A DNA stretch of 64,000 nt from Sphingopyxis sp. L1A2A (GTDB lineage Bacteria; Pseudomonadota; Alphaproteobacteria; Sphingomonadales; Sphingomonadaceae), in assembly GCF_005502465.1 (NCBI RefSeq), contig NZ_SCOT01000001.1, forward strand, positions 124,001 through 188,000. The letters run 5' to 3'. Under the pieces are notes generated by a model, which saw only the letters and a program-made list of their open reading frames with translations, was not told the origin of the DNA and ran no database searches. The stretch's first letter is position 1; every line of letters starts with the position of its first letter. Shown piece by piece: positions 1 to 64,000 of the stretch. The position numbers and the translations under genes are program-made.

Positions 1-14
1 AACAAATCAGGAAC
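1..14. promoter_or_regulatory. LexA (SOS) box, first base cut off by the window edge
   Basis: The window opens with AAC, seven bases, then GAAC. With one G just outside the window this is GAAC-N7-GAAC, the reverse complement of the alphaproteobacterial LexA site GTTC-N7-GTTC. It ends four bases before the imuA start codon, so bound LexA would also cover the translation start region. The missing first base is inferred. Confidence 0.7.
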
Positions 15-18
15 ATAT

Positions 19-807
19 ATGCGCGAGTCGTCTCAACCTCTCGCCGGGCTGCGCCAGCGCATCGCCCGGCTGGCCGCCACCGGTGGTCCCGCAAGCCGCC
101 CGGCCGAGGGCTGGCTGGCGACGGGGCATGGCGCGTTCGATTCGGCGCTTGGCGGCGGACTGGCAGTCGGGCGCACGCATGAATTTTTCGCCGCCGACGC
201 GCTCGACGGCGCCAGCGCCGCTGCCTTTGCGGCGCTGCTGGCGCTGCGCGGCGGCGGCGATGCGCCGCTCCTGTGGCTGCGCACCGTCGATGCCGGACGC
301 CGCACGGGGCATATCTATGCCCCCGGCATCGCCGAACTCGGCGGCGATCCCGATCGGTTGCTGCTGATCGAGACCGCCGACCCCAAAATGCTGCTCGCCT
401 GCGCCAATGATGCGGTGCGCTGCGCCGGTTCGGCGGCGGTGATCGTCGAAAGCTGGGGCAAATTCCCCTTGCTTGACCTGACCGCGGGCCGCCGCCTGAC
501 GCTCGGCGCGCGCGATGCGGGGACGACGCTGTTGATGCTGCGGCTGAATGCTGCGCCGACGCCGAGCGTCGCCGAAACGCGCTGGAGCATCGTCGCCGCG
601 CCGTCGCGCGCGCTGGCCGCCGACGCACCGGGCGCGCCCGCTTTCGACCTTGAACTGCTGCGCTGGCGCGGCGGCCCTGCCGGAACGCGCTGGCGACTCG
701 ATTGGGATAAAGATGAGCAAATTTTCCGGGACACGGCGCTATCTGGCGCTGTTCTTCCCCTGGCTGCCCGCCGAGCGGTTCACCCGTTCGGCGCCGAAGC
801 CGCCTGA
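19..807 (+). CDS. imuA: ImuA, SOS mutagenesis accessory protein
   Basis: This 262-residue RecA/SulA-like protein is the first gene of the imuA-imuB-dnaE2 translesion synthesis cassette. In this family ImuA works with ImuB and the error-prone polymerase DnaE2 at damaged DNA. The N-terminal stretch around residues 37-50 (HGAFDSALGGGLAVG) matches the degenerate P-loop region of ImuA proteins; no intact GKS/GKT Walker A is present. The ATG is four bases after the LexA box and has no obvious Shine-Dalgarno, so a leaderless or very short-leader transcript is possible. Its 3' end overlaps imuB by 95 bases, which implies coupled translation. The identification rests mainly on the operon context plus the conserved N-terminal block. 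Confidence 0.85.
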   Translation: MRESSQPLAGLRQRIARLAATGGPASRPAEGWLATGHGAFDSALGGGLAVGRTHEFFAADALDGASAAAFAALLALRGGGDAPLLWLRTVDAGRRTGHIYAPGIAELGGDPDRLLLIETADPKMLLACANDAVRCAGSAAVIVESWGKFPLLDLTAGRRLTLGARDAGTTLLMLRLNAAPTPSVAETRWSIVAAPSRALAADAPGAPAFDLELLRWRGGPAGTRWRLDWDKDEQIFRDTALSGAVLPLAARRAVHPFGAEAA

Positions 808-2260
808 CCTCCCGCTCGTCTTTGCCGAGAAGCAGCGCGGGGCGCTGCGTCTCGCGAGCGTCGATGCCCACGCGCAGGCGCTGGGGCTGCGCCCCGGCAT
901 GCCGCTCGCCGACGCGCGGGCGCAGGTGCCCGACCTCGCGATCGTGGCGCACGATCCCGTGCTCGACCTGCATTGGCTCGACCGGCTGGCGCAGGGCTGC
1001 ACGCGCTACACCCCGCTCGTCGCGCTCGATGCGCCCGACGGGCTGATCCTCGACATCACCGGCTGCACCCATTTGCTGGGTAGCGAGGCGGCGCTGATCG
1101 ACGACATCGACCGGCGGCTGACCCGGCTTGGCATGACGCTGCGCCATGCGCTCGGCCCCACCGCCGACGCCGCGCGGGCACTGGCGCGCTACCAGACGCG
1201 GCCCGCCCCCGACGAGGCAAGCGCGATCCGCCGCCTGCCCGTCGCCGCGCTCGAACTCGACGCCGAGGCGACGACCGCGCTGGTCCGCGCCGGGCTCAAG
1301 ACGATCGGCGACCTCGCGAGCCGGCCGATGGCCAATATCGCCGCGCGCTTTGGCGCCGACGCCGCGACCGCGCTGCGCCGCCTGCTCGGCGATGCGCCAA
1401 GCCCGCTCGACCCGCGCGTCACCCCGCCGCCGGTCGCCACCGAACGGCGCTTTGCCGAACCCGTCGCCAGCATGCCCCACGCGACCCAAATCCTGGCCGA
1501 ACTGGTCGGCGAGGCGATCGTCGAGCTTGCCGAGCGCGGCAAGGGCGGGCGCCATTTCCGCGCTACCTTTTTTCGCAGCGACGGCCTGGCGCGCAGCATC
1601 GAGATCGAGACCGGCCATGCGACGCGCGACGCGGGGCTGGTCATGCGCCTGTTCGCCGAACGGATGGATGCTTTGCGCGATCCGCTCGACCCCGGTTTCG
1701 GGTTCGACATGATGCGGCTGGCGGTGCCGCGGCTCGAAGCCCTCGCCGCGACCCAGCTCAAGCTCGAGGGCGGCACGGTGCGCGCGGCCCATCAGGGGGC
1801 GGCGATGGCCGAACTGGTCGATCGACTGGCGACCCGGCTCGGCCGCGGGCGGGTGTGCAAATTCGCCGCCGTCGACACCCATATCCCCGAACAGGCGCAG
1901 CTCGCCTTGCCCGCGATCGACGCCGCGCCGCCCACGCCCTGGCCCGCCCCCGACCCCGGCGAGCCGCCGCTGCGCCCCTTTTACCTCTTTGATCCGCCGC
2001 AGGTGATCGAGGTGATCGCCGAGGTTCCCGACGGTCCGCCGCACCGCTTCCGCTGGCGCCGCGCGACCCACGCGATCCGCCGTTACGAGGGGCCCGAACG
2101 GATCGCGAGCGAATGGTGGCGCCGCCGCGACAATGGCGGGCTGACCCGCGACTATTACCGCGTCGAGGACGACCGCGGCCGCCGCTACTGGCTGTTTCGC
2201 CACGGGCTGTACGACGAAAAGCCCGATCCGCGCTGGTATATCCACGGGCTGTTCGCATGA
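713..2260 (+). CDS. imuB: ImuB, catalytically dead Y-family polymerase homologue
   Basis: This 515-residue Y-family (DinB/UmuC-like) protein is thought to bridge ImuA, DnaE2 and the sliding clamp and lacks polymerase activity in the family. The start at 713 gives MSKFSGTRRYLALFFPWLPA, where the usual Y-family acidic DxDxFF motif is replaced by the ImuB-type FPWLP. Helix-hairpin-helix-like sequence follows near residues 180-215. A QLALP motif at residues 396-400 fits a beta-clamp binding peptide. The stop codon overlaps the dnaE2 start as ATGA. The open frame extends upstream of 713, but that part is the reading-frame shadow of imuA. Confidence 0.9.
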   Translation: MSKFSGTRRYLALFFPWLPAERFTRSAPKPPDLPLVFAEKQRGALRLASVDAHAQALGLRPGMPLADARAQVPDLAIVAHDPVLDLHWLDRLAQGCTRYTPLVALDAPDGLILDITGCTHLLGSEAALIDDIDRRLTRLGMTLRHALGPTADAARALARYQTRPAPDEASAIRRLPVAALELDAEATTALVRAGLKTIGDLASRPMANIAARFGADAATALRRLLGDAPSPLDPRVTPPPVATERRFAEPVASMPHATQILAELVGEAIVELAERGKGGRHFRATFFRSDGLARSIEIETGHATRDAGLVMRLFAERMDALRDPLDPGFGFDMMRLAVPRLEALAATQLKLEGGTVRAAHQGAAMAELVDRLATRLGRGRVCKFAAVDTHIPEQAQLALPAIDAAPPTPWPAPDPGEPPLRPFYLFDPPQVIEVIAEVPDGPPHRFRWRRATHAIRRYEGPERIASEWWRRRDNGGLTRDYYRVEDDRGRRYWLFRHGLYDEKPDPRWYIHGLFA

Positions 2261-5200
2261 ACGACACGCCCGCACCCGAAACCGGCCCCGAACCAGGCTT
2301 TGCCGAACTGGTCGCCGCGACCAACTACAGCTTCCTGCGCGGCGCCTCGCATCCCGCCGCAATGGTGGCGGAGGCGCTGGCGCTGGGGATGACCGGCATC
2401 GGCATCGCCGACCGCAACAGCGTGGCGGGGGTGGTGCGGGCGTGGGCGTTTCTGAAAGAATTGCGGGTCAGGCAGGATGCGAGGGCGGAGCATTTCCGGC
2501 TGGTGGTCGGCGCGCGGCTCGTCTTTGCCGACGGTACCCCCGACATTATCGCCTATCCAACGACACGCCACGGCTGGGGCCGGCTGACCCGATTGCTTTC
2601 AACCGGCAATCTGCGCGCGCAAAAGGGCGATTGCATCCTCTATCTGGAGGATTTGCTGGAGCATTGCGACGACCTGTTGCTGATCGCGATGGGCGGCGAT
2701 GCGGCGCTGCTCCGCAAACTCAAACGGGCGCGGCGAAAGTCGGTGTGGCTCGCCGCAACGATGGCGCGATCGGGCGCCGATGCACGGCGGACGGTCGAAC
2801 GCGAACACCTGTCGGCAGCAACCGGCGTCCCGCTGCTCGCGACCAGCGACGCGCTCTATGCGACCATCGTGCAGCGCCCCTTGCACGATGTCATCACCAG
2901 CATCCGCGAAGGTACCACGGTCCAGAAAGCGGGCAAGCTGCTGCGCGCCAATGGCGAACGCCATCTAAGAGCGCCCGCCGAAATGAAACGGCTCTTTTCC
3001 GCTTGTCCCAAGGCGATCAACGAAAGTGCCAGAATTCTCGCGCGCATCACCTTCCGCCTCGAAGACCTGCAATATGAGTATCCGCACGAACCGGTCCCGC
3101 CGGGCTGGAAGCCTTTCAACTATCTTCACCATCTGGTGAAGACGGCGGCAGAAAAGCGCTACGGCGCGCCGCTGAAGCCCAAAATCCGCAAGCTGATCGG
3201 CAACGAACTCCGGCTGATTCGGAAGCGGAACTATGTCTATTATTTCCTGACCGTCCACGATCTCGTCCGTTTCGCGCGCGCGCAGGAGCCGCCGATTCTG
3301 TGTCAGGGACGCGGATCGGCCGCCAATTCGATCGTCTGCTTTCTGCTCGGCGTCACGTCGGTCGATCCGGACGAGCACAAGCTGCTGTTCTCGCGCTTCG
3401 TCTCGGCCGAACGCGACGAGCCCCCCGACATCGACGTCGACTTCGAACATGAGCGGCGCGAGGAGGTTATCCAATATATCTATGATCGCTACACCCGCGA
3501 TCGCGCAGCCATTGCCGCAACCGTCATTCACTACCGCCCACGCAGCACGATCCGCGAAGTGGGCAAGGCGCTGGGCCTCAGTGAGGACGTGACCGCGCGA
3601 CTCGCCGATACGAGCTGGGGAAGCTGGGGCGACGAAGTGCCGGTCGAACGGCTCATCGAGGCCGGACTCAATCCGCACAATGGCGAGATCGAGCGGCTGC
3701 ACCGCTTCGTCGGCGAATTGCTGAAAGCCCCGCGCCATTTGTCGCAGCATGTCGGAGGCTTTGTGCTCACCCAAGGGCGGCTCGACGAACTGGTTCCGAT
3801 CCACAATGCCGCGATGGAGGATCGCACTTTCATCGAATGGGACAAGGACGACATCGACGCTTTGGGGCTGATGAAGGTCGATGTGCTGGCCCTCGGCATG
3901 CTGACCTGCATCCGTAAATGCTACGATCTGATGCGCGCGCATGGGCTGGGCGACCATAGTTTGGAACTCGACATCGATTCCAAGGATCCAGCGGTTTACG
4001 ACATGCTGTGCAAGGGCGACAGCATCGGCGTCTTTCAGGTCGAGAGCCGCGCGCAGATCAACATGCTGCCGCGCCTGCGGCCGCGTAAGCTTTACGATCT
4101 GGTCGTGCAGGTCGCGATCGTCCGCCCCGGACCTATCGAGGGCGACATGGTACATCCCTATTTGCGTCGGCGGAATGAAGAGGAAGAGGTCGAATACCCC
4201 TCTCCCTCCCCACCCCATGACCCCAATGAATTGCGGGAAGTTCTGGGCGATACTTTCGGCGTGCCGCTCTTTCAGGAGCAGGCGATGAGCCTGGCGATCA
4301 CCGCTGCTGGCTTCACCCCCGAAGAAGCCAACGGCCTGCGGCGCGCAATGGCAACTTTTCGCAACGTCGGGACGATCGACAATTTCCGCGAGAAGATGGT
4401 CGGCGGCATGGTCGCGCGCGGATATGAACAGGATTTCGCCGAACGCTGTTTCAAGCAGATCGAGGGGTTCGGCAGCTACGGCTTTCCTGAAAGCCATGCC
4501 CAGTCCTTTGCGCGGCTCGTCTATGTCTCGTCATGGATCAAACATTATCACCCCGCGGTGTTCACCTGCGGGCTGCTCAATTCGCAGCCGATGGGTTTCT
4601 ATGCCCCGGCGCAGCTGGTGCGCGATGCGCAGGAGCATGGGGTCGAGGTGCGTGCGGTCGACGTCAATGCGAGCGATTGGGACAACAGCCTTGAACCGCG
4701 CGCCGACGGCAGCCTCGCGCTGCGGCTGGGGCTGCGGCAGGTCGACGGGTTTCGCGAAGCATGGGCGGCGCAGATCGCGGCGGCGCGGAGCGCGCCCTTT
4801 GCTACCGTCGAGGAACTCGCGCGACGAGCAGACTTGCCATCGCGCGCGCTCCGCCTGCTGGCCGAGGCCGATGCATGCCGGTCGATGGGGCTCGACCGCC
4901 GCCCGGCGCTGTGGGATGCGCGCCGCGTCCGCCAGGGGGTGCTGCCGCTGTTCGGCGCCGCCGCAACCGACGAGCTGGGCGCCGAAGACGACGCGCAGCT
5001 GCCCCCCACCCCGCTCGTCGAACAGGTGCTGACCGATTACCAGACGACGCGACTGTCGCTGAAAGGCCATCCGATGGCGTTCCTGCGCGGTGATTTTGCG
5101 CGCGATGGGGTGCTGAGCGCCGCGCAAGTGATGGCGGCGAAAAATGGATCGATCGTCCGCACCGCGGGCGTCGTGCTGATCCGCCAGCGCCCGGGCAAGG

Positions 5201-5541
5201 GCAATGCGATCTTCATCACGCTCGAGGACGAGGGCGGGGTCGTCAACATCCTGCTGTGGGCGCGCCATTTCGAACGCTATCGCCGCGCCGTCATGGCGTC
5301 GCGGCTGATGCTGGCCGAGGGCGAGGTGCAGCGGAGCAAGGAAGGCGTCATCCACCTGATGGCGACGCGGATCGTCGACCGGACAGCGATGCTCGATACG
5401 CTGGGCGACGGGCGCGAAGTCCGCCCCGAGCTGTGCCGCGCCGACGAGGTGGCGCATCCGCAGCTGCCGCGCGGCTATGCGGCGAAACACGGCCATCCGC
5501 GCGACGTCCGCATCCTGCCCAAGTCGCGCGATTTTCATTGA
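2257..5541 (+). CDS. dnaE2: DnaE2, error-prone DNA polymerase III alpha subunit
   Basis: This 1094-residue C-family polymerase performs damage-tolerant, mutagenic synthesis with ImuA and ImuB. The order of parts is typical: an N-terminal PHP domain beginning with NYSFLRGASHP; the palm with the catalytic motif PDIDVDF (aspartates 391, 393 and 395); fingers and helix-hairpin-helix in the middle; and a C-terminal OB fold containing GKGNAIFITLEDEGG. The length matches DnaE2 and is shorter than replicative DnaE. Translation starts at the ATG that overlaps the imuB stop by four bases; an in-frame upstream extension lies inside imuB and is not used. Expression should be LexA controlled through the box at the left edge. 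Confidence 0.95.
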   Translation: MNDTPAPETGPEPGFAELVAATNYSFLRGASHPAAMVAEALALGMTGIGIADRNSVAGVVRAWAFLKELRVRQDARAEHFRLVVGARLVFADGTPDIIAYPTTRHGWGRLTRLLSTGNLRAQKGDCILYLEDLLEHCDDLLLIAMGGDAALLRKLKRARRKSVWLAATMARSGADARRTVEREHLSAATGVPLLATSDALYATIVQRPLHDVITSIREGTTVQKAGKLLRANGERHLRAPAEMKRLFSACPKAINESARILARITFRLEDLQYEYPHEPVPPGWKPFNYLHHLVKTAAEKRYGAPLKPKIRKLIGNELRLIRKRNYVYYFLTVHDLVRFARAQEPPILCQGRGSAANSIVCFLLGVTSVDPDEHKLLFSRFVSAERDEPPDIDVDFEHERREEVIQYIYDRYTRDRAAIAATVIHYRPRSTIREVGKALGLSEDVTARLADTSWGSWGDEVPVERLIEAGLNPHNGEIERLHRFVGELLKAPRHLSQHVGGFVLTQGRLDELVPIHNAAMEDRTFIEWDKDDIDALGLMKVDVLALGMLTCIRKCYDLMRAHGLGDHSLELDIDSKDPAVYDMLCKGDSIGVFQVESRAQINMLPRLRPRKLYDLVVQVAIVRPGPIEGDMVHPYLRRRNEEEEVEYPSPSPPHDPNELREVLGDTFGVPLFQEQAMSLAITAAGFTPEEANGLRRAMATFRNVGTIDNFREKMVGGMVARGYEQDFAERCFKQIEGFGSYGFPESHAQSFARLVYVSSWIKHYHPAVFTCGLLNSQPMGFYAPAQLVRDAQEHGVEVRAVDVNASDWDNSLEPRADGSLALRLGLRQVDGFREAWAAQIAAARSAPFATVEELARRADLPSRALRLLAEADACRSMGLDRRPALWDARRVRQGVLPLFGAAATDELGAEDDAQLPPTPLVEQVLTDYQTTRLSLKGHPMAFLRGDFARDGVLSAAQVMAAKNGSIVRTAGVVLIRQRPGKGNAIFITLEDEGGVVNILLWARHFERYRRAVMASRLMLAEGEVQRSKEGVIHLMATRIVDRTAMLDTLGDGREVRPELCRADEVAHPQLPRGYAAKHGHPRDVRILPKSRDFH

Positions 5542-5637
5542 TGGGAGCCGGCACAGCGAAGCAACGTCCAGGACCGCCTCGCCCCCGATGGCTATGCGCC
5601 GGCTTTGGGTGGAAAGCGGCCGTTTGCTATCTCAACA

Positions 5638-5712
5638 TCGTCATCCCGGACTTGATCCAGGATCCATAGCTGCGCCGTCGTCATGGATCCCGGATCAAGT
5701 CCGGGATGACGA
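5638..5712. repeat. 30-bp inverted repeat (REP-like hairpin)
   Basis: Arms at 5638-5667 and 5683-5712 pair over 30 bases with one mismatch around a 15-base spacer. The arms contain TCATCCCGGACTTGATCC and its complement. It lies alone in the 328-base gap after dnaE2. Such GTCATCCCGGA palindromes are familiar dispersed repeats in sphingomonad genomes. There is no adjacent T-run, so it does not look like a terminator. Confidence 0.75.
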
Positions 5713-5775
5713 TGAAAGGAAGGGCAGCTTCCGGTCGGCATTGGCCCGAACGACAGGCTCGTAAACACCACACAG

Positions 5776-5814
5776 ACAAAAAGTTGATGCCCCGGCTGTG
5801 GGGGCCGGGGCATC
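5776..5814 (-). terminator. Rho-independent terminator of fliC
   Basis: An 11-bp perfect stem (5786-5796 with 5804-5814, GATGCCCCGGC arm) has a 7-base loop. On the minus strand it is followed by a T-rich run (AACTTTTTGTC). It lies about 55 bases beyond the flagellin stop codon. The rest of the gap from 5542 to 5869 shows no further gene or signal. Confidence 0.8.
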
Positions 5815-5869
5815 GGATCAGGCTATCTAAGGGACCAACCGAATATAGCCTGAAAATCGTTTGCGGAGT

Positions 5870-6691
5870 TTAGCCGCGAAGCAGGTTCATCACGCCCTGC
5901 GAGCTCTGGTTCGCCTGAGCGAGCATCGCCGTCGAGGCCTGCGACAGGATCTGGGCAGCCGCCAGCTTCGTCGATTCCGACGAAAAGTCGGTGTCTTCGA
6001 TGCGCGACTTGGCATCTGCCAGATTCGTGACGGTCGACGTCAAATTGTCGACAGCCGCTTCGAGGCGGTTCTGCTGGGCACCCAGGTTGGCGCGCTGCGA
6101 CGCGACGGTCTGGATCCCGGTGTCGAGCGTGGCGAGCGCACCCGACGCGCCGGCGGCGGTCGAGATGTCGAGGGTGCCGACGCCCAGCGCGGTCGCCTGA
6201 AGATCGGCGATCGTGATGTTGACCGTCTGACCCGTGGCCGTCCCGGTCTGGATGTCGAAGCCGGTCGCGGCGCTGCCGTTGAGCAGCTGGTTGCCGTTGA
6301 AGTCGGTGCGCGTCGCGATGTCACCGATTTGCGAGATCAGCGCGGTGACTTCGGTCTGCATCGCGGCGCGATCGGTCGTGCCGTTGGTGCCGTTGGCCGA
6401 CTGGACAGCCAGTTCGCGCATCCGAACGAGGATGTTCGAGATGCCCGACATCGCGCCTTCGGCGGTCTGCGCCAGCGAAATGCCGTCGTTGGCGTTGCGC
6501 ACGGCCTGGTTCAGGCCGCGGACTTTGGCGTCCATACGCGTTGCAATGGCAAGACCCGCAGCGTCGTCTTTCGCGCTGTTGATGCGCTTGCCGCTCGACA
6601 GGCGTTCCATCGCCTGCGACTGCATGCGACCCGCAACCCGCGAGTTGTTCTGGGCGCGAAGCGCGCTCACATTGGTGTTGATGACAGTCAT
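5870..6691 (-). CDS. fliC: Flagellin
   Basis: This 273-residue protein forms the flagellar filament. It has the conserved coiled-coil N terminus ([16 protein letters not shown] through [13 protein letters not shown]) and the C-terminal D0/D1 partner helices ending in [11 protein letters not shown]. The central part between about residues 140 and 185 is very short, so the outer D2/D3 domains are essentially absent, as in other small alphaproteobacterial flagellins. A good ribosome binding site (AAAGGA) precedes the ATG. The gene is monocistronic, has its own terminator and diverges from fliE. A FliA-type promoter lies 70-95 bases upstream, which makes this a late gene. Confidence 0.97.
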
Positions 6692-6760
6692 TGTTGTTCC
6701 TTTCCGGCCTCGATGGCCATTCCCGTGATGTGAAGGCTCGAGGAGCGGTCACGAAAAGCA

Positions 6761-6786
6761 GTAACGGTCGGCAGCAGCGGCGCTTA
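6761..6786 (-). promoter_or_regulatory. FliA (sigma-28) type promoter of fliC
   Basis: Read on the minus strand, TAAG at 6786-6783 is followed after 14 bases by ACCGTTAC at 6768-6761. The same layout (TAAN, 14 bases, NCCGTTAN) occurs before fliD and flgM and, in weaker form, before motA. It is close to the enteric sigma-28 pattern TAAA-N15-GCCGATAA. The start site would be near 6754, giving a leader of roughly 60 bases. Confidence 0.6.
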
Positions 6787-6796
6787 AGCCCGGTCC

Positions 6797-6810
6797 GTCA
6801 AAAAAATGCC
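6797..6810. promoter_or_regulatory. Putative activator box upstream of fliE
   Basis: GTCAAAAAAATGCC differs in only two positions from the perfect palindrome GTCAAAAAACTGAC found between flgB and flgA. It also resembles the Pseudomonas FleQ site GTCANTAAATTGAC. Its centre is about 95 bases before the predicted fliE transcription start, a normal distance for a sigma-54 enhancer. The assignment is inferred. Confidence 0.5.
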
Positions 6811-6873
6811 GAAGCGGCCCCGGCGCCGCGATGCACTCCACTCAATCCCCTGAAAAACAGGCATTAAATCTTT

Positions 6874-6889
6874 TGGCATGGCCTTTGCA
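6874..6889 (+). promoter_or_regulatory. Sigma-54 promoter of the fliE operon
   Basis: TGGCATGGCCTTTGCA carries GG at 6875-6876 and GC at 6887-6888, exactly 12 bases apart, as in the consensus TTGGCACG-N4-TTGCA. Transcription would start near 6899, about 40 bases before the fliE start codon. Confidence 0.85.
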
Positions 6890-6938
6890 TTGTTCTTTGC
6901 GTGCGGCGCACCGCTGCGCACAGGACGGATGAAAAGCA

Positions 6939-7292
6939 ATGAGCACGATTGACCCGAGCCGGCTGCTGCAGATGCGCAGTTCGATCCTCAATCAGAACCA
7001 GGCGCTGCAACGCGCCGCCGGTCGCGGCGGCATTGGTGGCACCGAGGGCGGCGTCGACGGCGCTGGCGGAACCCCAGATTTCGGCGCGGCGATCAACAAT
7101 GCGCTGCAACAGGTCAATGCCCAGCAGTCCAAGGCGAGCGAGATCACCGAAGCCTATGAGCGCGGCGATACCCACGACATCGTCAGCGTGATGATCGAAC
7201 GGCAGAAAGCCTCGCTCGGCTTTGAAACCACGTTGCAGGTGCGCAACAAGCTGCTGTCCGCCTACCGCGACATCATGAACATGCCGGTCTAA
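6939..7292 (+). CDS. fliE: FliE, MS-ring/rod junction protein
   Basis: This 117-residue protein joins the MS ring (FliF) to the proximal rod. The C-terminal half, with FGAAINNALQQVNAQQSKAS, a SVMIERQKASLGFETTLQVRNKLLSAY helix region and a closing DIMNMPV, is diagnostic of FliE. The N-terminal part is Gly-rich and poorly conserved. It is the first gene of a long operon that runs without large gaps to flhB. It is transcribed from the sigma-54 promoter just upstream and diverges from fliC. Confidence 0.95.
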   Translation: MSTIDPSRLLQMRSSILNQNQALQRAAGRGGIGGTEGGVDGAGGTPDFGAAINNALQQVNAQQSKASEITEAYERGDTHDIVSVMIERQKASLGFETTLQVRNKLLSAYRDIMNMPV

Positions 7293-7295
7293 CCC

Positions 7296-8957
7296 ATGGC
7301 CGAGACCCAGATCCTCACCCCCGTTGACGACGGCCACGCGAACCGCCTGCCCGCCCCGGCGTTCGGCGGCCGGCTGGCGCCGTTCACCGGCTTCGTCCGT
7401 CAGCCGGCGGTCCAGCGCGCGCTGCCCGCGATCGCCATGACGTCGGCGATCGGCATCGCCGCGCTCGCCTGGTTCACCATGCAGTCGGCGCCGCAGGCGC
7501 AATTGTTCGCCGGGCTTGACGACAGCGACAAGTCGGCGGTCGCCGAGGCGCTGCAGACGCAGGGCATCGCGCACAGCATCGATGCGAGCACCGGCGCGCT
7601 GACGGTCGACGCCGACAAATTGCATCAGGCGCGCATCGCGCTGGCCGGACAGGGCCTGCCCAAGGCGGCGCCGAGCGGCGACAGCCTGATCGCCGCTCTG
7701 CCCATGGGGTCGAGCCGCGCGATCGAGGGCGAAGCGCTGCGTTCGGCACGCGAAGCCGACCTGGCGCGCACCATTGAAACGATCGACGCGGTCAAGAGCG
7801 CGCGGGTCCATGTCGCCGCCGCCGAACCCAGCCTGTTCGTCCGCGAGGATAAACCCTCGACCGCGTCGGTGATGCTGACGCTGCAGAACGGCCGTTCGCT
7901 CAGCGATGGTCAGGTGCAGGCGATCCGCTTCCTCGTCGCCTCGTCGGTGCCCGGGATGAATGCCGATCAGGTGTCGGTGATCGACCAGCGCGGCGCGCTG
8001 TTGTCCGACACCGCATCGGGCAGCGACATGAAGGCCTTCCAGTTGCAGGTGCAGGTCGAAGACCGCTTCCGCCGCGCGCTCGACACCTTGCTCGGCCCGA
8101 TGCTCGGCGTCGGCAATTATAGCGTCGAGGTCCACGCCGACGTCGACATGTCCGAAAGCCAGGCGACGCGCGAGAGCTTTCCCAAAGACGATCGCGCGAT
8201 GACCAGCGAACAGATTACCCGCACGGTCAGCGGCGCCGGCAGCCCCCCCGCCGCCGTCGGCATCCCCGGCGCGCTGTCGAACCAGCCGCCGCAGGCGACC
8301 ACGGTCACCGCCAACGCCCCGACCGCCACCCCGGCGCCCGGCGCGGCGCCCGAAACCGCGAGCAACGAAAACGCCGCGCGCGCCTTTGAAGTCGGCCGCG
8401 AAATTTCGGTCACCCACTCGCCGCAGGGCAAACTGCGCCGGGTCTCGGTCGCCGTCGCACTCAATCAGGGCAAGAAAGCGCTGACCCAGGCCGACATGGC
8501 CAAGATCGACAGCCTGGTCAAAGGCGCGATCGGTTTCGATGCAACGCGCGGCGATCAGGTGGCGATCAGCCAGCGTCCCTTCGTCCAGGTCGAAGCCGCC
8601 GAGCCCGCCTTTTACGACCAGGGTTGGTTTCTGCCGCTGGTCAAGCAGGTCGGGGCGATCTTCGCCGCGCTGCTCGCCTTTCTGTTCATCGGTCGCCCGC
8701 TGATCCGCGCCGCCAAGGCCCGCGCCGCTGAACGCGCCGAACGCAATGCCGCGCTGGAGGAAACGCTGCTCGCCGCCACCGACGGACGCCCGGCGCTCGC
8801 CAGCCCCGCCGCGGGGCGCGAAATCACCCTCGAGATGATCGAACAGGCGCCGAGCTATGAAACCCGCGCCAATCTGGTCCGCGCCTTTGTCCGCCAGGAT
8901 TCGGCGCGCGCCGCGCTCGTCGTCCGCCAGCTGATGCAGGAGGGTGCCCGTGGCTGA
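7296..8957 (+). CDS. fliF: FliF, flagellar MS-ring protein
   Basis: This 553-residue membrane protein forms the MS ring in the inner membrane, the base for rotor and export gate. A first transmembrane segment lies near residues 45-65 (ALPAIAMTSAIGIAALAWF). The YscJ/FliF ring-building domain follows, then an Ala/Pro-rich linker near residues 330-355. A second transmembrane segment near residues 445-467 precedes the cytosolic tail that binds FliG. The gene begins three bases after fliE and its 3' end overlaps fliG by eight bases. Confidence 0.95.
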   Translation: MAETQILTPVDDGHANRLPAPAFGGRLAPFTGFVRQPAVQRALPAIAMTSAIGIAALAWFTMQSAPQAQLFAGLDDSDKSAVAEALQTQGIAHSIDASTGALTVDADKLHQARIALAGQGLPKAAPSGDSLIAALPMGSSRAIEGEALRSAREADLARTIETIDAVKSARVHVAAAEPSLFVREDKPSTASVMLTLQNGRSLSDGQVQAIRFLVASSVPGMNADQVSVIDQRGALLSDTASGSDMKAFQLQVQVEDRFRRALDTLLGPMLGVGNYSVEVHADVDMSESQATRESFPKDDRAMTSEQITRTVSGAGSPPAAVGIPGALSNQPPQATTVTANAPTATPAPGAAPETASNENAARAFEVGREISVTHSPQGKLRRVSVAVALNQGKKALTQADMAKIDSLVKGAIGFDATRGDQVAISQRPFVQVEAAEPAFYDQGWFLPLVKQVGAIFAALLAFLFIGRPLIRAAKARAAERAERNAALEETLLAATDGRPALASPAAGREITLEMIEQAPSYETRANLVRAFVRQDSARAALVVRQLMQEGARG

Positions 8958-9981
8958 CGCCGCCGAAACCATGGCGCCGTCCGCCCGGCCCGCGATCGAA
9001 GGGTCGGCCGCCGCCGCCATCCTGCTGATGCTGCTCGACGAAAGCGAAGCCGCGACGATCCTGAAACATCTTGGCCCCGACGAAGTGCGCCAGCTGGCCA
9101 AGGCGATGTTCGACACCGCCAACGCCAGCGAACAGCAGATCGGCCAGGCGCTCGATCGCTTCGTCGTGCGCAGCCGCGATGTCAGCGCGCTTGCCATCGG
9201 CGCCGACGTCCGCATCCGCACCGTGATGAACCAGGCGGTCGGCAACGTCCGCGCCGACAATATCCTGGCCGCGGTCGCGCCGCAGCGCAGCGCCGCGTCG
9301 CTCGAAATCCTCCGCTGGATGGACGTCGAGGCGATCAGCGGTCTGCTCGCGGCCGAACATCCGCAGGTCGGCGCGCTGATCCTTTCGGTGCTGATCCCCG
9401 ACGTCGCCGCGCGCGCTATCGAAACGCTCGACGAAATCCTGCAGGCCGATCTGGTGCTGCGCGCCGCGATGCTGACGTCGGTTCCTGCGGCGGCGATCGA
9501 GGATCTCGAATCGGTCCTCGCCAGCGCCAATGTCGACGGCCAGCGCGTCGCCAAACAGACGATCGGCGGCCCCAGCGACGTCGCCAAGATCATGAAGAAA
9601 ATGCCCAAATCATTGAGCGAGCGGACGATCCGCGCGCTCAAAAAGACCGACAAGCTGCTCGCCCAGGCGATCGAGGAAGAGATGTTCATCTTTGAAAATC
9701 TGCGCGACCTCGACAAGAAAAGCCTCAGCACGGTGTTGCGCTCGGTCGATGCCGCCGAGCTCGCGGTCGCGCTCAAGGGTGCCGACGACGAGATGGTCGA
9801 CCTGTGCCTCGCCACCATGTCGCAGCGCGCGTCGGAAACGATCCGCGACGAAATGGCCGAAATGACGATGGTCAAGCGCGCCGACGTCGACGATGCGCAA
9901 AAGAGCGTGATGACGATCGTGCGCCAGATGACGGCGTCGGGCGAAATCATGATCGCGGGCGGCGGCGACGATTATGTCTGA
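8950..9981 (+). CDS. fliG: FliG, rotor switch protein
   Basis: This 343-residue C-ring protein binds FliF through its N domain and transmits torque from MotA through its C domain. Family landmarks are the middle-domain EHPQVGALILSVL and the C-terminal charged helix region MFIFENLRDLDKKSLSTVLR. GTG at 8950 is chosen as start because AGGAGGG at 8938-8944 is spaced five bases before it; a second GTG at 8944 would lie on that ribosome binding site. The gene overlaps fliF and fliH by eight bases each. Confidence 0.95.
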   Translation: MADAAETMAPSARPAIEGSAAAAILLMLLDESEAATILKHLGPDEVRQLAKAMFDTANASEQQIGQALDRFVVRSRDVSALAIGADVRIRTVMNQAVGNVRADNILAAVAPQRSAASLEILRWMDVEAISGLLAAEHPQVGALILSVLIPDVAARAIETLDEILQADLVLRAAMLTSVPAAAIEDLESVLASANVDGQRVAKQTIGGPSDVAKIMKKMPKSLSERTIRALKKTDKLLAQAIEEEMFIFENLRDLDKKSLSTVLRSVDAAELAVALKGADDEMVDLCLATMSQRASETIRDEMAEMTMVKRADVDDAQKSVMTIVRQMTASGEIMIAGGGDDYV

Positions 9982-10573
9982 TCGCACCACCGAAACCGGT
10001 TTTGCCCCGGTCACGCTCGCCGCGGCGATGGCGCGCAGTAGCGGCTTTCGCCCGCTGGCCTTTTCCGGCAACGCGCGCACGCCGCAGCCTGCCGACGGCA
10101 GCGCCGCCGAACTCGATCTCGACGACCCCTTTGCCCGCGGCCTGGCCGAAGGGCAGCGCATCGCCGAGGCCGCCTATGTCGCCGAACGCCACCAGCTGCT
10201 CGCCCTGCTCGCGGGCGCCGAGGCGCTGCAGGATGAACCGAGCGAGGAACTCGCGCAGTTGATCGCGCGCACCGTCGAACGGCTGGTGCACCAGATCGTC
10301 GCCAGCGCCCCGATCGACGCCGCCTGGCTGCAGGCGCAGGCCGAAACCGCCGCGGCGCTGGTCGCCGACGCCGACAAGGCGCGCACCCTGTGGGTCCATC
10401 CCGACGATGCCGCGCTGCTGACCGATTGTCCGTTGCCGCTGGCGCTCGAAAGCGACGCGGCGATGATGCGCGGCACGGTGCGGATCGAAACCTCGACCGG
10501 CTGGATCGAACATGGCCGCGCCGTCTATCTGGACGAATTGCACGCGGCGCTGGGCGAAGGATCGCCCGCATGA
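9974..10573 (+). CDS. fliH: FliH-like export ATPase regulator
   Basis: This 199-residue protein lies between fliG and fliI. In the flagellar export apparatus FliH holds and regulates the FliI ATPase and tethers it to the C ring. The sequence has an acidic/Ala-rich N half including DPFARGLAEGQRIAEAAY, the usual FliH GxxxG-like helix, and a C half with the SctL/FliH fold (WVHPDDAALL, near residues 135-145). Sequence conservation is low in this family, so position supports the call as much as motifs. It overlaps fliI as ATGA. Confidence 0.85.
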   Translation: MSDRTTETGFAPVTLAAAMARSSGFRPLAFSGNARTPQPADGSAAELDLDDPFARGLAEGQRIAEAAYVAERHQLLALLAGAEALQDEPSEELAQLIARTVERLVHQIVASAPIDAAWLQAQAETAAALVADADKARTLWVHPDDAALLTDCPLPLALESDAAMMRGTVRIETSTGWIEHGRAVYLDELHAALGEGSPA

Positions 10574-11901
10574 CCCGCCGCCTCGCCCTGTCGGCGCAGC
10601 AATTGCTCGACCCGATCGACCTGACGAACGCCAGCCCGCGCCGCGTCGGCACGCTTGTGTCGCACGAAGGCATCATGCTCGAAGTGTCGGGTTTCCCGCA
10701 GCCGCTGGGCAGCAACGTCCGCATCAAGTCGGCGAACAATGATTATGTTTACGGCGAGGTCGTCGGTTTCCGCGGCCAGAGCAGCCTGGTCCTGCCGTTC
10801 GACACCAACATGCCGCTGGTCACCGGCGCCCCGGTCGAGCCGCATGGCGCCAGTTCGATGGTCGCGTGCGGCAAGGCGCTGCTCGGCCGCATCATCGACG
10901 CGCAGGGCAATGCGCTCGACGGCCGCCCGCCGGTCAAATCGCAGTTTCAATGGCCGCTCGCCGGGCGCAAGGTCAATCCGCTGCGCCGCGGCCGCGTCAC
11001 CCGCCCGCTCAACATGGGGGTGCGCGCGATCAACGGCCTGCTCACCGTCGGCGAAGGCCAGCGCGTCGCGATCATCGCCGGCTCGGGGGTCGGCAAATCG
11101 GTCCTGATGGGCCAGATGATCGCGGGCACCGAATGCGACGTCATCGTCGTCGGCCTGATCGGCGAACGCAGCCGCGAGGTCAGCGATTTCGTCGAGACCA
11201 AGCTGCCCCCCGAAGTGCGCAAGAAGGCGGTCGTCGTCGCGGTTCCCGCCGACCATCCGCCGCTGCTCCGCCTGCGCGCCGCGATGCGCGCCACCGCAAT
11301 CGCCGAGGCGTTCCGCGCCGACGGCAAAAAGGTGCTGCTGCTGATCGACAGCCTGACCCGCGTCGCCCATGCCCAGCGCGAGATCGGACTGACGCTGGGC
11401 GAACCGCCGACGATGAAAGGCTATCCGCCGTCGGTGTTCGCGCTGATCCCCTCGCTGTGCGAACGCGCCGGGATCGACCGCGAAACCGGCGGGTCGATCA
11501 CCGCACTCTACACCGTCCTCGCCGATGGCGGCGACATCGACGATCCGGTCGTCGATTCGGCCCGCGCCATTGTCGACGGCCATATCATCCTGTCGCGCAC
11601 CCTGGCCGAACAGGGCGTCTATCCCGCGATCGACGTCGCCCGGTCGCTGTCGCGCACGATGGTCGATTCGGTCGATCCCGACCATGCCGCCGCCGCCGCC
11701 CGCTTTCGCCAGCTGTGGTCGGCGTATGAAGAGAATCGCGATCTGATGCTGATGGGCGCTTATGTCGCTGGCGGCGATCCGGTGCTCGACGAAGCCATCG
11801 CCCGCCGCGCCGACCAGCTCGCCTTCGTGACCCAGCCCGCCAAGGCGCAGGTCGATTTCGACATTTCCCGCCAAACCCTGATTGAAGGATATTCCGCATG
11901 A
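10570..11901 (+). CDS. fliI: FliI, flagellar export ATPase
   Basis: This 443-residue ATPase is related to F1-beta and energises unfolding and release of export substrates. Walker A is AGSGVGKS at residues 170-177 and Walker B is VLLLID at 255-260. The T3SS-ATPase signature region near PPSVFALIPSLCERAG is also present. The ATG at 10570 overlaps the fliH stop codon. An in-frame extension further upstream lies inside fliH and is a shadow. Confidence 0.95.
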   Translation: MTRRLALSAQQLLDPIDLTNASPRRVGTLVSHEGIMLEVSGFPQPLGSNVRIKSANNDYVYGEVVGFRGQSSLVLPFDTNMPLVTGAPVEPHGASSMVACGKALLGRIIDAQGNALDGRPPVKSQFQWPLAGRKVNPLRRGRVTRPLNMGVRAINGLLTVGEGQRVAIIAGSGVGKSVLMGQMIAGTECDVIVVGLIGERSREVSDFVETKLPPEVRKKAVVVAVPADHPPLLRLRAAMRATAIAEAFRADGKKVLLLIDSLTRVAHAQREIGLTLGEPPTMKGYPPSVFALIPSLCERAGIDRETGGSITALYTVLADGGDIDDPVVDSARAIVDGHIILSRTLAEQGVYPAIDVARSLSRTMVDSVDPDHAAAAARFRQLWSAYEENRDLMLMGAYVAGGDPVLDEAIARRADQLAFVTQPAKAQVDFDISRQTLIEGYSA

Positions 11902-12344
11902 CCGCCCGCACCGCACGCCGCAAACGTATCATCCGCGTGCGCACCGTCGAACATCAGATGGCAGAGGCCAATCTGGCGCGGGCCAATGGCGAACTCGCCA
12001 GCCTGGTCGAGCTCGCCAGGCGCCTCGAAACACTGCGCGTCGATCTGGCGATGGCCAAAGGCGCGGTCGCCGGCCGCGCGCTCAACACGATCGGCGAACT
12101 GTCGATGCGGCTCGACATCGCGCAGGAAAATCTGACCGCGCCGCTGGTGAATGCCAGCGCGCGCCGCGACCATGCCGGGGCGCTGGCGCAAAGCGCCATG
12201 GTCAAGGAAGAATCGGCCATCCGCCTTTACGACCGCAGCCGCAAATCGGCCGAAGCCGAAGCCGAGCGCCGCAGCGACGCCAACCGCCCGCACCGCCCGC
12301 GCGGCGGCATGCGCCTGCGCCTGATCGAAGGCGGCGCGGCGTGA
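11898..12344 (+). CDS. fliJ: FliJ-like export chaperone
   Basis: This 148-residue, charged, helical protein lies between fliI and fliK, where FliJ is expected. FliJ is a coiled-coil protein that inserts into the FliI hexamer like the gamma subunit of F1 and interacts with FlhA. Residues 15-115 are long amphipathic helices (VEHQMAEANLARANGELASL and onward), and the C-terminal tail is basic. The call depends on gene order and coiled-coil character. Start and stop overlap both neighbours. Confidence 0.75.
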   Translation: MTARTARRKRIIRVRTVEHQMAEANLARANGELASLVELARRLETLRVDLAMAKGAVAGRALNTIGELSMRLDIAQENLTAPLVNASARRDHAGALAQSAMVKEESAIRLYDRSRKSAEAEAERRSDANRPHRPRGGMRLRLIEGGAA

Positions 12345-13726
12345 TGAGCACGGCGTCCCTTCCCATGCCGCAGGCTTCGACCCCCGCGGGCTTCGCCGCC
12401 TTCCTCAGCACGATCGGCCAGACACCGACCGGCGGCGGTGAAGACAGTGGTTTCGAGCAGCTGCTCGCCGCAGCGCCGATGCCGGCCGCCGCGCCGGTCA
12501 AAGCCGCGACACCAATCGCCGTTGCGGGCAGCCCCGCGATGCCGACCGTCACCGCCCCGGTCGCTGTTGCGACGCCGGTTGCGACCCCTGTGGCGGCGCC
12601 GTCCACGACCATCGATGCGCCCGCCGTGACCGCAAAGTCGGCCGAACCCGGCACCGCCATCGCCGCTGACCCCGATGCAGCCGCCGCATCGGCGGCAAAG
12701 CTGCTGATCGCGGTCAATGGCAGCGCCCCGGCGCCGCAGCCGAAAACCGCCCGAGTCGTCGAACCGAAAACGGGCACCGATACCGAAACCGTCAGCGCGC
12801 CCGATACCGGCGCCAGCCCCATGATCACCGCTCCCGCCGAACCGGCCGCGCCAGTCGCCAGCACCGCGGTCATCACGCCTGACCCGATGGCGGCGGCGCC
12901 CGCCGTCGTCGCCGCGATGCCCGTCATCGCCGCGATCATCGCCCCGGTTGCCGGCAAGCCGACCAAGGCGAGCGAACCGGCCGCGATCGCGACCGGCGAG
13001 GCTGCCGCCGCCCCCGCTGCCGACCTGCCGCCGGCGACATCGCTGGCCAGCGGGCCGCGCCCCGTCGCTGCCAAGCCCGGCGCCCCGGCCAGCGACCCCG
13101 CCGCGATCACCGCGCCGGTGACGATCATGTCGCGCCCCACGCCGCCGGCCGCGCCGCGCGCGACCGCCGGAACCGAAGCGCAGCTCGCCAAGCCTGTCGA
13201 AGCCGCACCGTCGATGACGATCCAATTTGCCCAGCCGGCCGCTCCGGGCGCCGCCATCGCCGCGAGTGTCGCGCAACCGATGATCGTCACCGAACGCGTG
13301 CTCGACCTTGCCAGCGATGGCGCCTGGATCGACCAGCTTGCGCACGACATTGCCGCGACCAGATCGGACAGCGGCGACATCAGTTTTCGCCTGATGCCGC
13401 GCCACCTCGGCCGCCTCGACGTCGCGATGCTGGTGGGTGACGAGGGCGTGTCGCTGAAGCTCGACACCCAACATGAGGCGGCGGCGACGATCGTCACCGC
13501 CGCGCAGGGCCGCCTGGTCGAAGACCTGCGCCAGCAGGGCGTGCGCGTGACCGGCAGCGAAGTGACCTGCACCCCGGGGGACAATGGACGCCAGATGCAG
13601 GGCCAGTCGCAGGGTCAGGGCCGCGCCGCCGCGCAGGACGTCAGCCATCTGATCGAAACTGTTACCGAGCGCGTCAAAGCGCGCGATCCTGAAGAGGCCG
13701 CCGACCGCCGCGGCCGCTTTGCCTGA
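12344..13726 (+). CDS. fliK: FliK, hook-length control protein
   Basis: This 460-residue secreted ruler protein sets hook length and triggers the FlhB substrate switch. Most of residues 40-330 is an Ala/Pro/Val/Thr-rich low-complexity ruler with runs such as VATPVATPVAAP. The conserved hook-length domain begins near residue 340 (ISFRLMPRHLGRLDVAML), followed by a Gln/Gly-rich tail. ATG at 12344 touches the fliJ stop. The frame is also open further upstream inside fliJ, but that part is not FliK-like. Confidence 0.9.
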   Translation: MSTASLPMPQASTPAGFAAFLSTIGQTPTGGGEDSGFEQLLAAAPMPAAAPVKAATPIAVAGSPAMPTVTAPVAVATPVATPVAAPSTTIDAPAVTAKSAEPGTAIAADPDAAAASAAKLLIAVNGSAPAPQPKTARVVEPKTGTDTETVSAPDTGASPMITAPAEPAAPVASTAVITPDPMAAAPAVVAAMPVIAAIIAPVAGKPTKASEPAAIATGEAAAAPAADLPPATSLASGPRPVAAKPGAPASDPAAITAPVTIMSRPTPPAAPRATAGTEAQLAKPVEAAPSMTIQFAQPAAPGAAIAASVAQPMIVTERVLDLASDGAWIDQLAHDIAATRSDSGDISFRLMPRHLGRLDVAMLVGDEGVSLKLDTQHEAAATIVTAAQGRLVEDLRQQGVRVTGSEVTCTPGDNGRQMQGQSQGQGRAAAQDVSHLIETVTERVKARDPEEAADRRGRFA

Positions 13727-13743
13727 CCATAGAGGGTATCACG

Positions 13744-14349
13744 ATGACCAAGGATAAAGACGAAGCCGCGCCCAAGAAGAAGGGCAAGTTCAAAAAACTG
13801 CTGTTCATCGGCGTCGGCGCGATCGCGCTGATCGGCGCCGGCGCCGGCGCGGGCATTTATTTCGGCGCGCTGTCGGCGCACGAGGTCAAGCCCGAGGATC
13901 ATTATCCCAAGCTGGTCGTGCGCAGCGATGGCGAGGAAGCCCCCGCCGCCGAGGGCGAGGACAAGGAAGCGGCACCCAAGGTCGGCACCGTGTCGGTGCC
14001 CAACGACAAGTTCAAGGTCGACCCGCGCAAATATGAGGTCACCTATTACCCGATCACCGATGCGTTCACGACGAACCTCGCCGACGGGTCGGGCTTCTTG
14101 CAGGCGGGTATCAGCCTTTCGACCTTCTATGACGGCAAGGTTATCAATAATATCAAACGCCAGGCAGTGCCGATCCGCTCGGTCGTGCTTATGGTGCTGG
14201 CCGAACAGGATCCGGCGCTGCTCTCGACATCGCAGGGGAAACAACGACTGCAGCGGCAATTGACCGCTGCGATCAACGATGTGCTGCGCGAGAAAGAGGG
14301 TTTTGGTGGTATCGACAATGTCTATTTTACGAGCCTGGTGATCCAGTGA
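13744..14349 (+). CDS. fliL: FliL, stator-associated membrane protein
   Basis: This 201-residue single-pass inner-membrane protein associates with the stator around the basal body. A Lys-rich cytosolic N terminus (KDEAAPKKKGKFKK) is followed by one transmembrane helix at about residues 20-42 and an acidic linker. The periplasmic FliL domain contains VDPRKYEVTYYPITDAF and ends in YFTSLVIQ. It begins 17 bases after fliK, and its stop overlaps the GTG start of fliM. Confidence 0.93.
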   Translation: MTKDKDEAAPKKKGKFKKLLFIGVGAIALIGAGAGAGIYFGALSAHEVKPEDHYPKLVVRSDGEEAPAAEGEDKEAAPKVGTVSVPNDKFKVDPRKYEVTYYPITDAFTTNLADGSGFLQAGISLSTFYDGKVINNIKRQAVPIRSVVLMVLAEQDPALLSTSQGKQRLQRQLTAAINDVLREKEGFGGIDNVYFTSLVIQ

Positions 14350-15278
14350 CCGTTCGCGAAAAATCCGTCAAAGCCGTGCAACCGCCCGCCGCCCCGACCA
14401 CCGAGGCGGCCGACGCCAAGGCGTCGCTGTTGCTGCGCAAGGCCGAGGGCAGCTATGCCTTTCCGGCGCTCGACAGCGTTGCGGTCCAGTTTGCGCGCAG
14501 CTTGCGCGACCTGATCCGCGCGCTTGGCGTTCCGGCGATCCTGGTCGAGCGCGCCGGCGGCGAAACGATCAGCTTTGCCGACTGGAGCGCATCGACCGCT
14601 CCGGCGATCTTCTGGCGCTATCATGCGCCGCCGCTGAAAGGCCCGGTGCTGCTCGCGGCGCCGCGCCCGTTGCTGCTCCAGCTCGTCGACATCTTCTATG
14701 GCGGCAAGGGCGGCCTCGCCGCCGAACGCGAGGAACTGACCGATGCCGAGGACCGTTTCGCGGCGCGGCTGGGCCGCGACATGGGGCTGCAACTGGCCGC
14801 CGCATGGGGCGACAAGCTGGCCATGGAGCCCGAGCTCGACTGCGTGACCAGCGACCCTGCCAAGCTCGCCGCGGTGCGCGCCGATGACGACATGTTCGTC
14901 CAGCGCTTCATCCTGCGCGGCGCGCCGTTCGAGGGCCGGACGATCGCCTGCGCCTATCCGCTTGCCGCGCTGCGCGGTGTCGCCGGGGCCGAACCTGCGG
15001 CCGAACTGCCCGGCGCCGCCGATCCGGTGTGGGCGGGCGCGCTCAACAAGGCGCTGCGCGACGTCCGCCTGCCCGTCCGCTCGGTGCTGGCGCGCCCCGA
15101 AATCAGCCTCGTCAAGCTGCTCGCACTCGAGGTTGGCGACATCATTCCGCTCGGCATGCCGCGCCATGTGCCGGTGACCGTCGCGGGCCGCAGCTTTGCG
15201 GTCGGCAGCATCGGCGAGGCCAATGGCAACGCCGCCATCATGATCGAACATATCGAAAAAGGACCGAACCATGACTGA
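14346..15278 (+). CDS. fliM: FliM, rotor switch protein
   Basis: This 310-residue C-ring protein links FliG to FliN and is the target of CheY-P in the family. A variable N terminus is followed by the CheC-like middle domain (SYAFPALDSVAVQFARSLRD, FYGGKGG). The C-terminal SpoA domain follows from about residue 235 (LPVRSVLARPEISLVKLLAL). The usual N-terminal CheY-binding LSQxEIDALL motif is not visible, so CheY may dock differently. Translation starts at GTG 14346, overlapping fliL. Confidence 0.88.
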   Translation: MTVREKSVKAVQPPAAPTTEAADAKASLLLRKAEGSYAFPALDSVAVQFARSLRDLIRALGVPAILVERAGGETISFADWSASTAPAIFWRYHAPPLKGPVLLAAPRPLLLQLVDIFYGGKGGLAAEREELTDAEDRFAARLGRDMGLQLAAAWGDKLAMEPELDCVTSDPAKLAAVRADDDMFVQRFILRGAPFEGRTIACAYPLAALRGVAGAEPAAELPGAADPVWAGALNKALRDVRLPVRSVLARPEISLVKLLALEVGDIIPLGMPRHVPVTVAGRSFAVGSIGEANGNAAIMIEHIEKGPNHD

Positions 15279-15609
15279 CCTCAGCGACGCCCCGACGGCG
15301 CCCCGCGCCGACCGCCGCGACAACAAAAATATCGCTGCGGCGCCCAATTTCGATCTGCTGGCCGGCGTCTCGCTGCGCGTGTCGGTCGAGGTCGGATCGA
15401 CCTCGATGACCCTCGCCGAGCTGCTCGCGATCGACGAAGGCAGCGTGATCGAACTCGACCGCGCCGCCACCGACCTGCTCGATATTTACGCCAACGGCAC
15501 CCTGATCGCCAAAGGCGAGATCGTCAGCGTCGATGGCCGTTACGGCATCCAGGTCGCCGAAGTCGTCGCCCCGGCGCGCGGCCTCGAAGGCTTTGAGCGG
15601 AGAGCCTGA
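15271..15609 (+). CDS. fliN: FliN, rotor switch protein
   Basis: This 112-residue SpoA-domain protein is the base of the C ring and also helps dock FliH-FliI. The domain runs from about residue 30 to 100 with the family core LLAGVSLRVSVEVGSTSMTL, a GSVIELDR turn and NGTLIAKGEIV. It overlaps fliM by eight bases and fliO by one base. Confidence 0.95.
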   Translation: MTDLSDAPTAPRADRRDNKNIAAAPNFDLLAGVSLRVSVEVGSTSMTLAELLAIDEGSVIELDRAATDLLDIYANGTLIAKGEIVSVDGRYGIQVAEVVAPARGLEGFERRA

Positions 15610-15887
15610 TGTTCGAATATATCCTCCGCCTGCTCATCCTGCTGCCGCTCGTCGGCGGCATGGCGTGGGGCAGCCTGTGGCTGTGGAAGCGCGTCCAGAT
15701 GGGGGTGCCGCTCGTCGGCGGGGCCGCGAAAACGCGCGCCGTCGAGATGGTCGATGTGCTGCCGCTCGGCCCGGGATCGAAGCTCGCGGTGGTCGAATTC
15801 GCCGGACAGCGGATTCTGGTCGCGGTGTCGCGGAACGGCATCACCCGCATCGCCGACGACAATCAGGGCGACTTCCATGCAGATTGA
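15609..15887 (+). CDS. fliO: FliO, export gate assembly protein
   Basis: This 92-residue protein has one N-terminal transmembrane helix (YILRLLILLPLVGGMAWGSL) and a small soluble FliO domain (VEMVDVLPLGPGSKLAVVEF). FliO is a scaffold for FliP ring assembly. The ORF overlaps fliN and fliP, matching the standard fliN-fliO-fliP order. Confidence 0.85.
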   Translation: MFEYILRLLILLPLVGGMAWGSLWLWKRVQMGVPLVGGAAKTRAVEMVDVLPLGPGSKLAVVEFAGQRILVAVSRNGITRIADDNQGDFHAD

Positions 15888-16647
15888 TCGCAAGACCGGG
15901 CTGCGCGCCGCGGCGCTGATCGGCAGCCTCGCGCTGCTCTGCGCCGCGCCCGCCGCTTATGCGCAGACCGCCGACGGCCTCAGCCGCGCGGTGAACGACA
16001 TCGGCGGCGACGGCCGACCGCTCAGCCTGTCGCTGCAAATCCTGGTCCTGATGAGCCTGTTGACGGTGCTGCCGTCGCTGCTGTTGATGATGACCAGCTT
16101 CACCCGCATCATCATCGTGCTGTCGATCCTGCGCCATGCGCTCGGCCTGCAACAGACGCCGCCGAACCAGGTGCTGGTGGGGCTCAGCCTGTTCCTGTCG
16201 CTGTTCGTGATGCAGCCGGTGATCAGCGAGGTGAACCGCGTCGCGATCGAACCCTATGGTCAGGAACAGATCGACATCGGCGAAGCCGTGTCGCGATCGG
16301 GCACCGCGCTACATGGGTTCATGATGACCCAGACGCGCAAGACCGACCTGATGATGTTCGCCAAGATCGCCAAGGCGCCGACCTATGCCAGCCCCAAGGA
16401 CGTCCCCTTCTCGATCCTGCTGCCCGCCTTTGTCACCAGCGAATTGAAGACCGCGTTCCAGATCGGTTTCCTGATCTTCCTGCCCTTCCTCGTCATCGAT
16501 CTGATCGTCGCATCGGCGCTGATGTCGCTCGGCATGATGATGTTGTCGCCGACGATCATCTCGATGCCGTTCAAGCTGCTCTTGTTCGTGCTCGTCGATG
16601 GCTGGGCGCTGACGATGGGCTCGCTCGCCGCTTCGTTCGGGACTTAG
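15877..16647 (+). CDS. fliP: FliP, export gate membrane protein
   Basis: This 256-residue core subunit of the flagellar type III export gate forms the FliP5Q4R1 complex. A cleavable signal peptide is visible (RAAALIGSLALLCAAPAAYAQ), as known for FliP. The body carries SFTRIIIVLSILRHALGLQQTPPNQV, split by the long periplasmic loop, and the FliP signature FVTSELKTAFQIGFLIFLP near residues 185-203. The ATG at 15877 lies inside fliO. An upstream in-frame stretch is a shadow of fliO. Confidence 0.95.
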   Translation: MQIDRKTGLRAAALIGSLALLCAAPAAYAQTADGLSRAVNDIGGDGRPLSLSLQILVLMSLLTVLPSLLLMMTSFTRIIIVLSILRHALGLQQTPPNQVLVGLSLFLSLFVMQPVISEVNRVAIEPYGQEQIDIGEAVSRSGTALHGFMMTQTRKTDLMMFAKIAKAPTYASPKDVPFSILLPAFVTSELKTAFQIGFLIFLPFLVIDLIVASALMSLGMMMLSPTIISMPFKLLLFVLVDGWALTMGSLAASFGT

Positions 16648-16656
16648 GGGCCTAAC

Positions 16657-16926
16657 GTGGAAACCGACTATTTCATCGGCATGGCGCAGCAATCCTTATG
16701 GATCCTCGCCCTCGCTTCGGCGCCGATCCTGCTCCCGGTGCTCGTCATCGGGGTGCTGCTCGGCATGGTTCAGGCGGCGACGTCGATCAACGAACAGACG
16801 CTGACCTTTGTCCCCAAGCTGATCGTCGCGGCGATCTGCCTTGCGATCTTTGGCGGCAGCATCCTGGTGCTGCTCACCGATTTTACCCGCGACATCTTCG
16901 CCCAGATCCCGGCGCTGGTGCGCTAA
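16657..16926 (+). CDS. fliQ: FliQ, export gate membrane protein
   Basis: This 89-residue protein has two transmembrane helices, at about residues 14-37 and 51-72. The family core VQAATSINEQTLTFVPKL lies between them. It starts at GTG, nine bases after fliP, and stops eight bases before fliR. Confidence 0.95.
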   Translation: METDYFIGMAQQSLWILALASAPILLPVLVIGVLLGMVQAATSINEQTLTFVPKLIVAAICLAIFGGSILVLLTDFTRDIFAQIPALVR

Positions 16927-16933
16927 ACCGGCT

Positions 16934-17713
16934 GTGGACCCCGCCGACATCCCGAATATCGAGGCGATGCTCCAGCTGTGGATGCTGGCGATGATCCGCC
17001 CCGGTGCGGCGTTCATCGCCGCGCCGGTATTCGGCGCGACCAGCGTCCCGATCCAGCTGCGGCTGGTCATCGCGCTCGCGGTCGGGGTGCCCGCGGTGGC
17101 GGCATCGGGCATGGCATTGCCCCCCGAAGGCATTGTGTCGGTCCCCGGCCTGCTGCTCGTCATCGGCGAGGTCGTGATCGGCCTCGGCATCGGCTTCATT
17201 CTCCAGATGGGACTCGCCGCCGCCTTGCTGGCGGGCGAGGCGATCAGCAACGCGATGGGGCTGGGCTTTGCGTCGATGGTCGATCCGCTCAGCGGCGCAT
17301 CGAGTTCGGCGATCGGCCAGTTCCTGTCGATGCTCGCGACCGCGCTGTTCCTCGCCGCCGACGGCCATCTGGTGCTGATCGACATCATCGTCGACAGCTA
17401 CACCGCCCTCCCACCCGGCAACGCCTTCCCCTCGTTCGAGGCTATCGGCGGCGTGCTGCGGTTCGGCAGCCTGATGTTCGCCGCGGCGTTGACGATCGCG
17501 ATGCCGGTCGGCTTTGTGCTGATCCTGGTCCAGATCATCATGGGCGTGATCGGCCGTTCGGCCCCCGCGCTCAACCTGTTCGCGGTCGGTATTCCCGCGA
17601 CCCTGCTCGCCGGCATCATCCTGCTCGGCGTCGCGACCCCGGCGATGGCCGAAGCGATCGTTCGTATCCTGTCCGACGCGCTCGACGGCGCGCGGATGTT
17701 CGCGGGGCTCTGA
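16934..17713 (+). CDS. fliR: FliR, export gate membrane protein
   Basis: This 259-residue polytopic protein completes the FliPQR gate. It has hydrophobic segments throughout, with RPGAAFIAAPVFGATSVPIQ near residues 20-40 and GEAISNAMGLGFASMVDPLSG near 102-122, both typical of FliR. The start is the GTG at 16934 (VDPADIPNIEAM); the frame upstream runs through fliQ and is not real. The stop lies three bases before the flhB GTG. Confidence 0.93.
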   Translation: MDPADIPNIEAMLQLWMLAMIRPGAAFIAAPVFGATSVPIQLRLVIALAVGVPAVAASGMALPPEGIVSVPGLLLVIGEVVIGLGIGFILQMGLAAALLAGEAISNAMGLGFASMVDPLSGASSSAIGQFLSMLATALFLAADGHLVLIDIIVDSYTALPPGNAFPSFEAIGGVLRFGSLMFAAALTIAMPVGFVLILVQIIMGVIGRSAPALNLFAVGIPATLLAGIILLGVATPAMAEAIVRILSDALDGARMFAGL

Positions 17714-17716
17714 CCC

Positions 17717-18856
17717 GTGGCGAGCAAACCCGACAAAGACCAGAAAACCGAACAGCCGACGCCGAAGAAGCTGAGCGATTCGGCGCGCGAGGGCGATGTG
17801 CTGATGTCGCGCGAGCTGGCGACCGCGTTGATGATGCTCGCCGCCGCGGGCTGGATTGTCGCGGCGGGCGGCTGGTTCGTGCAATCGGCGGGCGACCTGC
17901 TGCGCCGCGGGCTGACCCTCACCGCCGCCGACGTCGCCGATTTTGCGCCGGCCGAGGCGCTGATGCGCAATGGGGTCGAAATCCTGCTGCCGCTCGCCAG
18001 CCTGTTCGCGCTTGCGCTGGGTGCCGCGGTCGCGGGGCCGGCGCTGCTCGGCTCGTTCGGCTGGCGCGGCAAGGCGCTGGCGTTCAAGGGCAACCGGATG
18101 AACCCGATGACCGGGCTCAAACGCATGTTCGGGATGCAGGGCGCCGCCGAACTGGGCAAGGCATTGGCCAAGGTGCTGCTGCTCGGCACCATCGGCTATT
18201 GGCTCGTCGGCCGCAGCCTCCCCGCGATCATGACGATGGCATCGACCGACCTGCTCGCGGCGATCGGCCTCGCCGGACAGGCGATCGGCCATGCGATGCT
18301 GGTGCTCGCCGGCGGCCTGGTGGTCATCGCGCTGATCGACGTCCCGGTGCAATGGTTCCAGCGCAACAAGCGGCTGATGATGAGCAAACAGGAGATCAAG
18401 GAGGAGATGCGCCAATCCGACGGGGCGCCCGAGCTCAAGCAAGCGCAGCGCCAGCGCGCGCACGAAATGTTGAGCGGATCGGCGCGCAAGGCGGTGTCCG
18501 ACGCGACCGTCGTGCTGACCAATCCGACCCATTTCTCGATCGCGCTGCGCTATCGTCCCGGGGTCGATGCGGCGCCGGTTGTGGTCGCGCGCGGCCGCGG
18601 CGATGTCGCGCTGGCGATCCGCGAGCTGGCGCGGGGCGCCAATGTCCCGCTGCTCGAATATCCGCAGCTGACCCGCGCCATCTATTTCACCGCGCGCGCC
18701 GGGAGGGTGATCCCCGACGAATTGTTCGTCGCGGTCGCCACCGTGCTCGCCTTTGTCTTTCAGCTTGAGCGCATGGTCGCCGAAGGCGCGGCGCCGCCGG
18801 TGGTCGATGTTCCCGCATCGCACCATTTCGACCCCGACGGGCGCCGTCAGGCTTAA
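17717..18856 (+). CDS. flhB: FlhB, export substrate-specificity switch
   Basis: This 379-residue inner-membrane protein has four transmembrane helices, followed from about residue 215 by the cytosolic switch domain. The autocleavage motif NPTH is at residues 269-272, the same position as in Salmonella FlhB. Cleavage after Asn lets the apparatus move from hook to filament substrates in response to FliK. The N terminus (KTEQPTPKKLSDSAREGDV) is diagnostic. Translation starts at GTG. Its stop codon coincides with the -35 element of the next promoter. Confidence 0.96.
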   Translation: MASKPDKDQKTEQPTPKKLSDSAREGDVLMSRELATALMMLAAAGWIVAAGGWFVQSAGDLLRRGLTLTAADVADFAPAEALMRNGVEILLPLASLFALALGAAVAGPALLGSFGWRGKALAFKGNRMNPMTGLKRMFGMQGAAELGKALAKVLLLGTIGYWLVGRSLPAIMTMASTDLLAAIGLAGQAIGHAMLVLAGGLVVIALIDVPVQWFQRNKRLMMSKQEIKEEMRQSDGAPELKQAQRQRAHEMLSGSARKAVSDATVVLTNPTHFSIALRYRPGVDAAPVVVARGRGDVALAIRELARGANVPLLEYPQLTRAIYFTARAGRVIPDELFVAVATVLAFVFQLERMVAEGAAPPVVDVPASHHFDPDGRRQA

Positions 18857-18879
18857 AATTGCCGCTGCGCTGCCGTTAA
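18854..18879 (+). promoter_or_regulatory. FliA (sigma-28) type promoter of fliD-fliS
   Basis: TAAA at 18854-18857 is followed after 14 bases by GCCGTTAA at 18872-18879, seven of eight bases identical to the enteric -10 GCCGATAA. The -35 overlaps the flhB stop codon. The start site would be near 18886, about 16 bases before the fliD ATG. Confidence 0.75.
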
Positions 18880-18901
18880 GGGGTGCGAAGGATTTTTCGT
18901 C

Positions 18902-20278
18902 ATGGTCAGTTCAATTGCCAACAGCCTGGGCGCCGGATCGGGCATCGACATCAAACAGCTGGTCACCGACCTGTCCGCCGCATCGCGCGAGCCAAAGGTC
19001 GCACGGATCACGACGCTGACGCAGCAGAACCAGACGCGGATCAGCGCCCTGGCGCAGGCCCGATCGGACCTCGACGGCTTTGCCGATTCGCTGGGCCAGA
19101 TGGTCAGCGACGGGACGCTGCGCAGCACCCCGACGGTGTCCGACGACAGCGTGCTGAGCGCCACCGCGCGCGCCGGACTCCATGCCGACAGTTTCGCCGC
19201 GACCATCATCGTCACCCAGCTCGCGCGCGCCCAAAGCAGCTATTCCGCGGTGGTCGCCGACCGCACCGCCGCGATCGGCACCGGCACGATGACGCTGACG
19301 GTGGGGGGTGTCGCCAAGACGATCACCGTCGATGGTACCAACAACAGCCTCGACGGGCTGGCCAGCGCGATCAATTCGAGCGGCGGCGGGGTGACCGCGT
19401 CGATCATCGCCGACCAAGGCGGGCACCGCCTGATCCTGAAGGGTCCGTCGGGGGCCGCCAACGCCTTCACCCTCGCCGCCGACGCCGGCGCCGATCCCGG
19501 CCTCTCCGCCTTTGCCTATGGCGCGGGCGGCGGCATGACGCTGGGCCAAAGCGCCGCCAACGCCGAATTCACTCTCGACGGCGTCGCGTTCAGCCGCGGC
19601 ACCAACATCATCGACGATGTGGTGCCGGGCATGTCGCTGACCCTGAAGAAGGCGGCGCCCGGCCAGCCGGTCGACATCGGCGCCAGCCGCCCGCTCGCCA
19701 TCATCAAACAGACCGTCGGCGATTTCGTCTCGGTCTATAACCAGCTGAAAAAAAGCCTGTCGTCGGCCGCGGGCCTGTCGGGGTCGACCACGTCGCTGCG
19801 CGAGCTCGAACGCGAACTTTCGGGGCTGGTCGGCAAAGTCATTTCCAGCCACGGCAGCATCAACAAGCTGACCGACATCGGCGTTTCGACGACCAAGGAA
19901 GGTCTGCTGATGGTCGATGAGACCAAGCTCGCGCAGGTGCTCGCCACCGACGCCGGGGCGGTCGAGGCGCTGTTCAACCCGCGCCGCGACGGTGGGCGGA
20001 CCGAGGCGAGCGACCCCGGCATCGCCTTTGTCCTCGATGCGATCCGCGACAAGGCGGTCGCCACCGACGGCGTGATCGGCCGGGTGAGCAAATCGCTGGG
20101 CGACCGCAAGGAAACGCTGGCCGAGCAGCTCGAGAATATCGAGATGCGCGAGGACGCCTATCGCGCCCGGCTGGAAAAACAATATGGCTCGCTCGACGCC
20201 CGGCTGGCGGCGTTCAAGGCGACGCAAACCTATCTTGAACAACAGATCAAGCTCTGGACCAACCAGGGCAACGATTAG
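18902..20278 (+). CDS. fliD: FliD, filament cap protein
   Basis: This 458-residue hook-associated protein 2 caps the growing filament and folds flagellin into place. N-terminal SSIANSLGAGSGIDIKQLV and the C-terminal coiled coil ending with AFKATQTYLEQQIKLWTNQ are classical FliD ends. Middle domains lie near residues 110-230. It forms a late-gene unit with fliS, behind its own FliA-type promoter. Confidence 0.95.
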   Translation: MVSSIANSLGAGSGIDIKQLVTDLSAASREPKVARITTLTQQNQTRISALAQARSDLDGFADSLGQMVSDGTLRSTPTVSDDSVLSATARAGLHADSFAATIIVTQLARAQSSYSAVVADRTAAIGTGTMTLTVGGVAKTITVDGTNNSLDGLASAINSSGGGVTASIIADQGGHRLILKGPSGAANAFTLAADAGADPGLSAFAYGAGGGMTLGQSAANAEFTLDGVAFSRGTNIIDDVVPGMSLTLKKAAPGQPVDIGASRPLAIIKQTVGDFVSVYNQLKKSLSSAAGLSGSTTSLRELERELSGLVGKVISSHGSINKLTDIGVSTTKEGLLMVDETKLAQVLATDAGAVEALFNPRRDGGRTEASDPGIAFVLDAIRDKAVATDGVIGRVSKSLGDRKETLAEQLENIEMREDAYRARLEKQYGSLDARLAAFKATQTYLEQQIKLWTNQGND

Positions 20279-20289
20279 GGGCATCGACC

Positions 20290-20679
20290 GTGACAGCTAC
20301 CGCCTCGACCGTCCGGGCAACCGGGCTCTATCGCCGCTTGCAGCATGAAAGCCGCGCCGCCGCCGCCGACCCGATCGAGCTGGTGACCATGCTCTATGAC
20401 GAGCTGGAAACCGCGATCGGCGTGCTCGGGTCGATGGTCCGGCAGGGCCAGCGCATTTCAGCCACCGAACCCGCGCACCGCGCCCGCGCGATCCTGATCG
20501 GGCTTGACGCCGGGCTGGACCGCGATGCCGGCGGCGACGTCGCGACCGCGCTGTCGCGCGTCTATCGCAGCATGCGCCGCAAGCTCGACGATGCGGTGGC
20601 GCAGAACAATGCGGATGCGCTGGCGGAGCTTCTCGACGGTATCCTGACGGTCAGCGCGGCGTGGCGGCAATTGCGCTGA
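20290..20679 (+). CDS. fliS: FliS, flagellin export chaperone
   Basis: This 129-residue four-helix protein binds the flagellin C terminus and delivers it to FlhA. The N-terminal YRRLQHESRAAAADPIELV and MLYDELETAI stretches fit FliS, although the usual second-helix Tyr/Gln pattern is partly changed. It starts at GTG 12 bases after fliD. The identity is supported by this position. Confidence 0.85.
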   Translation: MTATASTVRATGLYRRLQHESRAAAADPIELVTMLYDELETAIGVLGSMVRQGQRISATEPAHRARAILIGLDAGLDRDAGGDVATALSRVYRSMRRKLDDAVAQNNADALAELLDGILTVSAAWRQLR

Positions 20680-20706
20680 CCGCCGTCTCACCAAGCTGAA
20701 AACAGG

Positions 20707-20748
20707 ATCGGCCCGCACCCCGGGGTAGGGGTGCGGGCCGATGCCGTT
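20707..20748 (+). terminator. Terminator after fliS
   Basis: A perfect 15-bp stem (20707-20721 with 20728-20742, ATCGGCCCGCACCCC arm) with a 6-base loop is followed by GCCGTTTC. The T-run is short, but the stem is very stable and lies 28 bases after fliS. Confidence 0.65.
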
Positions 20749-20767
20749 TCAAAAGATCCCGCTGGGT

Positions 20768-20802
20768 ACCCGGCCGCCCTGGGTGGGGACGGGCGGCCGG
20801 GT
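20768..20802. terminator. Second strong hairpin between convergent fliS and the sigma-54 activator
   Basis: A perfect 12-bp stem (ACCCGGCCGCCC at 20768-20779 with 20791-20802) surrounds an 11-base loop. There is no proper T-run on either side. It probably limits read-through from the minus-strand activator gene, whose stop is 65 bases away. Confidence 0.4.
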
Positions 20803-20866
20803 GGTCAGGGGCGGACCAGAGCCCCCTTTTTTCAGCGGGTGCTGAAACTGGTGTCGCGGGCGCCGA

Positions 20867-21925
20867 TCAGGCGGCCTGCTGTTGAACCCCATATTTGCGC
20901 ATCTTTTCGATCAGCGTCGTGCGCTTCAGCGTCAACAGGCGCGCGGCTTCGGAAATGATGCCGTCAGCCAGGTCGAGGGCGACGTGGATCTGTTCGAGCT
21001 CGATCGTTTCGATCTCGCGCTTGAGGTCGATCGGGCGGCCCGGCGCCGGCGCCTTGCTGAACGGCATGGCAGGCGTGGTGTCGTCCGCGCTGGCCTCGAC
21101 CGCGGCAAAGCTGCTGGGGACAGCCTGCCGCGGCCGGGGCGCTGCGGTGGGGTTCAAAAGCATGGCGACATCGTCGGCGCCCAGCGTTTCGCCGCCGTGC
21201 AGCACGCTGGCGCGTTCGACGAAATTCCTGAGTTCGCGGACATTGCCCGGCCAGCGGTGCTGCATCAGCAATTCCATCGCGTCGGCGTCAAAGCGGCACT
21301 TGGCCTCGCCCGGCATCTTGCGCTGGAAATGGCGGATGAGGGCGGGAATATCCCCGACGCGGCTGGCCAGGCTGGGGACCTGGAGCACAACCACGCCGAG
21401 CCGGAAGAACAGGTCTTCGCGGAATTTGCCATCGGCGATCGCGACGCCGAGATCCTGGTGGGTGGCCGAAATGACGCGGACGTCGACGGCCTTCACATCG
21501 CTGCTGCCGACACGGACGATCATCCGTTCCTCGAGCACGCGGAGCAGTTTGACCTGCATGTCGAACCGCATGTCGCCGATTTCGTCGAGGAAAAGCGTGC
21601 CGCCCTCGCTCGCTTCGAAATGGCCGATGCGGCGGGCATGGGCGCCGGTGAAGCTGCCCTTTTCATGCCCGAAGAGTTCGGATTCAATGAGGTCGCCGGG
21701 GATCGCGCCGCAGTTGATCGCGGAAAAGGCCTTGCCCGACCGGACGCCTTCATCGTGGATCGCGCGGGCCACCAGTTCCTTGCCCGAACCCGACGGGCCG
21801 CAGAGCATGACCGATGCGTTCGACCGCGCCACGCGGCGGATCATGTCGCGCAGCTGCGCGGCGGCCGCGCTGCTGCCGACGATCAGCGTCTCAAGCGCTG
21901 CACTGCTGTTCTGCCCCACGGTCAT
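20867..21925 (-). CDS. Sigma-54-dependent flagellar activator (FleQ/FlbD type, no receiver domain)
   Basis: This 352-residue enhancer-binding protein should remodel sigma-54 RNA polymerase at the flagellar -24/-12 promoters of this island. The AAA+ domain has Walker A GPSGSGKE (43-50), GSFTGA (90-95, usually GAFTGA) and Walker B GGTLFLDEIGD (108-118). The C terminus has a Fis-type helix-turn-helix (ARLLTLKRTTLIEKMRKYG) resembling FleQ. There is almost nothing before the AAA+ domain, so no receiver domain. ATG 21925 is preferred because GGTGGAG sits eight bases before it. A longer frame to 22024 exists, but its extra 33 codons have AT-richer, atypical usage. Confidence 0.88.
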   Translation of the reverse strand: MTVGQNSSAALETLIVGSSAAAAQLRDMIRRVARSNASVMLCGPSGSGKELVARAIHDEGVRSGKAFSAINCGAIPGDLIESELFGHEKGSFTGAHARRIGHFEASEGGTLFLDEIGDMRFDMQVKLLRVLEERMIVRVGSSDVKAVDVRVISATHQDLGVAIADGKFREDLFFRLGVVVLQVPSLASRVGDIPALIRHFQRKMPGEAKCRFDADAMELLMQHRWPGNVRELRNFVERASVLHGGETLGADDVAMLLNPTAAPRPRQAVPSSFAAVEASADDTTPAMPFSKAPAPGRPIDLKREIETIELEQIHVALDLADGIISEAARLLTLKRTTLIEKMRKYGVQQQAA

Positions 21926-22107
21926 TTCGGTCTCCACCGCGCCCCCCAATTCGGCGCCTTTTCGATGGACCCAGAGATTGACGAAAGTGGTAAACAAAAG
22001 ATTATCCACCTTGGCATAACCCATTCAAAATAAAGGATTATTGCCAGATTGGATGTATTTTCCGCGCAATCGCGTCGTTAACGATCCGATATGCTGCCAA
22101 ACTGGCA

Positions 22108-22965
22108 CTAATTGTCGGTGGCGGTGCGCCAGCCGAGCGTGATCGAGATGCGGCGGTTGCGCGGATCGAATCGGTCGGAGGGGACATAGGGCTCACGATC
22201 GGCGACCCCTTCGATGCGCTGAAAGCGTGTCTTGTCGACGCCGCGATACTCCAGAAAGTGGCGCGTAACCTCGGCGCGGTCGACCGACAGGCGCCAATTG
22301 TTGGTCCCCGACTTGGCCGACCAGGGCGCCGCATCGGTGTGCCCGCGCACCATCACCTGGTTGGGCATTTCGGCGACCGGCCCCGCAATCTCGCCGAACA
22401 GCCGCACGCCGGCAGGGGTCAGCTGGCTGGTTCCGATGGCGAACATCGAAAAATCGGCGTCGTCGATCACATCGATGCGCAGCCCCTCGACCGTTTCGGT
22501 AAAGCGCAGATTGCGCGCGAAGCGCCGGAGCTCGCCCTTGGCCTGCACCCGTTCGGCCAGCGCCTTGGCGACGCGCTGGAACTTCAGCCGTTCGCGCTCG
22601 CGCCCCGACGCCTCCTTGGGCCCACCGGTCGCATCGCGCGGGATCGTCATCGATTTGGTCCCGGTCTGCGCCGCGCCATGCGGATATTTGTCGGCCGCGA
22701 CGAGCGAGTCGCCGCCGAAAAAGCCATTCGACCCCGCGGTGTCCTGTTTCGACTGGACGATCGTCGGCGCGAAATAATCGGCGAGCGCCTTGCGCTGCTT
22801 TTCGGTCGTGGCGCCGAGCAGCCACATGAGCAGGAAGAACGCCATCATCGCGGTCACGAAATCGGCATAGGCAACCTTCCACGCCCCGCCATGATGGCCG
22901 GCGTGCGGTGCCTCGATGATCTTCTTCACGATGATCGGGCGCGGCAGGTTGGGACGCGCCGCCAT
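22108..22965 (-). CDS. motB: MotB, stator subunit
   Basis: This 285-residue stator protein anchors to peptidoglycan and conducts ions with MotA. A single N-terminal transmembrane helix carries the essential ion-binding aspartate (VAYADFVTAMMAFFLLMWLL, Asp35). The C-terminal OmpA-like domain contains VRGHTDAAPW and an RAEVTRHFL helix. It follows motA with a one-base ATGA-type overlap, as expected for stoichiometric expression. Confidence 0.95.
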   Translation of the reverse strand: MAARPNLPRPIIVKKIIEAPHAGHHGGAWKVAYADFVTAMMAFFLLMWLLGATTEKQRKALADYFAPTIVQSKQDTAGSNGFFGGDSLVAADKYPHGAAQTGTKSMTIPRDATGGPKEASGRERERLKFQRVAKALAERVQAKGELRRFARNLRFTETVEGLRIDVIDDADFSMFAIGTSQLTPAGVRLFGEIAGPVAEMPNQVMVRGHTDAAPWSAKSGTNNWRLSVDRAEVTRHFLEYRGVDKTRFQRIEGVADREPYVPSDRFDPRNRRISITLGWRTATDN

Positions 22966-23828
22966 CAGCGACCGCGCATTCCGTCAAACACTTCGGCAAA
23001 GCTCGGCTGGTTGGCATGTTCGACGCCCGACCGTGCGGCCTCGATCACCAGCGGCTGCGGATGGCCATGCAGTGACGCCACGATCAGCTGTTTCACGGTA
23101 TGATACATCGCGCCGTCGCTTTCGATCACGGTGCGCGCGCGCGTCGCGAACGGACCGACCAGACCATAAGCGAGCAACACGCCGAGGAAGGTACCGACGA
23201 GCGCCGATCCGATCATGCCGCCCAGAACCTCGGGCGGCTTGTCGATCGATCCCATCGTCTTGACGACGCCAAGCACCGCGGCGACGATGCCTAGCGCAGG
23301 CAATGCGTCGGCCAGATTCTGCAAGCCGTCGGCGGGTTTGATCGCATGGTGGTGATGGTTCTTCAGCGCGCTGTCCATGACATCCTCGACCGCGTGCGGG
23401 TCGAGTGTGCCCGACGAGACAACGACCAAGCGCAGCGTGTCGCAGATCAGATGGATCAGCGTCTGATCCTTGAGCAGCTTGGGATATTGCTGGAACAGCG
23501 TCGAATTGGCCGGATCCTCGATATGCGGTTCGACCGCGACCGGGCCTTCGGTGCGCATCATCTTCATCAGCGTCGAGACGAGCAGGATGCAGTCGAGATA
23601 GTCCTGCTTCTTGTACTGCGGTCCCTTGAACACTTTGCCGAGACCCCCGCCGAGCGCCTTCAGGTCCGCGCCCGAATTGCCGATGATCAGCGATCCGATG
23701 GCGGCGCCGCCGATGATCAGCATTTCGTGCGGCAGCGCGGCCATGACGGGGCCAAGATTGCCTCCGGTCAGCGCGAAGCCCCCGAACACCAGCAGGATCA
23801 GTACGACGATGCCGATTACCGGAAACAT
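22965..23828 (-). CDS. motA: MotA, stator subunit
   Basis: This 287-residue protein has four transmembrane segments: residues 1-20 and 30-50 at the N terminus, and about 165-190 and 198-220 in the second half. The cytosolic loop between them contacts FliG. The pore-lining region contains ADALPALGIVAAVLGVVKTMG, and FLGVLLAYGLVGPFA is typical of proton-type MotA. An unusual run of four histidines (KNHHHHAIKP) lies in the cytosolic loop. A FliA-like promoter precedes the gene. Confidence 0.95.
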   Translation of the reverse strand: MFPVIGIVVLILLVFGGFALTGGNLGPVMAALPHEMLIIGGAAIGSLIIGNSGADLKALGGGLGKVFKGPQYKKQDYLDCILLVSTLMKMMRTEGPVAVEPHIEDPANSTLFQQYPKLLKDQTLIHLICDTLRLVVVSSGTLDPHAVEDVMDSALKNHHHHAIKPADGLQNLADALPALGIVAAVLGVVKTMGSIDKPPEVLGGMIGSALVGTFLGVLLAYGLVGPFATRARTVIESDGAMYHTVKQLIVASLHGHPQPLVIEAARSGVEHANQPSFAEVFDGMRGR

Positions 23829-23883
23829 GCGGGGTCAACTCCATGCGGGGCAAAGGCCCCAAATTCAAAAGACGTCTCTATGC

Positions 23884-23909
23884 TTAACGGCAGCCGCGCC
23901 GCGATATTG
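23884..23909 (-). promoter_or_regulatory. Possible FliA-type promoter of motA-motB
   Basis: On the minus strand a GCCGTTAA element (23891-23884) is identical to the fliD -10 element. Fourteen bases before it lies CAAT (23909-23906), a weak -35. The start site would be near 23877, about 50 bases before the motA ATG. The -10 is strong; the -35 match is poor. Confidence 0.5.
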
Positions 23910-23916
23910 AGCGCGC

Positions 23917-24747
23917 TCAGTTCAAAATATCGAACAAGGTCTGCCGGTTGATCTTGGCAAAAGCCGCCTGCGCCGCGCCCAGCGTCAGATCCTGGGCATT
24001 GAGTTCGGCAATGGCGACCGACAGATCGGTATCCTCGACCGACGAACGTTCGTCTTTCAGCGTGATACCGCGCGCCGCCAGCCCGTCACCGATGCGATCG
24101 AGCCGCCCCCCCGACAGGCCGAGCGCGGCATGGCGGTCGGCGACATGGCCGATCGCCGTCTCGAGCGCGGTCAGCGCGGCGCCCATCATGGGCTTGTTGC
24201 CCGCCGTAACCGCCGCCGCCGCATCGCGGATGCCGGTCGACAGGCTGTTGCCCGCGATGACAAAGACGTCGGCGGCCGCCGGAACAGGCGCAAAACTGAT
24301 ATCCGAATCAAACCGCATGACGCGCGCAGTACCGGCGGCGAACAACGGTTCGCTGTTCGAATCGCGCGTCGCCGCCAGGCTATCGATTTCGTCGGCGATC
24401 GTTCCCAATTCGGCGGCGATCGCTGCGCGGTCGGCGGGGTTCGCCGAATCATTTGCCGCCGCGAGGGTCAGCTCGCGCGCGCGGGTCATCAAATTGCTCA
24501 CCGATTTCATCACGCCATCGGCCTGCGCGACCAGCGCCGACGCCGAGTTGATATTGGCGTTCCACGCGGTCATGCTCGCCTGGCTGGTCCCGATCGTCGC
24601 GATCCGCCGCGCCGACACCGGGTCGTCGGACATGCGTTGCAGCCGCTTGCCGCTCGATATCTGGATCTGCGTCCGCTCGATCTGGTCGGCCAGTTTCTGT
24701 TGGCGCGCGACTTCGCGCGTCATGCGATTGCCTACGGCGTTAATCAT
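23917..24747 (-). CDS. flgL: FlgL, hook-filament junction protein
   Basis: This 276-residue flagellin-like hook-associated protein 3 lies between FlgK and the filament. The N terminus (QKLADQIERTQIQISSGKRLQRMSDDPVSAR) and C terminus (EDTDLSVAIAELNAQDLTLGAAQAAF) match the FlgL/flagellin coiled-coil ends; the middle is short. It is the last gene of the flgB-flgL operon, 13 bases after flgK. Confidence 0.94.
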   Translation of the reverse strand: MINAVGNRMTREVARQQKLADQIERTQIQISSGKRLQRMSDDPVSARRIATIGTSQASMTAWNANINSASALVAQADGVMKSVSNLMTRARELTLAAANDSANPADRAAIAAELGTIADEIDSLAATRDSNSEPLFAAGTARVMRFDSDISFAPVPAAADVFVIAGNSLSTGIRDAAAAVTAGNKPMMGAALTALETAIGHVADRHAALGLSGGRLDRIGDGLAARGITLKDERSSVEDTDLSVAIAELNAQDLTLGAAQAAFAKINRQTLFDILN

Positions 24748-24760
24748 TGTCCGCTCTCCC

Positions 24761-26086
24761 TTAGATCGAGCTCAGCAGCGTTTGCATGGTTTCGCGCGCG
24801 ACCTGGATCGTCCGGGCCGCGGCCTGATAGGCTTGCTGGAACCGCAACAGTTCGGCCGCCTCCTTGTCGAGATCGACTTCGCTCACCCCGTCACGCGCCG
24901 CGGCGGCGGCGTCGGCGCGGGTCATCGCCGCGGCATCCTGCGCCCGCGCCGACGCGGTCGTCTGTGCCTGCGTCGCCAGATGGCCCGACCAGCGCGATTC
25001 GGGATCATTGGCGCCGCGCAGCGCGCCGAGCGCCAGCATGTTGCCGTTGCCGCCCGATGCGTTGGCGGCTGCCACCTGTTCGGGGGTCAGCGTCGCGGCG
25101 GTCAGCGTCCCGGCGCTGGTGCCGCTAAACAACGGCGCGCCCGGATTGCCATTGGCATCGCTGCCCGCCTGGTGCGCGGCGTTGAGCTGCATTGCAAAGC
25201 CGGTCGCCATCGTATCGAGGCTGGCGCGCTGGTCGGCGACATGGTTCGCCGCTTCCGACAATCCGGCGAGCGAGCCGGTCGCAATCGCCAGCGGCGAACC
25301 GCCGACATTATAGGAGAGTCGTCCATCGGCGGCGGCGGTCACCGTGATCGGGTTCACCGCGCCGCCGCCGACGAGCAGGTCGCCCGATCCGCTCGCGCGC
25401 AGCGTCACCGATCCATTGTTTTCAAACGTCGCGCTGACGCCCGCCTGCGACGACAATTTGTCGAGCAACCGGTCGCGCTCGTCGAGCAGGCTCGCCTCGT
25501 TGGTCGATCCCGGCCGCGCCTTGCGCAGCCCGATGTTGATCTGTTCGAGCGCGTTCAGATTGGTGTTGAAATCCTGAACCGTCGCCGTCGCCGCGCCCTC
25601 GACCCCGTCCGCCATCTTGTCGAGCTGGCCTGCTGCGGTGCGAAAGCCCGACGCGACGTCATCGACCGCTTGCAGAAACTGGCTGCGCAATGTCTTGTTC
25701 GCCGGATCGGCGGTCAATTGGTCGGCGGTGGTGAACAGCTTGGTCAGGCCGGTCTTGATGCCATTGGTTTCGTCGCTGAGCGCGCCTTCGACCTTGTCCA
25801 GCCAGCCGAGCCTGGTCGCCGACCGTTCCGAGTCGCCGCCCGAAATCCGCGAATCCTCGATCAGCCAGGCATCGACCGATCGGCTGACGCCGCGAATCTC
25901 GACCCCGCTGGGGTTGACGTTGCCGCGATAAAAGACCGAATCATTGCCGCTGACCGACTCCATCATGTCGAGCCGCCGCCGCGCATAGCCGGGGGTTTGG
26001 GCGTTGGCGATATTGTCGCCGATCGTCGACAGCGCGCGCGAATAAGCCTTGAGCCCGCTGTAGCCGATGCCGAGAAGATCGCTCAT
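24761..26086 (-). CDS. flgK: FlgK, hook-filament junction protein
   Basis: This 441-residue hook-associated protein 1 is shorter than the enteric protein of about 550 residues. The N-terminal rod/hook motif YSRALSTIGDNIANAQTPGYARRRL and the C-terminal ELLRFQQAYQAAARTIQVA are conserved. The shortening is in the central, surface-exposed part. It overlaps flgJ by four bases. Confidence 0.95.
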   Translation of the reverse strand: MSDLLGIGYSGLKAYSRALSTIGDNIANAQTPGYARRRLDMMESVSGNDSVFYRGNVNPSGVEIRGVSRSVDAWLIEDSRISGGDSERSATRLGWLDKVEGALSDETNGIKTGLTKLFTTADQLTADPANKTLRSQFLQAVDDVASGFRTAAGQLDKMADGVEGAATATVQDFNTNLNALEQINIGLRKARPGSTNEASLLDERDRLLDKLSSQAGVSATFENNGSVTLRASGSGDLLVGGGAVNPITVTAAADGRLSYNVGGSPLAIATGSLAGLSEAANHVADQRASLDTMATGFAMQLNAAHQAGSDANGNPGAPLFSGTSAGTLTAATLTPEQVAAANASGGNGNMLALGALRGANDPESRWSGHLATQAQTTASARAQDAAAMTRADAAAAARDGVSEVDLDKEAAELLRFQQAYQAAARTIQVARETMQTLLSSI

Positions 26087-26412
26087 TGTACGCCTCCAGC
26101 TGTACTGCTCAGGCGCCCGCGGAACTGGCGCTCGACCATGTCGGCGATCCCGAACTGGCGCATCGCGGCGATCGAGTCGGCGGTGCGCGCATCGGCCATT
26201 TCGCGGAAATTGTCGGTCGCGCTCGACCCGAGCATATCGTCGCCCAGCTTCGCCTGGCGCATCGATGCCATCAACTGACGCAGGATCACCGCCTCGAATT
26301 GTTCGGCCGCCTTGCGCAGGCCGCCGTCGCCGCCGCCGCCGGTGAGCGTCGGGGTCGCCGAAGCCGGCACAAAGGACGGCGCCGCGGGCGTTGAGGATAT
26401 GGGCATCATCAT
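26083..26412 (-). CDS. flgJ: FlgJ, rod-binding protein without muramidase domain
   Basis: This 109-residue protein has only the rod-cap domain of FlgJ (LRKAAEQFEAVILRQLMASM near residues 32-51 and a C-terminal ADMVERQFRG). The peptidoglycan hydrolase domain of enteric FlgJ is missing. In such bacteria a separate lytic transglycosylase usually opens the wall, and one is encoded at 33335-34159. It overlaps both flgI and flgK by four bases. Confidence 0.88.
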   Translation of the reverse strand: MMMPISSTPAAPSFVPASATPTLTGGGGDGGLRKAAEQFEAVILRQLMASMRQAKLGDDMLGSSATDNFREMADARTADSIAAMRQFGIADMVERQFRGRLSSTAGGVQ

Positions 26413-27518
26413 ATGATCACCAATTCTGCTGTCAGGGCACCCGCCTGGCTCAGCGCCTCGAGGATCGCGACCAGATCGCCGGGCGACACGCCCAGACGGT
26501 TGATCGAATCGACGAGTTCGGACAGCGAGGCATTGGGTTTCATCAAAAAGGCCGGGCGATAATCCTCGGCGACCTCGATCTCGCTCGATGGCTCGATCGC
26601 AGTCTCACCGCGGCTGAACGGGGCGGGCTGAACGACCGTCGGCGATTCCTTGATCGAGACGGTGAGCTTGCCGTGGCTGACCGCAGCGGTGCCGACGCGG
26701 ACCGCGCCATTGATCACCACGGTGCCGGTGCGCGCGTTGACGATCACCTTGGCCGATGGTTCGGAGCGCTGGACACCCAGATTCTCGATTGTCGACATCA
26801 GCCGCATCCGCTCGTCACCATTGCCGGCGGCGCGGATCGCGATGCTGGCGCCGTCGATCATCGACGCGCTGCCCGGGATCGCGGCGTTGATTGCATCGGC
26901 AACGCGCTTGGCGTTGGTGGCGTCGAATTGATGGAGGTTGAAGGTCAGCCAGTCGCCGGTCGCAAAGCCGGTGTCGACGGCGCGCTCGATCGTCGCCCCG
27001 CCCGCGATGCGGCCGCTCGACGGAACATTGACCGTCAGCTTCGATCCGTCGGCGGCATCGACGCCCAGCCCGCCGATGACGAGGTTGCCCTGCACCATCG
27101 CGTAAATCTGGCCGTCAGCGCCGTAGAGCGGCGCGAGCACCAGGGTGCCGCCGCGCAGGCTTTTCGCCTTGCCGATCGCCGACACGGTGACGTCCAGGCG
27201 CTGGCCGGGCTTGCCGAACGGCGGCAGTTCGGCGGTGATCATCACCGCCGCGGCGTTTTTCAGCGCCGGGTTGACCCCCGGCGGCAGCGTCAGGCCAAAG
27301 CGCGAGATTGCGCCCTTCATCCCCAGCGTCGAATAATCGAGGCTGTCGTCGCCGGTCCCCGCGAGGCCGACGACGATGCCGTAGCCGGTGAGCTGGTTAG
27401 CGCGCAGGCCCTGGAACTGGCCCATGTCCTTGATGCGCTGCGCCTGCGCCGGCGCCGCAAAGGCAAGACTGGCGATCAGGAGCGCGATCAGGGCAAACAG
27501 GGTGGGACGCTGGGTCAC
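26409..27518 (-). CDS. flgI: FlgI, periplasmic P-ring protein
   Basis: This 369-residue secreted protein forms the P ring around the rod. A clear signal peptide (ALIALLIASLAFAAPAQAQ) precedes the family start RIKDMGQFQGLRANQLTGYG. Typical FlgI sequences include VGLAGTGDDSLDY and the closing LSQAGALTAELVII. It begins 14 bases after flgH. Confidence 0.96.
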   Translation of the reverse strand: MTQRPTLFALIALLIASLAFAAPAQAQRIKDMGQFQGLRANQLTGYGIVVGLAGTGDDSLDYSTLGMKGAISRFGLTLPPGVNPALKNAAAVMITAELPPFGKPGQRLDVTVSAIGKAKSLRGGTLVLAPLYGADGQIYAMVQGNLVIGGLGVDAADGSKLTVNVPSSGRIAGGATIERAVDTGFATGDWLTFNLHQFDATNAKRVADAINAAIPGSASMIDGASIAIRAAGNGDERMRLMSTIENLGVQRSEPSAKVIVNARTGTVVINGAVRVGTAAVSHGKLTVSIKESPTVVQPAPFSRGETAIEPSSEIEVAEDYRPAFLMKPNASLSELVDSINRLGVSPGDLVAILEALSQAGALTAELVII

Positions 27519-27532
27519 GGATAAAATCCTTT

Positions 27533-28201
27533 TCAGAACGGGCTGATGATCGCGAAGAAGCGCTGCAGCCAGCCTTGCTGGCTGGCGCGCGCGATCTCGC
27601 CCTTGCCGACGTACCGGATGTTGGCGTCGGCGACGCGGGTCGACAGGATGCGGTTGTCGGGGCTGATGTCCATCGCGCGGACGATGCCCGAAATCTGGAC
27701 GCGTTCGTCGCCGCGGTTGAGCGTGAGCAGCTTTTCGCCGCGCACCAGCATCGTGCCGTTGGGATAGACCGCAGCGATGGTCACGCTGACCTCACCCGAC
27801 AGCGCGTTCGATTGCGACGCGTCGCCCTTGCCCTTGAACTGCTGGCCGCCGCCCATCGCGATGTCGCTGGGGTTGAACAGCGACAGCGGCCCGGTCGATG
27901 GCGGCGTCAGGCCGATATTGCCGTCGCGCTGCGTGCCCGCGGCGTTGCTTTTGGTCGCGGCGGTGCGCTCGACAAGCTGGATGGTCAGGATGTCGCCGAC
28001 CTGCCCGGCGCGTCCGCCCGACGTCAGCGGCACATAGCTGCCCTGAAAGATCGAGCCATTGCCGGGCAGCGGCGCCGGGGGGACCGGCGTCGCCGCAGCA
28101 AAGGCGTCGGCGGGCAATTTGTCCTTCGCCGCCGCGCCAACCGGCACGAGCGCGAGGGCAAAGGCCACACTGACCGACAGATTAGAGCGTCTGCGCGGCA
28201 T
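27533..28201 (-). CDS. flgH: FlgH, outer-membrane L-ring protein without lipobox cysteine
   Basis: This 222-residue protein forms the L ring. FlgH motifs are clear: NGSIFQGSYVPL, AGQVGDILTIQLVE, ILSTRVADANIRYVGKGEI and the ending GWLQRFFAIISPF. Most FlgH proteins are lipoproteins with a cysteine at the signal cleavage site. Here the signal (VAFALALVPVGAAAKDK) has no cysteine, and the whole protein has none. It would be processed by signal peptidase I and lack a lipid anchor. Its start overlaps flgG by 20 bases. Confidence 0.93.
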   Translation of the reverse strand: MPRRRSNLSVSVAFALALVPVGAAAKDKLPADAFAAATPVPPAPLPGNGSIFQGSYVPLTSGGRAGQVGDILTIQLVERTAATKSNAAGTQRDGNIGLTPPSTGPLSLFNPSDIAMGGGQQFKGKGDASQSNALSGEVSVTIAAVYPNGTMLVRGEKLLTLNRGDERVQISGIVRAMDISPDNRILSTRVADANIRYVGKGEIARASQQGWLQRFFAIISPF

Positions 28202-28967
28202 TTTTCATCATCTCGTCGGTGGCCTGGATCATCTTGGAATTGACCTCATAGGCGCGCTGGGTCTCGATCATGTCGACGAGTTCCTCAACGACATTGACGT
28301 TCGATCCCTCGAGCATCCCGCCGCGCAAGCTGCCGCGGCCTTCCTGCCCGGCAGCGCCGACCTGCGGCGCGCCCGATGCGGCGGTTTCGACCAGCATATT
28401 GTCGCCGATCGCCTGCAAGCCCGCCGGATTGGCAAAGCGTGCGAGTTCGATGCGACCAAGTTCGGTCAGCGTCCCGTCGGCGCCGGTCGCCGACACGGTG
28501 CCGTCGGCGCCGATCGACACATTGGTGCTGTCCTCGGGAATCTGGATCGCGGGGGTCAGCGGCTTGCCGTCCGAGGTCACGATCGTGCCATCGGGCGAGC
28601 GGCCGAAATTGCCGGCGCGGGTATAGCCGGTCCGCCCATCGGGCATTTCGACCTGAAAATATCCGGCGCCGTCGATCGCCATGTCGAGCGCGTTGCCGGT
28701 GGTGGCGAACGTCCCCTGCGTATCGATCCGCGACGTGCCGCCCAGCGACACGCCGGTGCCGAGGTTAAGCCCGGTCGCATAACGGTTTTCAGCTGACGAC
28801 GGCGCACCCGGCGCGGTCATCATCTGATAGCTCAACGTTTCAAAGCTGGCGCGGTCGCGCTTGAAGCCCGTGGTGTTCACGTTGGCGAGGTTGTTGGCGA
28901 TCACCTGCATCCGGAAGCCCTGGGCATCCAGACCGGTTCGTGCGACGTGCAAGGCACCGAAGCTCAT
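28182..28967 (-). CDS. flgG: FlgG, distal rod protein
   Basis: This 261-residue distal rod protein has the N-terminal motif TGLDAQGFRMQVIANNLANVNTTGFKR and the C-terminal VNVVEELVDMIETQRAYEVNSK, at the usual FlgG length. It lies between flgF and flgH in the standard order. Confidence 0.96.
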   Translation of the reverse strand: MSFGALHVARTGLDAQGFRMQVIANNLANVNTTGFKRDRASFETLSYQMMTAPGAPSSAENRYATGLNLGTGVSLGGTSRIDTQGTFATTGNALDMAIDGAGYFQVEMPDGRTGYTRAGNFGRSPDGTIVTSDGKPLTPAIQIPEDSTNVSIGADGTVSATGADGTLTELGRIELARFANPAGLQAIGDNMLVETAASGAPQVGAAGQEGRGSLRGGMLEGSNVNVVEELVDMIETQRAYEVNSKMIQATDEMMKNAAQTL

Positions 28968-28979
28968 GTCATAGTCTCC

Positions 28980-29723
28980 TTAACGGGGAAGCTGCATCAA
29001 ATTGGCGGTCGCGCTGTCCATGTCGCGCACGTCGCTGACCAGCTTGAGCTGGGTATCCCAGCTGCGGCTCGCCTCGATCATGTCGACCAGCGCGGTGGTG
29101 GCGGCGACGTTCGATCCTTCGATCGACCGGGTGATCAGCCGCGCTTCGGGATCGTCGGGCAAAATGCCCTCGCCCTTGACGCGGAATAGCCCGTCCAACC
29201 CCTTGGCAATGTCGGACCCGGTCGGGGTCGCCAGCCGCAGCCGGTCGACTTCCTGCGGATTTTCGGCATCACCGCCGGCGGGGACGATCCACACCCGCCC
29301 CTCGACGTCGATCGTGATCGCGTCAGCGGGGGGGATCGTCACCGGGCCCTGACCACCCTGCACGGGGTGGCCGTCGCCGGTGGTCAGCAGCCCGCTGGGC
29401 GATACCTGCAGGTCGCCGCGCCGCGTATAGGCCTCGGTGCCGTCCTTTGCCTGCACCACGAGCAGCGCGTCGCCCTGCACCGCGATGTCCAGATCGCGCC
29501 CGGTCGCGGTGACAGTGCCGGCGCGCATGTCGGCGCCGATCACTTCTTCCGACGCCATGGCGCGCGCGCCCGTCCCGCTGCCGTTCAGCCACAGCGCCTG
29601 CGCCTCGGCCATGTCGGCGCGAAACCCGGGCGTCTGCGCGTTCGCCAGATTGTTGGCAATCGCCGTCTGGCGGGCCGTGCTGCCCCGCATCGCGGTAAGG
29701 CTGGTATAGATGAGTTTGTCCAT
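28980..29723 (-). CDS. flgF: FlgF, proximal rod protein
   Basis: This 247-residue rod protein has the family N terminus (SLTAMRGSTARQTAIANNLANAQTPGFRAD) and C terminus (GSNVAATTALVDMIEASRSWDTQLK). It lies 12 bases before flgG in the same operon and 35 bases after flgE. Confidence 0.95.
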   Translation of the reverse strand: MDKLIYTSLTAMRGSTARQTAIANNLANAQTPGFRADMAEAQALWLNGSGTGARAMASEEVIGADMRAGTVTATGRDLDIAVQGDALLVVQAKDGTEAYTRRGDLQVSPSGLLTTGDGHPVQGGQGPVTIPPADAITIDVEGRVWIVPAGGDAENPQEVDRLRLATPTGSDIAKGLDGLFRVKGEGILPDDPEARLITRSIEGSNVAATTALVDMIEASRSWDTQLKLVSDVRDMDSATANLMQLPR

Positions 29724-29758
29724 CTGAAGGCTCCCGGCAGGCGGCTAAATGCGCTGGA

Positions 29759-30586
29759 TCAGCGCATGTTGATGATGGTTTGCGACAGCTGCGACGCGCC
29801 CTCGATCGCCTTGGCGTTCGCCTGGAAATTGCGCTGTGCACCGATCAGCATCACCAGTTCTTCGGTGATATCGACGTTCGAGCGTTCGAGTGCGCCCGAC
29901 CGGATCGCGCCCATCGGGCCGTTGGTCGCGGCGTCGATCGTCGGCGCGCCGCTTTCGCCCGACGACTGCCAATGCGCGTCGCCGACGGGCCGCAGCCCCT
30001 CCATCGCCGGGAAGGTCGCCATCGCAACCTTGCCCAGAACCTGCGCTTCGCCATTGGCAAAGGTGGCAGAGACCAGCCCGTCGAGGCCGATCGAGACATT
30101 GACCAGCTGCGCGGTGGGATCGCTCGGCGCGCCCGGCGGCAGGACAAAATCAAACGCCCCGGCCAGCGTGTTGTTGGTGACGTTGCCGTTCGCATCGACG
30201 GGCAGCAGTTGCAGCTTCTGCCCCGTCGAATCGATCACATTGCGGTCGGGGGTCGCGGTGAACGCGCCGTTGCGGGTGTAGGTCACCTGCTCGCGCGGCG
30301 GATCGCCCTTCACCACGAACATTCCTTCACCGACGATCGCCATGTCGAGCGTCTTTTCGCTCGATTCATACGATCCCTGGGTAAACTGCTGGGTGATCCC
30401 GTTGAGGCGCTGGCCCTGACCCGCGATCATCTTGGTCGACTGGGTCGGCGACGAGGCGAAAATGTCGCCGAACTGCGCCTTGCTGCGCTTGAACCCGATC
30501 GATCCCGCGTTGGCGATGTTGTTCGAGATGACCGACATGTCGGTCTGGGCGCCCTTGAGGCCCGAAAGCGAGGTATAGAATGACAT
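29759..30586 (-). CDS. flgE: FlgE, short hook protein
   Basis: This 275-residue protein has the flagellar hook-family ends MSFYTSLSGLKGAQTDMSVISNNIANAGSIGFKRS and VDITEELVMLIGAQRNFQANAKAI. Position after flgD and before flgF identifies it as FlgE. Typical hook proteins have 400 or more residues; here the middle is little larger than in the rod protein FlgG, so the outer hook domain is minimal or missing. The hook must therefore be thin or differently packed. Confidence 0.9.
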   Translation of the reverse strand: MSFYTSLSGLKGAQTDMSVISNNIANAGSIGFKRSKAQFGDIFASSPTQSTKMIAGQGQRLNGITQQFTQGSYESSEKTLDMAIVGEGMFVVKGDPPREQVTYTRNGAFTATPDRNVIDSTGQKLQLLPVDANGNVTNNTLAGAFDFVLPPGAPSDPTAQLVNVSIGLDGLVSATFANGEAQVLGKVAMATFPAMEGLRPVGDAHWQSSGESGAPTIDAATNGPMGAIRSGALERSNVDITEELVMLIGAQRNFQANAKAIEGASQLSQTIINMR

Positions 30587-30599
30587 GGCTTTATCCTTC

Positions 30600-30899
30600 T
30601 TAGGTGGTGGGGGTTGTGGGCGCCGGAGTGGCGGCCTTGATGTCCTTGAGCAGCTGGGTCTGCGCTATGAGCTGCTCCGAGATTTTCTGCAGCGTCGTGT
30701 TGGTTTCGCTGATCCCGGCGAGGCTGGAAAACTGCGCCATCTGCGCGACCATCTGCTGGTTATCGACGGGGTTGAACGGATCCTGCTGCGACAGCTGCGC
30801 GGTCATCAGGCGCAGGAAATCGCTCTGCCCCATCTGCTGCCCGGCGCCCTTCGGCTGGAGCACGACATTGTTGGCGTTGATGACGTTGTTGACGGCCAT
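30600..30899 (-). CDS. flgD: FlgD, minimal hook-cap/scaffold protein
   Basis: This 99-residue protein has only the conserved N-terminal FlgD core (MGQSDFLRLMTAQLSQQDPFNPVDNQQMVAQMAQFSSL). The Tudor and Ig-like C-terminal domains of the roughly 230-residue enteric FlgD are absent. The frame ends in a Thr/Pro tail (TPAPTTPTT), and flgE starts 13 bases later, so no lost coding remnant is visible. It starts two bases after the flgC stop. Confidence 0.9.
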   Translation of the reverse strand: MAVNNVINANNVVLQPKGAGQQMGQSDFLRLMTAQLSQQDPFNPVDNQQMVAQMAQFSSLAGISETNTTLQKISEQLIAQTQLLKDIKAATPAPTTPTT

Positions 30900-30900
30900 T

Positions 30901-31311
30901 TTATTGTCCCATCCTGAGGGTTTCGTTGATCAGGCCCTTGGCGGTTTCGAGGACCTGGACATTGTTCTGATATTGGCGCGCGGTCTCGACCATCTCGACC
31001 ATCTCCGCGGCGCTATCGACCGCCGCCTGCCAGACGTTGCCGTCCTTGTCGGCGAGCGGGTTCGACGGATCGTGGCGTTTCGACGGCGCCATTTTCGACG
31101 TCGTCACCTGATCGACCTGGACCGTCGCGCGGCCCTGGCTGTCCATCACGGTACGGAACACCGGTTTGAGCGAGCGAAAGGCTTCGGCTTCGCTGCCCGC
31201 GATCGTCCCGGCGTTGGCCAGGTTCGACGCGGTGGTGTTAAGCCGGACGAGCTGCGCCGACATCGCGCGGCCGCTGATGTCGAAGACGGAGAAATTGCTG
31301 GCCATCGTCAT
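30901..31311 (-). CDS. flgC: FlgC, proximal rod protein
   Basis: This 136-residue rod protein has the N-terminal motif ISGRAMSAQLVRLNTTASNLANAGTIAG and the C-terminal MVEMVETARQYQNNVQVLE. It overlaps flgB by four bases and is the second gene of the flgB operon. Confidence 0.95.
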   Translation of the reverse strand: MTMASNFSVFDISGRAMSAQLVRLNTTASNLANAGTIAGSEAEAFRSLKPVFRTVMDSQGRATVQVDQVTTSKMAPSKRHDPSNPLADKDGNVWQAAVDSAAEMVEMVETARQYQNNVQVLETAKGLINETLRMGQ

Positions 31312-31661
31312 TCGCCCTTGATCGCACGGGTCAGCGTGTTGACGCGGCCGCTGAGGAACGAAAGGCTGGACCGGTAGGCGAGTGCGTTTTCGGCGAACGC
31401 CGTCTGCTCGGTCGCCATTTCGACGGTGTTGCCGTCGAGCGACGCCTGTACCGGCACGCGATACGCAATCGCGCCCTCGATAGCATTGGCGGTCGAGCCG
31501 CCCTGCTGCGCCAGGTCGAGCGCTTTCGAAAAATCGAGGTCGCGCGCCTTATATCCGGGCGTCGCGGCATTGGCGATGTTCGACGCGAGCATCATCATGC
31601 GCTGGCTGCGCAGCTGAAGCGCCGTCGCGTGCAGACCAAAGAGTTTCTCGGATGCCATCAT
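31308..31661 (-). CDS. flgB: FlgB, proximal rod protein
   Basis: This 117-residue rod protein begins with MMASEKLFGLHATALQL and carries RMMMLASNIANAATPGYKARDLDF, the FlgB signature. ATG 31661 is chosen because AAGGA lies five bases upstream. The open frame reaches 31757, but that part crosses the sigma-54 promoter at 31734-31750 and cannot be translated from it. First gene of the flgB-C-D-E-F-G-H-I-J-K-L operon. Confidence 0.94.
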   Translation of the reverse strand: MMASEKLFGLHATALQLRSQRMMMLASNIANAATPGYKARDLDFSKALDLAQQGGSTANAIEGAIAYRVPVQASLDGNTVEMATEQTAFAENALAYRSSLSFLSGRVNTLTRAIKGE

Positions 31662-31733
31662 CAAATTCCTTCTTTCGCCGCTGGCCGGGTCCGGTCGCTG
31701 CCGGCGCCGACGCGCGGAAAACACAAAGAACGA

Positions 31734-31750
31734 TGCAATCGCCGTGCCAA
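31734..31750 (-). promoter_or_regulatory. Sigma-54 promoter of the flgB operon
   Basis: The minus strand reads TTGGCACGGCGATTGCA, a perfect match to TTGGCACG-N4-TTGCA with 12 bases between GG and GC. Transcription would start near 31723, about 62 bases before the flgB ATG. Confidence 0.92.
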
Positions 31751-31813
31751 AAGGCATTTATCTATTATTTTCAGTTATTTAAATATGGTCGCCGTCATCG
31801 CTTTGGGGTATCA

Positions 31814-31827
31814 GTCAAAAAACTGAC
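31814..31827. promoter_or_regulatory. FleQ-like activator box shared by flgB and flgA
   Basis: GTCAAAAAACTGAC has perfect GTCA/TGAC half-sites six bases apart and resembles the Pseudomonas FleQ consensus GTCANTAAATTGAC. It lies between the two divergent sigma-54 promoters, about 97 bases from the flgB start site and 76 from the flgA start site. Related boxes precede fliE and the transglycosylase operon. Confidence 0.6.
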
Positions 31828-31869
31828 GACTCCACGTCGCGGCGGCGCCAATCGCGCCGCAAACCGCGA

Positions 31870-31886
31870 CTGGCACGCTTCCTGCA
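31870..31886 (+). promoter_or_regulatory. Sigma-54 promoter of flgA
   Basis: CTGGCACGCTTCCTGCA has GG at 31872-31873 and GC at 31884-31885, 12 bases apart. Transcription would start near 31897, just before the ribosome binding site of flgA. Confidence 0.85.
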
Positions 31887-31925
31887 AAATGGCGGGTGAC
31901 CATTTTGGACCGAAGGAGATGGATC

Positions 31926-32468
31926 GTGTCCCATGCTATCACCACCCGCCTGGCCGTTGGCCTCGCCGCCTATTCCGCTGCCTGTACCGCCGCCGCCAAT
32001 CCCGCATATGCCCAGCAGGCGACCGAGGATTGGCAGACAATCGACGTGCTGACCGCGATGGTCGCCAGCGCGCTGGGCCGCACTGCGACCCCGGTCGATC
32101 GCCGCATCAAGCTGGCGCGCTGTCCCGAACAGGCATCGGTGACCGCGATCGACGCCAATGCGCTCGCGGTGCGCTGCGCCTCGCTCGGCTGGCGCCTGCG
32201 CGTCCCCCTGAGCACACCGGCGGCGGGACCAGCGAACGCGGCGCCGACGGCGGCGAGCTTTACCCGCCCCGCCACCGGCGCCCCCGTCATCCGCCGCGGC
32301 GACAATGTCCGGGTGACGATCGATACCGAAAGTTTTTCGATCAGCTATGCTGCGGTCGCCGCCGAGGATGGCCGGATCGGCGAGATGATCGCGCTGCGCG
32401 GCAACGACGCCAAATCGTCGCTGAGCGCGACCGTGATCGGTCCCGGCCGCGCCCGCCTCGACGACTGA
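31926..32468 (+). CDS. flgA: FlgA, P-ring assembly chaperone
   Basis: This 180-residue periplasmic protein helps FlgI polymerise into the P ring. A signal peptide ends near ANPAYAQQA. The C-terminal SAF-like domain includes PVIRRGDNVRVTIDTESFSISYAAVA and GEMIALRGNDAKSSLSATVIG. GTG 31926 is chosen because AAGGAG lies seven bases upstream and because an ATG at 31896 would precede the predicted transcription start. It diverges from flgB and ends at a strong terminator. Confidence 0.9.
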   Translation: MSHAITTRLAVGLAAYSAACTAAANPAYAQQATEDWQTIDVLTAMVASALGRTATPVDRRIKLARCPEQASVTAIDANALAVRCASLGWRLRVPLSTPAAGPANAAPTAASFTRPATGAPVIRRGDNVRVTIDTESFSISYAAVAAEDGRIGEMIALRGNDAKSSLSATVIGPGRARLDD

Positions 32469-32498
32469 CCCCCACCTTTCCTTACCCTGACCAGCCCC

Positions 32499-32553
32499 TG
32501 GCCCGGTGACTGTCGGCTTTCCGACGTCACCGGGCCATTCTTTTGTCTTTTTT
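32499..32553 (+). terminator. Rho-independent terminator of flgA
   Basis: A long hairpin pairs TGGCCCGGTGAC (32499-32510) with 32526-32537 and stacks on an inner GTCGG-CTTT-CCGAC stem. A T-rich run (TTCTTTTGTCTTTTTT) follows at 32538-32553. Confidence 0.9.
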
Positions 32554-32567
32554 GCGCCGCGCCGCCT

Positions 32568-32593
32568 TAATCCCCCGCGGCGGCGTCCGTTAA
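32568..32593 (+). promoter_or_regulatory. FliA-type promoter of flgM
   Basis: TAAT at 32568-32571 and TCCGTTAA at 32586-32593 are separated by 14 bases, the same geometry as before fliC and fliD. The start site would lie near 32600, about 47 bases before the flgM ATG and after the flgA terminator. Confidence 0.6.
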
Positions 32594-32646
32594 AGCCTTC
32601 GTGAACCGCGTCGTCACTTTTCTGACGGTACCGGATGGAGGCAGAT

Positions 32647-32946
32647 ATGTCGGGTGACAGCAAGATCGGACCCGTCGGCGGTATCGTCCGCACGACTCCG
32701 CTGCGCAGCGTCGCCAGCGATGCGGCAACGTCGGCCCGGGCGCCTGCGCCGCTGCCAGCGGCGGCGGACGGCTTGCCCGCAGCGCGCCTGATCCGCCTTG
32801 CGGGCGGGCTTGCCAATCAGGCGCCGCCGGTCGATGTCGGCCGCGTCGCATCGCTGCGCAGCGCGATTGCCAGCGGCAGCTATGGCGTCCACCCCGCGAT
32901 CATCGCCAGCGCCATGATCGATTTCCACACCGGCGGGTCGGAATGA
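32647..32946 (+). CDS. flgM: FlgM, anti-sigma-28 factor
   Basis: This 99-residue protein should bind FliA and be exported once the hook is finished, freeing sigma-28 for the late genes. The C-terminal half (VDVGRVASLRSAIASGSYGVHPAIIASAMIDF) is the FlgM sigma-binding motif with its typical I/L-GxYxV-PxxIAxxMI pattern. ATG 32647 is used because GGAGG lies a few bases upstream; an ATG at 32635 has no such site. It overlaps the next gene as ATGA. Confidence 0.9.
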   Translation: MSGDSKIGPVGGIVRTTPLRSVASDAATSARAPAPLPAAADGLPAARLIRLAGGLANQAPPVDVGRVASLRSAIASGSYGVHPAIIASAMIDFHTGGSE

Positions 32947-33242
32947 TGCTCGAAGAAGTCCAATTGCGGCTCAATGCGTTGGTCGGTGCGCTCGACGGGC
33001 ATGACGCCGGGGCGATCATCGCGGCGACCGAAGAGCTGGCGACCGCGGTGATCCTGTTTCGCGGCGCGGCCATCCCCAGGGGCAGCGAACATCGCACCCA
33101 GGTCTTGATCGGCAAGGCGCTGCGCGAGCTCGAAGCCGCCGCAATCCGCGTCAACGTCCTCAAGGACTGGACGCGTCAGCGGATTGACAGGAACCACGAC
33201 ATCCGCGGCACTCACCAGCGCGGAGCCGCGTTAAACTACTGA
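32943..33242 (+). CDS. FlgN-like export chaperone candidate
   Basis: This 99-residue, mostly helical protein has no clear motif. It is translationally coupled to flgM (four-base overlap), the usual place of flgN, whose product chaperones FlgK and FlgL. Length and helical pattern (LEEVQLRLNALVGALDGHDAGAIIAATEELATAV) fit a small FlgN. The assignment is from position, so FlgN is a proposal and the gene could encode another small flagellar protein. Confidence 0.6.
   Translation: MMLEEVQLRLNALVGALDGHDAGAIIAATEELATAVILFRGAAIPRGSEHRTQVLIGKALRELEAAAIRVNVLKDWTRQRIDRNHDIRGTHQRGAALNY
33175..33188. promoter_or_regulatory. FleQ-like activator box upstream of the transglycosylase-flhA-fliA operon
   Basis: GTCAGCGGATTGAC has both perfect half-sites, six bases apart. 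Its centre is about 119 bases before the predicted sigma-54 start at 33301. It lies inside the 3' part of the preceding FlgN-like gene. Confidence 0.5.
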
Positions 33243-33274
33243 TTATTCTATAGGTTTCTGCCATTAACCGTAAA

Positions 33275-33289
33275 TGGCACGATGATTGC
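33275..33289 (+). promoter_or_regulatory. Sigma-54 promoter of the transglycosylase-flhA-fliA operon
   Basis: TGGCACGATGATTGC has GG at 33276-33277 and GC at 33288-33289, exactly 12 bases apart. Transcription would begin near 33301, which excludes an upstream in-frame start at 33296 for the next gene. Confidence 0.85.
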
Positions 33290-33334
33290 GTTGGTTTGCT
33301 GAGACAGCCCTGCTGCACCAGCGGAACCCGATTT

Positions 33335-34159
33335 ATGAACGCCATCAACAATCCCCAGCCCGGCCGCCGCATCGCTGCACCCGTCATGGATGCGGTGCAA
33401 ACGGCGTCGGCGCGCACGGGAATCGATTTCGATTATCTGGTCGATGTCGCGCGCGTTGAAAGCGGCTATAACCCGACCGCCAAGGCGTCCACCTCGTCGG
33501 CGCGCGGACTGTATCAGTTCACCAAACAGACCTGGCTCGCGACCCTCGACCGCCACGGCGCCAATCACGGCCTCGCCTGGGCCGCCGATGCGATCGGCCG
33601 CGATGCATCGGGGCGGCTGACCGTGACCGATCCCACCCTGCGCCAACAGATTTTCGACCTGCGCGACGATCCCGCCGCCGCATCGACGATGGCCGCGGCG
33701 CTGACCGGCGACAATCGCGACTATCTGGAAAGCCGGATCGGGCGCAGCGCCGAGCCCGTCGACCTCTATCTCGCGCATTTCCTGGGCAGCGGCGGCGCCG
33801 CCAAATTTCTGACCGCGCTCGACGCCAATCCCGACCAGCCCGGCGCGCCGATGATGCCCGAGGCGGCCGCCGCCAACCGGTCGGTGTTCTACGCCCCCGA
33901 CGGCAGCATGCGCAGCCTGGCCGAAATCCGCGACCGCTTTCGCGCCAAGCTCGAAGACGGCGGCAAGATCGAAAATGTGAAACCCTTCGCCCCCGCCGGC
34001 TGGCACGCTTCGGCGAGTCGTACGAGCGGCCTGGCGGGTGGTGGGGGACGTCCCCCGCTGCAGATGATGGAAATTCAGCCCATGCCCCGCAAATTGTCGA
34101 TGGGTTTTGCCGCCGACGCTTATCGGCGGCTCGCCGCCATGTCGGGCGGCGCGGCATGA
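33335..34159 (+). CDS. Flagellar lytic transglycosylase (SLT domain)
   Basis: This 274-residue protein cleaves peptidoglycan, probably to let the rod pass through the wall. The SLT domain starts near residue 20; the catalytic glutamate is Glu42 in VARVESGYNPTA, and SSARGLYQFTKQTW is the second conserved block. No signal peptide is visible, so it may be exported through the flagellar apparatus. ATG 33335 lies downstream of the sigma-54 start. It overlaps flhA by four bases and probably replaces the missing hydrolase domain of FlgJ. Confidence 0.88.
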   Translation: MNAINNPQPGRRIAAPVMDAVQTASARTGIDFDYLVDVARVESGYNPTAKASTSSARGLYQFTKQTWLATLDRHGANHGLAWAADAIGRDASGRLTVTDPTLRQQIFDLRDDPAAASTMAAALTGDNRDYLESRIGRSAEPVDLYLAHFLGSGGAAKFLTALDANPDQPGAPMMPEAAAANRSVFYAPDGSMRSLAEIRDRFRAKLEDGGKIENVKPFAPAGWHASASRTSGLAGGGGRPPLQMMEIQPMPRKLSMGFAADAYRRLAAMSGGAA

Positions 34160-36279
34160 CCGCCGGCTTCAATATCGCCAACATCGGGCGTATCGCCGGT
34201 GCCTCGGCGCTGCCGGTCGGAATGCTCATCCTTGTCGGGCTGATGGTGATCCCGGTTTCGCCGTTGATCCTCGACATCAGCTTCGTCGCCAACATCATGA
34301 TCAGCCTTGCGATCCTGATGGTCGCCTTGTCGGCCGCCAAGCCGCTCGACTTTTCGTCCTTCCCGACCGTGTTGCTGCTGGCGACCTTGTTCCGCCTTGC
34401 GCTCAACGTTGCGTCGACCCGCGTCGTGCTGGTCCACGGGCACGAGGGCACAGCGGCGGCCGGCCATGTCATCGAAGCCTTTGGCCAGGTGCTGATCGGC
34501 GGCGACTATGTCGTCGGCCTGTTCGTCTTTTTCGTGCTGATGATCATCAACCTGATCGTCATCACCAAGGGCGCGGGCCGCGTATCCGAAGTGTCGGCGC
34601 GCTTCACCCTCGACGCCCTGCCCGGCAAGCAGATGGCGATCGACGCCGATCTCAACGCCGGCTTGCTCAGCCCCGAAGAGGCCAAGGCGCGCCGCGTCGA
34701 AGTGGCAACCGAAGCCGATTTCTACGGGTCGATGGATGGTGCCTCGAAATTCGTCAAGGGCGACGCCGTCGCCGGCCTGCTGATCCTGTTCGTCAACATT
34801 GTCGGCGGCCTGATCCTCGGCGTCTTCAGCCACGGCCTCAGCTTTTCCGAAGCCGGCAGCACCTATGTGACGCTGGCGATCGGCGACGCGCTGGTTGCGC
34901 AGATCCCGGCGCTGTTGCTGTCGATCGCCGCCGCCGCGATCGTCACCCGCGTCGCCTCGCCGCTCGACCTCAGCGGCCAGATAGGCAGCCAGTTTGCCTC
35001 GCCGCATGTCTGGATGGCGGTCGGCGCGATCCTGTTCATCCTCGGCCTTGTCCCCGCCATGCCGCAGCTGCTGATCCTGCCCGCCGCGGCGCTGTCCTTT
35101 GCCGTCGGCTGGCAACTGCGCCGCAGCGCGGCGCTGATCGCCGATGCGCCCGCCCCGGCGGCGCCCGCACCCGACCCGTCGCGGATCGAATGGGCCGATG
35201 TCAGCGATGCCAGCGCCTGCCAGCTTGAAATCGGTTACGCGCTGGTCAGCCTGGTCGATGACCGCAAGGGCGCGCCGCTGATGACGCGGATCACCGGCAT
35301 CCGCCGCCAATTGTCCAAGGAACTGGGCTTTGTCGTCCCGCCGGTGAAGGTCAGCGACGATCTGTCGCTGCCCGGCAACGTCTATCGCATCTCGGTCGCC
35401 GGGGTGATCGTCGGCGAGGACGAGGTCTTTCCCTACGAAATGCTGGCGCTCGATTCGGGCGACCTGGTCACCAAGGTGGTCGGGCGGCCGTGCAAGGATC
35501 CCACCTTCGGGCTCGACGCGCTGTGGATTCCCAAGGCGACGCAGAACGACGCGATCGCGGCGGGCTATACCGTCGTCGATCCGGCAACCGTCGTCGCCAC
35601 CCACCTCAACAACAGCATCGTCGGCGCCGCCGCCGACCTGTTCGGCATCGACGACGCGCAGGCGTTGATCGACAATCTGAAAGCGCATTACCCCCAGCTG
35701 GCGCAGAATCTGAGCCCGCAGGGCTATCCGCTGCCGCGGGTCGCCAGCCTGTGCAAATCGCTGCTGATCGAACGCGTGCCGCTGCGCGATTTCCGCAAGA
35801 TTGCCGAAGCGATGGTTGCGATGTCGGCGCAGCAGCTAGGCGAGCTTGATCTGGTCGAGGCGGTGCGCCAGCGGATCGGCGCGCTGATCGTCCAGACGAT
35901 CGTGCCGAGCCGCATGCCGCTGCCCGTCGTCACCTTCAGCCCCGACGTCGAAATGCTGCTCAATCAGGCGGTGCGCGCCAATCCGGGCGCAGAATGGCCG
36001 TTTGAACATGGCATGGCGATGAAGATCATCGAACAGGTCGGGCAGGCGGTCGAACCGCTGCTGCTCCAGACCCGCAGCTTTGCCCTCGTCGCCTCGCCGA
36101 TCTGCCGGTCGGCGCTGTCGCGGTTGATCCGCGCCACATTCCCTGACGTCGCGGTGATCTCTTACCTCGAGATTCCGGCCAGCAAACACACCGAAATTGT
36201 CGCGACGATCGGCGCCGATGTGCCGCGCCTGGCGACCGGGGCCGATGCCCATATGGAGGACCAACCGCATGAGAATTGA
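34156..36279 (+). CDS. flhA: FlhA, export gate protein
   Basis: This 707-residue protein is the major export gate subunit. The N-terminal half has about eight transmembrane helices and the strongly conserved block LRLALNVASTRVVLVHGHEG and GRVSEVSARFTLDALPGKQMAIDADLN. The cytosolic domain from about residue 345 docks chaperone-substrate complexes. It is the middle gene of a sigma-54 operon, with fliA overlapping its end by 11 bases. Confidence 0.97.
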   Translation: MTAGFNIANIGRIAGASALPVGMLILVGLMVIPVSPLILDISFVANIMISLAILMVALSAAKPLDFSSFPTVLLLATLFRLALNVASTRVVLVHGHEGTAAAGHVIEAFGQVLIGGDYVVGLFVFFVLMIINLIVITKGAGRVSEVSARFTLDALPGKQMAIDADLNAGLLSPEEAKARRVEVATEADFYGSMDGASKFVKGDAVAGLLILFVNIVGGLILGVFSHGLSFSEAGSTYVTLAIGDALVAQIPALLLSIAAAAIVTRVASPLDLSGQIGSQFASPHVWMAVGAILFILGLVPAMPQLLILPAAALSFAVGWQLRRSAALIADAPAPAAPAPDPSRIEWADVSDASACQLEIGYALVSLVDDRKGAPLMTRITGIRRQLSKELGFVVPPVKVSDDLSLPGNVYRISVAGVIVGEDEVFPYEMLALDSGDLVTKVVGRPCKDPTFGLDALWIPKATQNDAIAAGYTVVDPATVVATHLNNSIVGAAADLFGIDDAQALIDNLKAHYPQLAQNLSPQGYPLPRVASLCKSLLIERVPLRDFRKIAEAMVAMSAQQLGELDLVEAVRQRIGALIVQTIVPSRMPLPVVTFSPDVEMLLNQAVRANPGAEWPFEHGMAMKIIEQVGQAVEPLLLQTRSFALVASPICRSALSRLIRATFPDVAVISYLEIPASKHTEIVATIGADVPRLATGADAHMEDQPHEN

Positions 36280-37015
36280 GCCCGCCGAGCAATTTGCCGC
36301 GACCGCCGGCCGCGCGCCGCGCGCGCACGGCTATGGCGAAAGCGTCGAGGCGCTGGTCGACGAATATGCGCCGCTGGTCCGCCGGATCGCCTGGCAGGTG
36401 TTTTCGCGGGTGTCGCGGACCAGCGAGCTCGACGACCTGATCCAGACCGGCCTGATCGCGCTGATCGAGGCAAGCCGCAATTATGAGGAACGTGGCTTTG
36501 CCTTTGCCACCTATGCGACGACCCGCATCCGCGGCGCGATGATCGACCAGTTGCGCCGCGAGGCCGACGTCGGCCGGTCGGCGATGGTCGCCGCGAAACG
36601 CATCCAGGCGACGCGCGCGGCATTGGAACAGCAATTGCTGCGCGCCCCGGCGGCGACCGAAATGGCGGCGGCGCTCGACCTGTCGCCCGAAGATTATTTC
36701 GCGCTCGAACGCAATGCGACGCACGGCCGTTCGACCTCGCTCGACGAATTGACCGACATCGGTGCCTTTCTGCTGCCCGACGATGGCGTGGGCGCGGGCG
36801 ACCAATGCGAACAGGACAATCTGATGGGGGCGCTGCGGCAGTGCATCGCCTGCCTGTCCGACCGCGAGCAGATGGTCTTGCAGCTCTATTTCTTTGAAGA
36901 ACTCAACCTGCACGAGATCGGCTTGACCCTCGACGTCAGCGCCGCCCGGATTTGCCAGATCAAGCGCGAGGCGATGGCCAAGGTCGATCGCATGATGCGC
37001 CAGATGACCGAATAG
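36269..37015 (+). CDS. fliA: FliA, sigma-28 factor for late flagellar genes
   Basis: This 248-residue sigma factor has region 2 (VDEYAPLVRRIAWQVFSRVSR, DLIQTGLIALIEASRNYEERGFAFATYATTRIRGAMIDQLRR) and region 4 (LSDREQMVLQLYFFEELNLHEIGLTLDVSAARICQIKREA). The start at 36269 is preceded by GGAGGA eight bases away and overlaps flhA. Likely targets in this window are fliC, fliD-fliS, flgM and motA-motB, which carry matching promoters. FlgM encoded at 32647 is its expected antagonist. Confidence 0.95.
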   Translation: MRIEPAEQFAATAGRAPRAHGYGESVEALVDEYAPLVRRIAWQVFSRVSRTSELDDLIQTGLIALIEASRNYEERGFAFATYATTRIRGAMIDQLRREADVGRSAMVAAKRIQATRAALEQQLLRAPAATEMAAALDLSPEDYFALERNATHGRSTSLDELTDIGAFLLPDDGVGAGDQCEQDNLMGALRQCIACLSDREQMVLQLYFFEELNLHEIGLTLDVSAARICQIKREAMAKVDRMMRQMTE

Positions 37016-37033
37016 GGTCAAAGATCAGGGGGT

Positions 37034-37075
37034 GACCGGGTGCGGCGTGCGACCAGCTCGGCACCGCACCCGGTC
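37034..37075. terminator. Bidirectional hairpin between fliA and the MarR gene
   Basis: A perfect 12-bp GC-rich stem (GACCGGGTGCGG at 37034-37045 with 37064-37075) with an 18-base loop lies between the convergent genes. It lacks a T-run on either strand, so its strength as a terminator is uncertain. Confidence 0.5.
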
Positions 37076-37084
37076 GGGGGGAGC

Positions 37085-37576
37085 TCAGGCTGCCAGCGTC
37101 TGGTTGTTCTGCCAGGCCACGCCGATTTTTTCGAAATAGCTCGCCATCCGGTCGATGCCGGCGGCGGTCAGCCGGACGATCGTGCGCCGGCGGTCGCGCT
37201 CGTCGATCGAGCGCTGGGCAAAGCCCAGCCGTTCGATTGCGCTGATCATGCGAAGCCCCGACGACAACGGCACCCCGGCGCCGGTCGCCAGATCGCTGGC
37301 GCTGAGCGCGCGGCCATGGCTTTCGGCCAGCATCAGGTCGAGCATCATGTCCCAGATCGGACCCGCCAGTTCGCTGCTACCGAAATGGCTGCGGCGGATG
37401 CGCCGGATCTGGATGCTGAACGACACCTGGTTGAGCAGCGCCGATGGCGTGGCGACGTCACCGTTGCGTGAGATCGGGGGCGCCGGCAATTCTCCACCGC
37501 GGCCCGCCAACAGCTCATGAATCTGGTCGATACGTGACTTTAGCTCGGCAACTTCTTGGTTCGAAAATTGCTGCAT
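37085..37576 (-). CDS. MarR-type winged-helix regulator
   Basis: This 163-residue protein has a MarR-like DNA-binding fold. The wHTH spans about residues 70-150, with GRALSASDLATGAGVPLSSGLRMISAIERLGFA as helix-turn-helix and the wing IDERDRRRTIVRLTAAG. A coiled N terminus (residues 1-30) may add dimer contacts. It is the last of four closely spaced minus-strand genes behind the flagellar island. Its target is not evident. Confidence 0.75.
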   Translation of the reverse strand: MQQFSNQEVAELKSRIDQIHELLAGRGGELPAPPISRNGDVATPSALLNQVSFSIQIRRIRRSHFGSSELAGPIWDMMLDLMLAESHGRALSASDLATGAGVPLSSGLRMISAIERLGFAQRSIDERDRRRTIVRLTAAGIDRMASYFEKIGVAWQNNQTLAA

Positions 37577-37606
37577 GAGAGGATGTCCCCTGCGGGGCAG
37601 CGCACA

Positions 37607-38020
37607 TCAGGCCGTAACATCGCGCGTCCGACTGGACGATCCCGCGGCATAGATGATCAGCAGCAGAATCGGATAGGATATATAGACTGACAGGAGCGAA
37701 TAGGGTCGCGCCAATATCTCCGAGAACATATATTTCTGGATGTGGGCAAAAATGGCGATCAATTGCCAGCCGGTGATCCAGTAGGGCCAGAAACGCTGCG
37801 TCTTCATGGCAATGAACCAGAAGCTGAGCAGAACCAGCACATCGATGACGAAGATATTCAGTTCAATATCGGTCCAGGTCGGAAACGGCGTCAGAGCACT
37901 GGTGAGAACCGAAGCGATCAGGGCGGTGTAGGCCGCCCACCGCTCAAAGGGACCGCCGCGCCTTATCGCGACGGCCACCGTGATGAGCAGTACCAAATAG
38001 TAAATCGCCACGGACCACAT
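37607..38020 (-). CDS. Small four-helix inner-membrane protein, unknown function
   Basis: This 137-residue protein has four predicted membrane segments, near residues 2-19, 28-44, 56-72 and about 80-125 (the last perhaps two helices). Aromatic positions are frequent (FWPYWITGWQL). I do not recognise the family. ATG 38020 is used; an AGGAAGGG ribosome binding site lies 12 bases upstream. It lies 25 bases after the 126-residue gene and 30 bases before the MarR gene. Confidence 0.6.
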   Translation of the reverse strand: MWSVAIYYLVLLITVAVAIRRGGPFERWAAYTALIASVLTSALTPFPTWTDIELNIFVIDVLVLLSFWFIAMKTQRFWPYWITGWQLIAIFAHIQKYMFSEILARPYSLLSVYISYPILLLIIYAAGSSSRTRDVTA

Positions 38021-38045
38021 TGTGGCTGCTAACCCTTCCTGATGA

Positions 38046-38426
38046 TCAAACGGCCTGCGCCAGCGGCAGCGCGGCAACCGCTGCGTCCGCCTGGTCGTTG
38101 CTGCCTTCGTCGACCAGCTTGGCGCTGGCGGGCTTGACGCCGGCACCGAACATGCGGGTTCCCAGGCCAACTTCCTTTTGCGTCACCGTCAGCGCGAGAT
38201 GCGCGTCGGTCAGCAACTGGCGCACTTCGCCGGCGGCGGCAAGGGCGTGCGCAACTTTGGACATCGCGGCCTGGCCGACGATCGCCGACATATTGGTCTC
38301 GCGCCGTGCCGTGGGCAGGGTCGCAGCGAGCTGGGCAATGCGGATCATCGCTTCGTCGATGGCATCTTCGGCCTGGTGGAGGTCGGAAGCGATTTTTTTC
38401 GCCGCAGAAACGCGTTCATTCAGCAT
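38046..38426 (-). CDS. Conserved-looking 126-residue protein, unknown function
   Basis: This soluble, helical, Ala-rich protein starts MLNERVSAAKKIASDLHQAEDAIDEAMIRIAQLAATLP and contains a second helical block at residues 48-80. No known domain is recognised. The helical hairpin look and the place next to a flagellar island would fit a chaperone or regulator, but that is a guess. Its ribosome binding site sits in an AU-rich hairpin one base before the ATG (see 38428-38448). It lies 61 bases after the LuxR-type gene on the same strand. Confidence 0.6.
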   Translation of the reverse strand: MLNERVSAAKKIASDLHQAEDAIDEAMIRIAQLAATLPTARRETNMSAIVGQAAMSKVAHALAAAGEVRQLLTDAHLALTVTQKEVGLGTRMFGAGVKPASAKLVDEGSNDQADAAVAALPLAQAV

Positions 38427-38427
38427 G

Positions 38428-38448
38428 TTCTTTTTCCTTGAAAAAGAA
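38428..38448 (-). promoter_or_regulatory. AU-rich hairpin masking a ribosome binding site
   Basis: On the minus strand TTCTTTTTC, the loop AAG and GAAAAAGAA form a perfect 9-bp stem ending one base before the ATG of the 126-residue gene. The Shine-Dalgarno AAGGA lies in the loop and stem top. Seven of nine pairs are A-U, so the stem could melt with temperature or be opened by a ligand or protein. Confidence 0.5.
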
Positions 38449-38487
38449 TGCCACCGGTTTCCCCCCCGTAGCATTCGGCTCGAACTA

Positions 38488-38988
38488 TCAGGTCATCACC
38501 CGACCAAGCCCGACAAGGATCGAATAGAGAGCGGAGAAAGCCAAAATGGTCGCGAAAGCAATCAAAATTGGCCAGATAATCCTTTCCATCAACCCATGCC
38601 GGTTGGCCGGCTGGGACGCGGTAGGAAATGGCGAACCGATGTCGAAAAGTCGCCGAAACGAACTGCGCCCCGGGTCGGCATCGGCCGCCGGGGGAGAGTC
38701 GCCTAGGTCGATCAATTGATATGTCAAAGGCTGATAAGGGGTAACACGATCGAAGACACCGTTAACTGCCAGGATGCGAGACGCTTCGATCCTATTGGAA
38801 ACATTAAGTTTTTTCAAGGCGCGTCGCACGCGTTCATCCACCGTGTGCGGTGAAACATGCATGAGCCGGGCAATTTGTTTGGAATTTTTGTGCTCATAAA
38901 CGTGTCGCAACGTTTCAATCTGCGCGACCGACAGCAGGCTGATGTAATTGTCGGGATCGCCGTGCACGGGGTTGGAATAGAGCATCAC
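38488..38988 (-). CDS. Membrane-anchored LuxR-type HTH protein
   Basis: This 166-residue protein has an N-terminal LuxR/GerE helix-turn-helix (SVAQIETLRHVYEHKNSKQIARLMHVSPHTVDERVRRALKKLNV, residues 20-64). A polar linker follows, and one C-terminal transmembrane helix (IIWPILIAFATILAFSALYSILV, about 137-160). There is no sensor domain. DNA binding from the membrane, or release by proteolysis, is implied but not shown. It is the first of four minus-strand genes ending with the MarR regulator. Confidence 0.8.
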   Translation of the reverse strand: MMLYSNPVHGDPDNYISLLSVAQIETLRHVYEHKNSKQIARLMHVSPHTVDERVRRALKKLNVSNRIEASRILAVNGVFDRVTPYQPLTYQLIDLGDSPPAADADPGRSSFRRLFDIGSPFPTASQPANRHGLMERIIWPILIAFATILAFSALYSILVGLGRVMT

Positions 38989-39164
38989 GAGTCGAAATCA
39001 AGTTATGGTAACGGTTTCACCCGGCCGCGCATGGCATGGCCGAAACGGAATATCCCCCCCAAAATGCTCGCTTCGCGGCGATTGGCGCCCTTCGCATTAA
39101 CCCTGTTGTATGGCAATTTTTTTTTGGCGCGCCGTTGAGCCCGCCTTTTGTCCCGAATCGGACC

Positions 39165-39890
39165 CTAGCGCGACGGCGCGTCGCCGCCGCTTTCCTTGAG
39201 GGTGCGATAGCGCTGGATCGATTTTTGGATATGGCGGCGCGCGGCGCGGCGCGCGCCGGCCGCATCGCCCGCCTCGATCGCGGTATAGATGGCCACATGG
39301 TCACGGTTGATCGTGTGGGCATAACGCTGGTGACGGACCGGATCGTCGCCCTGCAGGTAAAGCCGCCGCGACGGGACAAGCCGCACCCCCAGAAATTGGG
39401 TGAAGCGCAGGAAATGGGAATTGCCGGTCGCGCGGGCGATCGCCGCGTGAAAGGCGGCGTCGGCGGCCACCGAAGCATCGACGTCGCGGCTCTCCTCCAT
39501 CGCCGCCACGGTGCGGCGCAGTTCGACCAGATCCGCTTCGGTGCGGCGGCGCGCGGCGAGATCGGCCATTTCGACCTCGAACCCCATCCGCATCTCGAGC
39601 AGTTTCAGCACATCGTCGATCTCGCCAATCTCGTCGGCGGTGACCTGAAAAGCGCGATATTGGGCGCCGTCGGGGACATAGGCGCCCGATCCGCGGCGCG
39701 ACACCAGCAGGCCGCGCGCCGACAGCCGCGAATAGGCCTCGCGGACGACGGTGCGGCTGACGCCGAACGTCTCGGTGATCTCTTTTTCGGTCGGGAAGCG
39801 CGACCCGACGGGCATGCCGCCCGTCTCGATCTGCTCCTCGAAACGCTGGACCAGATCGTCTGCCAGCGATGCCGCCTTGGTTACCGCCAT
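39165..39890 (-). CDS. GntR-family (FadR/FCD) transcription regulator
   Basis: This 241-residue repressor-type protein has an N-terminal GntR winged helix (RFPTEKEITETFGVSRTVVREAYSRLSARGLLVSRRGSGAYV, residues 31-71). The C-terminal FCD ligand domain contains the metal-site pattern DAAFHAAIARATGN and an INRDHVAIYTAIEAGDA stretch. FCD regulators often sense sugar acids. It lies 32 bases after the DUF4861 gene in the manD operon, so it is probably autoregulated through the palindrome at 42069-42081. Confidence 0.88.
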   Translation of the reverse strand: MAVTKAASLADDLVQRFEEQIETGGMPVGSRFPTEKEITETFGVSRTVVREAYSRLSARGLLVSRRGSGAYVPDGAQYRAFQVTADEIGEIDDVLKLLEMRMGFEVEMADLAARRRTEADLVELRRTVAAMEESRDVDASVAADAAFHAAIARATGNSHFLRFTQFLGVRLVPSRRLYLQGDDPVRHQRYAHTINRDHVAIYTAIEAGDAAGARRAARRHIQKSIQRYRTLKESGGDAPSR

Positions 39891-39922
39891 GGGTGATCGT
39901 TATCATTGCGTATCGAAACTGG

Positions 39923-40819
39923 CTAGGGTCCGAAATCGGGCCGCTGGGCATCGACATAGCTATTCCAGGCATCGCGCGTCGCAAAGTCGCCGCCGCCATC
40001 CCACGCGGCGCCGCTGTAATAGACGAACGGCCGCCCGGATCGCACGCGGACGAGGATCAGATGATTGTCGGCATCCTGGGCAAAACCGGCAAAGCTGGCG
40101 GGATCGACGATCACCGCGGCCGCCATCCGCCCCTTCGCGCCGTCGGCCGGACCCCACCAGCTCATCCGCGCCGCCGTCTCGTCCCGGTCGATCGCGCCGA
40201 CCTGGCCACCTTGCACCGGTCGTTTGGAAATCCCGATCGCCACGATCAGCTCGCCGCCGTCGCTGGCGGCGATCGTCGACGTCATGCGGGTGAAATTGCT
40301 CCCGGCGGGCAAGGTGAAACGCCGCGTTTCGCGCACCGTCCGCACCGTATCGACCGGCCAGGGTTCGTAATCGACGCTGAAATCGGCCACATCAGCGCCG
40401 GACCGCCGAATATGCGGCCGGACATAGTTGCGCGAGGTCCACAGCTTGTTGTCGTACCAGATGCCCAGCCCACCGACCCCGCGCCCGGTGCCGACGTTAT
40501 AGAAATCGAGGCCTTCGCCCTGGTCGCGGTGCTGATCACCGGTGCGCAGCTGGCGATCCATAAAGGGCCAGCGCACCCGTTTGCCCCACGCGTCGATTCC
40601 CGACGACGACGGCGGCTCCGCGCGTTCGAGCGCGCGGCCATAGATGCGAAACGCGATGCGGTCGTTTTCCCAGAGCAGGTCGTCGTACCGATAATCGGCT
40701 ATGACGACGGCGGCGCGCGCGCGTTGCTCGGCGGCGGTGGCGGGCCGCAGCGGCCGATGCTCCTGCGCGAGCACCGTACCGGCCAGCAAAGCCAGCGCAA
40801 GCCACAGCGCCGCGCGCAT
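39923..40819 (-). CDS. Secreted DUF4861 protein
   Basis: This 298-residue protein has a signal peptide ([19 protein letters not shown]). The body resembles DUF4861: RYDDLLWENDRIAFRIYGRAL, SSGIDAWGKRVRWPF and DQGEGLDFYNVGTGRGVGGLGIWYDNKLW. The family is common in polysaccharide-utilisation loci, but I know of no firmly assigned activity. Its ATG overlaps the manD stop codon by one base, so it is co-translated with a uronate enzyme; a role on uronic-acid-containing glycans is inferred. Confidence 0.78.
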   Translation of the reverse strand: MRAALWLALALLAGTVLAQEHRPLRPATAAEQRARAAVVIADYRYDDLLWENDRIAFRIYGRALERAEPPSSSGIDAWGKRVRWPFMDRQLRTGDQHRDQGEGLDFYNVGTGRGVGGLGIWYDNKLWTSRNYVRPHIRRSGADVADFSVDYEPWPVDTVRTVRETRRFTLPAGSNFTRMTSTIAASDGGELIVAIGISKRPVQGGQVGAIDRDETAARMSWWGPADGAKGRMAAAVIVDPASFAGFAQDADNHLILVRVRSGRPFVYYSGAAWDGGGDFATRDAWNSYVDAQRPDFGP

Positions 40820-42030
40820 CACCAGCTCCACATCGTCCCGTCCTCCAGCCGGTTCACCGGCAGATAGGCGCGGGCATAAGGAAAGGTTGCGGCCAGCGCC
40901 TCGTCGATATCGACCCCCAGCCCCGGCGCCTCGCCCGGATGGAGCATGCCGTCCGCAAAGCGGTAGGCGTGCGGGAATACCGCGTCGGTTTCGGCGGTAT
41001 GGCGCATATATTCCTGGATACCGAAATTGGGGATCACCAGCCCCAGGTGCAGCGCCGCCGCCATCGTCACGGGCGACAGGTCGGTGGCGCCGTGACACCC
41101 GGTGCGAATCTGGTACAGATCGGCGAGCGAGGCGATCTGGCGCATATGGGTGATGCCGCCGGCGTGCAGCACGGTGGCGCGGATATAGTCGATCAGCCGG
41201 TTTTCGATCAGCGCCTTGCAGTCCCAGATCGAACTGAAAATCTCGCCAACCGCCAAGGGTGTGGTGGTGTGCTGGCGGATCAGGCGGAACGCCTCCTGAT
41301 CCTCGGCCTGCGTCGCATCCTCGATCCAGAAGGGGCGATAGGGCTCCAGATCCTTGCCCAGCCGCGCCGCCTCGATCGGGGTCAGCCGGTGATGGACGTC
41401 GTGGAGCAGGTGAACGTCCCACCCCAGCGCTTCGCGCGCCGCCGCGAATAATTCGGGGACAACGCGCAGATATTTGGCGGTCGACCAGCTGTTTTCGGTC
41501 GGCAGCGCGCCGTCGGCGGGTTCATAGAAATAGCGATCCTTGCTGACGCCATAGGTCGACGCCATGCCCGGCACCCCGCATTGCAGGCGAATCGCCCGAT
41601 AGCCCTGCCGCTGATAATCGCGCGCCGCCTCGACCGTGTCGGCGATCGTGTCGCCATTGGCGTGGCCGTAGACCATGCACCCGTCGCGCGCCGCGCCGCC
41701 GAGCAGCTGATAGACCGGCAGCCCGGCGACCTTGCCCTTGATGTCCCACAGCGCCATGTCGACCGCGGCGATCGCCGCCATCGTCACCGGCCCGCGCCGC
41801 CAATAGGCGCCCTTGTAGAGAAATTGCCAGATATCCTCGATCCGGTGCGCGTCGCGGCCGATCAGGCACGGGGCGACATGGTCGGCCAGATAGCTGACCA
41901 CCGCCAGCTCGCGGCCGTTGAGCGTCGCGTCGCCGACCCCGGTCGTGCCGTCGTCGCATTCGATCTTCAGCGTCGTGAAATTGCGCCCCGGGCACGTCGT
42001 GATCACCCGGGCTGACACGATCTCCGGCAT
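40819..42030 (-). CDS. manD: D-mannonate dehydratase, enolase superfamily
   Basis: This 403-residue enzyme of the ManD group converts D-mannonate to 2-keto-3-deoxygluconate in glucuronate breakdown. The sequence closely follows the well-studied Novosphingobium ManD: metal ligands Asp211, Glu237 (FWIED) and Glu263 (VGEIF), the DVHH motif with His213, and Arg148 and Tyr160 of the catalytic dyad. ATG 42030 gives the family length; the frame stays open far upstream, but that is shadow of the divergent gene. It is the first gene of manD-DUF4861-gntR. Confidence 0.93.
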
Positions 42031-42068
42031 TCCGTCCCCTCTTCGCCCCATCGGGCGCCAAATCGAAA

Positions 42069-42081
42069 GTTGTCTGACAAC
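42069..42081. promoter_or_regulatory. GntR/FadR-type operator between manD and the GH105 gene
   Basis: GTTGTCTGACAAC is a perfect palindrome of 6-base arms around one base. It fits the FCD-GntR pattern TNGTNNNACNA. It lies 39 bases before the manD start codon and about 97 before the divergent hydrolase start, so one repressor could control both arms. Confidence 0.65.
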
Positions 42082-42177
42082 CTTATTGACATGCTCGCCG
42101 AAAAAGGGAAAGAGATTGTTACCGGTGTCAAGGGCAATGGTCCGGCGTTTGCCCGAAGCGGCGTCAGGGAGGCGGAT

Positions 42178-43383
42178 ATGAAACGAGACGGGGTGCTGGC
42201 CAGCGCGATCATACCCGCCGTTGCAGCGGCATCGCTCGGCGTGCTCGCCTCGCTCGTGCCGATGAACGCTCCCGCCGCGGCGACGGTCGCCGAACCGGCA
42301 ATGCCGCAGCCTGCCGCCATCCTCGCCGCGACGCGCCGCGTCGCCGACTGGCAGCTCGCCAACCGCAGCAATTGGGCGGCAATGCCCGCGGCGCGCAAAA
42401 GCGTGCAGAATCCGCGCGACTGGCAACAGGCGACGTTCTGGGTCGCGCTGACCGAACTCGCGCGGCGCGACCGCCGCTATGCCCCGCAGCTGCTCGAGCT
42501 TGGCCGCGACCAGGGCTGGAAACTCGGCGACCGGCCCTTTCACGCCGACGATCAGCTGATCGCGCAGGCGTGGATCTGGGCCGCGCGCCACGGCGCTGGC
42601 AAAGCGGCAATCGCCCCGGCGCGCGCCTATTTCGACCATATGCTCGCCAACCAGCCCGCGATCAGGCTCGAATTTGTCCCCCACGCGCCGGGCAAGGGAA
42701 CGTCGGATTGCACCGACCGCTGGTGCTGGTGCGATGCGATCTTCATGGCGCCGCCGACGCTGCTGCAGATGACCCGCGCCACCGGCGACCCGCGCTACGC
42801 CGAATATGCCCATGCCGAATATAAGGCGGCGACCGACTATCTGTTCGACCCGGCCGAGCAACTCTACTTCCGCGACAGCCGCTTTTTCGGCATGCGCGAT
42901 GCGAAGGGGCGCAAGCTGTTCTGGAGCCGCGGCAACGGCTGGGTGATGGGCGGACTGGTGCGGATGCTGCAGGCAATGGACAAGGACGATCCGCGCCGCG
43001 CCGCTTATGAGGTGCAGTTCAAGGCGATGGCGGCCAAGCTGATCCGGCTGCAAAAGGCCGACGGCTATTGGCCCGCCTCGCTGCTCGACGACCACCCCGC
43101 CACCCCGCCCGAATCGAGCGGCACCGCCTTTTTCACCTACGCCTTTGCCTGGGGGGTCGACACCGGCCTGCTCGACCGCCGCGTCTATCAGCCCGCGGCG
43201 GTGCGCGGCTGGAACGCGCTCCAGCACGCCGTGCAACCGGACGGCATGCTCGGCTGGGTCCAGCAGGTCGGCGACCGCCCCGACAGCGTATCGGCCAGCG
43301 AAACCCAATTTTACGGCAGCGGCGCGTATATTCTCGCCGGGACAGCGATGTATGATCTGTCGGCCCATCGGACGCGGCGCTGA
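42178..43383 (+). CDS. Unsaturated glucuronyl/rhamnogalacturonyl hydrolase, GH105/GH88 type
   Basis: This 401-residue enzyme probably removes the unsaturated uronic acid from lyase-made oligosaccharides. It has an N-terminal signal or membrane segment ([21 protein letters not shown]) and an alpha/alpha barrel. Family blocks are [32 protein letters not shown] with the likely catalytic Asp186, and [19 protein letters not shown] 42178 follows an AGGGAGG ribosome binding site. It diverges from manD over a shared operator and ends at a strong terminator. Confidence 0.85.
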
Positions 43384-43463
43384 CCCGGCGCCCCGCCCGT
43401 CATTTCCGGCTTGCGGCAGCCGCCGCGACGCCAACCGCCATAGCCCTCCCTTGGGCTTGCCTG

Positions 43464-43507
43464 GCCGCCGCCGCGACAGTCCCGTCTGCGGCGGCGGCTT
43501 TTTCTTT
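43464..43507 (+). terminator. Rho-independent terminator after the GH105 gene
   Basis: A perfect 11-bp stem (GCCGCCGCCGC at 43464-43474 with 43488-43498) is followed by TTTTTCTTT. It ends only 13 bases before the start codon of the alginate-lyase-family gene. Confidence 0.8.
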
Positions 43508-43519
43508 GCGCCGCGCGCC

Positions 43520-44677
43520 ATGATCGCCCGCCGCACGCTGCTGCTCGCGGCGCCGGCCGCCTGGGCGCGCCCGCGGCAGGGCGCCTTTGACCTGCGCGCG
43601 ATCGAGCGGCGACGCTTGTTGCCGCAGGCCGCCGCATGGCTCGCCGCACCGCCGCGCACGATCGCCGCGATCGCCGCGCCGCGCAGCCCGGCGGGGCCGC
43701 AGGATTATTATTCGGAGGGCGATTATTGGTGGCCCGATCCGGCCAACCCCGGCGGTGCCTATATCCGCCGCGACGGCGAATCGAACCCGGCCAAGTTCGA
43801 CGGCCACCGTGACGCGCTGATCGCGTTCGGGCGCACCGTCCCCGCGCTCGCCGCCTTGTGGGATCTGACCGGCGAGGCGCGCTTCGCCGCCGCGGCGATG
43901 CGTCACCTGGCCGCCTGGTTCGTCGATCCGGCGACCCGCATGAACCCGAACCTGAACCACGCGCAGGCGATCATCGGGGTCAACAAAGGCCGCGCGATCG
44001 GGGTGATCGACACGCTGCAAATCGTCGAGGTCGCGCGCGCCGCGGCGCTGTTCGCGCGCCATAGCGCGCCGGACTATGCGACAATCCGCGCTGGGGTCGA
44101 GGACTGGTTCGCCGAGTATCTTGATTGGCTGACCACCTCGGCTTTCGGCATCGAGGAACGCGACGAGAAGAATAATCATGGCAGCTGCTGGTTGCTGCAA
44201 ACCGCCTCCTTCGCCGCCTTGCTGGGCCGCACCGACATCCTCACCGATGCGCGCACCCGACTGCAGACGATCATCATCCCGACCCAGATCGAGCCCGACG
44301 GCCGCCAGCCGCGCGAACTCGCGCGCACCAAGCCCTATGCCTATGCGCTGTTCAACCTCGACGTGTTGGCAGCGACCGCGTGGCTGCTGGATGGCGGCAC
44401 GGGCGCGCTGATCGGTTGGACCACCCCCGACGACCGCTCGATCGGCGGCGCGATCGCTTGGATGGCGCCCTATATCGCCGACAAGACGCGCTGGCCGCTG
44501 GCCCCCGACATCGAATATGCGGGCGACTTTCCGGTGCGCCAGCCAAGCCTGTTGTTCGGCGGCCGCGCGCTTGGCCGCGCCGACTGGCTCGCGCTGTGGC
44601 AGCGGCTCGACCCCGATCCGGTGATCGGCGAGGTGGTGCGCAATTTCCCGGTGCGCCAGCCTTTGCTCTGGCTCTAA
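43520..44677 (+). CDS. Alginate-lyase-family protein (PF05426 type)
   Basis: This 385-residue protein resembles the alpha/alpha-toroid alginate lyase superfamily, which cleaves uronic-acid polysaccharides by beta-elimination. Conserved-looking blocks are [40 protein letters not shown] and [21 protein letters not shown]. The N terminus [16 protein letters not shown] looks like a short, possibly Tat, export signal. The substrate cannot be read from the sequence. It starts directly after a terminator, so expression needs read-through or a promoter inside the upstream gene. Confidence 0.8.
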
Positions 44678-46269
44678 TTGCGGCGCTCGACCAGCCCGCG
44701 CGCGATCACCTGCGCCTGAATTTCCGCCGCGCCTTCAAAAATATTCAGGATGCGCGCATCGCAAAGCACCCGGCTAATCTCATACTCGAGCGCATAGCCG
44801 TTGCCGCCGTGGATCTGCAGGCTGGCATCGGCGTTCGACCAGGCGGCGCGCGCCGCCAGCAGTTTCGCCATCCCGGCTTCGATGTCGCAGCGCTTGCCGC
44901 TGTCCTTGGCGCGCGCCGCGGCATAGCTCAGCTCACGCGCGGTGACGAAATCGACCAGGCTCATCGCCAGCTTGTCGGCGACGCGCGGGAAGTTGATGAT
45001 CGCCTGGCCGAATTGCTTGCGGCCCAGCGCATAATTCAGTCCCAGTTCGAGCGCGCGCCGCGCCACCCCGACCGCGCGCGCCGCGGTCTGGATGCGCGCG
45101 CCCTCGAAGGTGCGCATCAGCTGCTTGAACCCCTGCCCCTCGACGCCGCCGAGCAGCGCATCGGCTGGCGCGATCATCGCGTCAAACTGCAGCGCATATT
45201 CGCGCATCCCGCGATAACCGAGCACCTCGATTTCGCTGCCGCTCATGCCTGCGGCCGGGAACGGCACCGCCTCGGTCCCGCGCGGCTTGGGGACGAGCAG
45301 CATCGACAGGCCCGCATAGCCTTTCGCGTCGGGCACAGTGCGCGCGAGTAGGGTCATCAGGTCGGAGCGCGCAGCGTGGGTGATCCACGTCTTTGCTCCG
45401 TCGATGACCCACCCCCCGTCGGTATCGCGCCGCGCGCGCGTCTGGAGCGAGCCGAGGTCCGATCCGACATCGGGTTCGGTGAACACCGCGGTTGGCAGCA
45501 CGTCGCCGCTGGCGATCCGGGGCAGCCAGTCGGCCTTTTGCGCATCGGTGCCGCCCATCGCGATCAGCTCGCCCGCGATCTCCGACCGCGTCCCGAGCGA
45601 TCCGGCGCCGATCCAGCCGCGCGACAATTCTTCGGTGACGATGCACATCACCAGCTTCGACAGGCCCAGCCCGCCGAACGCTTCGGGGATGCAGACCCCG
45701 AACGTGCCAAGATCGGCCATCGCCTGCACCGTGGCGTCGGGGATCAGGGTGTTGGCGAGGTGCCAGCCATGCGCGTGCGGCACAATCTCGGCATCGGTGA
45801 AGCGGCGAAACTGGTCGCGGATCGCGTCGAGGTCGGCATCGTGCAGCGTCTCGCTGGGCCAGTCGCCGTCGGCGAGCGCCGCCGCAACCTCCGCCCGCAC
45901 GGCTGCATGCTCGGCATCGAGCAGGTCGCTGCAAGCATCGGCCAGCGTCCGCGCCGCGGCCCCGATACCCAGGTCGGCGGGCCGGAACATCTCATTCTGC
46001 CCCATCGGCAGGCCGCCGACGAGCTGGCCGATCCCCTCGGCAAAGGCGAGCGTGGCGATTTTCGCATCAAGCGGGTTCGCACCCTGCCCGGACTCGCACC
46101 ACTCCAGCACCGCGTCCAGCGCCGCCACCGTCGTCGCCACCCAGGCAAAGCCATGCGCGGCGCGCTGCTCGCGGTCGATCGGCCGTTGCGCCAGCCGTGC
46201 GGCCAGCGCCGCCTCGGCCGCCGCGCCATAGGCCGTCGCCGCCAAAAGCACGGGGCGAAAGTCGGTCAT
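44674..46269 (-). CDS. Acyl-CoA dehydrogenase, methylsuccinyl-CoA dehydrogenase-like
   Basis: This 531-residue FAD enzyme has an N-terminal extension of roughly 150 residues before the standard acyl-CoA dehydrogenase fold. Landmarks are FTEPDVGSDLGSLQTRARR, WITHAARSDLMTLLAR, the likely catalytic glutamate in MRTFEGARIQTAAR and the ending LNIFEGAAEIQAQVIARGL. The extension and these blocks resemble (2S)-methylsuccinyl-CoA dehydrogenase of the ethylmalonyl-CoA pathway as I remember it. Other acyl-CoA substrates remain possible. It follows the thiolase by two bases. The stop overlaps the convergent lyase gene by four bases. Confidence 0.85.
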   Translation of the reverse strand: MTDFRPVLLAATAYGAAAEAALAARLAQRPIDREQRAAHGFAWVATTVAALDAVLEWCESGQGANPLDAKIATLAFAEGIGQLVGGLPMGQNEMFRPADLGIGAAARTLADACSDLLDAEHAAVRAEVAAALADGDWPSETLHDADLDAIRDQFRRFTDAEIVPHAHGWHLANTLIPDATVQAMADLGTFGVCIPEAFGGLGLSKLVMCIVTEELSRGWIGAGSLGTRSEIAGELIAMGGTDAQKADWLPRIASGDVLPTAVFTEPDVGSDLGSLQTRARRDTDGGWVIDGAKTWITHAARSDLMTLLARTVPDAKGYAGLSMLLVPKPRGTEAVPFPAAGMSGSEIEVLGYRGMREYALQFDAMIAPADALLGGVEGQGFKQLMRTFEGARIQTAARAVGVARRALELGLNYALGRKQFGQAIINFPRVADKLAMSLVDFVTARELSYAAARAKDSGKRCDIEAGMAKLLAARAAWSNADASLQIHGGNGYALEYEISRVLCDARILNIFEGAAEIQAQVIARGLVERRN

Positions 46270-46271
46270 GC

Positions 46272-47501
46272 TCAGGCGGCGCGCTCGAAAATCGCCGCGA
46301 TGCCTTGCCCGCCGCCGATGCACATCGTCTCCAGCCCGTAACGCCCGTCGCGGCGCACCAGCTCGCGCGTCAAATTCGCCAGGATGCGCCCGCCGGTCGC
46401 GCCGATCGGATGGCCGAGCGAAATGCCCGAGCCGTTGACGTTGAGAATCTCGTTCCGGCTGTCGCCCTCCGTCCAGCCCCAGCCCTTGAGCACCGCGAGC
46501 ACCTGCGGCGCGAACGCTTCGTTCAATTCGACCAGATCGATGTCATCCCACCCGAGCCCGGTGCGCGCGAACAGCCGCTCGACCGCGGGAACCGGACCGA
46601 TCCCCATCCGGCTGGGGTCGCAGCCTGCCGCCGCCCAGCTGTGAAACCAGGCGATCGGTTCGAGTCCGAGCTCCTCAAGCTTGTCCTCGGCGACGACCAG
46701 ACACGCCGCCGCCGCATCATTCTGCTGGCTGGCGTTGCCCGCAGTCACCACTGCCCCCGGGATCGTCTTCGCCTCGATCGCGCGCAGTGCGCCGAGCGAT
46801 TCGATCGTCGCATCGGCGCGATAGCCCTCGTCATGGGCAAAGATCACCGGATCGCCCTTGCGCTGCGGCACCGCGACCGGGACCAGCTCGTCGTCGAACA
46901 GCCCCTTCGCCCACGCTGCGGCAGCGCGCTGATGGCTGCCCACCGCATAGGCGTCGGCGGCTTCGCGCGTGATGCCAAAATCCTTCGCCAGATTTTCGGC
47001 GGTCTCGATCATCCCGCTGATCACCCCGAAACGCTCGATCGGCTGCGACATCAACCGCCCGCGCGTCAGCCGGTCGTGCAGCGTGAGATTCCCCGACCGA
47101 ACACCCTTGCGGACATCGATGCTGTAATGTTCGACGTTCGACATCGATTCGACCCCGCCCGCAACAACGACGTCGGACATGCCGGTCTGGACCATCATCG
47201 CGGCGTTGGCGATCGCCTGCAGCCCTGAGCCGCAACGGCGGTCGAGCTGATAGCCCGGCACCTCGAGCGGCAGCCCGGCGGCCAGCCACGACCAATGGCC
47301 GATGCTCGGCGCCTCGCCATTACCATAGCCTTGCGAAAACACGACATCGTCGACGCGCGACGGATCGATCGCGGTGCGCTCGATCAGCGCTTTCAGAACC
47401 ACCGCACCCAGCTGCCCGGCATCAAGGCTGGCGAGGGCGCCGCCGAATTTGCCGACGGCGGTACGGATCGGGGAAACGATGGCGGCGCGGCGCAGGGTCA
47501 T
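46272..47501 (-). CDS. Thiolase (acetyl-CoA C-acyltransferase)
   Basis: This 409-residue thiolase makes or breaks beta-ketoacyl-CoA. The nucleophile is Cys90 in YQLDRRCGSGLQAI. NEAFAPQ and GHPIGATGGR carry the conserved Asn and His, and the second cysteine is in MCIGGGQGIA. ATG 47501 has GGAG just upstream; a TTG four codons earlier is less likely. It is in one unit with the following dehydrogenase. Whether it works in synthesis of acetoacetyl-CoA or in beta-oxidation cannot be told from sequence. Confidence 0.92.
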   Translation of the reverse strand: MTLRRAAIVSPIRTAVGKFGGALASLDAGQLGAVVLKALIERTAIDPSRVDDVVFSQGYGNGEAPSIGHWSWLAAGLPLEVPGYQLDRRCGSGLQAIANAAMMVQTGMSDVVVAGGVESMSNVEHYSIDVRKGVRSGNLTLHDRLTRGRLMSQPIERFGVISGMIETAENLAKDFGITREAADAYAVGSHQRAAAAWAKGLFDDELVPVAVPQRKGDPVIFAHDEGYRADATIESLGALRAIEAKTIPGAVVTAGNASQQNDAAAACLVVAEDKLEELGLEPIAWFHSWAAAGCDPSRMGIGPVPAVERLFARTGLGWDDIDLVELNEAFAPQVLAVLKGWGWTEGDSRNEILNVNGSGISLGHPIGATGGRILANLTRELVRRDGRYGLETMCIGGGQGIAAIFERAA

Positions 47502-47544
47502 GTCATTCTCCAACTTTGCTTGTCACGACAAATGGGCTCGCTGC

Positions 47545-47646
47545 TCCCCCGCGAAGGCGGGGGTCCATCATCCGATCGGTGCGGCCGTCACCAACGGTCG
47601 CCGAGTGGCGAGAGGGCCGGTGATGGGCCCCCGCCTTTACGGGGGA
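47545..47646. repeat. Imperfect 26-bp inverted repeat
   Basis: Arms 47545-47570 (TCCCCCGCGAAGGCGGGGGT plus CCATCA) and 47621-47646 pair with three mismatches over a 50-base spacer. Each arm also contains a smaller hairpin. This type of CCCCCGCGAAGGCGGGGG element is a familiar dispersed repeat of sphingomonads. It fills most of the gap between the CoA transferase and thiolase genes. Confidence 0.65.
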
Positions 47647-47668
47647 ACAGAAAAGGATTGGGAGCATC

Positions 47669-48865
47669 TCACGCCACCCCGACGATACCGGCATCGATCA
47701 GCCGGGCAATCTCGCCCGACGGCAGCGACAGGCGGTCCGCCAAGATTTCTTCGCTATGCGCGCCATTGCGCGGAGCGGGGCGCGGCGGCTGGCGCGCGTC
47801 CTGCGGCAAGGTCGCGAAAGCGCCGGCGGCGGGATAGGCGAAGCCGCTGGGGTTGTCGGCCTGCCCAAAGATCGGGTTGCCCGCGACCAGCGCCGGATCC
47901 TGCACCGCGTCCAGCATCGTGCGATAGGGCGAATGGACGATCCCGCCCGCGTCGAACACGGCGGCGAGATCGGCATGGCTCCGGTCGGCGATGGCCGCCT
48001 CGAACAACGGATACAGCGCGTCGCGATGGGTGAAGCGCAGCCCGTCGTCCTTTGCAAAGGACACTCCGCGTGCCGCCTCGATCGCGGCAATCGCATCGTC
48101 CAGACCGAGCGCCAAGACCAGATTGGCCCATTGGCGCGGCGTCACGACGACGATCATCGTCCGCTGGCCATCGGCGGTGACAAAATCACGCCCGAACAGG
48201 CCATAGACCGCGTTGCCGAGCCGCGGACGGTTAGCGCCGCTGTAGAGCGCCTCGGCGATCCCGCCCAGATTGGCGACCGTACCGATCGCGACATCCGACA
48301 GCGGAACCCGCACCTCGCCGCCTACACCCGTCGCGGTGCGCCGCTGAATCGCGGCGAGCAGCGCAAAGGCGGCATAAGCGCCGCTGAGCAAATCCCATGC
48401 GGGCAGGACATGGTTGACCGGTGCGGGGCCGGTACCGGTGAGCATCGGATAGCCGACGCTGTTGTTGACGGTATAGTCGAGCGCTGGCGAGCCGTCGGCC
48501 CAGCCCATCACGCGCACGGTGATCAGATCGGCGCACCCTGCGGCCAGCACCTCATGCGACAAAAAGCCGCCGACCGGGAAATTGGTGATGAACTGACCCG
48601 TTGCGCGCACCAGCGCCTGCAACAGCTCGCGCCCCTCGGGCCGTCCCAGGTCGAGCGCGACCGACTTTTTGGCGCGGTTGAGATTTTCCCAATAGAGCGA
48701 GTCATTGCTCTCGGTCACCGGCCAGCGGCGAAAATCAGGACCGCCGCCGATCTGGTCGACGCGGATCACCTCGGCGCCCATTTGCGCACAATAGAGCCCG
48801 GCGGTGGGCGAGGCGACGAAGGACGAGGCTTCGATCACCGACAGGCCGGTCAGCAGGTCATACAT
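47669..48865 (-). CDS. CaiB/BaiF CoA transferase, 2-methylfumaryl-CoA isomerase-like
   Basis: This 398-residue class III CoA transferase has the probable catalytic Asp158 in NHVLPAWDLLSG. The N-terminal VIEASSFVASPTAGLYCAQMGAEVIRVD and IGGGPDFRRWPV, then DYTVNNSVGYPMLTG and YGLFGRDFVTADGQRTM, recall the intramolecular transferase Mct, which moves CoA between the carboxyls of mesaconate. The likeness is from memory and the substrate is inferred. Ribosome binding site GGAGG precedes the ATG. It lies upstream of thiolase and dehydrogenase on the same strand. Confidence 0.82.
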   Translation of the reverse strand: MYDLLTGLSVIEASSFVASPTAGLYCAQMGAEVIRVDQIGGGPDFRRWPVTESNDSLYWENLNRAKKSVALDLGRPEGRELLQALVRATGQFITNFPVGGFLSHEVLAAGCADLITVRVMGWADGSPALDYTVNNSVGYPMLTGTGPAPVNHVLPAWDLLSGAYAAFALLAAIQRRTATGVGGEVRVPLSDVAIGTVANLGGIAEALYSGANRPRLGNAVYGLFGRDFVTADGQRTMIVVVTPRQWANLVLALGLDDAIAAIEAARGVSFAKDDGLRFTHRDALYPLFEAAIADRSHADLAAVFDAGGIVHSPYRTMLDAVQDPALVAGNPIFGQADNPSGFAYPAAGAFATLPQDARQPPRPAPRNGAHSEEILADRLSLPSGEIARLIDAGIVGVA

Positions 48866-48974
48866 CGGATGCTGATCCCCTCCGTCACGTCGCCGAAACC
48901 ATTATGTCGGGGCATCTGGCTTACCCCGCGCCGCGAGTCAAACCAGTCGCCGTGGCTGCGGCGTCTATCGGACC

Positions 48975-49439
48975 CTAGATAATCGGCAATTCGTTCGTCG
49001 ATTTGATCTCCGATAGTGCCACCGTCGAGTTGATTTCCTGCACCCCCGGCAGCTTGCTCAACTTGTCGAAGAAAAACGCCTCATAGGCGTCGATATCCTT
49101 GGCAACGATGCGCAGCATGAAGTCCATATTGCCCATCAGGACATAGGCGCCGAGCACCTCGGGAAACGCCGCGATCGCGGCGCTGAACTCGTCGAGGTTG
49201 GCACGGCCATGCGCGTTGAGTTTGACCTGCGCAAAGATGTGCGCGTGCAACCCGACCTTGCGCCGGTCGACCACCGCCACCCGCCCCTTGATATAACCAT
49301 CGCGTTCCAGCCGGTCGATGCGGCGCCAGCACGGCGAGGGCGACAGCCCGACCCGCTCGGCCAGCTCGGCGGTGGTCAGGCTGGCATCGCGTTGCAGCTC
49401 GCGAATGATATTCTTCTCGAACGGATCCAGATCGGTCAT
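48975..49439 (-). CDS. Lrp/AsnC-family regulator
   Basis: This 154-residue regulator has an N-terminal helix-turn-helix (DPFEKNIIRELQRDASLTTAELAERVGLSPSPCWRRIDRLE). The C-terminal RAM/ACT ligand domain runs from about residue 65 and includes VLGAYVLMGNMDFMLRIVAKD. ATG 49439 gives the usual family length. It diverges from the leucine-dehydrogenase-type gene and probably controls it in response to an amino acid. Confidence 0.92.
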   Translation of the reverse strand: MTDLDPFEKNIIRELQRDASLTTAELAERVGLSPSPCWRRIDRLERDGYIKGRVAVVDRRKVGLHAHIFAQVKLNAHGRANLDEFSAAIAAFPEVLGAYVLMGNMDFMLRIVAKDIDAYEAFFFDKLSKLPGVQEINSTVALSEIKSTNELPII

Positions 49440-49450
49440 TTCAACCCCAA

Positions 49451-49506
49451 TTTTTCGATATCGGCGAAACATTGACCGGCATAACGCCAAAAGATCGAAA
49501 TATCGA
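49451..49506. promoter_or_regulatory. AT-rich palindromic region, probable Lrp-type site
   Basis: The divergent spacer has TTTCG-ATATCGG-CGAAA (49453-49469) and TCGA-AATA-TCGA (49495-49506), both AT-rich in a GC-rich genome. Lrp-type proteins usually bind such degenerate palindromes next to their own gene. The binder is inferred. Confidence 0.4.
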
Positions 49507-49559
49507 GCAAGATTGACCTCGCCCCCTCTGCGATAAGTAACGCAGAATAGGAGGCCGTC

Positions 49560-50612
49560 ATGGTTGTGCAATTTTCTGGGCGTTTGCCCGCCCTCGAAAC
49601 CGTCCGTCTGGAGGACAAGAGCGTCGGACTCGACGGCATCATCGTCGTCCATTCGACGACGCTGGGACCGGGCGCCGGGGGTTGCCGCCTGTGGCACTAT
49701 CCCGATCTCGACCAGGCGTTCACCGACGCCTTCCGCCTCGCCGAGGGGATGAGTTACAAAAACGCGATGGCGGGCCTGCCGTTCGGCGGCGCCAAGGCGG
49801 TGCTGCGCCGTCCCGACGGACCGTTCGACCGCGCCGCGCTGTTCCGCGCTTTCGGCCGCGCCGTCGCCGCACTCGATGGCCGCTATGTCACCGCCGAAGA
49901 TGTCGGGACCGGTGTCGCCGACATGCACGAGGTCGCCAGCCAGACGCGCCATGTCGCCGGACTGGCGGCGGTCGGGGCGGCGGCGGGCGGCGATCCGTCG
50001 CCCTGGACCGCGCAGGGCGTGTTCGGGGCGATCGAGGCTGGCGCCGCCTTCGCGCTCGGCGCGGACCTCAAGGGGCTCACCGTCGCGGTGCAGGGGACCG
50101 GCAATGTCGGCGCCGAACTGTGCCGCCGCCTCGCCGATGCCGGGGCGCGGCTGGTTATCGCCGATGTCGCGCCCGGCCGCCGCGACCGGCTGGCCACGAT
50201 CCTCTGTGCACGCGTGGTCGGCGCCGATGCGATTGCGGCGGTCGATGCCGACATCTTCGTCCCCTGCGCGCTGGGCGGCGTGCTCGACGCACCGACCGTC
50301 GCGGCGATGCAGGCGCGGCTAGTGTGCGGCGGCGCCAACAACCAGCTCGCGGCGCCCGAGGTCGCGGGCCTCCTGCGCGATCGCGGCATCACCTATGTCC
50401 CCGACTATGTCGCCAACGCCGGTGGCATCATCAGCGTTTCGGCCGAATATCTGGGCGAAACCGCCGCGAGCGTCGCAAGCCGGGTCGCGCAGATCGGCCC
50501 GCGGGTGACCGCCCTTCTGGAAGAAGCATCGCGCCGCGGCCTGTCGCCCGCGCAGGTCGCCGACGAAACCGCCGAACGCCTGATCGCCGCCGCAGGCCGC
50601 CTCGCGGCGTGA
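49560..50612 (+). CDS. Leucine/valine/phenylalanine dehydrogenase-type enzyme
   Basis: This 350-residue NAD-dependent Glu/Leu/Phe/Val dehydrogenase performs reversible oxidative deamination of branched-chain or aromatic amino acids. GPGAGGCRLW, Lys67 in MSYKNAMAG and catalytic Lys79 in GLPFGGAKAV are conserved, and the Rossmann motif is VQGTGNVGAEL. A ribosome binding site GGAGG precedes ATG 49560. The exact amino acid preference is open. It overlaps a small ACT-like gene by four bases. Confidence 0.9.
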   Translation: MVVQFSGRLPALETVRLEDKSVGLDGIIVVHSTTLGPGAGGCRLWHYPDLDQAFTDAFRLAEGMSYKNAMAGLPFGGAKAVLRRPDGPFDRAALFRAFGRAVAALDGRYVTAEDVGTGVADMHEVASQTRHVAGLAAVGAAAGGDPSPWTAQGVFGAIEAGAAFALGADLKGLTVAVQGTGNVGAELCRRLADAGARLVIADVAPGRRDRLATILCARVVGADAIAAVDADIFVPCALGGVLDAPTVAAMQARLVCGGANNQLAAPEVAGLLRDRGITYVPDYVANAGGIISVSAEYLGETAASVASRVAQIGPRVTALLEEASRRGLSPAQVADETAERLIAAAGRLAA

Positions 50613-50881
50613 GGCGGCGGTTCCGGATCACGGCCTGCCCCGACCCGCAGACGCTGCCGCGCATCATCGGCGTTTTTGCGCAGCGATCGCTGGTCCCGGC
50701 GATGATGTCGGCGCAGCGGCACGGCGACATGCTGCATATCGAGGCCCATCTCGACGATCTGGACCCCGCGATCGCCGACATCATCGCCGCCAAACTGGGC
50801 GAAGCGGTGTTGGTGGCCAGCGCCATCTGCGACCCGGCCGATGGCGCGGACGCGTTGCGGACTGCCCGCATGGCGCGCTGA
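50609..50881 (+). CDS. Small ACT-like protein coupled to the amino-acid dehydrogenase
   Basis: This 90-residue protein starts at GTG 50609, overlapping the dehydrogenase stop as GTGA. The sequence RFRITACPDPQTLPRIIGVFAQRSLVP followed by HGDMLHIEAHLDDLDP has the beta-alpha-beta pattern of ACT domains like the IlvM small subunit of acetolactate synthase. It might regulate the upstream dehydrogenase by binding an amino acid. No catalytic partner synthase is in the window. The domain call is by eye. Confidence 0.6.
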   Translation: MRRRFRITACPDPQTLPRIIGVFAQRSLVPAMMSAQRHGDMLHIEAHLDDLDPAIADIIAAKLGEAVLVASAICDPADGADALRTARMAR

Positions 50882-50932
50882 ATCGACGCGGGGGCAATAT
50901 CCGAGGGCAGGGCAAAGTCGCTTGTCATATTT

Positions 50933-50946
50933 GCGAATTCATTCGC
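50933..50946. promoter_or_regulatory. Palindrome upstream of the ene-reductase gene
   Basis: GCGAAT-TC-ATTCGC is a perfect inverted repeat, 82 bases before the start codon of the next gene, in an otherwise featureless 146-base gap. It looks like an operator; the binder is unknown. Confidence 0.35.
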
Positions 50947-51027
50947 GGCGATGAACGGGCTAGGACGACGCTTGCGGCGAGATCAGCGGCCCGTTGGGAC
51001 GGTGGATCAGGTGATGCCGGGCGGGAG

Positions 51028-52140
51028 ATGATGGTGGCAAAATTGTTCGAGCCGATCGCAATCGGGGGATTGCCGCTCGCCAACCGCATCATCATCGCGC
51101 CGATGTGCCAATATTCGGCCACGGACGGCCAGATGACCGACTGGCATCTGATGCATCTGGGTCAGCTCGCATTGTCCGGCGCCGGTGCGTTGACGATCGA
51201 GGCCACCGCGGTCTTGCCCGACGGACGGATCAGCTACGGCGATGTCGGGCTTTACGATGACGCGACCGAGGCTGCGATGGCGCGCGTGCTGACCGCACTG
51301 CGGTCATGGTCGGACATGCCCATCGCGATCCAGCTGGCGCATGCCGGTCGCAAGGCGAGCACCGCCAAGCCGTGGGACGGCGGCGGACAAATCGCCCCCG
51401 ATGCGACCAAGGGCTGGCAGACGGTAGCCCCGTCGGCGCTTCCCTTTCTCGATGCCGACCATGCACCCGTTGCGCTCGACGCCGCCGGGCTCGCCCGCAC
51501 CCGCACCGCCTTTGCCGATGCGGCCCGCCGCGCCGCGCGGCTGGGGATCGACGCGGTTCAGCTGCACGCCGCGCATGGCTATCTGCTCCACCAGTTTCTG
51601 TCTCCCCTCTCGAACCGGCGCGACGACGATTATGGCGGCAGCCTGGAAAACCGGATGCGCTTTCCGCTCGAAGTCTTCGACGCAGTGCACGATGCGTTTG
51701 GCGGCCACGGCCCGGTGACGGTGCGCGTGTCGGGCACCGACTGGACCCCCGGCGGCTGGTCGATCGACGAGACGATCGTGTTTGTGCAGGCGCTCGAAGC
51801 GCGCGGCTGCGCCGCGATCAACGTGTCGAGCGGCGGGCTGGATCCGGCGCAGCAGATCGCGCTCGCGCCGGGCTATCAGGTGCCGCTCGCCCGCCGCGTC
51901 AAGGACAGGGTCACCATGCCGGTGATCGCGGTCGGGCTGATCACCGACCCGGCGCAGGCCGAAACGATCATCGCGGGCGGCGACGCCGATCTGGTCGCGA
52001 TCGCGCGCGCCGCGCTCTATGATCCGCGCTGGCCATGGCACGCCGCCGCGGCACTCGGCGCCCAGATCGCGGTGCCGCCGCAATATGAGCGTTGCGAACC
52101 GCGCGAGCATCGCGGGCTGTTCATGATCGACCGGGGTTAA
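51028..52140 (+). CDS. Old-yellow-enzyme family NAD(P)H:flavin ene-reductase (YqjM/XenA type)
   Basis: This 370-residue FMN TIM-barrel enzyme reduces activated C=C bonds or nitro compounds. The cysteine of the thermophilic-like YqjM/XenA class is present (APMCQYSA, Cys27, or Cys26 if the second ATG is used). HAGRKAS and the substrate-binding histidine pair in LHAAHGYLLHQFLSPLSNRR follow, with DDYGGSLENR. The physiological substrate is unknown. It converges with the next SDR gene, overlapping by TTAA. Confidence 0.92.
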   Translation: MMVAKLFEPIAIGGLPLANRIIIAPMCQYSATDGQMTDWHLMHLGQLALSGAGALTIEATAVLPDGRISYGDVGLYDDATEAAMARVLTALRSWSDMPIAIQLAHAGRKASTAKPWDGGGQIAPDATKGWQTVAPSALPFLDADHAPVALDAAGLARTRTAFADAARRAARLGIDAVQLHAAHGYLLHQFLSPLSNRRDDDYGGSLENRMRFPLEVFDAVHDAFGGHGPVTVRVSGTDWTPGGWSIDETIVFVQALEARGCAAINVSSGGLDPAQQIALAPGYQVPLARRVKDRVTMPVIAVGLITDPAQAETIIAGGDADLVAIARAALYDPRWPWHAAAALGAQIAVPPQYERCEPREHRGLFMIDRG

Positions 52141-52919
52141 ACCCCCATCATCCCCGCGGTTGTCGCGCCGTCGATCACATAATCACTGCCCGAGATAAAC
52201 GCGGCTTCGTCACTGGCGAGAAAGGCGACCAGCGCGCTGATCTCGTCAAGCTGCGCCATCCGTTTCATCGGCGCCATGCCCTCGAACGCGCCGCGCGCCG
52301 CTGCCGGATCGGGCGAACGATCGATAACGCCGCGAATCATGTCGGTTTCGACGACCCCGGGCAGGATGGCGTTGACGCGGATCCGATAGCCTTTGCCCGC
52401 GCAATGGATCGCCGCCGATTTGACCAGCGCGACGACCGCGGCCTTAGTCACCGAATAGGCGGCATAATTGCCCATTGCGCGCAGCGCGTTCATCGATGAA
52501 TTGACGATGATCGATCCTGTCGGACCTTGCGGATTTTTTGCCATCGCGCGGATCGCGTGCTGAACGGTCAGCATTACCCCGGTCTGGTTGACGCCGACGA
52601 TATGGTTCCAGGCGCCGATATCGATATCCTCGACGCTCGCATCGCCCGCCTCGGTCCCGGCGTTGGCAAAGGCGATGTCGAGACGGCCATATTCGGCCTC
52701 AATCTCCGCCATAAGCGCGTCCCACGCCGAAGCATCCTCGACGCGGTGGGCGCGGAAGATTGCGCCGGTGTCGCTCTCCACTGCGGCCGCTGCATCGGCG
52801 TTGGATCCGGTGAAGACGACCTTGGCGCCTTCGCGGACCAGACGACCGACCGTGGCGGCTCCGATCCCGCTTGTCCCGCCGGTGACCAAAGCGACCTTGT
52901 CGCGCAGTCTCTGCTGCAT
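52137..52919 (-). CDS. Short-chain dehydrogenase/reductase
   Basis: This 260-residue classical SDR has cofactor motif TGGTSGIG near residue 14, NAG in FANAGTE and the active site Ser/Tyr/Lys in VNSSMN and AAYSVTKAA. ATG 52919 follows GAGAGGAGAGG; the frame upstream has no such site. It diverges from the ThuA-like gene. The substrate is unknown, probably an alcohol or ketone in the surrounding catabolic region. Confidence 0.9.
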   Translation of the reverse strand: MQQRLRDKVALVTGGTSGIGAATVGRLVREGAKVVFTGSNADAAAAVESDTGAIFRAHRVEDASAWDALMAEIEAEYGRLDIAFANAGTEAGDASVEDIDIGAWNHIVGVNQTGVMLTVQHAIRAMAKNPQGPTGSIIVNSSMNALRAMGNYAAYSVTKAAVVALVKSAAIHCAGKGYRIRVNAILPGVVETDMIRGVIDRSPDPAAARGAFEGMAPMKRMAQLDEISALVAFLASDEAAFISGSDYVIDGATTAGMMGV

Positions 52920-53041
52920 CGCACCTCTCCTCTCTCCGGCTTCTTGCCAGTTTCGCAAGCGACAGGAACCTATCATTTGAGCAAGGTGACGTGCCGCCGC
53001 GCCATCCGCATGATAGGCGCATAAATTGGAGAGAATCGACG

Positions 53042-53803
53042 ATGAGCGATAGCGAGCATCCGCCCCGCATAAACTGCGTGCTGATCTGCGGCGGCGTCTG
53101 GCACGATATGGATTTTGCGCGGTTGGAGCTGCTGAAATTGCTCGCCGAGGACCAGCGGATACGCACCCGGGTTTTCGAAAATTACGACAATATCGACGCG
53201 ATCGAAGCGGCGGATATTTTGATCACCTACACCTGCGACGTCACCCCGTCTCTCCCCGCCCAGGAGGCGCTGAAGCGCTGGCTGACCAAAGGCGGGCGCT
53301 GGTACGCGCTGCACGGTACCAATTCGATCCTGCGCCTGCTCGACAGCGGGGTTTGGGATGCGCCGCGTTGGGCGCCGCTGATGATGGACCTGCTGGGGTC
53401 GCAATTCATCAGCCATCCGGCGATCGAGCCCTACACGGTGCGCGTCGCCGATCCCTACCATCCGCTGGTGGACGGGATCGAACCGTTCGAGACGACCGAC
53501 GAGCTTTACCATCTCGAAACCCATGGCGACCTGCACGTGCTGCTCGACACCGAATGCACCGGGCCGGGCACGGGCTTTGTCGAGGCCGACGACGCACCCG
53601 GCACCTATCCGGTCTTCTACATCAAACAGCATGGCGCCGGCGCGGTGCTTTATCTGACGCTCGGCCATTGCCGCGGTCATTATGACCTGCAACCGATGAT
53701 GGACTGGTGGCCGACGGTCGACCGCTGCGCGTGGGATCTTCCGGTCTTTTACGACCTGCTGCGCCGCGGGATCGGTTGGCTGAACGAGCGCGAGAGCGCC
53801 TAG
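53042..53803 (+). CDS. ThuA-like protein
   Basis: This 253-residue protein resembles the ThuA/trehalose-utilisation family with a class I glutamine amidotransferase-like fold: CVLICGGVWHDMDFARLELL, ITYTCDVTPSLPAQEALKRWL, GGRWYALHGTNSI and DELYHLETHGDLHVLL. The family is linked to sugar oxidation, but the reaction is poorly defined. ATG 53042 has GGAGAG upstream; an earlier ATG does not. Its stop codon overlaps that of the convergent GMC gene as CTAG. Confidence 0.78.
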   Translation: MSDSEHPPRINCVLICGGVWHDMDFARLELLKLLAEDQRIRTRVFENYDNIDAIEAADILITYTCDVTPSLPAQEALKRWLTKGGRWYALHGTNSILRLLDSGVWDAPRWAPLMMDLLGSQFISHPAIEPYTVRVADPYHPLVDGIEPFETTDELYHLETHGDLHVLLDTECTGPGTGFVEADDAPGTYPVFYIKQHGAGAVLYLTLGHCRGHYDLQPMMDWWPTVDRCAWDLPVFYDLLRRGIGWLNERESA

Positions 53804-55437
53804 GCCACCGCGCGCAGCGTCTGCCGATCCTCGCGGATCAGCCCGGCGGCGCGCAGCGCGAGCGCCATCGCCGGGGCGTTGGTGTTCCCTGTCACCGGCG
53901 ACGGCATCACCGAACAATCGACGACGCGCAGCCCGTCTACGCCTTTGACGCGGAGCCGTGCGTCGGTCACGGCGCGATTGTCGCTGCCCATCCGGCAGGT
54001 GCCGACACCGTGGAGACCGCAGGTCGCCAGACGGCGGAAGGCGGCGAGGATTTCGGCATCGCTCTGCACCGCCGCACCCGGCAGCAGCTCGCGCTCGACC
54101 AGCCCGACCAGCGCCGGCTGCGCCATATAGCGGCGCATCGCATGGACCGCGGCGATCGCGGTGCGCTCGTCGTCGCGGGTCGACAGCCAGTTCGGCGTGA
54201 TGGTCGGCGGCGCATCGCTGCCGGGCCCGGCGATCAGGATGCTGCCCTCGCTCGTCAGGCGGAGGAGCTGGCCATAGATCGTCATCCCCGGCTTGCGGTC
54301 GATGCTGCTGAGCGGCACCGGATGCTTGTCGTCGCCGAGCGCAAAGGTGTAGCCGCCCAGATAAAGCTGCAAATCGGGGCGCATGTCGCGGCTGGTCAGA
54401 TTCAGGAAAGCGCCGACCTCGAATGGCCCCGTCGCCATGATGCCGCCGCGGGTCAGCACATATTGGGCCATCGCCCGCGCCAGCCCCAGCCCATAAAAGC
54501 TGCGGTTGCTGCCGACGTCGCGCGCCAGGCGGTGCGGCATCGAAAAGCCCAGATGTTCGCGCATCCGCCCGCCGACGTCGGGCGCGTCGATCAGCGGCTC
54601 GACCCCGGCGGCGCGCAGCACCGCGGCGGGACCGATGCCCGACCGCTGGAGCAGCAGCGGGCTTTCCAGCGTGCCGCCCGACACGATCACCTCGCCGGCG
54701 CACGCGAAACGCTGCGGCTGGCCCGCGACTCCGGCCTCGACGCCGGTGACGCGCCCGCCTTCGACGATCAGCCGCTCGGCCATCGCGTGGGTGACGATGT
54801 GCAGGTTCGCGCGCTTCCTGGCGCGCGCCAGAAAGGTCGTCGCCGCGCTTTCGCGCCGCCCGCGGCGGACATTATGCGCATAGAAGCCGACGCGGTCCGA
54901 GGTCGCGGCGTTGAGGTCGTCGACGGGCCGCAGCCCCATTTCGGTCCCCGCCTGCACCATTGTTTCGGCGAGCGGATAGCTGTGGATTTTCGGCGCGATC
55001 CCGACCGGCCCGCCCGCGCCGCGCATCGCGCTGGCGCCCAGCCCATGATCCTCCAGCTTGCGGAATGCGTCGGTCATCGCCTCGCCATTCCAGCCCGTAC
55101 AGCCCAGTTTTTCCCATTCGTCATAATCGGCGGGCTCACCGCGGCTCCAGATCATGCCGTTGACCGCCGACGATCCGCCCAGCCCCTTGCCGCGGATCCA
55201 AACCTCGCCGGGCGCGCCGCCGTCGCCGCGCGGCTGCGCCACGCCATAGGCCCAGATATGGTCGGGATTGGTGACCAGCTTGGCGACCCCCTTGGGGATC
55301 GCGACCCAGCGGCTGTCGTTGCGCCCGCCCGCTTCGAGCAGCAGCACGCGGACGTGCGGGTCGGCGCTCAGCTGCTCGGCGAGCACGCAGCCCGCCGACC
55401 CCGCGCCCACGATGATATAGTCCCAGTCCGTCGCCAT
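53800..55437 (-). CDS. GMC-family FAD alcohol oxidoreductase
   Basis: This 545-residue flavoenzyme of the choline dehydrogenase type oxidises primary alcohols. The N-terminal FAD motif is IIVGAGSAGCVLAEQL and GKGLGGSSAVNGMIWSRG is the GMC signature. The C-terminal catalytic region has LHGVGTCRMG and PSPVTGNTNAPAMALAL. ATG 55437 follows GAGAGG; the open frame beyond it is shadow. No signal peptide is visible. It diverges from an SDR gene. Confidence 0.92.
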   Translation of the reverse strand: MATDWDYIIVGAGSAGCVLAEQLSADPHVRVLLLEAGGRNDSRWVAIPKGVAKLVTNPDHIWAYGVAQPRGDGGAPGEVWIRGKGLGGSSAVNGMIWSRGEPADYDEWEKLGCTGWNGEAMTDAFRKLEDHGLGASAMRGAGGPVGIAPKIHSYPLAETMVQAGTEMGLRPVDDLNAATSDRVGFYAHNVRRGRRESAATTFLARARKRANLHIVTHAMAERLIVEGGRVTGVEAGVAGQPQRFACAGEVIVSGGTLESPLLLQRSGIGPAAVLRAAGVEPLIDAPDVGGRMREHLGFSMPHRLARDVGSNRSFYGLGLARAMAQYVLTRGGIMATGPFEVGAFLNLTSRDMRPDLQLYLGGYTFALGDDKHPVPLSSIDRKPGMTIYGQLLRLTSEGSILIAGPGSDAPPTITPNWLSTRDDERTAIAAVHAMRRYMAQPALVGLVERELLPGAAVQSDAEILAAFRRLATCGLHGVGTCRMGSDNRAVTDARLRVKGVDGLRVVDCSVMPSPVTGNTNAPAMALALRAAGLIREDRQTLRAVA

Positions 55438-55561
55438 CCGGCCTCTCCTGTCCCGGCCTGACCTTGGAACCGTCGGCGCCGTCCCCGCACCTAGCGCAAT
55501 AAATAGTCCCCTCGGCCGCCGCCCGGCATGATAGTGGGCAAAGAAAATAAAGGAGGATGCG

Positions 55562-56311
55562 ATGGCAGAAGCAAGCGGGCGGATCGCCGGCAAGACGGCG
55601 TTTGTCACCGGCGGCGCGTCGGGGCTGGGGCTCGACATCGTCCGCCGCTTTGTCGCCGAGGGCGCGCGCGTCGTCATCGCCGACATCGACACCGCCGCGG
55701 GCGAAGCACTCGCCGCCGAGCTCGGCCAGCGTTTCATCCGGCTCGACGTCTCGCAGGAGGCCGAATGGCTCGCCGCGCTCGCCACCTGCGACCACATCGA
55801 CATTCTCGTCAACAATGCCGGTATCACGACGCACGGGTCGATCGAGGATTTGACGTTGGAGGCCTTTCGTCACGAATTTTCGGTCGATGTCGATGGCGTC
55901 TTTCTCGGCTGCAAACATGTCATCCCCAAGATGAAGGATCGCGGCGGGTCGGTGATCAACATGTCGTCGATGTGCGGGGTGCGCGCGCAGGGCGATCTCG
56001 CCGCCTATAATGCCGCCAAGGCCGCGGTCACCCACCTCACCAAATCGGTCGCGCTGCATTATGCCCGCAAGGGCTACGGCATCCGCTGCAATTCGGTACA
56101 CCCCGGCGCGATCCACACCCCGATCCTCGACAAGGTGATGGCGCAGGTCGCCGACGGCCAGGCGCTGTACGACAGCTGGGTCGCGACGCATCCGGTCGGA
56201 CGGCTCGGCAAACCCGAAGAGATTTCGGCGATCGTCCTCTATCTCGCCTCCGACGAATCGGCCTTTGCCACCGGGGCCGAATTCCGCATCGACGGCGGCA
56301 GTTCGCTCTGA
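55562..56311 (+). CDS. Short-chain dehydrogenase/reductase
   Basis: This 249-residue classical SDR has TGGASGLG at residues 16-23, an acidic residue after beta-2 (VIADIDTAAG) suggesting NAD, NNAG, and SSMCGVRAQGDLAAYNAAKAA with the Ser-Tyr-Lys site. The C terminus has the usual GAEFRIDGGSS. It resembles 3-hydroxysteroid/cyclohexanol-type SDRs, but the substrate is not fixed. It overlaps the next SDR by one base (TGATG). Confidence 0.9.
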   Translation: MAEASGRIAGKTAFVTGGASGLGLDIVRRFVAEGARVVIADIDTAAGEALAAELGQRFIRLDVSQEAEWLAALATCDHIDILVNNAGITTHGSIEDLTLEAFRHEFSVDVDGVFLGCKHVIPKMKDRGGSVINMSSMCGVRAQGDLAAYNAAKAAVTHLTKSVALHYARKGYGIRCNSVHPGAIHTPILDKVMAQVADGQALYDSWVATHPVGRLGKPEEISAIVLYLASDESAFATGAEFRIDGGSSL

Positions 56312-57024
56312 TGGCGGGGCGCCTGGACGGCCGCGTCGCGCTGGTGACCGGCGCCGGATCGGGGATCGGTCTGGCGACCGCGCAGCGGCTGACCGCCGAC
56401 GGCGCGCGGGTGTTGACGGTCGACCGCGCCGGCGATGTCGACATCGTCGCCGACGTCACCGAGGCGGGGATCAACGCGCGGCTGGCGGCGGCGGCCGAGG
56501 CCCGCTTCGGCGCCCTTGACATCATCGTCGCCTGCGCCGGGATCACCGGCATGCAGCCGCTGGACGGGCATAGCGACGAATTTTTCGAGACGATGATGGC
56601 GGTGAACGTCACCGCGGTGTTCCGCCTGATGCGCGACGCGCTGCCGCTGCTCAAACAATCGCCGCACGGGCGGATCATCCTGATCGGATCGGTGATGTCG
56701 AGCTTTGGCGAAGCGGGGATGACCGCGTACAGCGCGTCGAAACACGCCGTCCTGGGCATGACCAAATCGGTCGCCGCCGAAGTGGGCGCGTTCGGGATCA
56801 CCGCCAATTGCATCCAGCCGGGCGCGATCGATACGCCGATGACCGCGCCCGCCTTCACCGCCATGCCCGCGTTCAAACAACATTGGATTGAAAAGGCGGC
56901 GCTCGGCCGGCTCGGCCAACCCGATGACATCGCCGACGTCGCCGCCTTTCTGGCGTCGGATGATGCGCGATTCATGTCGGGTCACGGGCTTTTCGTCGAC
57001 GGCGGCGCGACACAACGCCAGTAG
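56311..57024 (+). CDS. Short-chain dehydrogenase/reductase
   Basis: This 237-residue classical SDR has TGAGSGIG near residue 14, ACAG in place of the usual NNAG, and SVMSSFGEAGMTAYSASKHAV with the Tyr-x-x-x-Lys pair. LTVDRAGDVD after beta-2 suggests NAD preference. It is translationally coupled to the preceding SDR, so the two probably act on consecutive intermediates or opposite isomers. Confidence 0.9.
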   Translation: MAGRLDGRVALVTGAGSGIGLATAQRLTADGARVLTVDRAGDVDIVADVTEAGINARLAAAAEARFGALDIIVACAGITGMQPLDGHSDEFFETMMAVNVTAVFRLMRDALPLLKQSPHGRIILIGSVMSSFGEAGMTAYSASKHAVLGMTKSVAAEVGAFGITANCIQPGAIDTPMTAPAFTAMPAFKQHWIEKAALGRLGQPDDIADVAAFLASDDARFMSGHGLFVDGGATQRQ

Positions 57025-57038
57025 ATTCAAGCCTCTGG

Positions 57039-57066
57039 ACGCCGCTGAGGCGTGCCTGATATTTTT
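57039..57066 (+). terminator. Weak terminator-like hairpin after the SDR pair
   Basis: ACGCC-GCTGA-GGCGT (57039-57053) is followed after seven bases by ATTTTT. It is short but lies in the only gap between the SDR pair and the TonB receptor operon. A TATAAA at 57086-57091 may be the -10 of the receptor operon; no good -35 is visible. Confidence 0.35.
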
Positions 57067-57154
57067 GATGATTGTTCATTCGGGGTATAAAGCGGACCTT
57101 GCCCTCTAGCGTGACCGGCGAGCCTATGCGCTGGCGCGAGAGGGAGGAAATCCA

Positions 57155-59521
57155 ATGTCCACGCATGCCCGAATGCTGCCCGCCGCCCTGGCCACCGTAT
57201 CGCTCGCGGCGCTGGCGATCGCCAGCCCCGCCGCCGCGCAGGACGCACCCGCCGCCGAAGAAGGCGGCATCCGCGAAATCGTCGTCACCGCGCAAAAGCG
57301 CGAGGAAAGCGCGCAGTCGGTGCCGGTCGCGATTACCGCCCTGGACGCCGAGGCGCTCGATACCGGCATGGTGCAGGACATTCGCGATGTCGCGGGACGC
57401 GTTCCCAGCCTGGTGATCGACAGCGTTTCAGCCGGTCCCAGCGCCGCTGCGATTTCCATCCGCGGCATTTCGTTCGAGGACATCGAGAAAAGTTTTGACC
57501 CGACCGTCGGCGTCGTCGTCGATGGCGTGTTCATCGGCACCAACACCGGCCAGCTGCTCGACAGCTTCGATCTCGAAAGTCTGCAGGTGCTGCGCGGTCC
57601 GCAAGGAACCCTGTTCGGCCGCAACACGATCGGCGGCGTGATCGAAGTCAAGCGCAGCACGCCGACCGATGAATTCAGCGCGAAGGGCCGCTTTTCCTAT
57701 GCCCGGTTCGACACCAAAAGCGCGCGCCTCGTCCTCAACAGCGGCAAGCTGGGCGATTTCATCGCGATCAAGGCATTCGGCTATTATGACAAGACCGACG
57801 GCTTTGTCCGCAACCTCAGCACCGGCGGCCGCGACGGCAAATATGAAACGCTGACCGGCGGCGTCACCGCGCTGATCGAGCCGAGCAGCGATTTTTCGGC
57901 CGAGATCACCTATGAACACACCCGCGAGCGCGGCGAGACGGTTTCGATCCCGACCTCGTCGAGCCTCGACCTGATCTGCCTCGCCGCAGGCGTACCCGGA
58001 TTTTCACCGGTCGCCGAGTGCAACCGGTTCGCCCTTCCCGATCGCGGCGTCAACGGCACCTATCAACGCGCACCGCATGACGTCACCAATGACACCGACG
58101 CGCTGACCGGCAATATCACCTGGTCGCTGAGCGACAATATCACGCTCTATTCGGTCACCGGCTATCGCACCAATGACGAGAATGTGGCGCAGGATTTCGA
58201 CGGCAGTTCGGCAGACTTTTTTGCCACCCGGCGTATCCAGTCATTCGAACAATTCAGCCAGGAACTGCGCGTGCTGGCCGAGCTCAGCGATGCGGTCAAC
58301 CTGCTGGTCGGCGGCTATTATTACACCAGCAATTACCAGCTCGACCAATTCACCCGGCTGGGTCCGGTGCCCTCACAAAGCCCCACGGGAGCGACGCTGC
58401 GCGCCTATACCGACAACAAGGCCACCTCCTATGCCGGCTTCGCCGACGCGCAATTCACGTTGAGCGACAAATTTAAACTGTCGGTCGGCGGGCGCTATAC
58501 CCGCGACAAAAAGGAAACCTTCAACAATTACGGCCAGGTCGTCGGGCTGGTCGAGCTGAGCCAGCCGACATTCGACGGCCGGTCGTGCGTTCGCGTGACG
58601 GGGGTCTTTGGGCCGGGGCCGCTGGCGGGACTGCCGACTTACGGACCGGCGACCAATTGTTCGGGCGAGGCGTCGTTCGGAAAATTCACCTGGCGCGCCA
58701 ATGCGACCTATGAAATCGGCGACAACAAGATTGTCTATGGCTCCTATTCGACCGGGTTCCGGTCGGGCGGCTTCAACGGACGCGCGGCGTCGCCGACGTC
58801 GCTTGGCCCCTATTTCCCCGAAACCGTCGATGCGTTTGAAATCGGCTTGAAGGCCGACTGGCTCGACCGCACCTTGCGCACCAACATTGCCCTGTTCCAC
58901 ACAAAATATGACAACAAGCAGGAAGAGGTCGTCCAGCCGTCACCGCCGGGATCGGCCCAGCCGCAGGAAACGGTCGTCGGCAACGCCGCCTCGGCGACGA
59001 TTACCGGTGCCGAACTGGAACTCATCATCCAGCCGTCCGACGAACTGAACTTCACGGCATCGGCAAGCTATCTTGATGCCAAATATGGCACGTTTCTCAA
59101 GGATTTGAACGGCGACAATATCGGCGACGATGTGTCGACGCTGACCTTGCGCCGCGCCCCGAAATACCAGATTTCGGCAGGGGCCAATTATTCGAGGGAA
59201 GTGGGCTCGGGGCGGTTCGATGCGAATCTGCTGCTGCGCTTCCAAAGCAAGACGGCGACCTGCATCACCGCCAACCGGCCGATCGTGTTCGGTGCGGTGA
59301 CCAATGATTTCCGCTGCTTTACCAAGGACCGCGAAAATCTGTCGGGGCAAGTGTCCTACACCTTCCTCACCGGCAGCGGCGAGGTCAGTGTTGCCGTCTT
59401 TGGTCGCAATCTGACCAACGTCCGCGACATCGGCAGCACCTTGCCGGTCGCCGGCCTCTTTACCTTCTCGGGCGGTATCGAGCCCCGCACCTATGGTGTC
59501 GAACTCGGCTTCAAATTCTAG
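57155..59521 (+). CDS. TonB-dependent outer-membrane receptor
   Basis: This 788-residue receptor has a signal peptide (ATVSLAALAIASPAAAQ) and a TonB box-like REIVVTAQKREES. The plug domain (about residues 50-165) contains LRGPQGTLFGRNTIGGVIEV, and a 22-strand barrel ends in a terminal Phe (YGVELGFKF). It imports a bulky or hydrophobic substrate. It leads a unit with a carotenoid-oxygenase-like gene and an acyl-CoA ligase, so the imported compound is probably their substrate rather than iron. No FecR-type extension is seen. Confidence 0.93.
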   Translation: MSTHARMLPAALATVSLAALAIASPAAAQDAPAAEEGGIREIVVTAQKREESAQSVPVAITALDAEALDTGMVQDIRDVAGRVPSLVIDSVSAGPSAAAISIRGISFEDIEKSFDPTVGVVVDGVFIGTNTGQLLDSFDLESLQVLRGPQGTLFGRNTIGGVIEVKRSTPTDEFSAKGRFSYARFDTKSARLVLNSGKLGDFIAIKAFGYYDKTDGFVRNLSTGGRDGKYETLTGGVTALIEPSSDFSAEITYEHTRERGETVSIPTSSSLDLICLAAGVPGFSPVAECNRFALPDRGVNGTYQRAPHDVTNDTDALTGNITWSLSDNITLYSVTGYRTNDENVAQDFDGSSADFFATRRIQSFEQFSQELRVLAELSDAVNLLVGGYYYTSNYQLDQFTRLGPVPSQSPTGATLRAYTDNKATSYAGFADAQFTLSDKFKLSVGGRYTRDKKETFNNYGQVVGLVELSQPTFDGRSCVRVTGVFGPGPLAGLPTYGPATNCSGEASFGKFTWRANATYEIGDNKIVYGSYSTGFRSGGFNGRAASPTSLGPYFPETVDAFEIGLKADWLDRTLRTNIALFHTKYDNKQEEVVQPSPPGSAQPQETVVGNAASATITGAELELIIQPSDELNFTASASYLDAKYGTFLKDLNGDNIGDDVSTLTLRRAPKYQISAGANYSREVGSGRFDANLLLRFQSKTATCITANRPIVFGAVTNDFRCFTKDRENLSGQVSYTFLTGSGEVSVAVFGRNLTNVRDIGSTLPVAGLFTFSGGIEPRTYGVELGFKF

Positions 59522-59543
59522 AATATCCGGGGGTGATCGGCTG

Positions 59544-60995
59544 ATGGCCAAGGCATTTTTCGATCACCCCTATCTGTCGGGGCATCATCAACCGGTGCGG
59601 TTCGAGGCGACCGCCCCCGACCTGATCGTCGAAGGCGAAATCCCCGACGACCTCGTCGGGGTTTTCTATCGCAACGGCCCCGAACCCCTCTATCCGACGC
59701 GCGAGGGCGACTATCACTGGTTCGACGGCGACGGCATGGTCTACGCCTTTCACATCGAGCGCGGTCGCGCTTCGATGCTGAACCGCTGGGTCCGGACCGA
59801 GAAATTTGAGCTGGAAAAAGCCGCGAGGCAGCGATTGTTCGGCATGTTCGGCAATCCGATGACCGCCGACCCGTCGGTGGCGGGCAAACGCTACAACACC
59901 GCCAACACCAATATCATCGTCCATGGCGGCAAACTGCTCGCGCTGATGGAGGGCGCCCCTGCGGTCGCGCTCGATCCGCGCACCCTCGCAACGCTGGGCG
60001 AGGAACATTATGGCGGCACGATCACCACCACCTTTTCGGCGCACCCCAAGGTCGACCATGCGACGGGCGAGCTGATCAACCTGGGCGCCATGATCAACGG
60101 CCCGATGGGGGCGCCGCAAATCCGCTATGACGTGATCGACGCCAGCGGCCGGGTGACCAAGGCCGAGCTGATCGACATGCCGCACAACGCGCTGATGCAC
60201 ACATTTTTCCTGACCGAAAACTGGGTCGTGTTTCCGGTCATTCCGATCGACGCCGACCTTGGCCGCTTTATGAAGGGTGGGCCGATGACGGCGTGGGTCA
60301 ACAATCGCCCGACCAAATTCGCGATCATGCCGCGTGGCGGATCGGCGAGCGACGTCCGCTGGTTCGACTATGAACCGCGCCACATGTTCCACGAACTCAA
60401 TGTGTGGGAAGCGGACGGCAAGATCATCGCCGATGTCGCCGCCGCCAACGGCACCGCTCTCTTCCCCGACGAAACAGGGGTCAAACGAACCCACGGCGAC
60501 ACGCAGCAGAGCCTGCGCCGCTGGACGATCGACCCGTCGGGCGAAGGCAGCTGGCTCAAGGAAGAAACGCTCAACGACCGCGACATTCAATTCCCGCGCC
60601 CCGACGACCGTTTCATGACGCGCGCCTCGCGCCACAGCTTTGCCAACATCAATCTCAACAGCCGCGACGGGCGCGCCGAGGGGATGGACGCGGTGCTGCG
60701 GTTCGACACTGTGAGCGGCACGGAGGATTATTATCATTTCAGCAAAGGCACCTCGTGCGGCGAGCTGATCTTCGCGCCCCGCGTCGGCGCGGCGGGCGAA
60801 GGCGATGGCTATGCGATGACGCTGGTCCACCGCGCCGGCGCGGCGACGAGCGAATTGGCGATCTTTGCCGCGCTCGACATCGCCGCGGGACCGCTCGCGA
60901 CGGTGCATGTCCCGTTCCGCGTCCCGTCGGGTTTCCATTGCAATTTCTATGCGGCCGACTCCAGTCTCTACCGGCAGGCGTTCGGTCACGCCTGA
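59544..60995 (+). CDS. Carotenoid/lignostilbene cleavage oxygenase family protein
   Basis: This 483-residue Fe(II) beta-propeller enzyme cleaves alkene bonds of carotenoids or stilbenes with O2. All four histidine ligands can be placed: His167 (SAHPKVDHATGE), His219 (ALMHTFFLTENW), His283 (MFHELNVWE) and His465 (SGFHCNFY). Spacing is close to that of bacterial stilbene oxygenases. The usual HDF after the second ligand is changed to HTF. ATG 59544 lies 22 bases after the receptor stop. Confidence 0.9.
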   Translation: MAKAFFDHPYLSGHHQPVRFEATAPDLIVEGEIPDDLVGVFYRNGPEPLYPTREGDYHWFDGDGMVYAFHIERGRASMLNRWVRTEKFELEKAARQRLFGMFGNPMTADPSVAGKRYNTANTNIIVHGGKLLALMEGAPAVALDPRTLATLGEEHYGGTITTTFSAHPKVDHATGELINLGAMINGPMGAPQIRYDVIDASGRVTKAELIDMPHNALMHTFFLTENWVVFPVIPIDADLGRFMKGGPMTAWVNNRPTKFAIMPRGGSASDVRWFDYEPRHMFHELNVWEADGKIIADVAAANGTALFPDETGVKRTHGDTQQSLRRWTIDPSGEGSWLKEETLNDRDIQFPRPDDRFMTRASRHSFANINLNSRDGRAEGMDAVLRFDTVSGTEDYYHFSKGTSCGELIFAPRVGAAGEGDGYAMTLVHRAGAATSELAIFAALDIAAGPLATVHVPFRVPSGFHCNFYAADSSLYRQAFGHA

Positions 60996-61012
60996 AAAGG
61001 GAGAGGAAGTCT

Positions 61013-62593
61013 GTGACGGTGCCAGCCTTTCAGCGGATCGCCGACGTCGCGCGGACCAACGCCCGCGAGCGCCCCGACCGCATCCTCTTTCATTTCGAGG
61101 GCCGCGCGACAAATTATGCCGATTTCGACGCGAACAGCAGCCGCGCCGCGAACGCCCTGATCGCCCTCGGCCTCAACCCCGACGACCGCGTCGCCTATCT
61201 CGGCAAGAACAGCGACCTCTATTTCGAACTGGTGGTCGCGGTGGCCAAGGCGGGCGGGGTGATGACGCCGGTCAATTGGCGGCTCGCGATCCCCGAAATC
61301 GCGTGGATCATCGACAATTGCGGCGCACGCATCCTGTTCGTCGGGCCCGAATTCACCGATCTGGTCGCCGCGAACCGCGACGCTTTTCCCGGCGTCGCGC
61401 ATGTCATCGCGACCGAAGGCGCGGCAAACGGCTTTGCCGATTATCGCAGCTGGCGCGGCGCCTTCCCCGCCACCGATCCCGACGTCCCGCGCAGCGAGCA
61501 GGACGCGGTGATCCAGATGTATACCTCCGGCACCACCGGCAAACCCAAGGGCGCGGTGCTGACCAACGGATCGGTGCTGCGCTCGCAGCTCGACCGCGAT
61601 CCGGCGCTGCAGGCCGATTGGGAGCGGTGGGACGAGGATGACGTCGGCCTGGTCGCGATGCCCTGTTTCCACATCGGCGGCACCGGTTACGGCATCACCG
61701 TGATGACCAATGGCGCGACCGGCGTCATCACCCGCGAGTTCGACCCCGGCGGGGTGCTCGACCTGATCGAGACCTATGGCATCTCGAAAATCTTCATGGT
61801 CCCCGCGGCGATGCAGATCATCGTCAGCCAGCCGCGGGCGCGCGAAGTCGATTTCTCGCGCCTCCGCCACATCGCTTACGGCGCCTCGCCGATCCCGCTC
61901 GACCTCTTGCGCCAGTGCATCGATATTTTCGGCTGCGGCTTCGTCCAGATGTACGGGATGACCGAGACATCGGGCACGATCGCGGCGCTGCCGCCCGAGG
62001 ACCATGACCCCGCGGGCAATGAGCGGATGCGATCGGTCGGCAAGCCGCTGCGCGGGGTCGAGATGCAGGTGATCGACGGCGAGGGTCATGTCCTGCCGCC
62101 GCGCGAAATCGGCGAGATCGCGATCCGCAGCCAGGCGAATATGCGCGAATATTGGGGGCGGCCCGAGGCGACGGCGGAGACGATCGACGGCGATGGCTGG
62201 CTGCGCACCGGCGACGCGGGCTACACCGACGAGGACGGCTATTTCTACCTCCACGACCGGGTCAAGGACATGATCATCTCGGGCGGCGAGAATGTCTACC
62301 CGGCCGAGGTCGAGAATGCGATCTACGGCCACCCCGCGGTCGCCGATGTCGCCGTCGTCGGCGTTCCCGACGCCACATGGGGCGAGGCGGTGAAGGCGTG
62401 CGTCGTGCTGAAGGACGGGACAAGCGCCGACGCCGGCGAGATCATCGGCTGGGCGCGGACCCGAATCGCGGGTTATAAATGCCCCAAATCGGTCGATTTC
62501 ATTGCCGCCTTGCCGCGCAACCCGTCGGGCAAGATCCTGCGCCGCGAGCTGCGCGCGCCCTATTGGGAAGGGCGCGAGCGGCAGATTGGCTAG
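61013..62593 (+). CDS. Acyl-CoA synthetase / AMP-dependent ligase
   Basis: This 526-residue ANL-family ligase activates a carboxylic acid to its CoA thioester. The P-loop YTSGTTGKPKG, the A5 motif MYGMTETSG, WLRTGDAGY with the hinge DRVKDMIISGGENVYPAEVE, and the catalytic Lys in NPSGKILRREL are intact. It starts at GTG 61013 with AGAGGA upstream, 17 bases after the oxygenase gene. It may activate an acid formed after oxidative cleavage. Its stop overlaps the convergent SDR as CTAG. Confidence 0.93.
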   Translation: MTVPAFQRIADVARTNARERPDRILFHFEGRATNYADFDANSSRAANALIALGLNPDDRVAYLGKNSDLYFELVVAVAKAGGVMTPVNWRLAIPEIAWIIDNCGARILFVGPEFTDLVAANRDAFPGVAHVIATEGAANGFADYRSWRGAFPATDPDVPRSEQDAVIQMYTSGTTGKPKGAVLTNGSVLRSQLDRDPALQADWERWDEDDVGLVAMPCFHIGGTGYGITVMTNGATGVITREFDPGGVLDLIETYGISKIFMVPAAMQIIVSQPRAREVDFSRLRHIAYGASPIPLDLLRQCIDIFGCGFVQMYGMTETSGTIAALPPEDHDPAGNERMRSVGKPLRGVEMQVIDGEGHVLPPREIGEIAIRSQANMREYWGRPEATAETIDGDGWLRTGDAGYTDEDGYFYLHDRVKDMIISGGENVYPAEVENAIYGHPAVADVAVVGVPDATWGEAVKACVVLKDGTSADAGEIIGWARTRIAGYKCPKSVDFIAALPRNPSGKILRRELRAPYWEGRERQIG

Positions 62594-63402
62594 CCGTCCT
62601 GCAACTTCGCCATCGCCGCACCGACCGCCGCGGCAATATCGGCCTCCTGCGGATTGCCCCGCAAAGCCAGCCCGCCGTTGGGCTGCAAATTCTCGCCGGT
62701 CACAAACGCCTCGTCGCTCGCCAGCCACAGGCAGGCGTTGGCGACATCCTCCGCCGTATTGAGCCGTCCCAGCGGATAGCGCGGCAGGAAGGCATCGACC
62801 AACCCCGGGGTCGCAAACGCATCCTGCGTCATCGGCGATTCGGTGAACGCCGGCGAGACGATATTCGCCCTGATCCCCGCCGCCCCGAAATCATTGGCGA
62901 CGCAGCGGATCAGCGCCTCCGACCCCGTCTTGGTGCCGATATAGGCGGCATGGTTGCTGATCGGCGATCGCGTCGTCGCTGACGAGACCTGGATGATCGA
63001 TCCGCCGCTCGGCTCGTTCGCCAGCATCGCGCCGACGAACGCCTGGAGGAAATGATGCACCCCGGTGAACTGCAAGGCGACGATCGCCGCCAGCTCATCC
63101 TCGGTCACGTCGAGCAAGGGCTTGAGCAGCCCCCAGCCGCTCGCATTCATCGCGATGTCGACCCCGCCCATCGTCGCTTTCGCCGTATCGGCGAGCGCGA
63201 ACACCGACGCCTTGTCGGTGATGTCGCACAGCGCGGCATGGCCGCCGATTTCGGCCGCAAAGGCGTCGAGCGGCGCCTGTTTGCGCCCCGCCACCAGCAC
63301 CGTCGCCCCTTCGCGCGCAAAGATCCGCGCGGTCACCTGCGCCATATTGCCCGCCGATGCCGCGCCGATGATGACGGCGCGCTTGCCTGCCAGCCTGCCC
63401 AT
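62590..63402 (-). CDS. Atypical short-chain dehydrogenase/reductase
   Basis: This 270-residue SDR has a degenerate cofactor loop (IIGAASAGNMAQ instead of TGxxxGIG). It has MNASG for NNAG and a complete Ser/Tyr/Lys site (VSSATT and AAYIGTKTGSEAL). The loop looks partly like that of enoyl reductases, so cofactor handling may differ. A good ribosome binding site (AAGGAG) precedes ATG 63402. It lies 10 bases after the reductase gene on the same strand. Confidence 0.82.
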   Translation of the reverse strand: MGRLAGKRAVIIGAASAGNMAQVTARIFAREGATVLVAGRKQAPLDAFAAEIGGHAALCDITDKASVFALADTAKATMGGVDIAMNASGWGLLKPLLDVTEDELAAIVALQFTGVHHFLQAFVGAMLANEPSGGSIIQVSSATTRSPISNHAAYIGTKTGSEALIRCVANDFGAAGIRANIVSPAFTESPMTQDAFATPGLVDAFLPRYPLGRLNTAEDVANACLWLASDEAFVTGENLQPNGGLALRGNPQEADIAAAVGAAMAKLQDG

Positions 63403-63412
63403 GTCGATCTCC

Positions 63413-64000
63413 TTATAGTTGCAACAATTGCTTGCCGCGGTTCTGCCCGCTGAACAGGCGCTTCAGCGTCGCCGGGGCGTTTTCAAACCCCTGCTGCACA
63501 TCCTCGCGATAGGTCAGCCGCCCATCCTGGACGAACCCCTCGAGCCGCTTGCGGATCGCGGGAAATTCGGCCGCCCAATCGAGCACGATAAAGCCCGCCA
63601 TCGTGCCGCGCCGAAAGACCAGATTGAAATAATTCTGCGGCCCGGCGGGCAGCGACCCGGTTTCGTAGCGGCTGATCCCGCCGCAGATCGCGATCCGCGC
63701 CCCGGTCGCAATCTCGCCGAGCATGTCGTTGAGGATCGCGCCGCCGACATTGTCGAAAATGACATCGACCCCGCCGGGGCAATGGTCCCTGATCTGCCGC
63801 CGCACATCGCCCGCCTTGTAGTCGATCGCGGCGTCATAGCCTGCTTCGTCGACCAGCCAGCGGCACTTGTCCTCGCCGCCCGCGATTCCGACCACCCGGC
63901 ACCCCGCGATCTTGGCGAGCTGGCCGACGACCGATCCGGTGGCCCCCGCCGCGCCCGACACCAACACCGTATCGCCCGCGACCGGGCGCGCGACCTTGAA
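63413..64000 (-). CDS. Zinc-independent medium-chain reductase (MDR), 5' end outside window
   Basis: The visible 196 C-terminal residues are those of an NADP-dependent oxidoreductase of the curcumin reductase/prostaglandin reductase type: SGAAGATGSVVGQLAKIAGC as NADP-binding fold, VIFDNVGGAILND, AICGGISRYE and PQNYFNLVFRR. The frame is open to the window edge, so the start lies upstream at higher coordinates. Such enzymes reduce alpha,beta-unsaturated carbonyls. It forms a unit with the atypical SDR. Confidence 0.88.
   Translation of the reverse strand, partial: FKVARPVAGDTVLVSGAAGATGSVVGQLAKIAGCRVVGIAGGEDKCRWLVDEAGYDAAIDYKAGDVRRQIRDHCPGGVDVIFDNVGGAILNDMLGEIATGARIAICGGISRYETGSLPAGPQNYFNLVFRRGTMAGFIVLDWAAEFPAIRKRLEGFVQDGRLTYREDVQQGFENAPATLKRLFSGQNRGKQLLQL

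Follow-up and report, generated by a model that had tools for sequence, protein, structure and literature searches.

FleQ-type boxes at the sigma-54 promoters of the Sphingopyxis flagellar island and their putative reader, a receiver-less FleQ-like activator

We found that the sigma-54 promoters of the flagellar island of Sphingopyxis, a bacterium of water and soil, are accompanied by FleQ-type boxes, and that these boxes co-occur with the gene for a FleQ-like activator. In our judgment it is highly probable that the boxes are enhancers of this activator in a one-activator circuit, and that relatives with two activators use a second activator, EBP2, as a relay; binding and activation are inferred. 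In the mechanism that we propose, a dimer of the activator's Fis-type HTH would bind GTCA-N6-YGAC, and its AAA+ domain would contact the sigma-54 polymerase at a -24/-12 promoter close by, which it would then open, so that fliE, flgB, flgA and the transglycosylase-flhA-fliA operon would be turned on directly. In two-activator relatives, the FleQ-like protein would mainly switch on EBP2, which is encoded just before fliE, and EBP2 would presumably drive flgB/flgA. In lineages without EBP2, including Sphingopyxis, the boxes mostly lie at the hook-basal-body promoters themselves. The result would be a simple cis-code, readable across a whole genome, for the control of flagella in bacteria on whose flagellar regulation the literature searched offered little.

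The window (i.e., the whole 64,000-nucleotide stretch of Sphingopyxis sp. L1A2A DNA analysed here) contains all four sigma-54 promoters and all three boxes that an initial annotation had claimed. The gene fliE (6939-7292, plus strand; TIGR00205 above cut-off) heads an operon with a promoter at 6874-6888 (plus strand, TGGCATGGCCTTTGC, one mismatch) and a box at 6797-6810 (plus strand, GTCAAAAAAATGCC), which is only a partial palindrome with a degenerate right half (YGCC). One box without assigned strand, at 31814-31827 (GTCAAAAAACTGAC), is common to the divergent flgB and flgA, whose promoters lie at 31735-31749 (minus strand, TGGCACGGCGATTGC, exact) and 31871-31885 (plus strand, TGGCACGCTTCCTGC, one mismatch). 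The first gene of its operon, flgB (31308-31658, minus strand), is above the TIGR01396 cut-off (31308-31640 tested), while flgA (31926-32468, plus strand) is below that of TIGR03170 and is named by position and synteny. The third box, at 33175-33188 (plus strand, GTCAGCGGATTGAC), sits in the 3' end of a flgN-like gene (32943-33242, plus strand) and precedes the promoter of the transglycosylase-flhA-fliA operon at 33275-33289 (plus strand, TGGCACGATGATTGC, exact). The flgN-like gene has no NCBIfam match and its name is inferred from its place after flgM; it is present in 40 of 40 genus genomes. The operon consists of a transglycosylase-like gene (33335-34159, plus strand; labelled so by the initial annotation, with one NCBIfam match below cut-off), flhA (34156-36279, plus strand; TIGR01398 above cut-off) and, directly after it, fliA, encoding sigma-28 (36269-37015, plus strand; TIGR02479 above cut-off, 36311-37015 tested). 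Measured from the start of the box to the initial T of TGG, the spacing is 77 bp for fliE, 78 bp for flgB, 57 bp for flgA and 100 bp for the flhA operon. The inverted repeat GTCA...TGAC has exact halves at the flgB/flgA and flhA-operon boxes; the box centre is A/T-rich at fliE and flgB/flgA and not at the flhA operon.

The box alone is weakly specific, with 100 exact GTCAN6TGAC sites in the 3.7-Mb genome and, within the window, 37 sites at up to one mismatch against a shuffle mean of 15.9. A composite pattern, in which the box (right half YGMC) lies 57-101 bp before TGGCAY-N6-TGC, has only five matches in the genome, and four of them are the island promoters. The fifth (contig C11, position 72134) falls within open frames, and the reversed control pattern had no match in the genome. 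Since the composite pattern was written after the sites had been seen, it shows specificity and is not an independent test.

The check suggested by the initial annotation, a search of related genomes, bore it out: the boxes recur throughout the genus and keep a fixed distance from the -24 element (up to 41 genomes), although the distances from -24 to the gene vary. To form the genus set of 41 genomes, 40 were taken from the 59 others of the genus; two of these 40 have no fliE in the fetched stretch. A box with at most one mismatch was found 40-150 bp upstream at flgB (41/41), flgA (40/40), the flhA operon (41/41) and fliE (22/39, none exact), where dinucleotide shuffling gave means of 0.755-0.94 promoters. 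The flgB/flgA box lies at -57 or -56 from the flgA -24 element in every one of the 40 genomes where a flgA promoter was called (the call is missing in one of the 41). The flhA-operon box is exact in 41 of 41 genomes, at -99 to -101. Of the 39 genomes whose fetched DNA includes fliE, all have its sigma-54 site at up to one mismatch, and 38 have GTCAAAAA at exactly -77 relative to the -24 T.

Two of the boxes lend themselves to explanations that do not involve an enhancer. Given its degenerate right half and a conserved TTAAG element 7-8 bp away, which we took to be part of a flagellin promoter, the fliE box might be an A-tract or UP element of a divergent, sigma-28-like flagellin promoter rather than an enhancer of fliE. 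We consider this unlikely, since in all 38 fitted genomes (one of the 39 was not fitted) the box stands exactly 77 bp from the fliE -24 element, whereas its distance to the flagellin element varies (8 bp in 23 genomes, 7 bp in 15), and since GTCA, which an A-tract does not need, is kept in 38 of 39. The flhA-operon box, in turn, lies in coding sequence and its five residues (RQRID) are invariant in 41 genomes, so that it could have been kept solely through the FlgN protein sequence. The codons speak strongly against this, and we give the idea almost no credence: they read CGT CAG (A/C)GG ATT GAC in 41 of 41 genus genomes, and synonymous variation is confined to the free centre (AGG in 28, CGG in 13), while most other invariant flgN residues do vary synonymously across the 41 genomes. 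The frozen codons include two minority codons, each fixed in 41 of 41, namely ATT, which makes up 322 of the 2838 Ile codons counted over three genes (with these 41 among them), and CGT, which makes up 198 of the 2494 Arg codons.

The candidate reader of the boxes is encoded at 20867-21925 (minus strand; 352 amino acids from a conserved ATG). The ATG at 21925 is conserved and the sequence upstream of it reads as a non-coding leader, although the mechanical open reading frame extends to 22024. Pfam domains above cut-off are Sigma54_activat (PF00158), AAA_lid_14 (PF25601) and HTH_8 (PF02954); no receiver-type domain was found in Pfam, and just 14 residues separate the conserved ATG from the AAA+ match, as expected from the earlier claim that the protein lacks a receiver. 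Among solved structures (phmmer), the best match is FleQ 8p53 (E 2.3e-85), with both domains spanned. We observed identity with FleQ in the HTH, where RTTLIEKMRKYG stands against RTTLVEKMRKYG of the FleQ recognition helix. The window protein has the former, as does every one of the 30 genus sequences that were read; the remaining 10 of the 40, whose ORF could not be extracted, were left out of the alignment. Of the 31 other-genus activators, 27 were aligned; they keep RT(T/S)(L/F) and vary further on. Caulobacter FlbD is another alphaproteobacterial flagellar sigma-54 activator; the NCBIfam FlbD model scores 278.7 bits on the window activator and does not meet its cut-off of 750. Control of the activator by a box of its own was also considered, and none was seen in the aligned leader.

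The protein and the boxes closely resemble those of Pseudomonas. FleQ likewise combines an AAA+ domain with a Fis-type HTH and has nearly the same recognition helix, and its box, as far as the available excerpts describe it, is a 14-bp GTCA...TGAC element, typically one upstream of each flagellar operon. The resemblance noted in the initial annotation is strong: the flgB/flgA box differs at one position from the P. putida consensus GTCAaAAAAtTGAC, which was given together with GTCaNTAAAtTGAC for P. aeruginosa in the portion of the source available (PMC6120874). The same portion states that ChIP-seq in P. fluorescens and P. putida could not define a single FleQ consensus (PMC6120874), whereas Sphingopyxis offers dozens of aligned sites with fixed spacing. 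In contrast to the Sphingopyxis activator, Pseudomonas FleQ has a receiver-like N-terminal domain. In the available part of one study, the dimer formed by this domain is called essential to FleQ function, and R144, R185, E330 and R334 are listed as c-di-GMP-binding residues (PMC10723142). The Sphingopyxis activator must manage without such a dimer, which counts against our preferred explanation and also makes the protein a test of which FleQ domains activation needs. In the window protein, R185 is kept and the contacts R144, R151, E330 and R334 are not. Across the 30 genus sequences read, R185 is kept in all, E330 is replaced by H in all and R334 is R in three; the window protein has K at the last of these positions. 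R144 stands opposite a gap in the genus alignment and opposite T in the pairwise alignment. Pseudomonas middle flagellar genes additionally require a second system, FleSR, according to the text available of PMC3930126. In Sphingopyxis granuli, SGRAN_4107 has been named a putative fleQ, and a contiguous run of 39 flagellar genes, with a putative sigma-54 activator among them, is jointly repressed in anoxia (PMC7713065, PMC7083833, PMC6472365, each available in part); those parts describe no box, regulon or domain loss.

Many relatives carry EBP2 before fliE, and it has no match in the window's own genome. The EBP2-fliE promoter has a box at up to one mismatch in 17 of 21 cases, 10 of them exact (shuffle mean 0.56, maximum 5). 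A first other-genus set comprised 31 genomes that we selected from the activator-positive ones with FlgB, FliE and FlhA hits (about 10 further activator-positive genomes were unused), and a flgB box was found in 7 of 10 genomes without EBP2 versus 0 of 19 with it. A second set had 53 genomes with a FlgB hit, of which 47 were scanned; G148, G251, G428, G317 and G344 (EBP2 match) and G438 (no EBP2 match, FlgB below cut-off) were omitted, and among those scanned G218 gave no flgB promoter call. Here the counts were 13 of 15 versus 0 of 31, without a shuffle control. In the no-EBP2 genomes outside the 41, nearly all flgB boxes have one mismatch, with exact ones in 1 of 10 genomes of the first set and 0 of 15 of the second; fliE boxes occur in 3 of 10 no-EBP2 genomes of other genera. 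Two genomes with flgB boxes, G255 and G285, were typed as lacking EBP2 on matches of 250 and 244 bits (45-46% identity); the weakest accepted EBP2 has 259 bits and 53% identity. G161, in the second set, belongs to the Sphingopyxis genus group and has a divergent activator (53%). Where the activator is missing, boxes were not found apart from two one-mismatch matches: seven flagellate family genomes had none at 18 promoters, and 39 further flagellate genomes had two at 106 promoters (flgB 0/39), with no exact box at the 124 promoters together. In the 39-genome control, absence means no match at the cut-offs used, and EBP2 status was not checked. The earlier proposal of a sphingomonad flagellar code holds for Sphingopyxis and allied lineages but does not extend to the sphingomonads as a whole, of which many have another layout.

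These distributions also bear on who reads the boxes and on how the EBP2 relation arose. Another regulator, either a different enhancer-binding protein or a Fis/Lrp-like one, could bind them while the FleQ-like protein acts elsewhere; at least six other proteins of the enhancer-binding class are encoded in the window's genome, among them NtrX, PspF, a PEP-CTERM-box response regulator, an NtrC-like protein that scores just below its cut-off and two without assignment. However, their HTH ends differ from that of FleQ, no exact box was found in genomes without the FleQ-like gene, and the box matches published FleQ consensus words, which leaves this option very improbable. That the EBP2/box relation merely reflects shared ancestry, with no causal link from EBP2 loss to box gain, is possible, though we rather doubt it. 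On an FlhA tree of 50 rows (12 genus, 38 others), built for the first set by a quick method and with some long branches, the relation rests on just three independent pairs on starred branches, two for, none against and one tie, which are too few for significance. Five genomes without EBP2 also lack a flgB box (G112, G085 and G010 in the first set, G406 and G161 in the second). Against shared ancestry, the best FlhA tree requires at least five changes of EBP2 state, the EBP2 idea had been noted before the scan of the second set, and the two sets together, beside the 41, give flgB boxes in 20 of 25 genomes without EBP2 versus 0 of 50 with it.

We interpret the pattern as switching between circuits with two activators and circuits with one, in an unknown direction and with few independent contrasts; EBP2 loss rather than gain is inferred, as are the targets of EBP2. 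We give about even odds to a scenario in which the Sphingomonadaceae circuit changed, on more than one occasion, between a two-activator cascade and a single activator, with boxes having arisen at the hook-basal-body and flhA promoters; in the same scenario the lone activator, which lacks a receiver domain, would have no c-di-GMP site either, so that control would lie in its own expression. The lineages form a natural series for site gain and loss, with no FleQ-like protein, a FleQ-like protein plus a second activator, or a FleQ-like protein alone. An alphaproteobacterial two-activator cascade like that proposed for EBP2 relatives is known from Rhodobacter (Cereibacter) sphaeroides, where, in the accessible part of the source, FleQ drives an operon with a second activator and fliEFGHIJ (PMC7277832). 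Sphingopyxis lacks a second activator of this kind. FleT of that species has no DNA-binding domain, according to the partial text of PMC11999139, whereas EBP2 has one.

Two further exact boxes, absent from the initial annotation, occur in the window at 31330-31343 and 32613-32626. The former, within flgB coding sequence, was rejected, being exact in merely 17 of 40 relatives. The latter is part of a palindrome in the flgM leader (32611-32628, plus strand), which was set aside as a fourth box because no sigma-54 site lies near it and both arms change together. Rfam gave no match at E up to 1 over 31500-33500. From its base pairing the palindrome looks like a probable RNA hairpin, and a role of FleQ there is not excluded: each of six pairs is kept in 38-40 of 41 genomes, and two pairs show changes on both sides.

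We found that the four -24/-12 sites and three GTCA-N6-TGAC boxes described in the initial annotation, at 6797 (fliE), 31814 (flgB/flgA) and 33175 (the transglycosylase-flhA-fliA, or flhA, operon), were all present at their positions in the window sequence. Since the box alone is common, with 100 exact occurrences in the strain's own genome, conservation and position must decide. A composite of box and promoter 57-101 bp downstream, composed to fit the four known sites, gave five matches genome-wide, namely fliE, flgB, flgA, the flhA operon and one within open frames, while the reversed composite gave none. The candidate activator gene (20867-21925, minus strand) was found in 58 of 60 same-genus genomes, the window's included, at E 1e-76. 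Judged by its named relatives, the window most probably belongs to Sphingopyxis. We compared 41 genomes, the window and 40 others fetched from the genus; gene order was the same in the 40, two of which lacked fliE in the fetched stretch. With distances taken from the box start to the -24 element, the fliE box at -77 reads GTCAAAAAAACGCC (n=18), GTCAAAAAAATGCC (n=16) or one of three variants (four genomes), and GTCA is absent at this position in one genome. The flgA box, found at -57 or -56 in 40/40 genomes (one of the 41 had no flgA promoter call), always has GTCA at its start and either TGAC or CGAC at its end, and the flhA-operon box is GTCAG(A/C)GGATTGAC in 41/41. The flgB box lies near -78 (24 genomes), near -89 (16) or at -100 (one), the two main classes differing by approximately one helical turn. 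The boxes are kept in close relatives, as the initial annotation required, and at set distances. Among named loci scanned at one mismatch or fewer, Sphingopyxis, mostly one and the same species, had flgB and flgA boxes in 38/38 and flhA boxes in 35/35; single loci of Sphingosinicella, Croceicoccus and Sphingorhabdus had no flgB or flgA box, and 2/11 Idiomarina flgB promoters had a one-mismatch match.

The flhA-operon box lies inside the flgN-like gene (32943-33242), where codons 78-82 are CGT CAG (A/C)GG ATT GAC in 41/41 genus genomes. When flgN, the transglycosylase gene and flhA are counted over these genomes, ATT accounts for 322 of the 2838 Ile codons and CGT for 198 of the 2494 Arg codons, and most other invariant flgN residues show synonymous variation. 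From codon usage, there appears to be constraint on the DNA here beyond that on the FlgN protein alone. A weaker element, GTCAA-N5-TGAA (33150-33163), lies 25 bp upstream of this box in many relatives and is stronger in them than in the window; G112, one relative's genome, has exact boxes at both positions. In three loci of uncultured Sphingomonadaceae (L222, L224, L226), the sequence 147-148 bp before the -24 element of the flhA operon is GTCAATAAATTGAC, which agrees perfectly with the FleQ consensus of P. aeruginosa.

Of 31 genomes from other genera that have the FleQ-like gene (first set), 21 carry a second sigma-54 activator gene, referred to here as EBP2, immediately before fliE. EBP2 encodes 331-438 aa where the ORF was read, with an ISERTLRY-containing HTH, and no receiver domain was found in the two proteins tested. 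A sigma-54 promoter precedes EBP2 in every one of the 21, and in 17 of them it is accompanied by boxes (exact in 10, with as many as three boxes; shuffle mean 0.56, maximum 5, at one mismatch or fewer). Exact tandem boxes, two or three within approximately 100 bp before EBP2, occur at L166, L168 and L171; such tandems in some genera differ from the single boxes of Sphingopyxis. The 21 EBP2 genomes have boxes at 0/34 flgB and flgA promoters and at 3/20 flhA promoters. The 10 without EBP2 have them at 7/10 flgB (one exact), 2/7 flgA, 4/10 flhA and 3/10 fliE promoters, against shuffle means of 0.22-0.34. The idea that EBP2 and box placement are linked was recorded before a second set of genomes was typed for EBP2 and scanned. 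In this set, counted without a shuffle control, genomes lacking EBP2 had boxes at 13/15 flgB (none exact), 6/9 flgA and 7/8 flhA promoters, whereas those with EBP2 had 0/31, 0/14 and 1/9; for fliE the count was 0/1. Pooled flgB boxes were 20/25 without and 0/50 with EBP2 (Fisher 7e-14, kinship ignored). Among the 20, G255 and G285 match EBP2 at 250 and 244 bits; these matches were typed as other activators, and the lowest score of a gene accepted as EBP2 was 259. The strain's own top EBP2 match reached 212 bits, and the five EBP2 genes included in that search each scored at least 314; its other activators include NtrC-like, NtrX, a PEP-CTERM-box regulator, PspF and two unassigned.

Genomes without the FleQ-like activator were also scanned. 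Seven flagellate family members had no box at 18 sigma-54 promoters (flgB 7, flgA 4, flhA 7); all seven have EBP2, and none has a sigma-54 site (one mismatch or fewer) before it. In 39 further genomes flgB boxes were 0/39 and no exact match occurred at flgB, flgA or flhA, with inexact boxes at 1/31 flgA and 1/36 flhA promoters. The association between EBP2 and box placement is strong. For the first set, the best FlhA tree (quick method, some branches long) requires at least five changes in the presence of EBP2. Independent events are nevertheless few, only three contrasts falling on starred branches (two agree, one tie), and the direction of change is unresolved. G112, G085, G010, G406 and G161 have neither EBP2 nor a flgB box, G406 having a box at flhA though none at flgB.

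The activator encodes AAA+ and Fis-type HTH domains, and a domain search of its product found no receiver domain, in agreement with the initial annotation. Among solved structures, P. aeruginosa FleQ is its best match by sequence, and its recognition helix is RTTLIEKMRKYG versus RTTLVEKMRKYG in FleQ. The accessible part of one study names R185, E330, R334, R151 and R144 as c-di-GMP contacts of FleQ (PMC10723142). R185 is retained; in the 30 of 40 genus activators scored, the E330 position is H in 30/30 and the R334 position is R in 3/30, while in the window activator the R151 position is A and R144 aligns to a gap. The activator is predicted to be unresponsive to c-di-GMP. The activator works like FleQ, its binding and activation being inferred. 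Canonical FleQ has a receiver-like domain and c-di-GMP contacts, whereas the window activator, tested for both, lacks that domain and most of the contacts, so we do not class it as canonical FleQ. Its ORF could be extended to 22024, and the stretch above 21925 reads as a conserved, non-coding leader in relatives. Blocks kept in the genus within 21926-22107 are a TGCCA-N3-TGGCA palindrome, a second CCA-N3-TGGCAAT, GTTTACCA and TTTC-TCAAT motifs. These blocks are probably the input of an unidentified regulator onto the master activator.

As far as the available portions of these reports go, FleQ with its box has been described in Pseudomonas (PMC6120874), and so have cascades from FleQ to FleSR in Pseudomonas (PMC3930126) and from FleQ to FleT-fliE in Rhodobacter (PMC7277832); in Sphingopyxis granuli the activator gene is named putative fleQ and moves with the flagellar genes (PMC7713065, PMC7083833, PMC6472365). 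We recognised no description of a sphingomonad flagellar activator box in the open literature searched, which left out most subscription papers. The initial annotation's finding is right, with support exceeding what a reader of the sequence alone could know; the new part is the contrast of one-activator and two-activator circuits.

In the flgM leader (32560-32646), a sigma-28-like CTTAATC...CCGTTAA, called by our own reading, is followed by an 18-nt palindrome immediately before the Shine-Dalgarno. Rfam gave no match for this leader. The palindrome arms covary among relatives, which suggests an RNA hairpin that may act on flgM.
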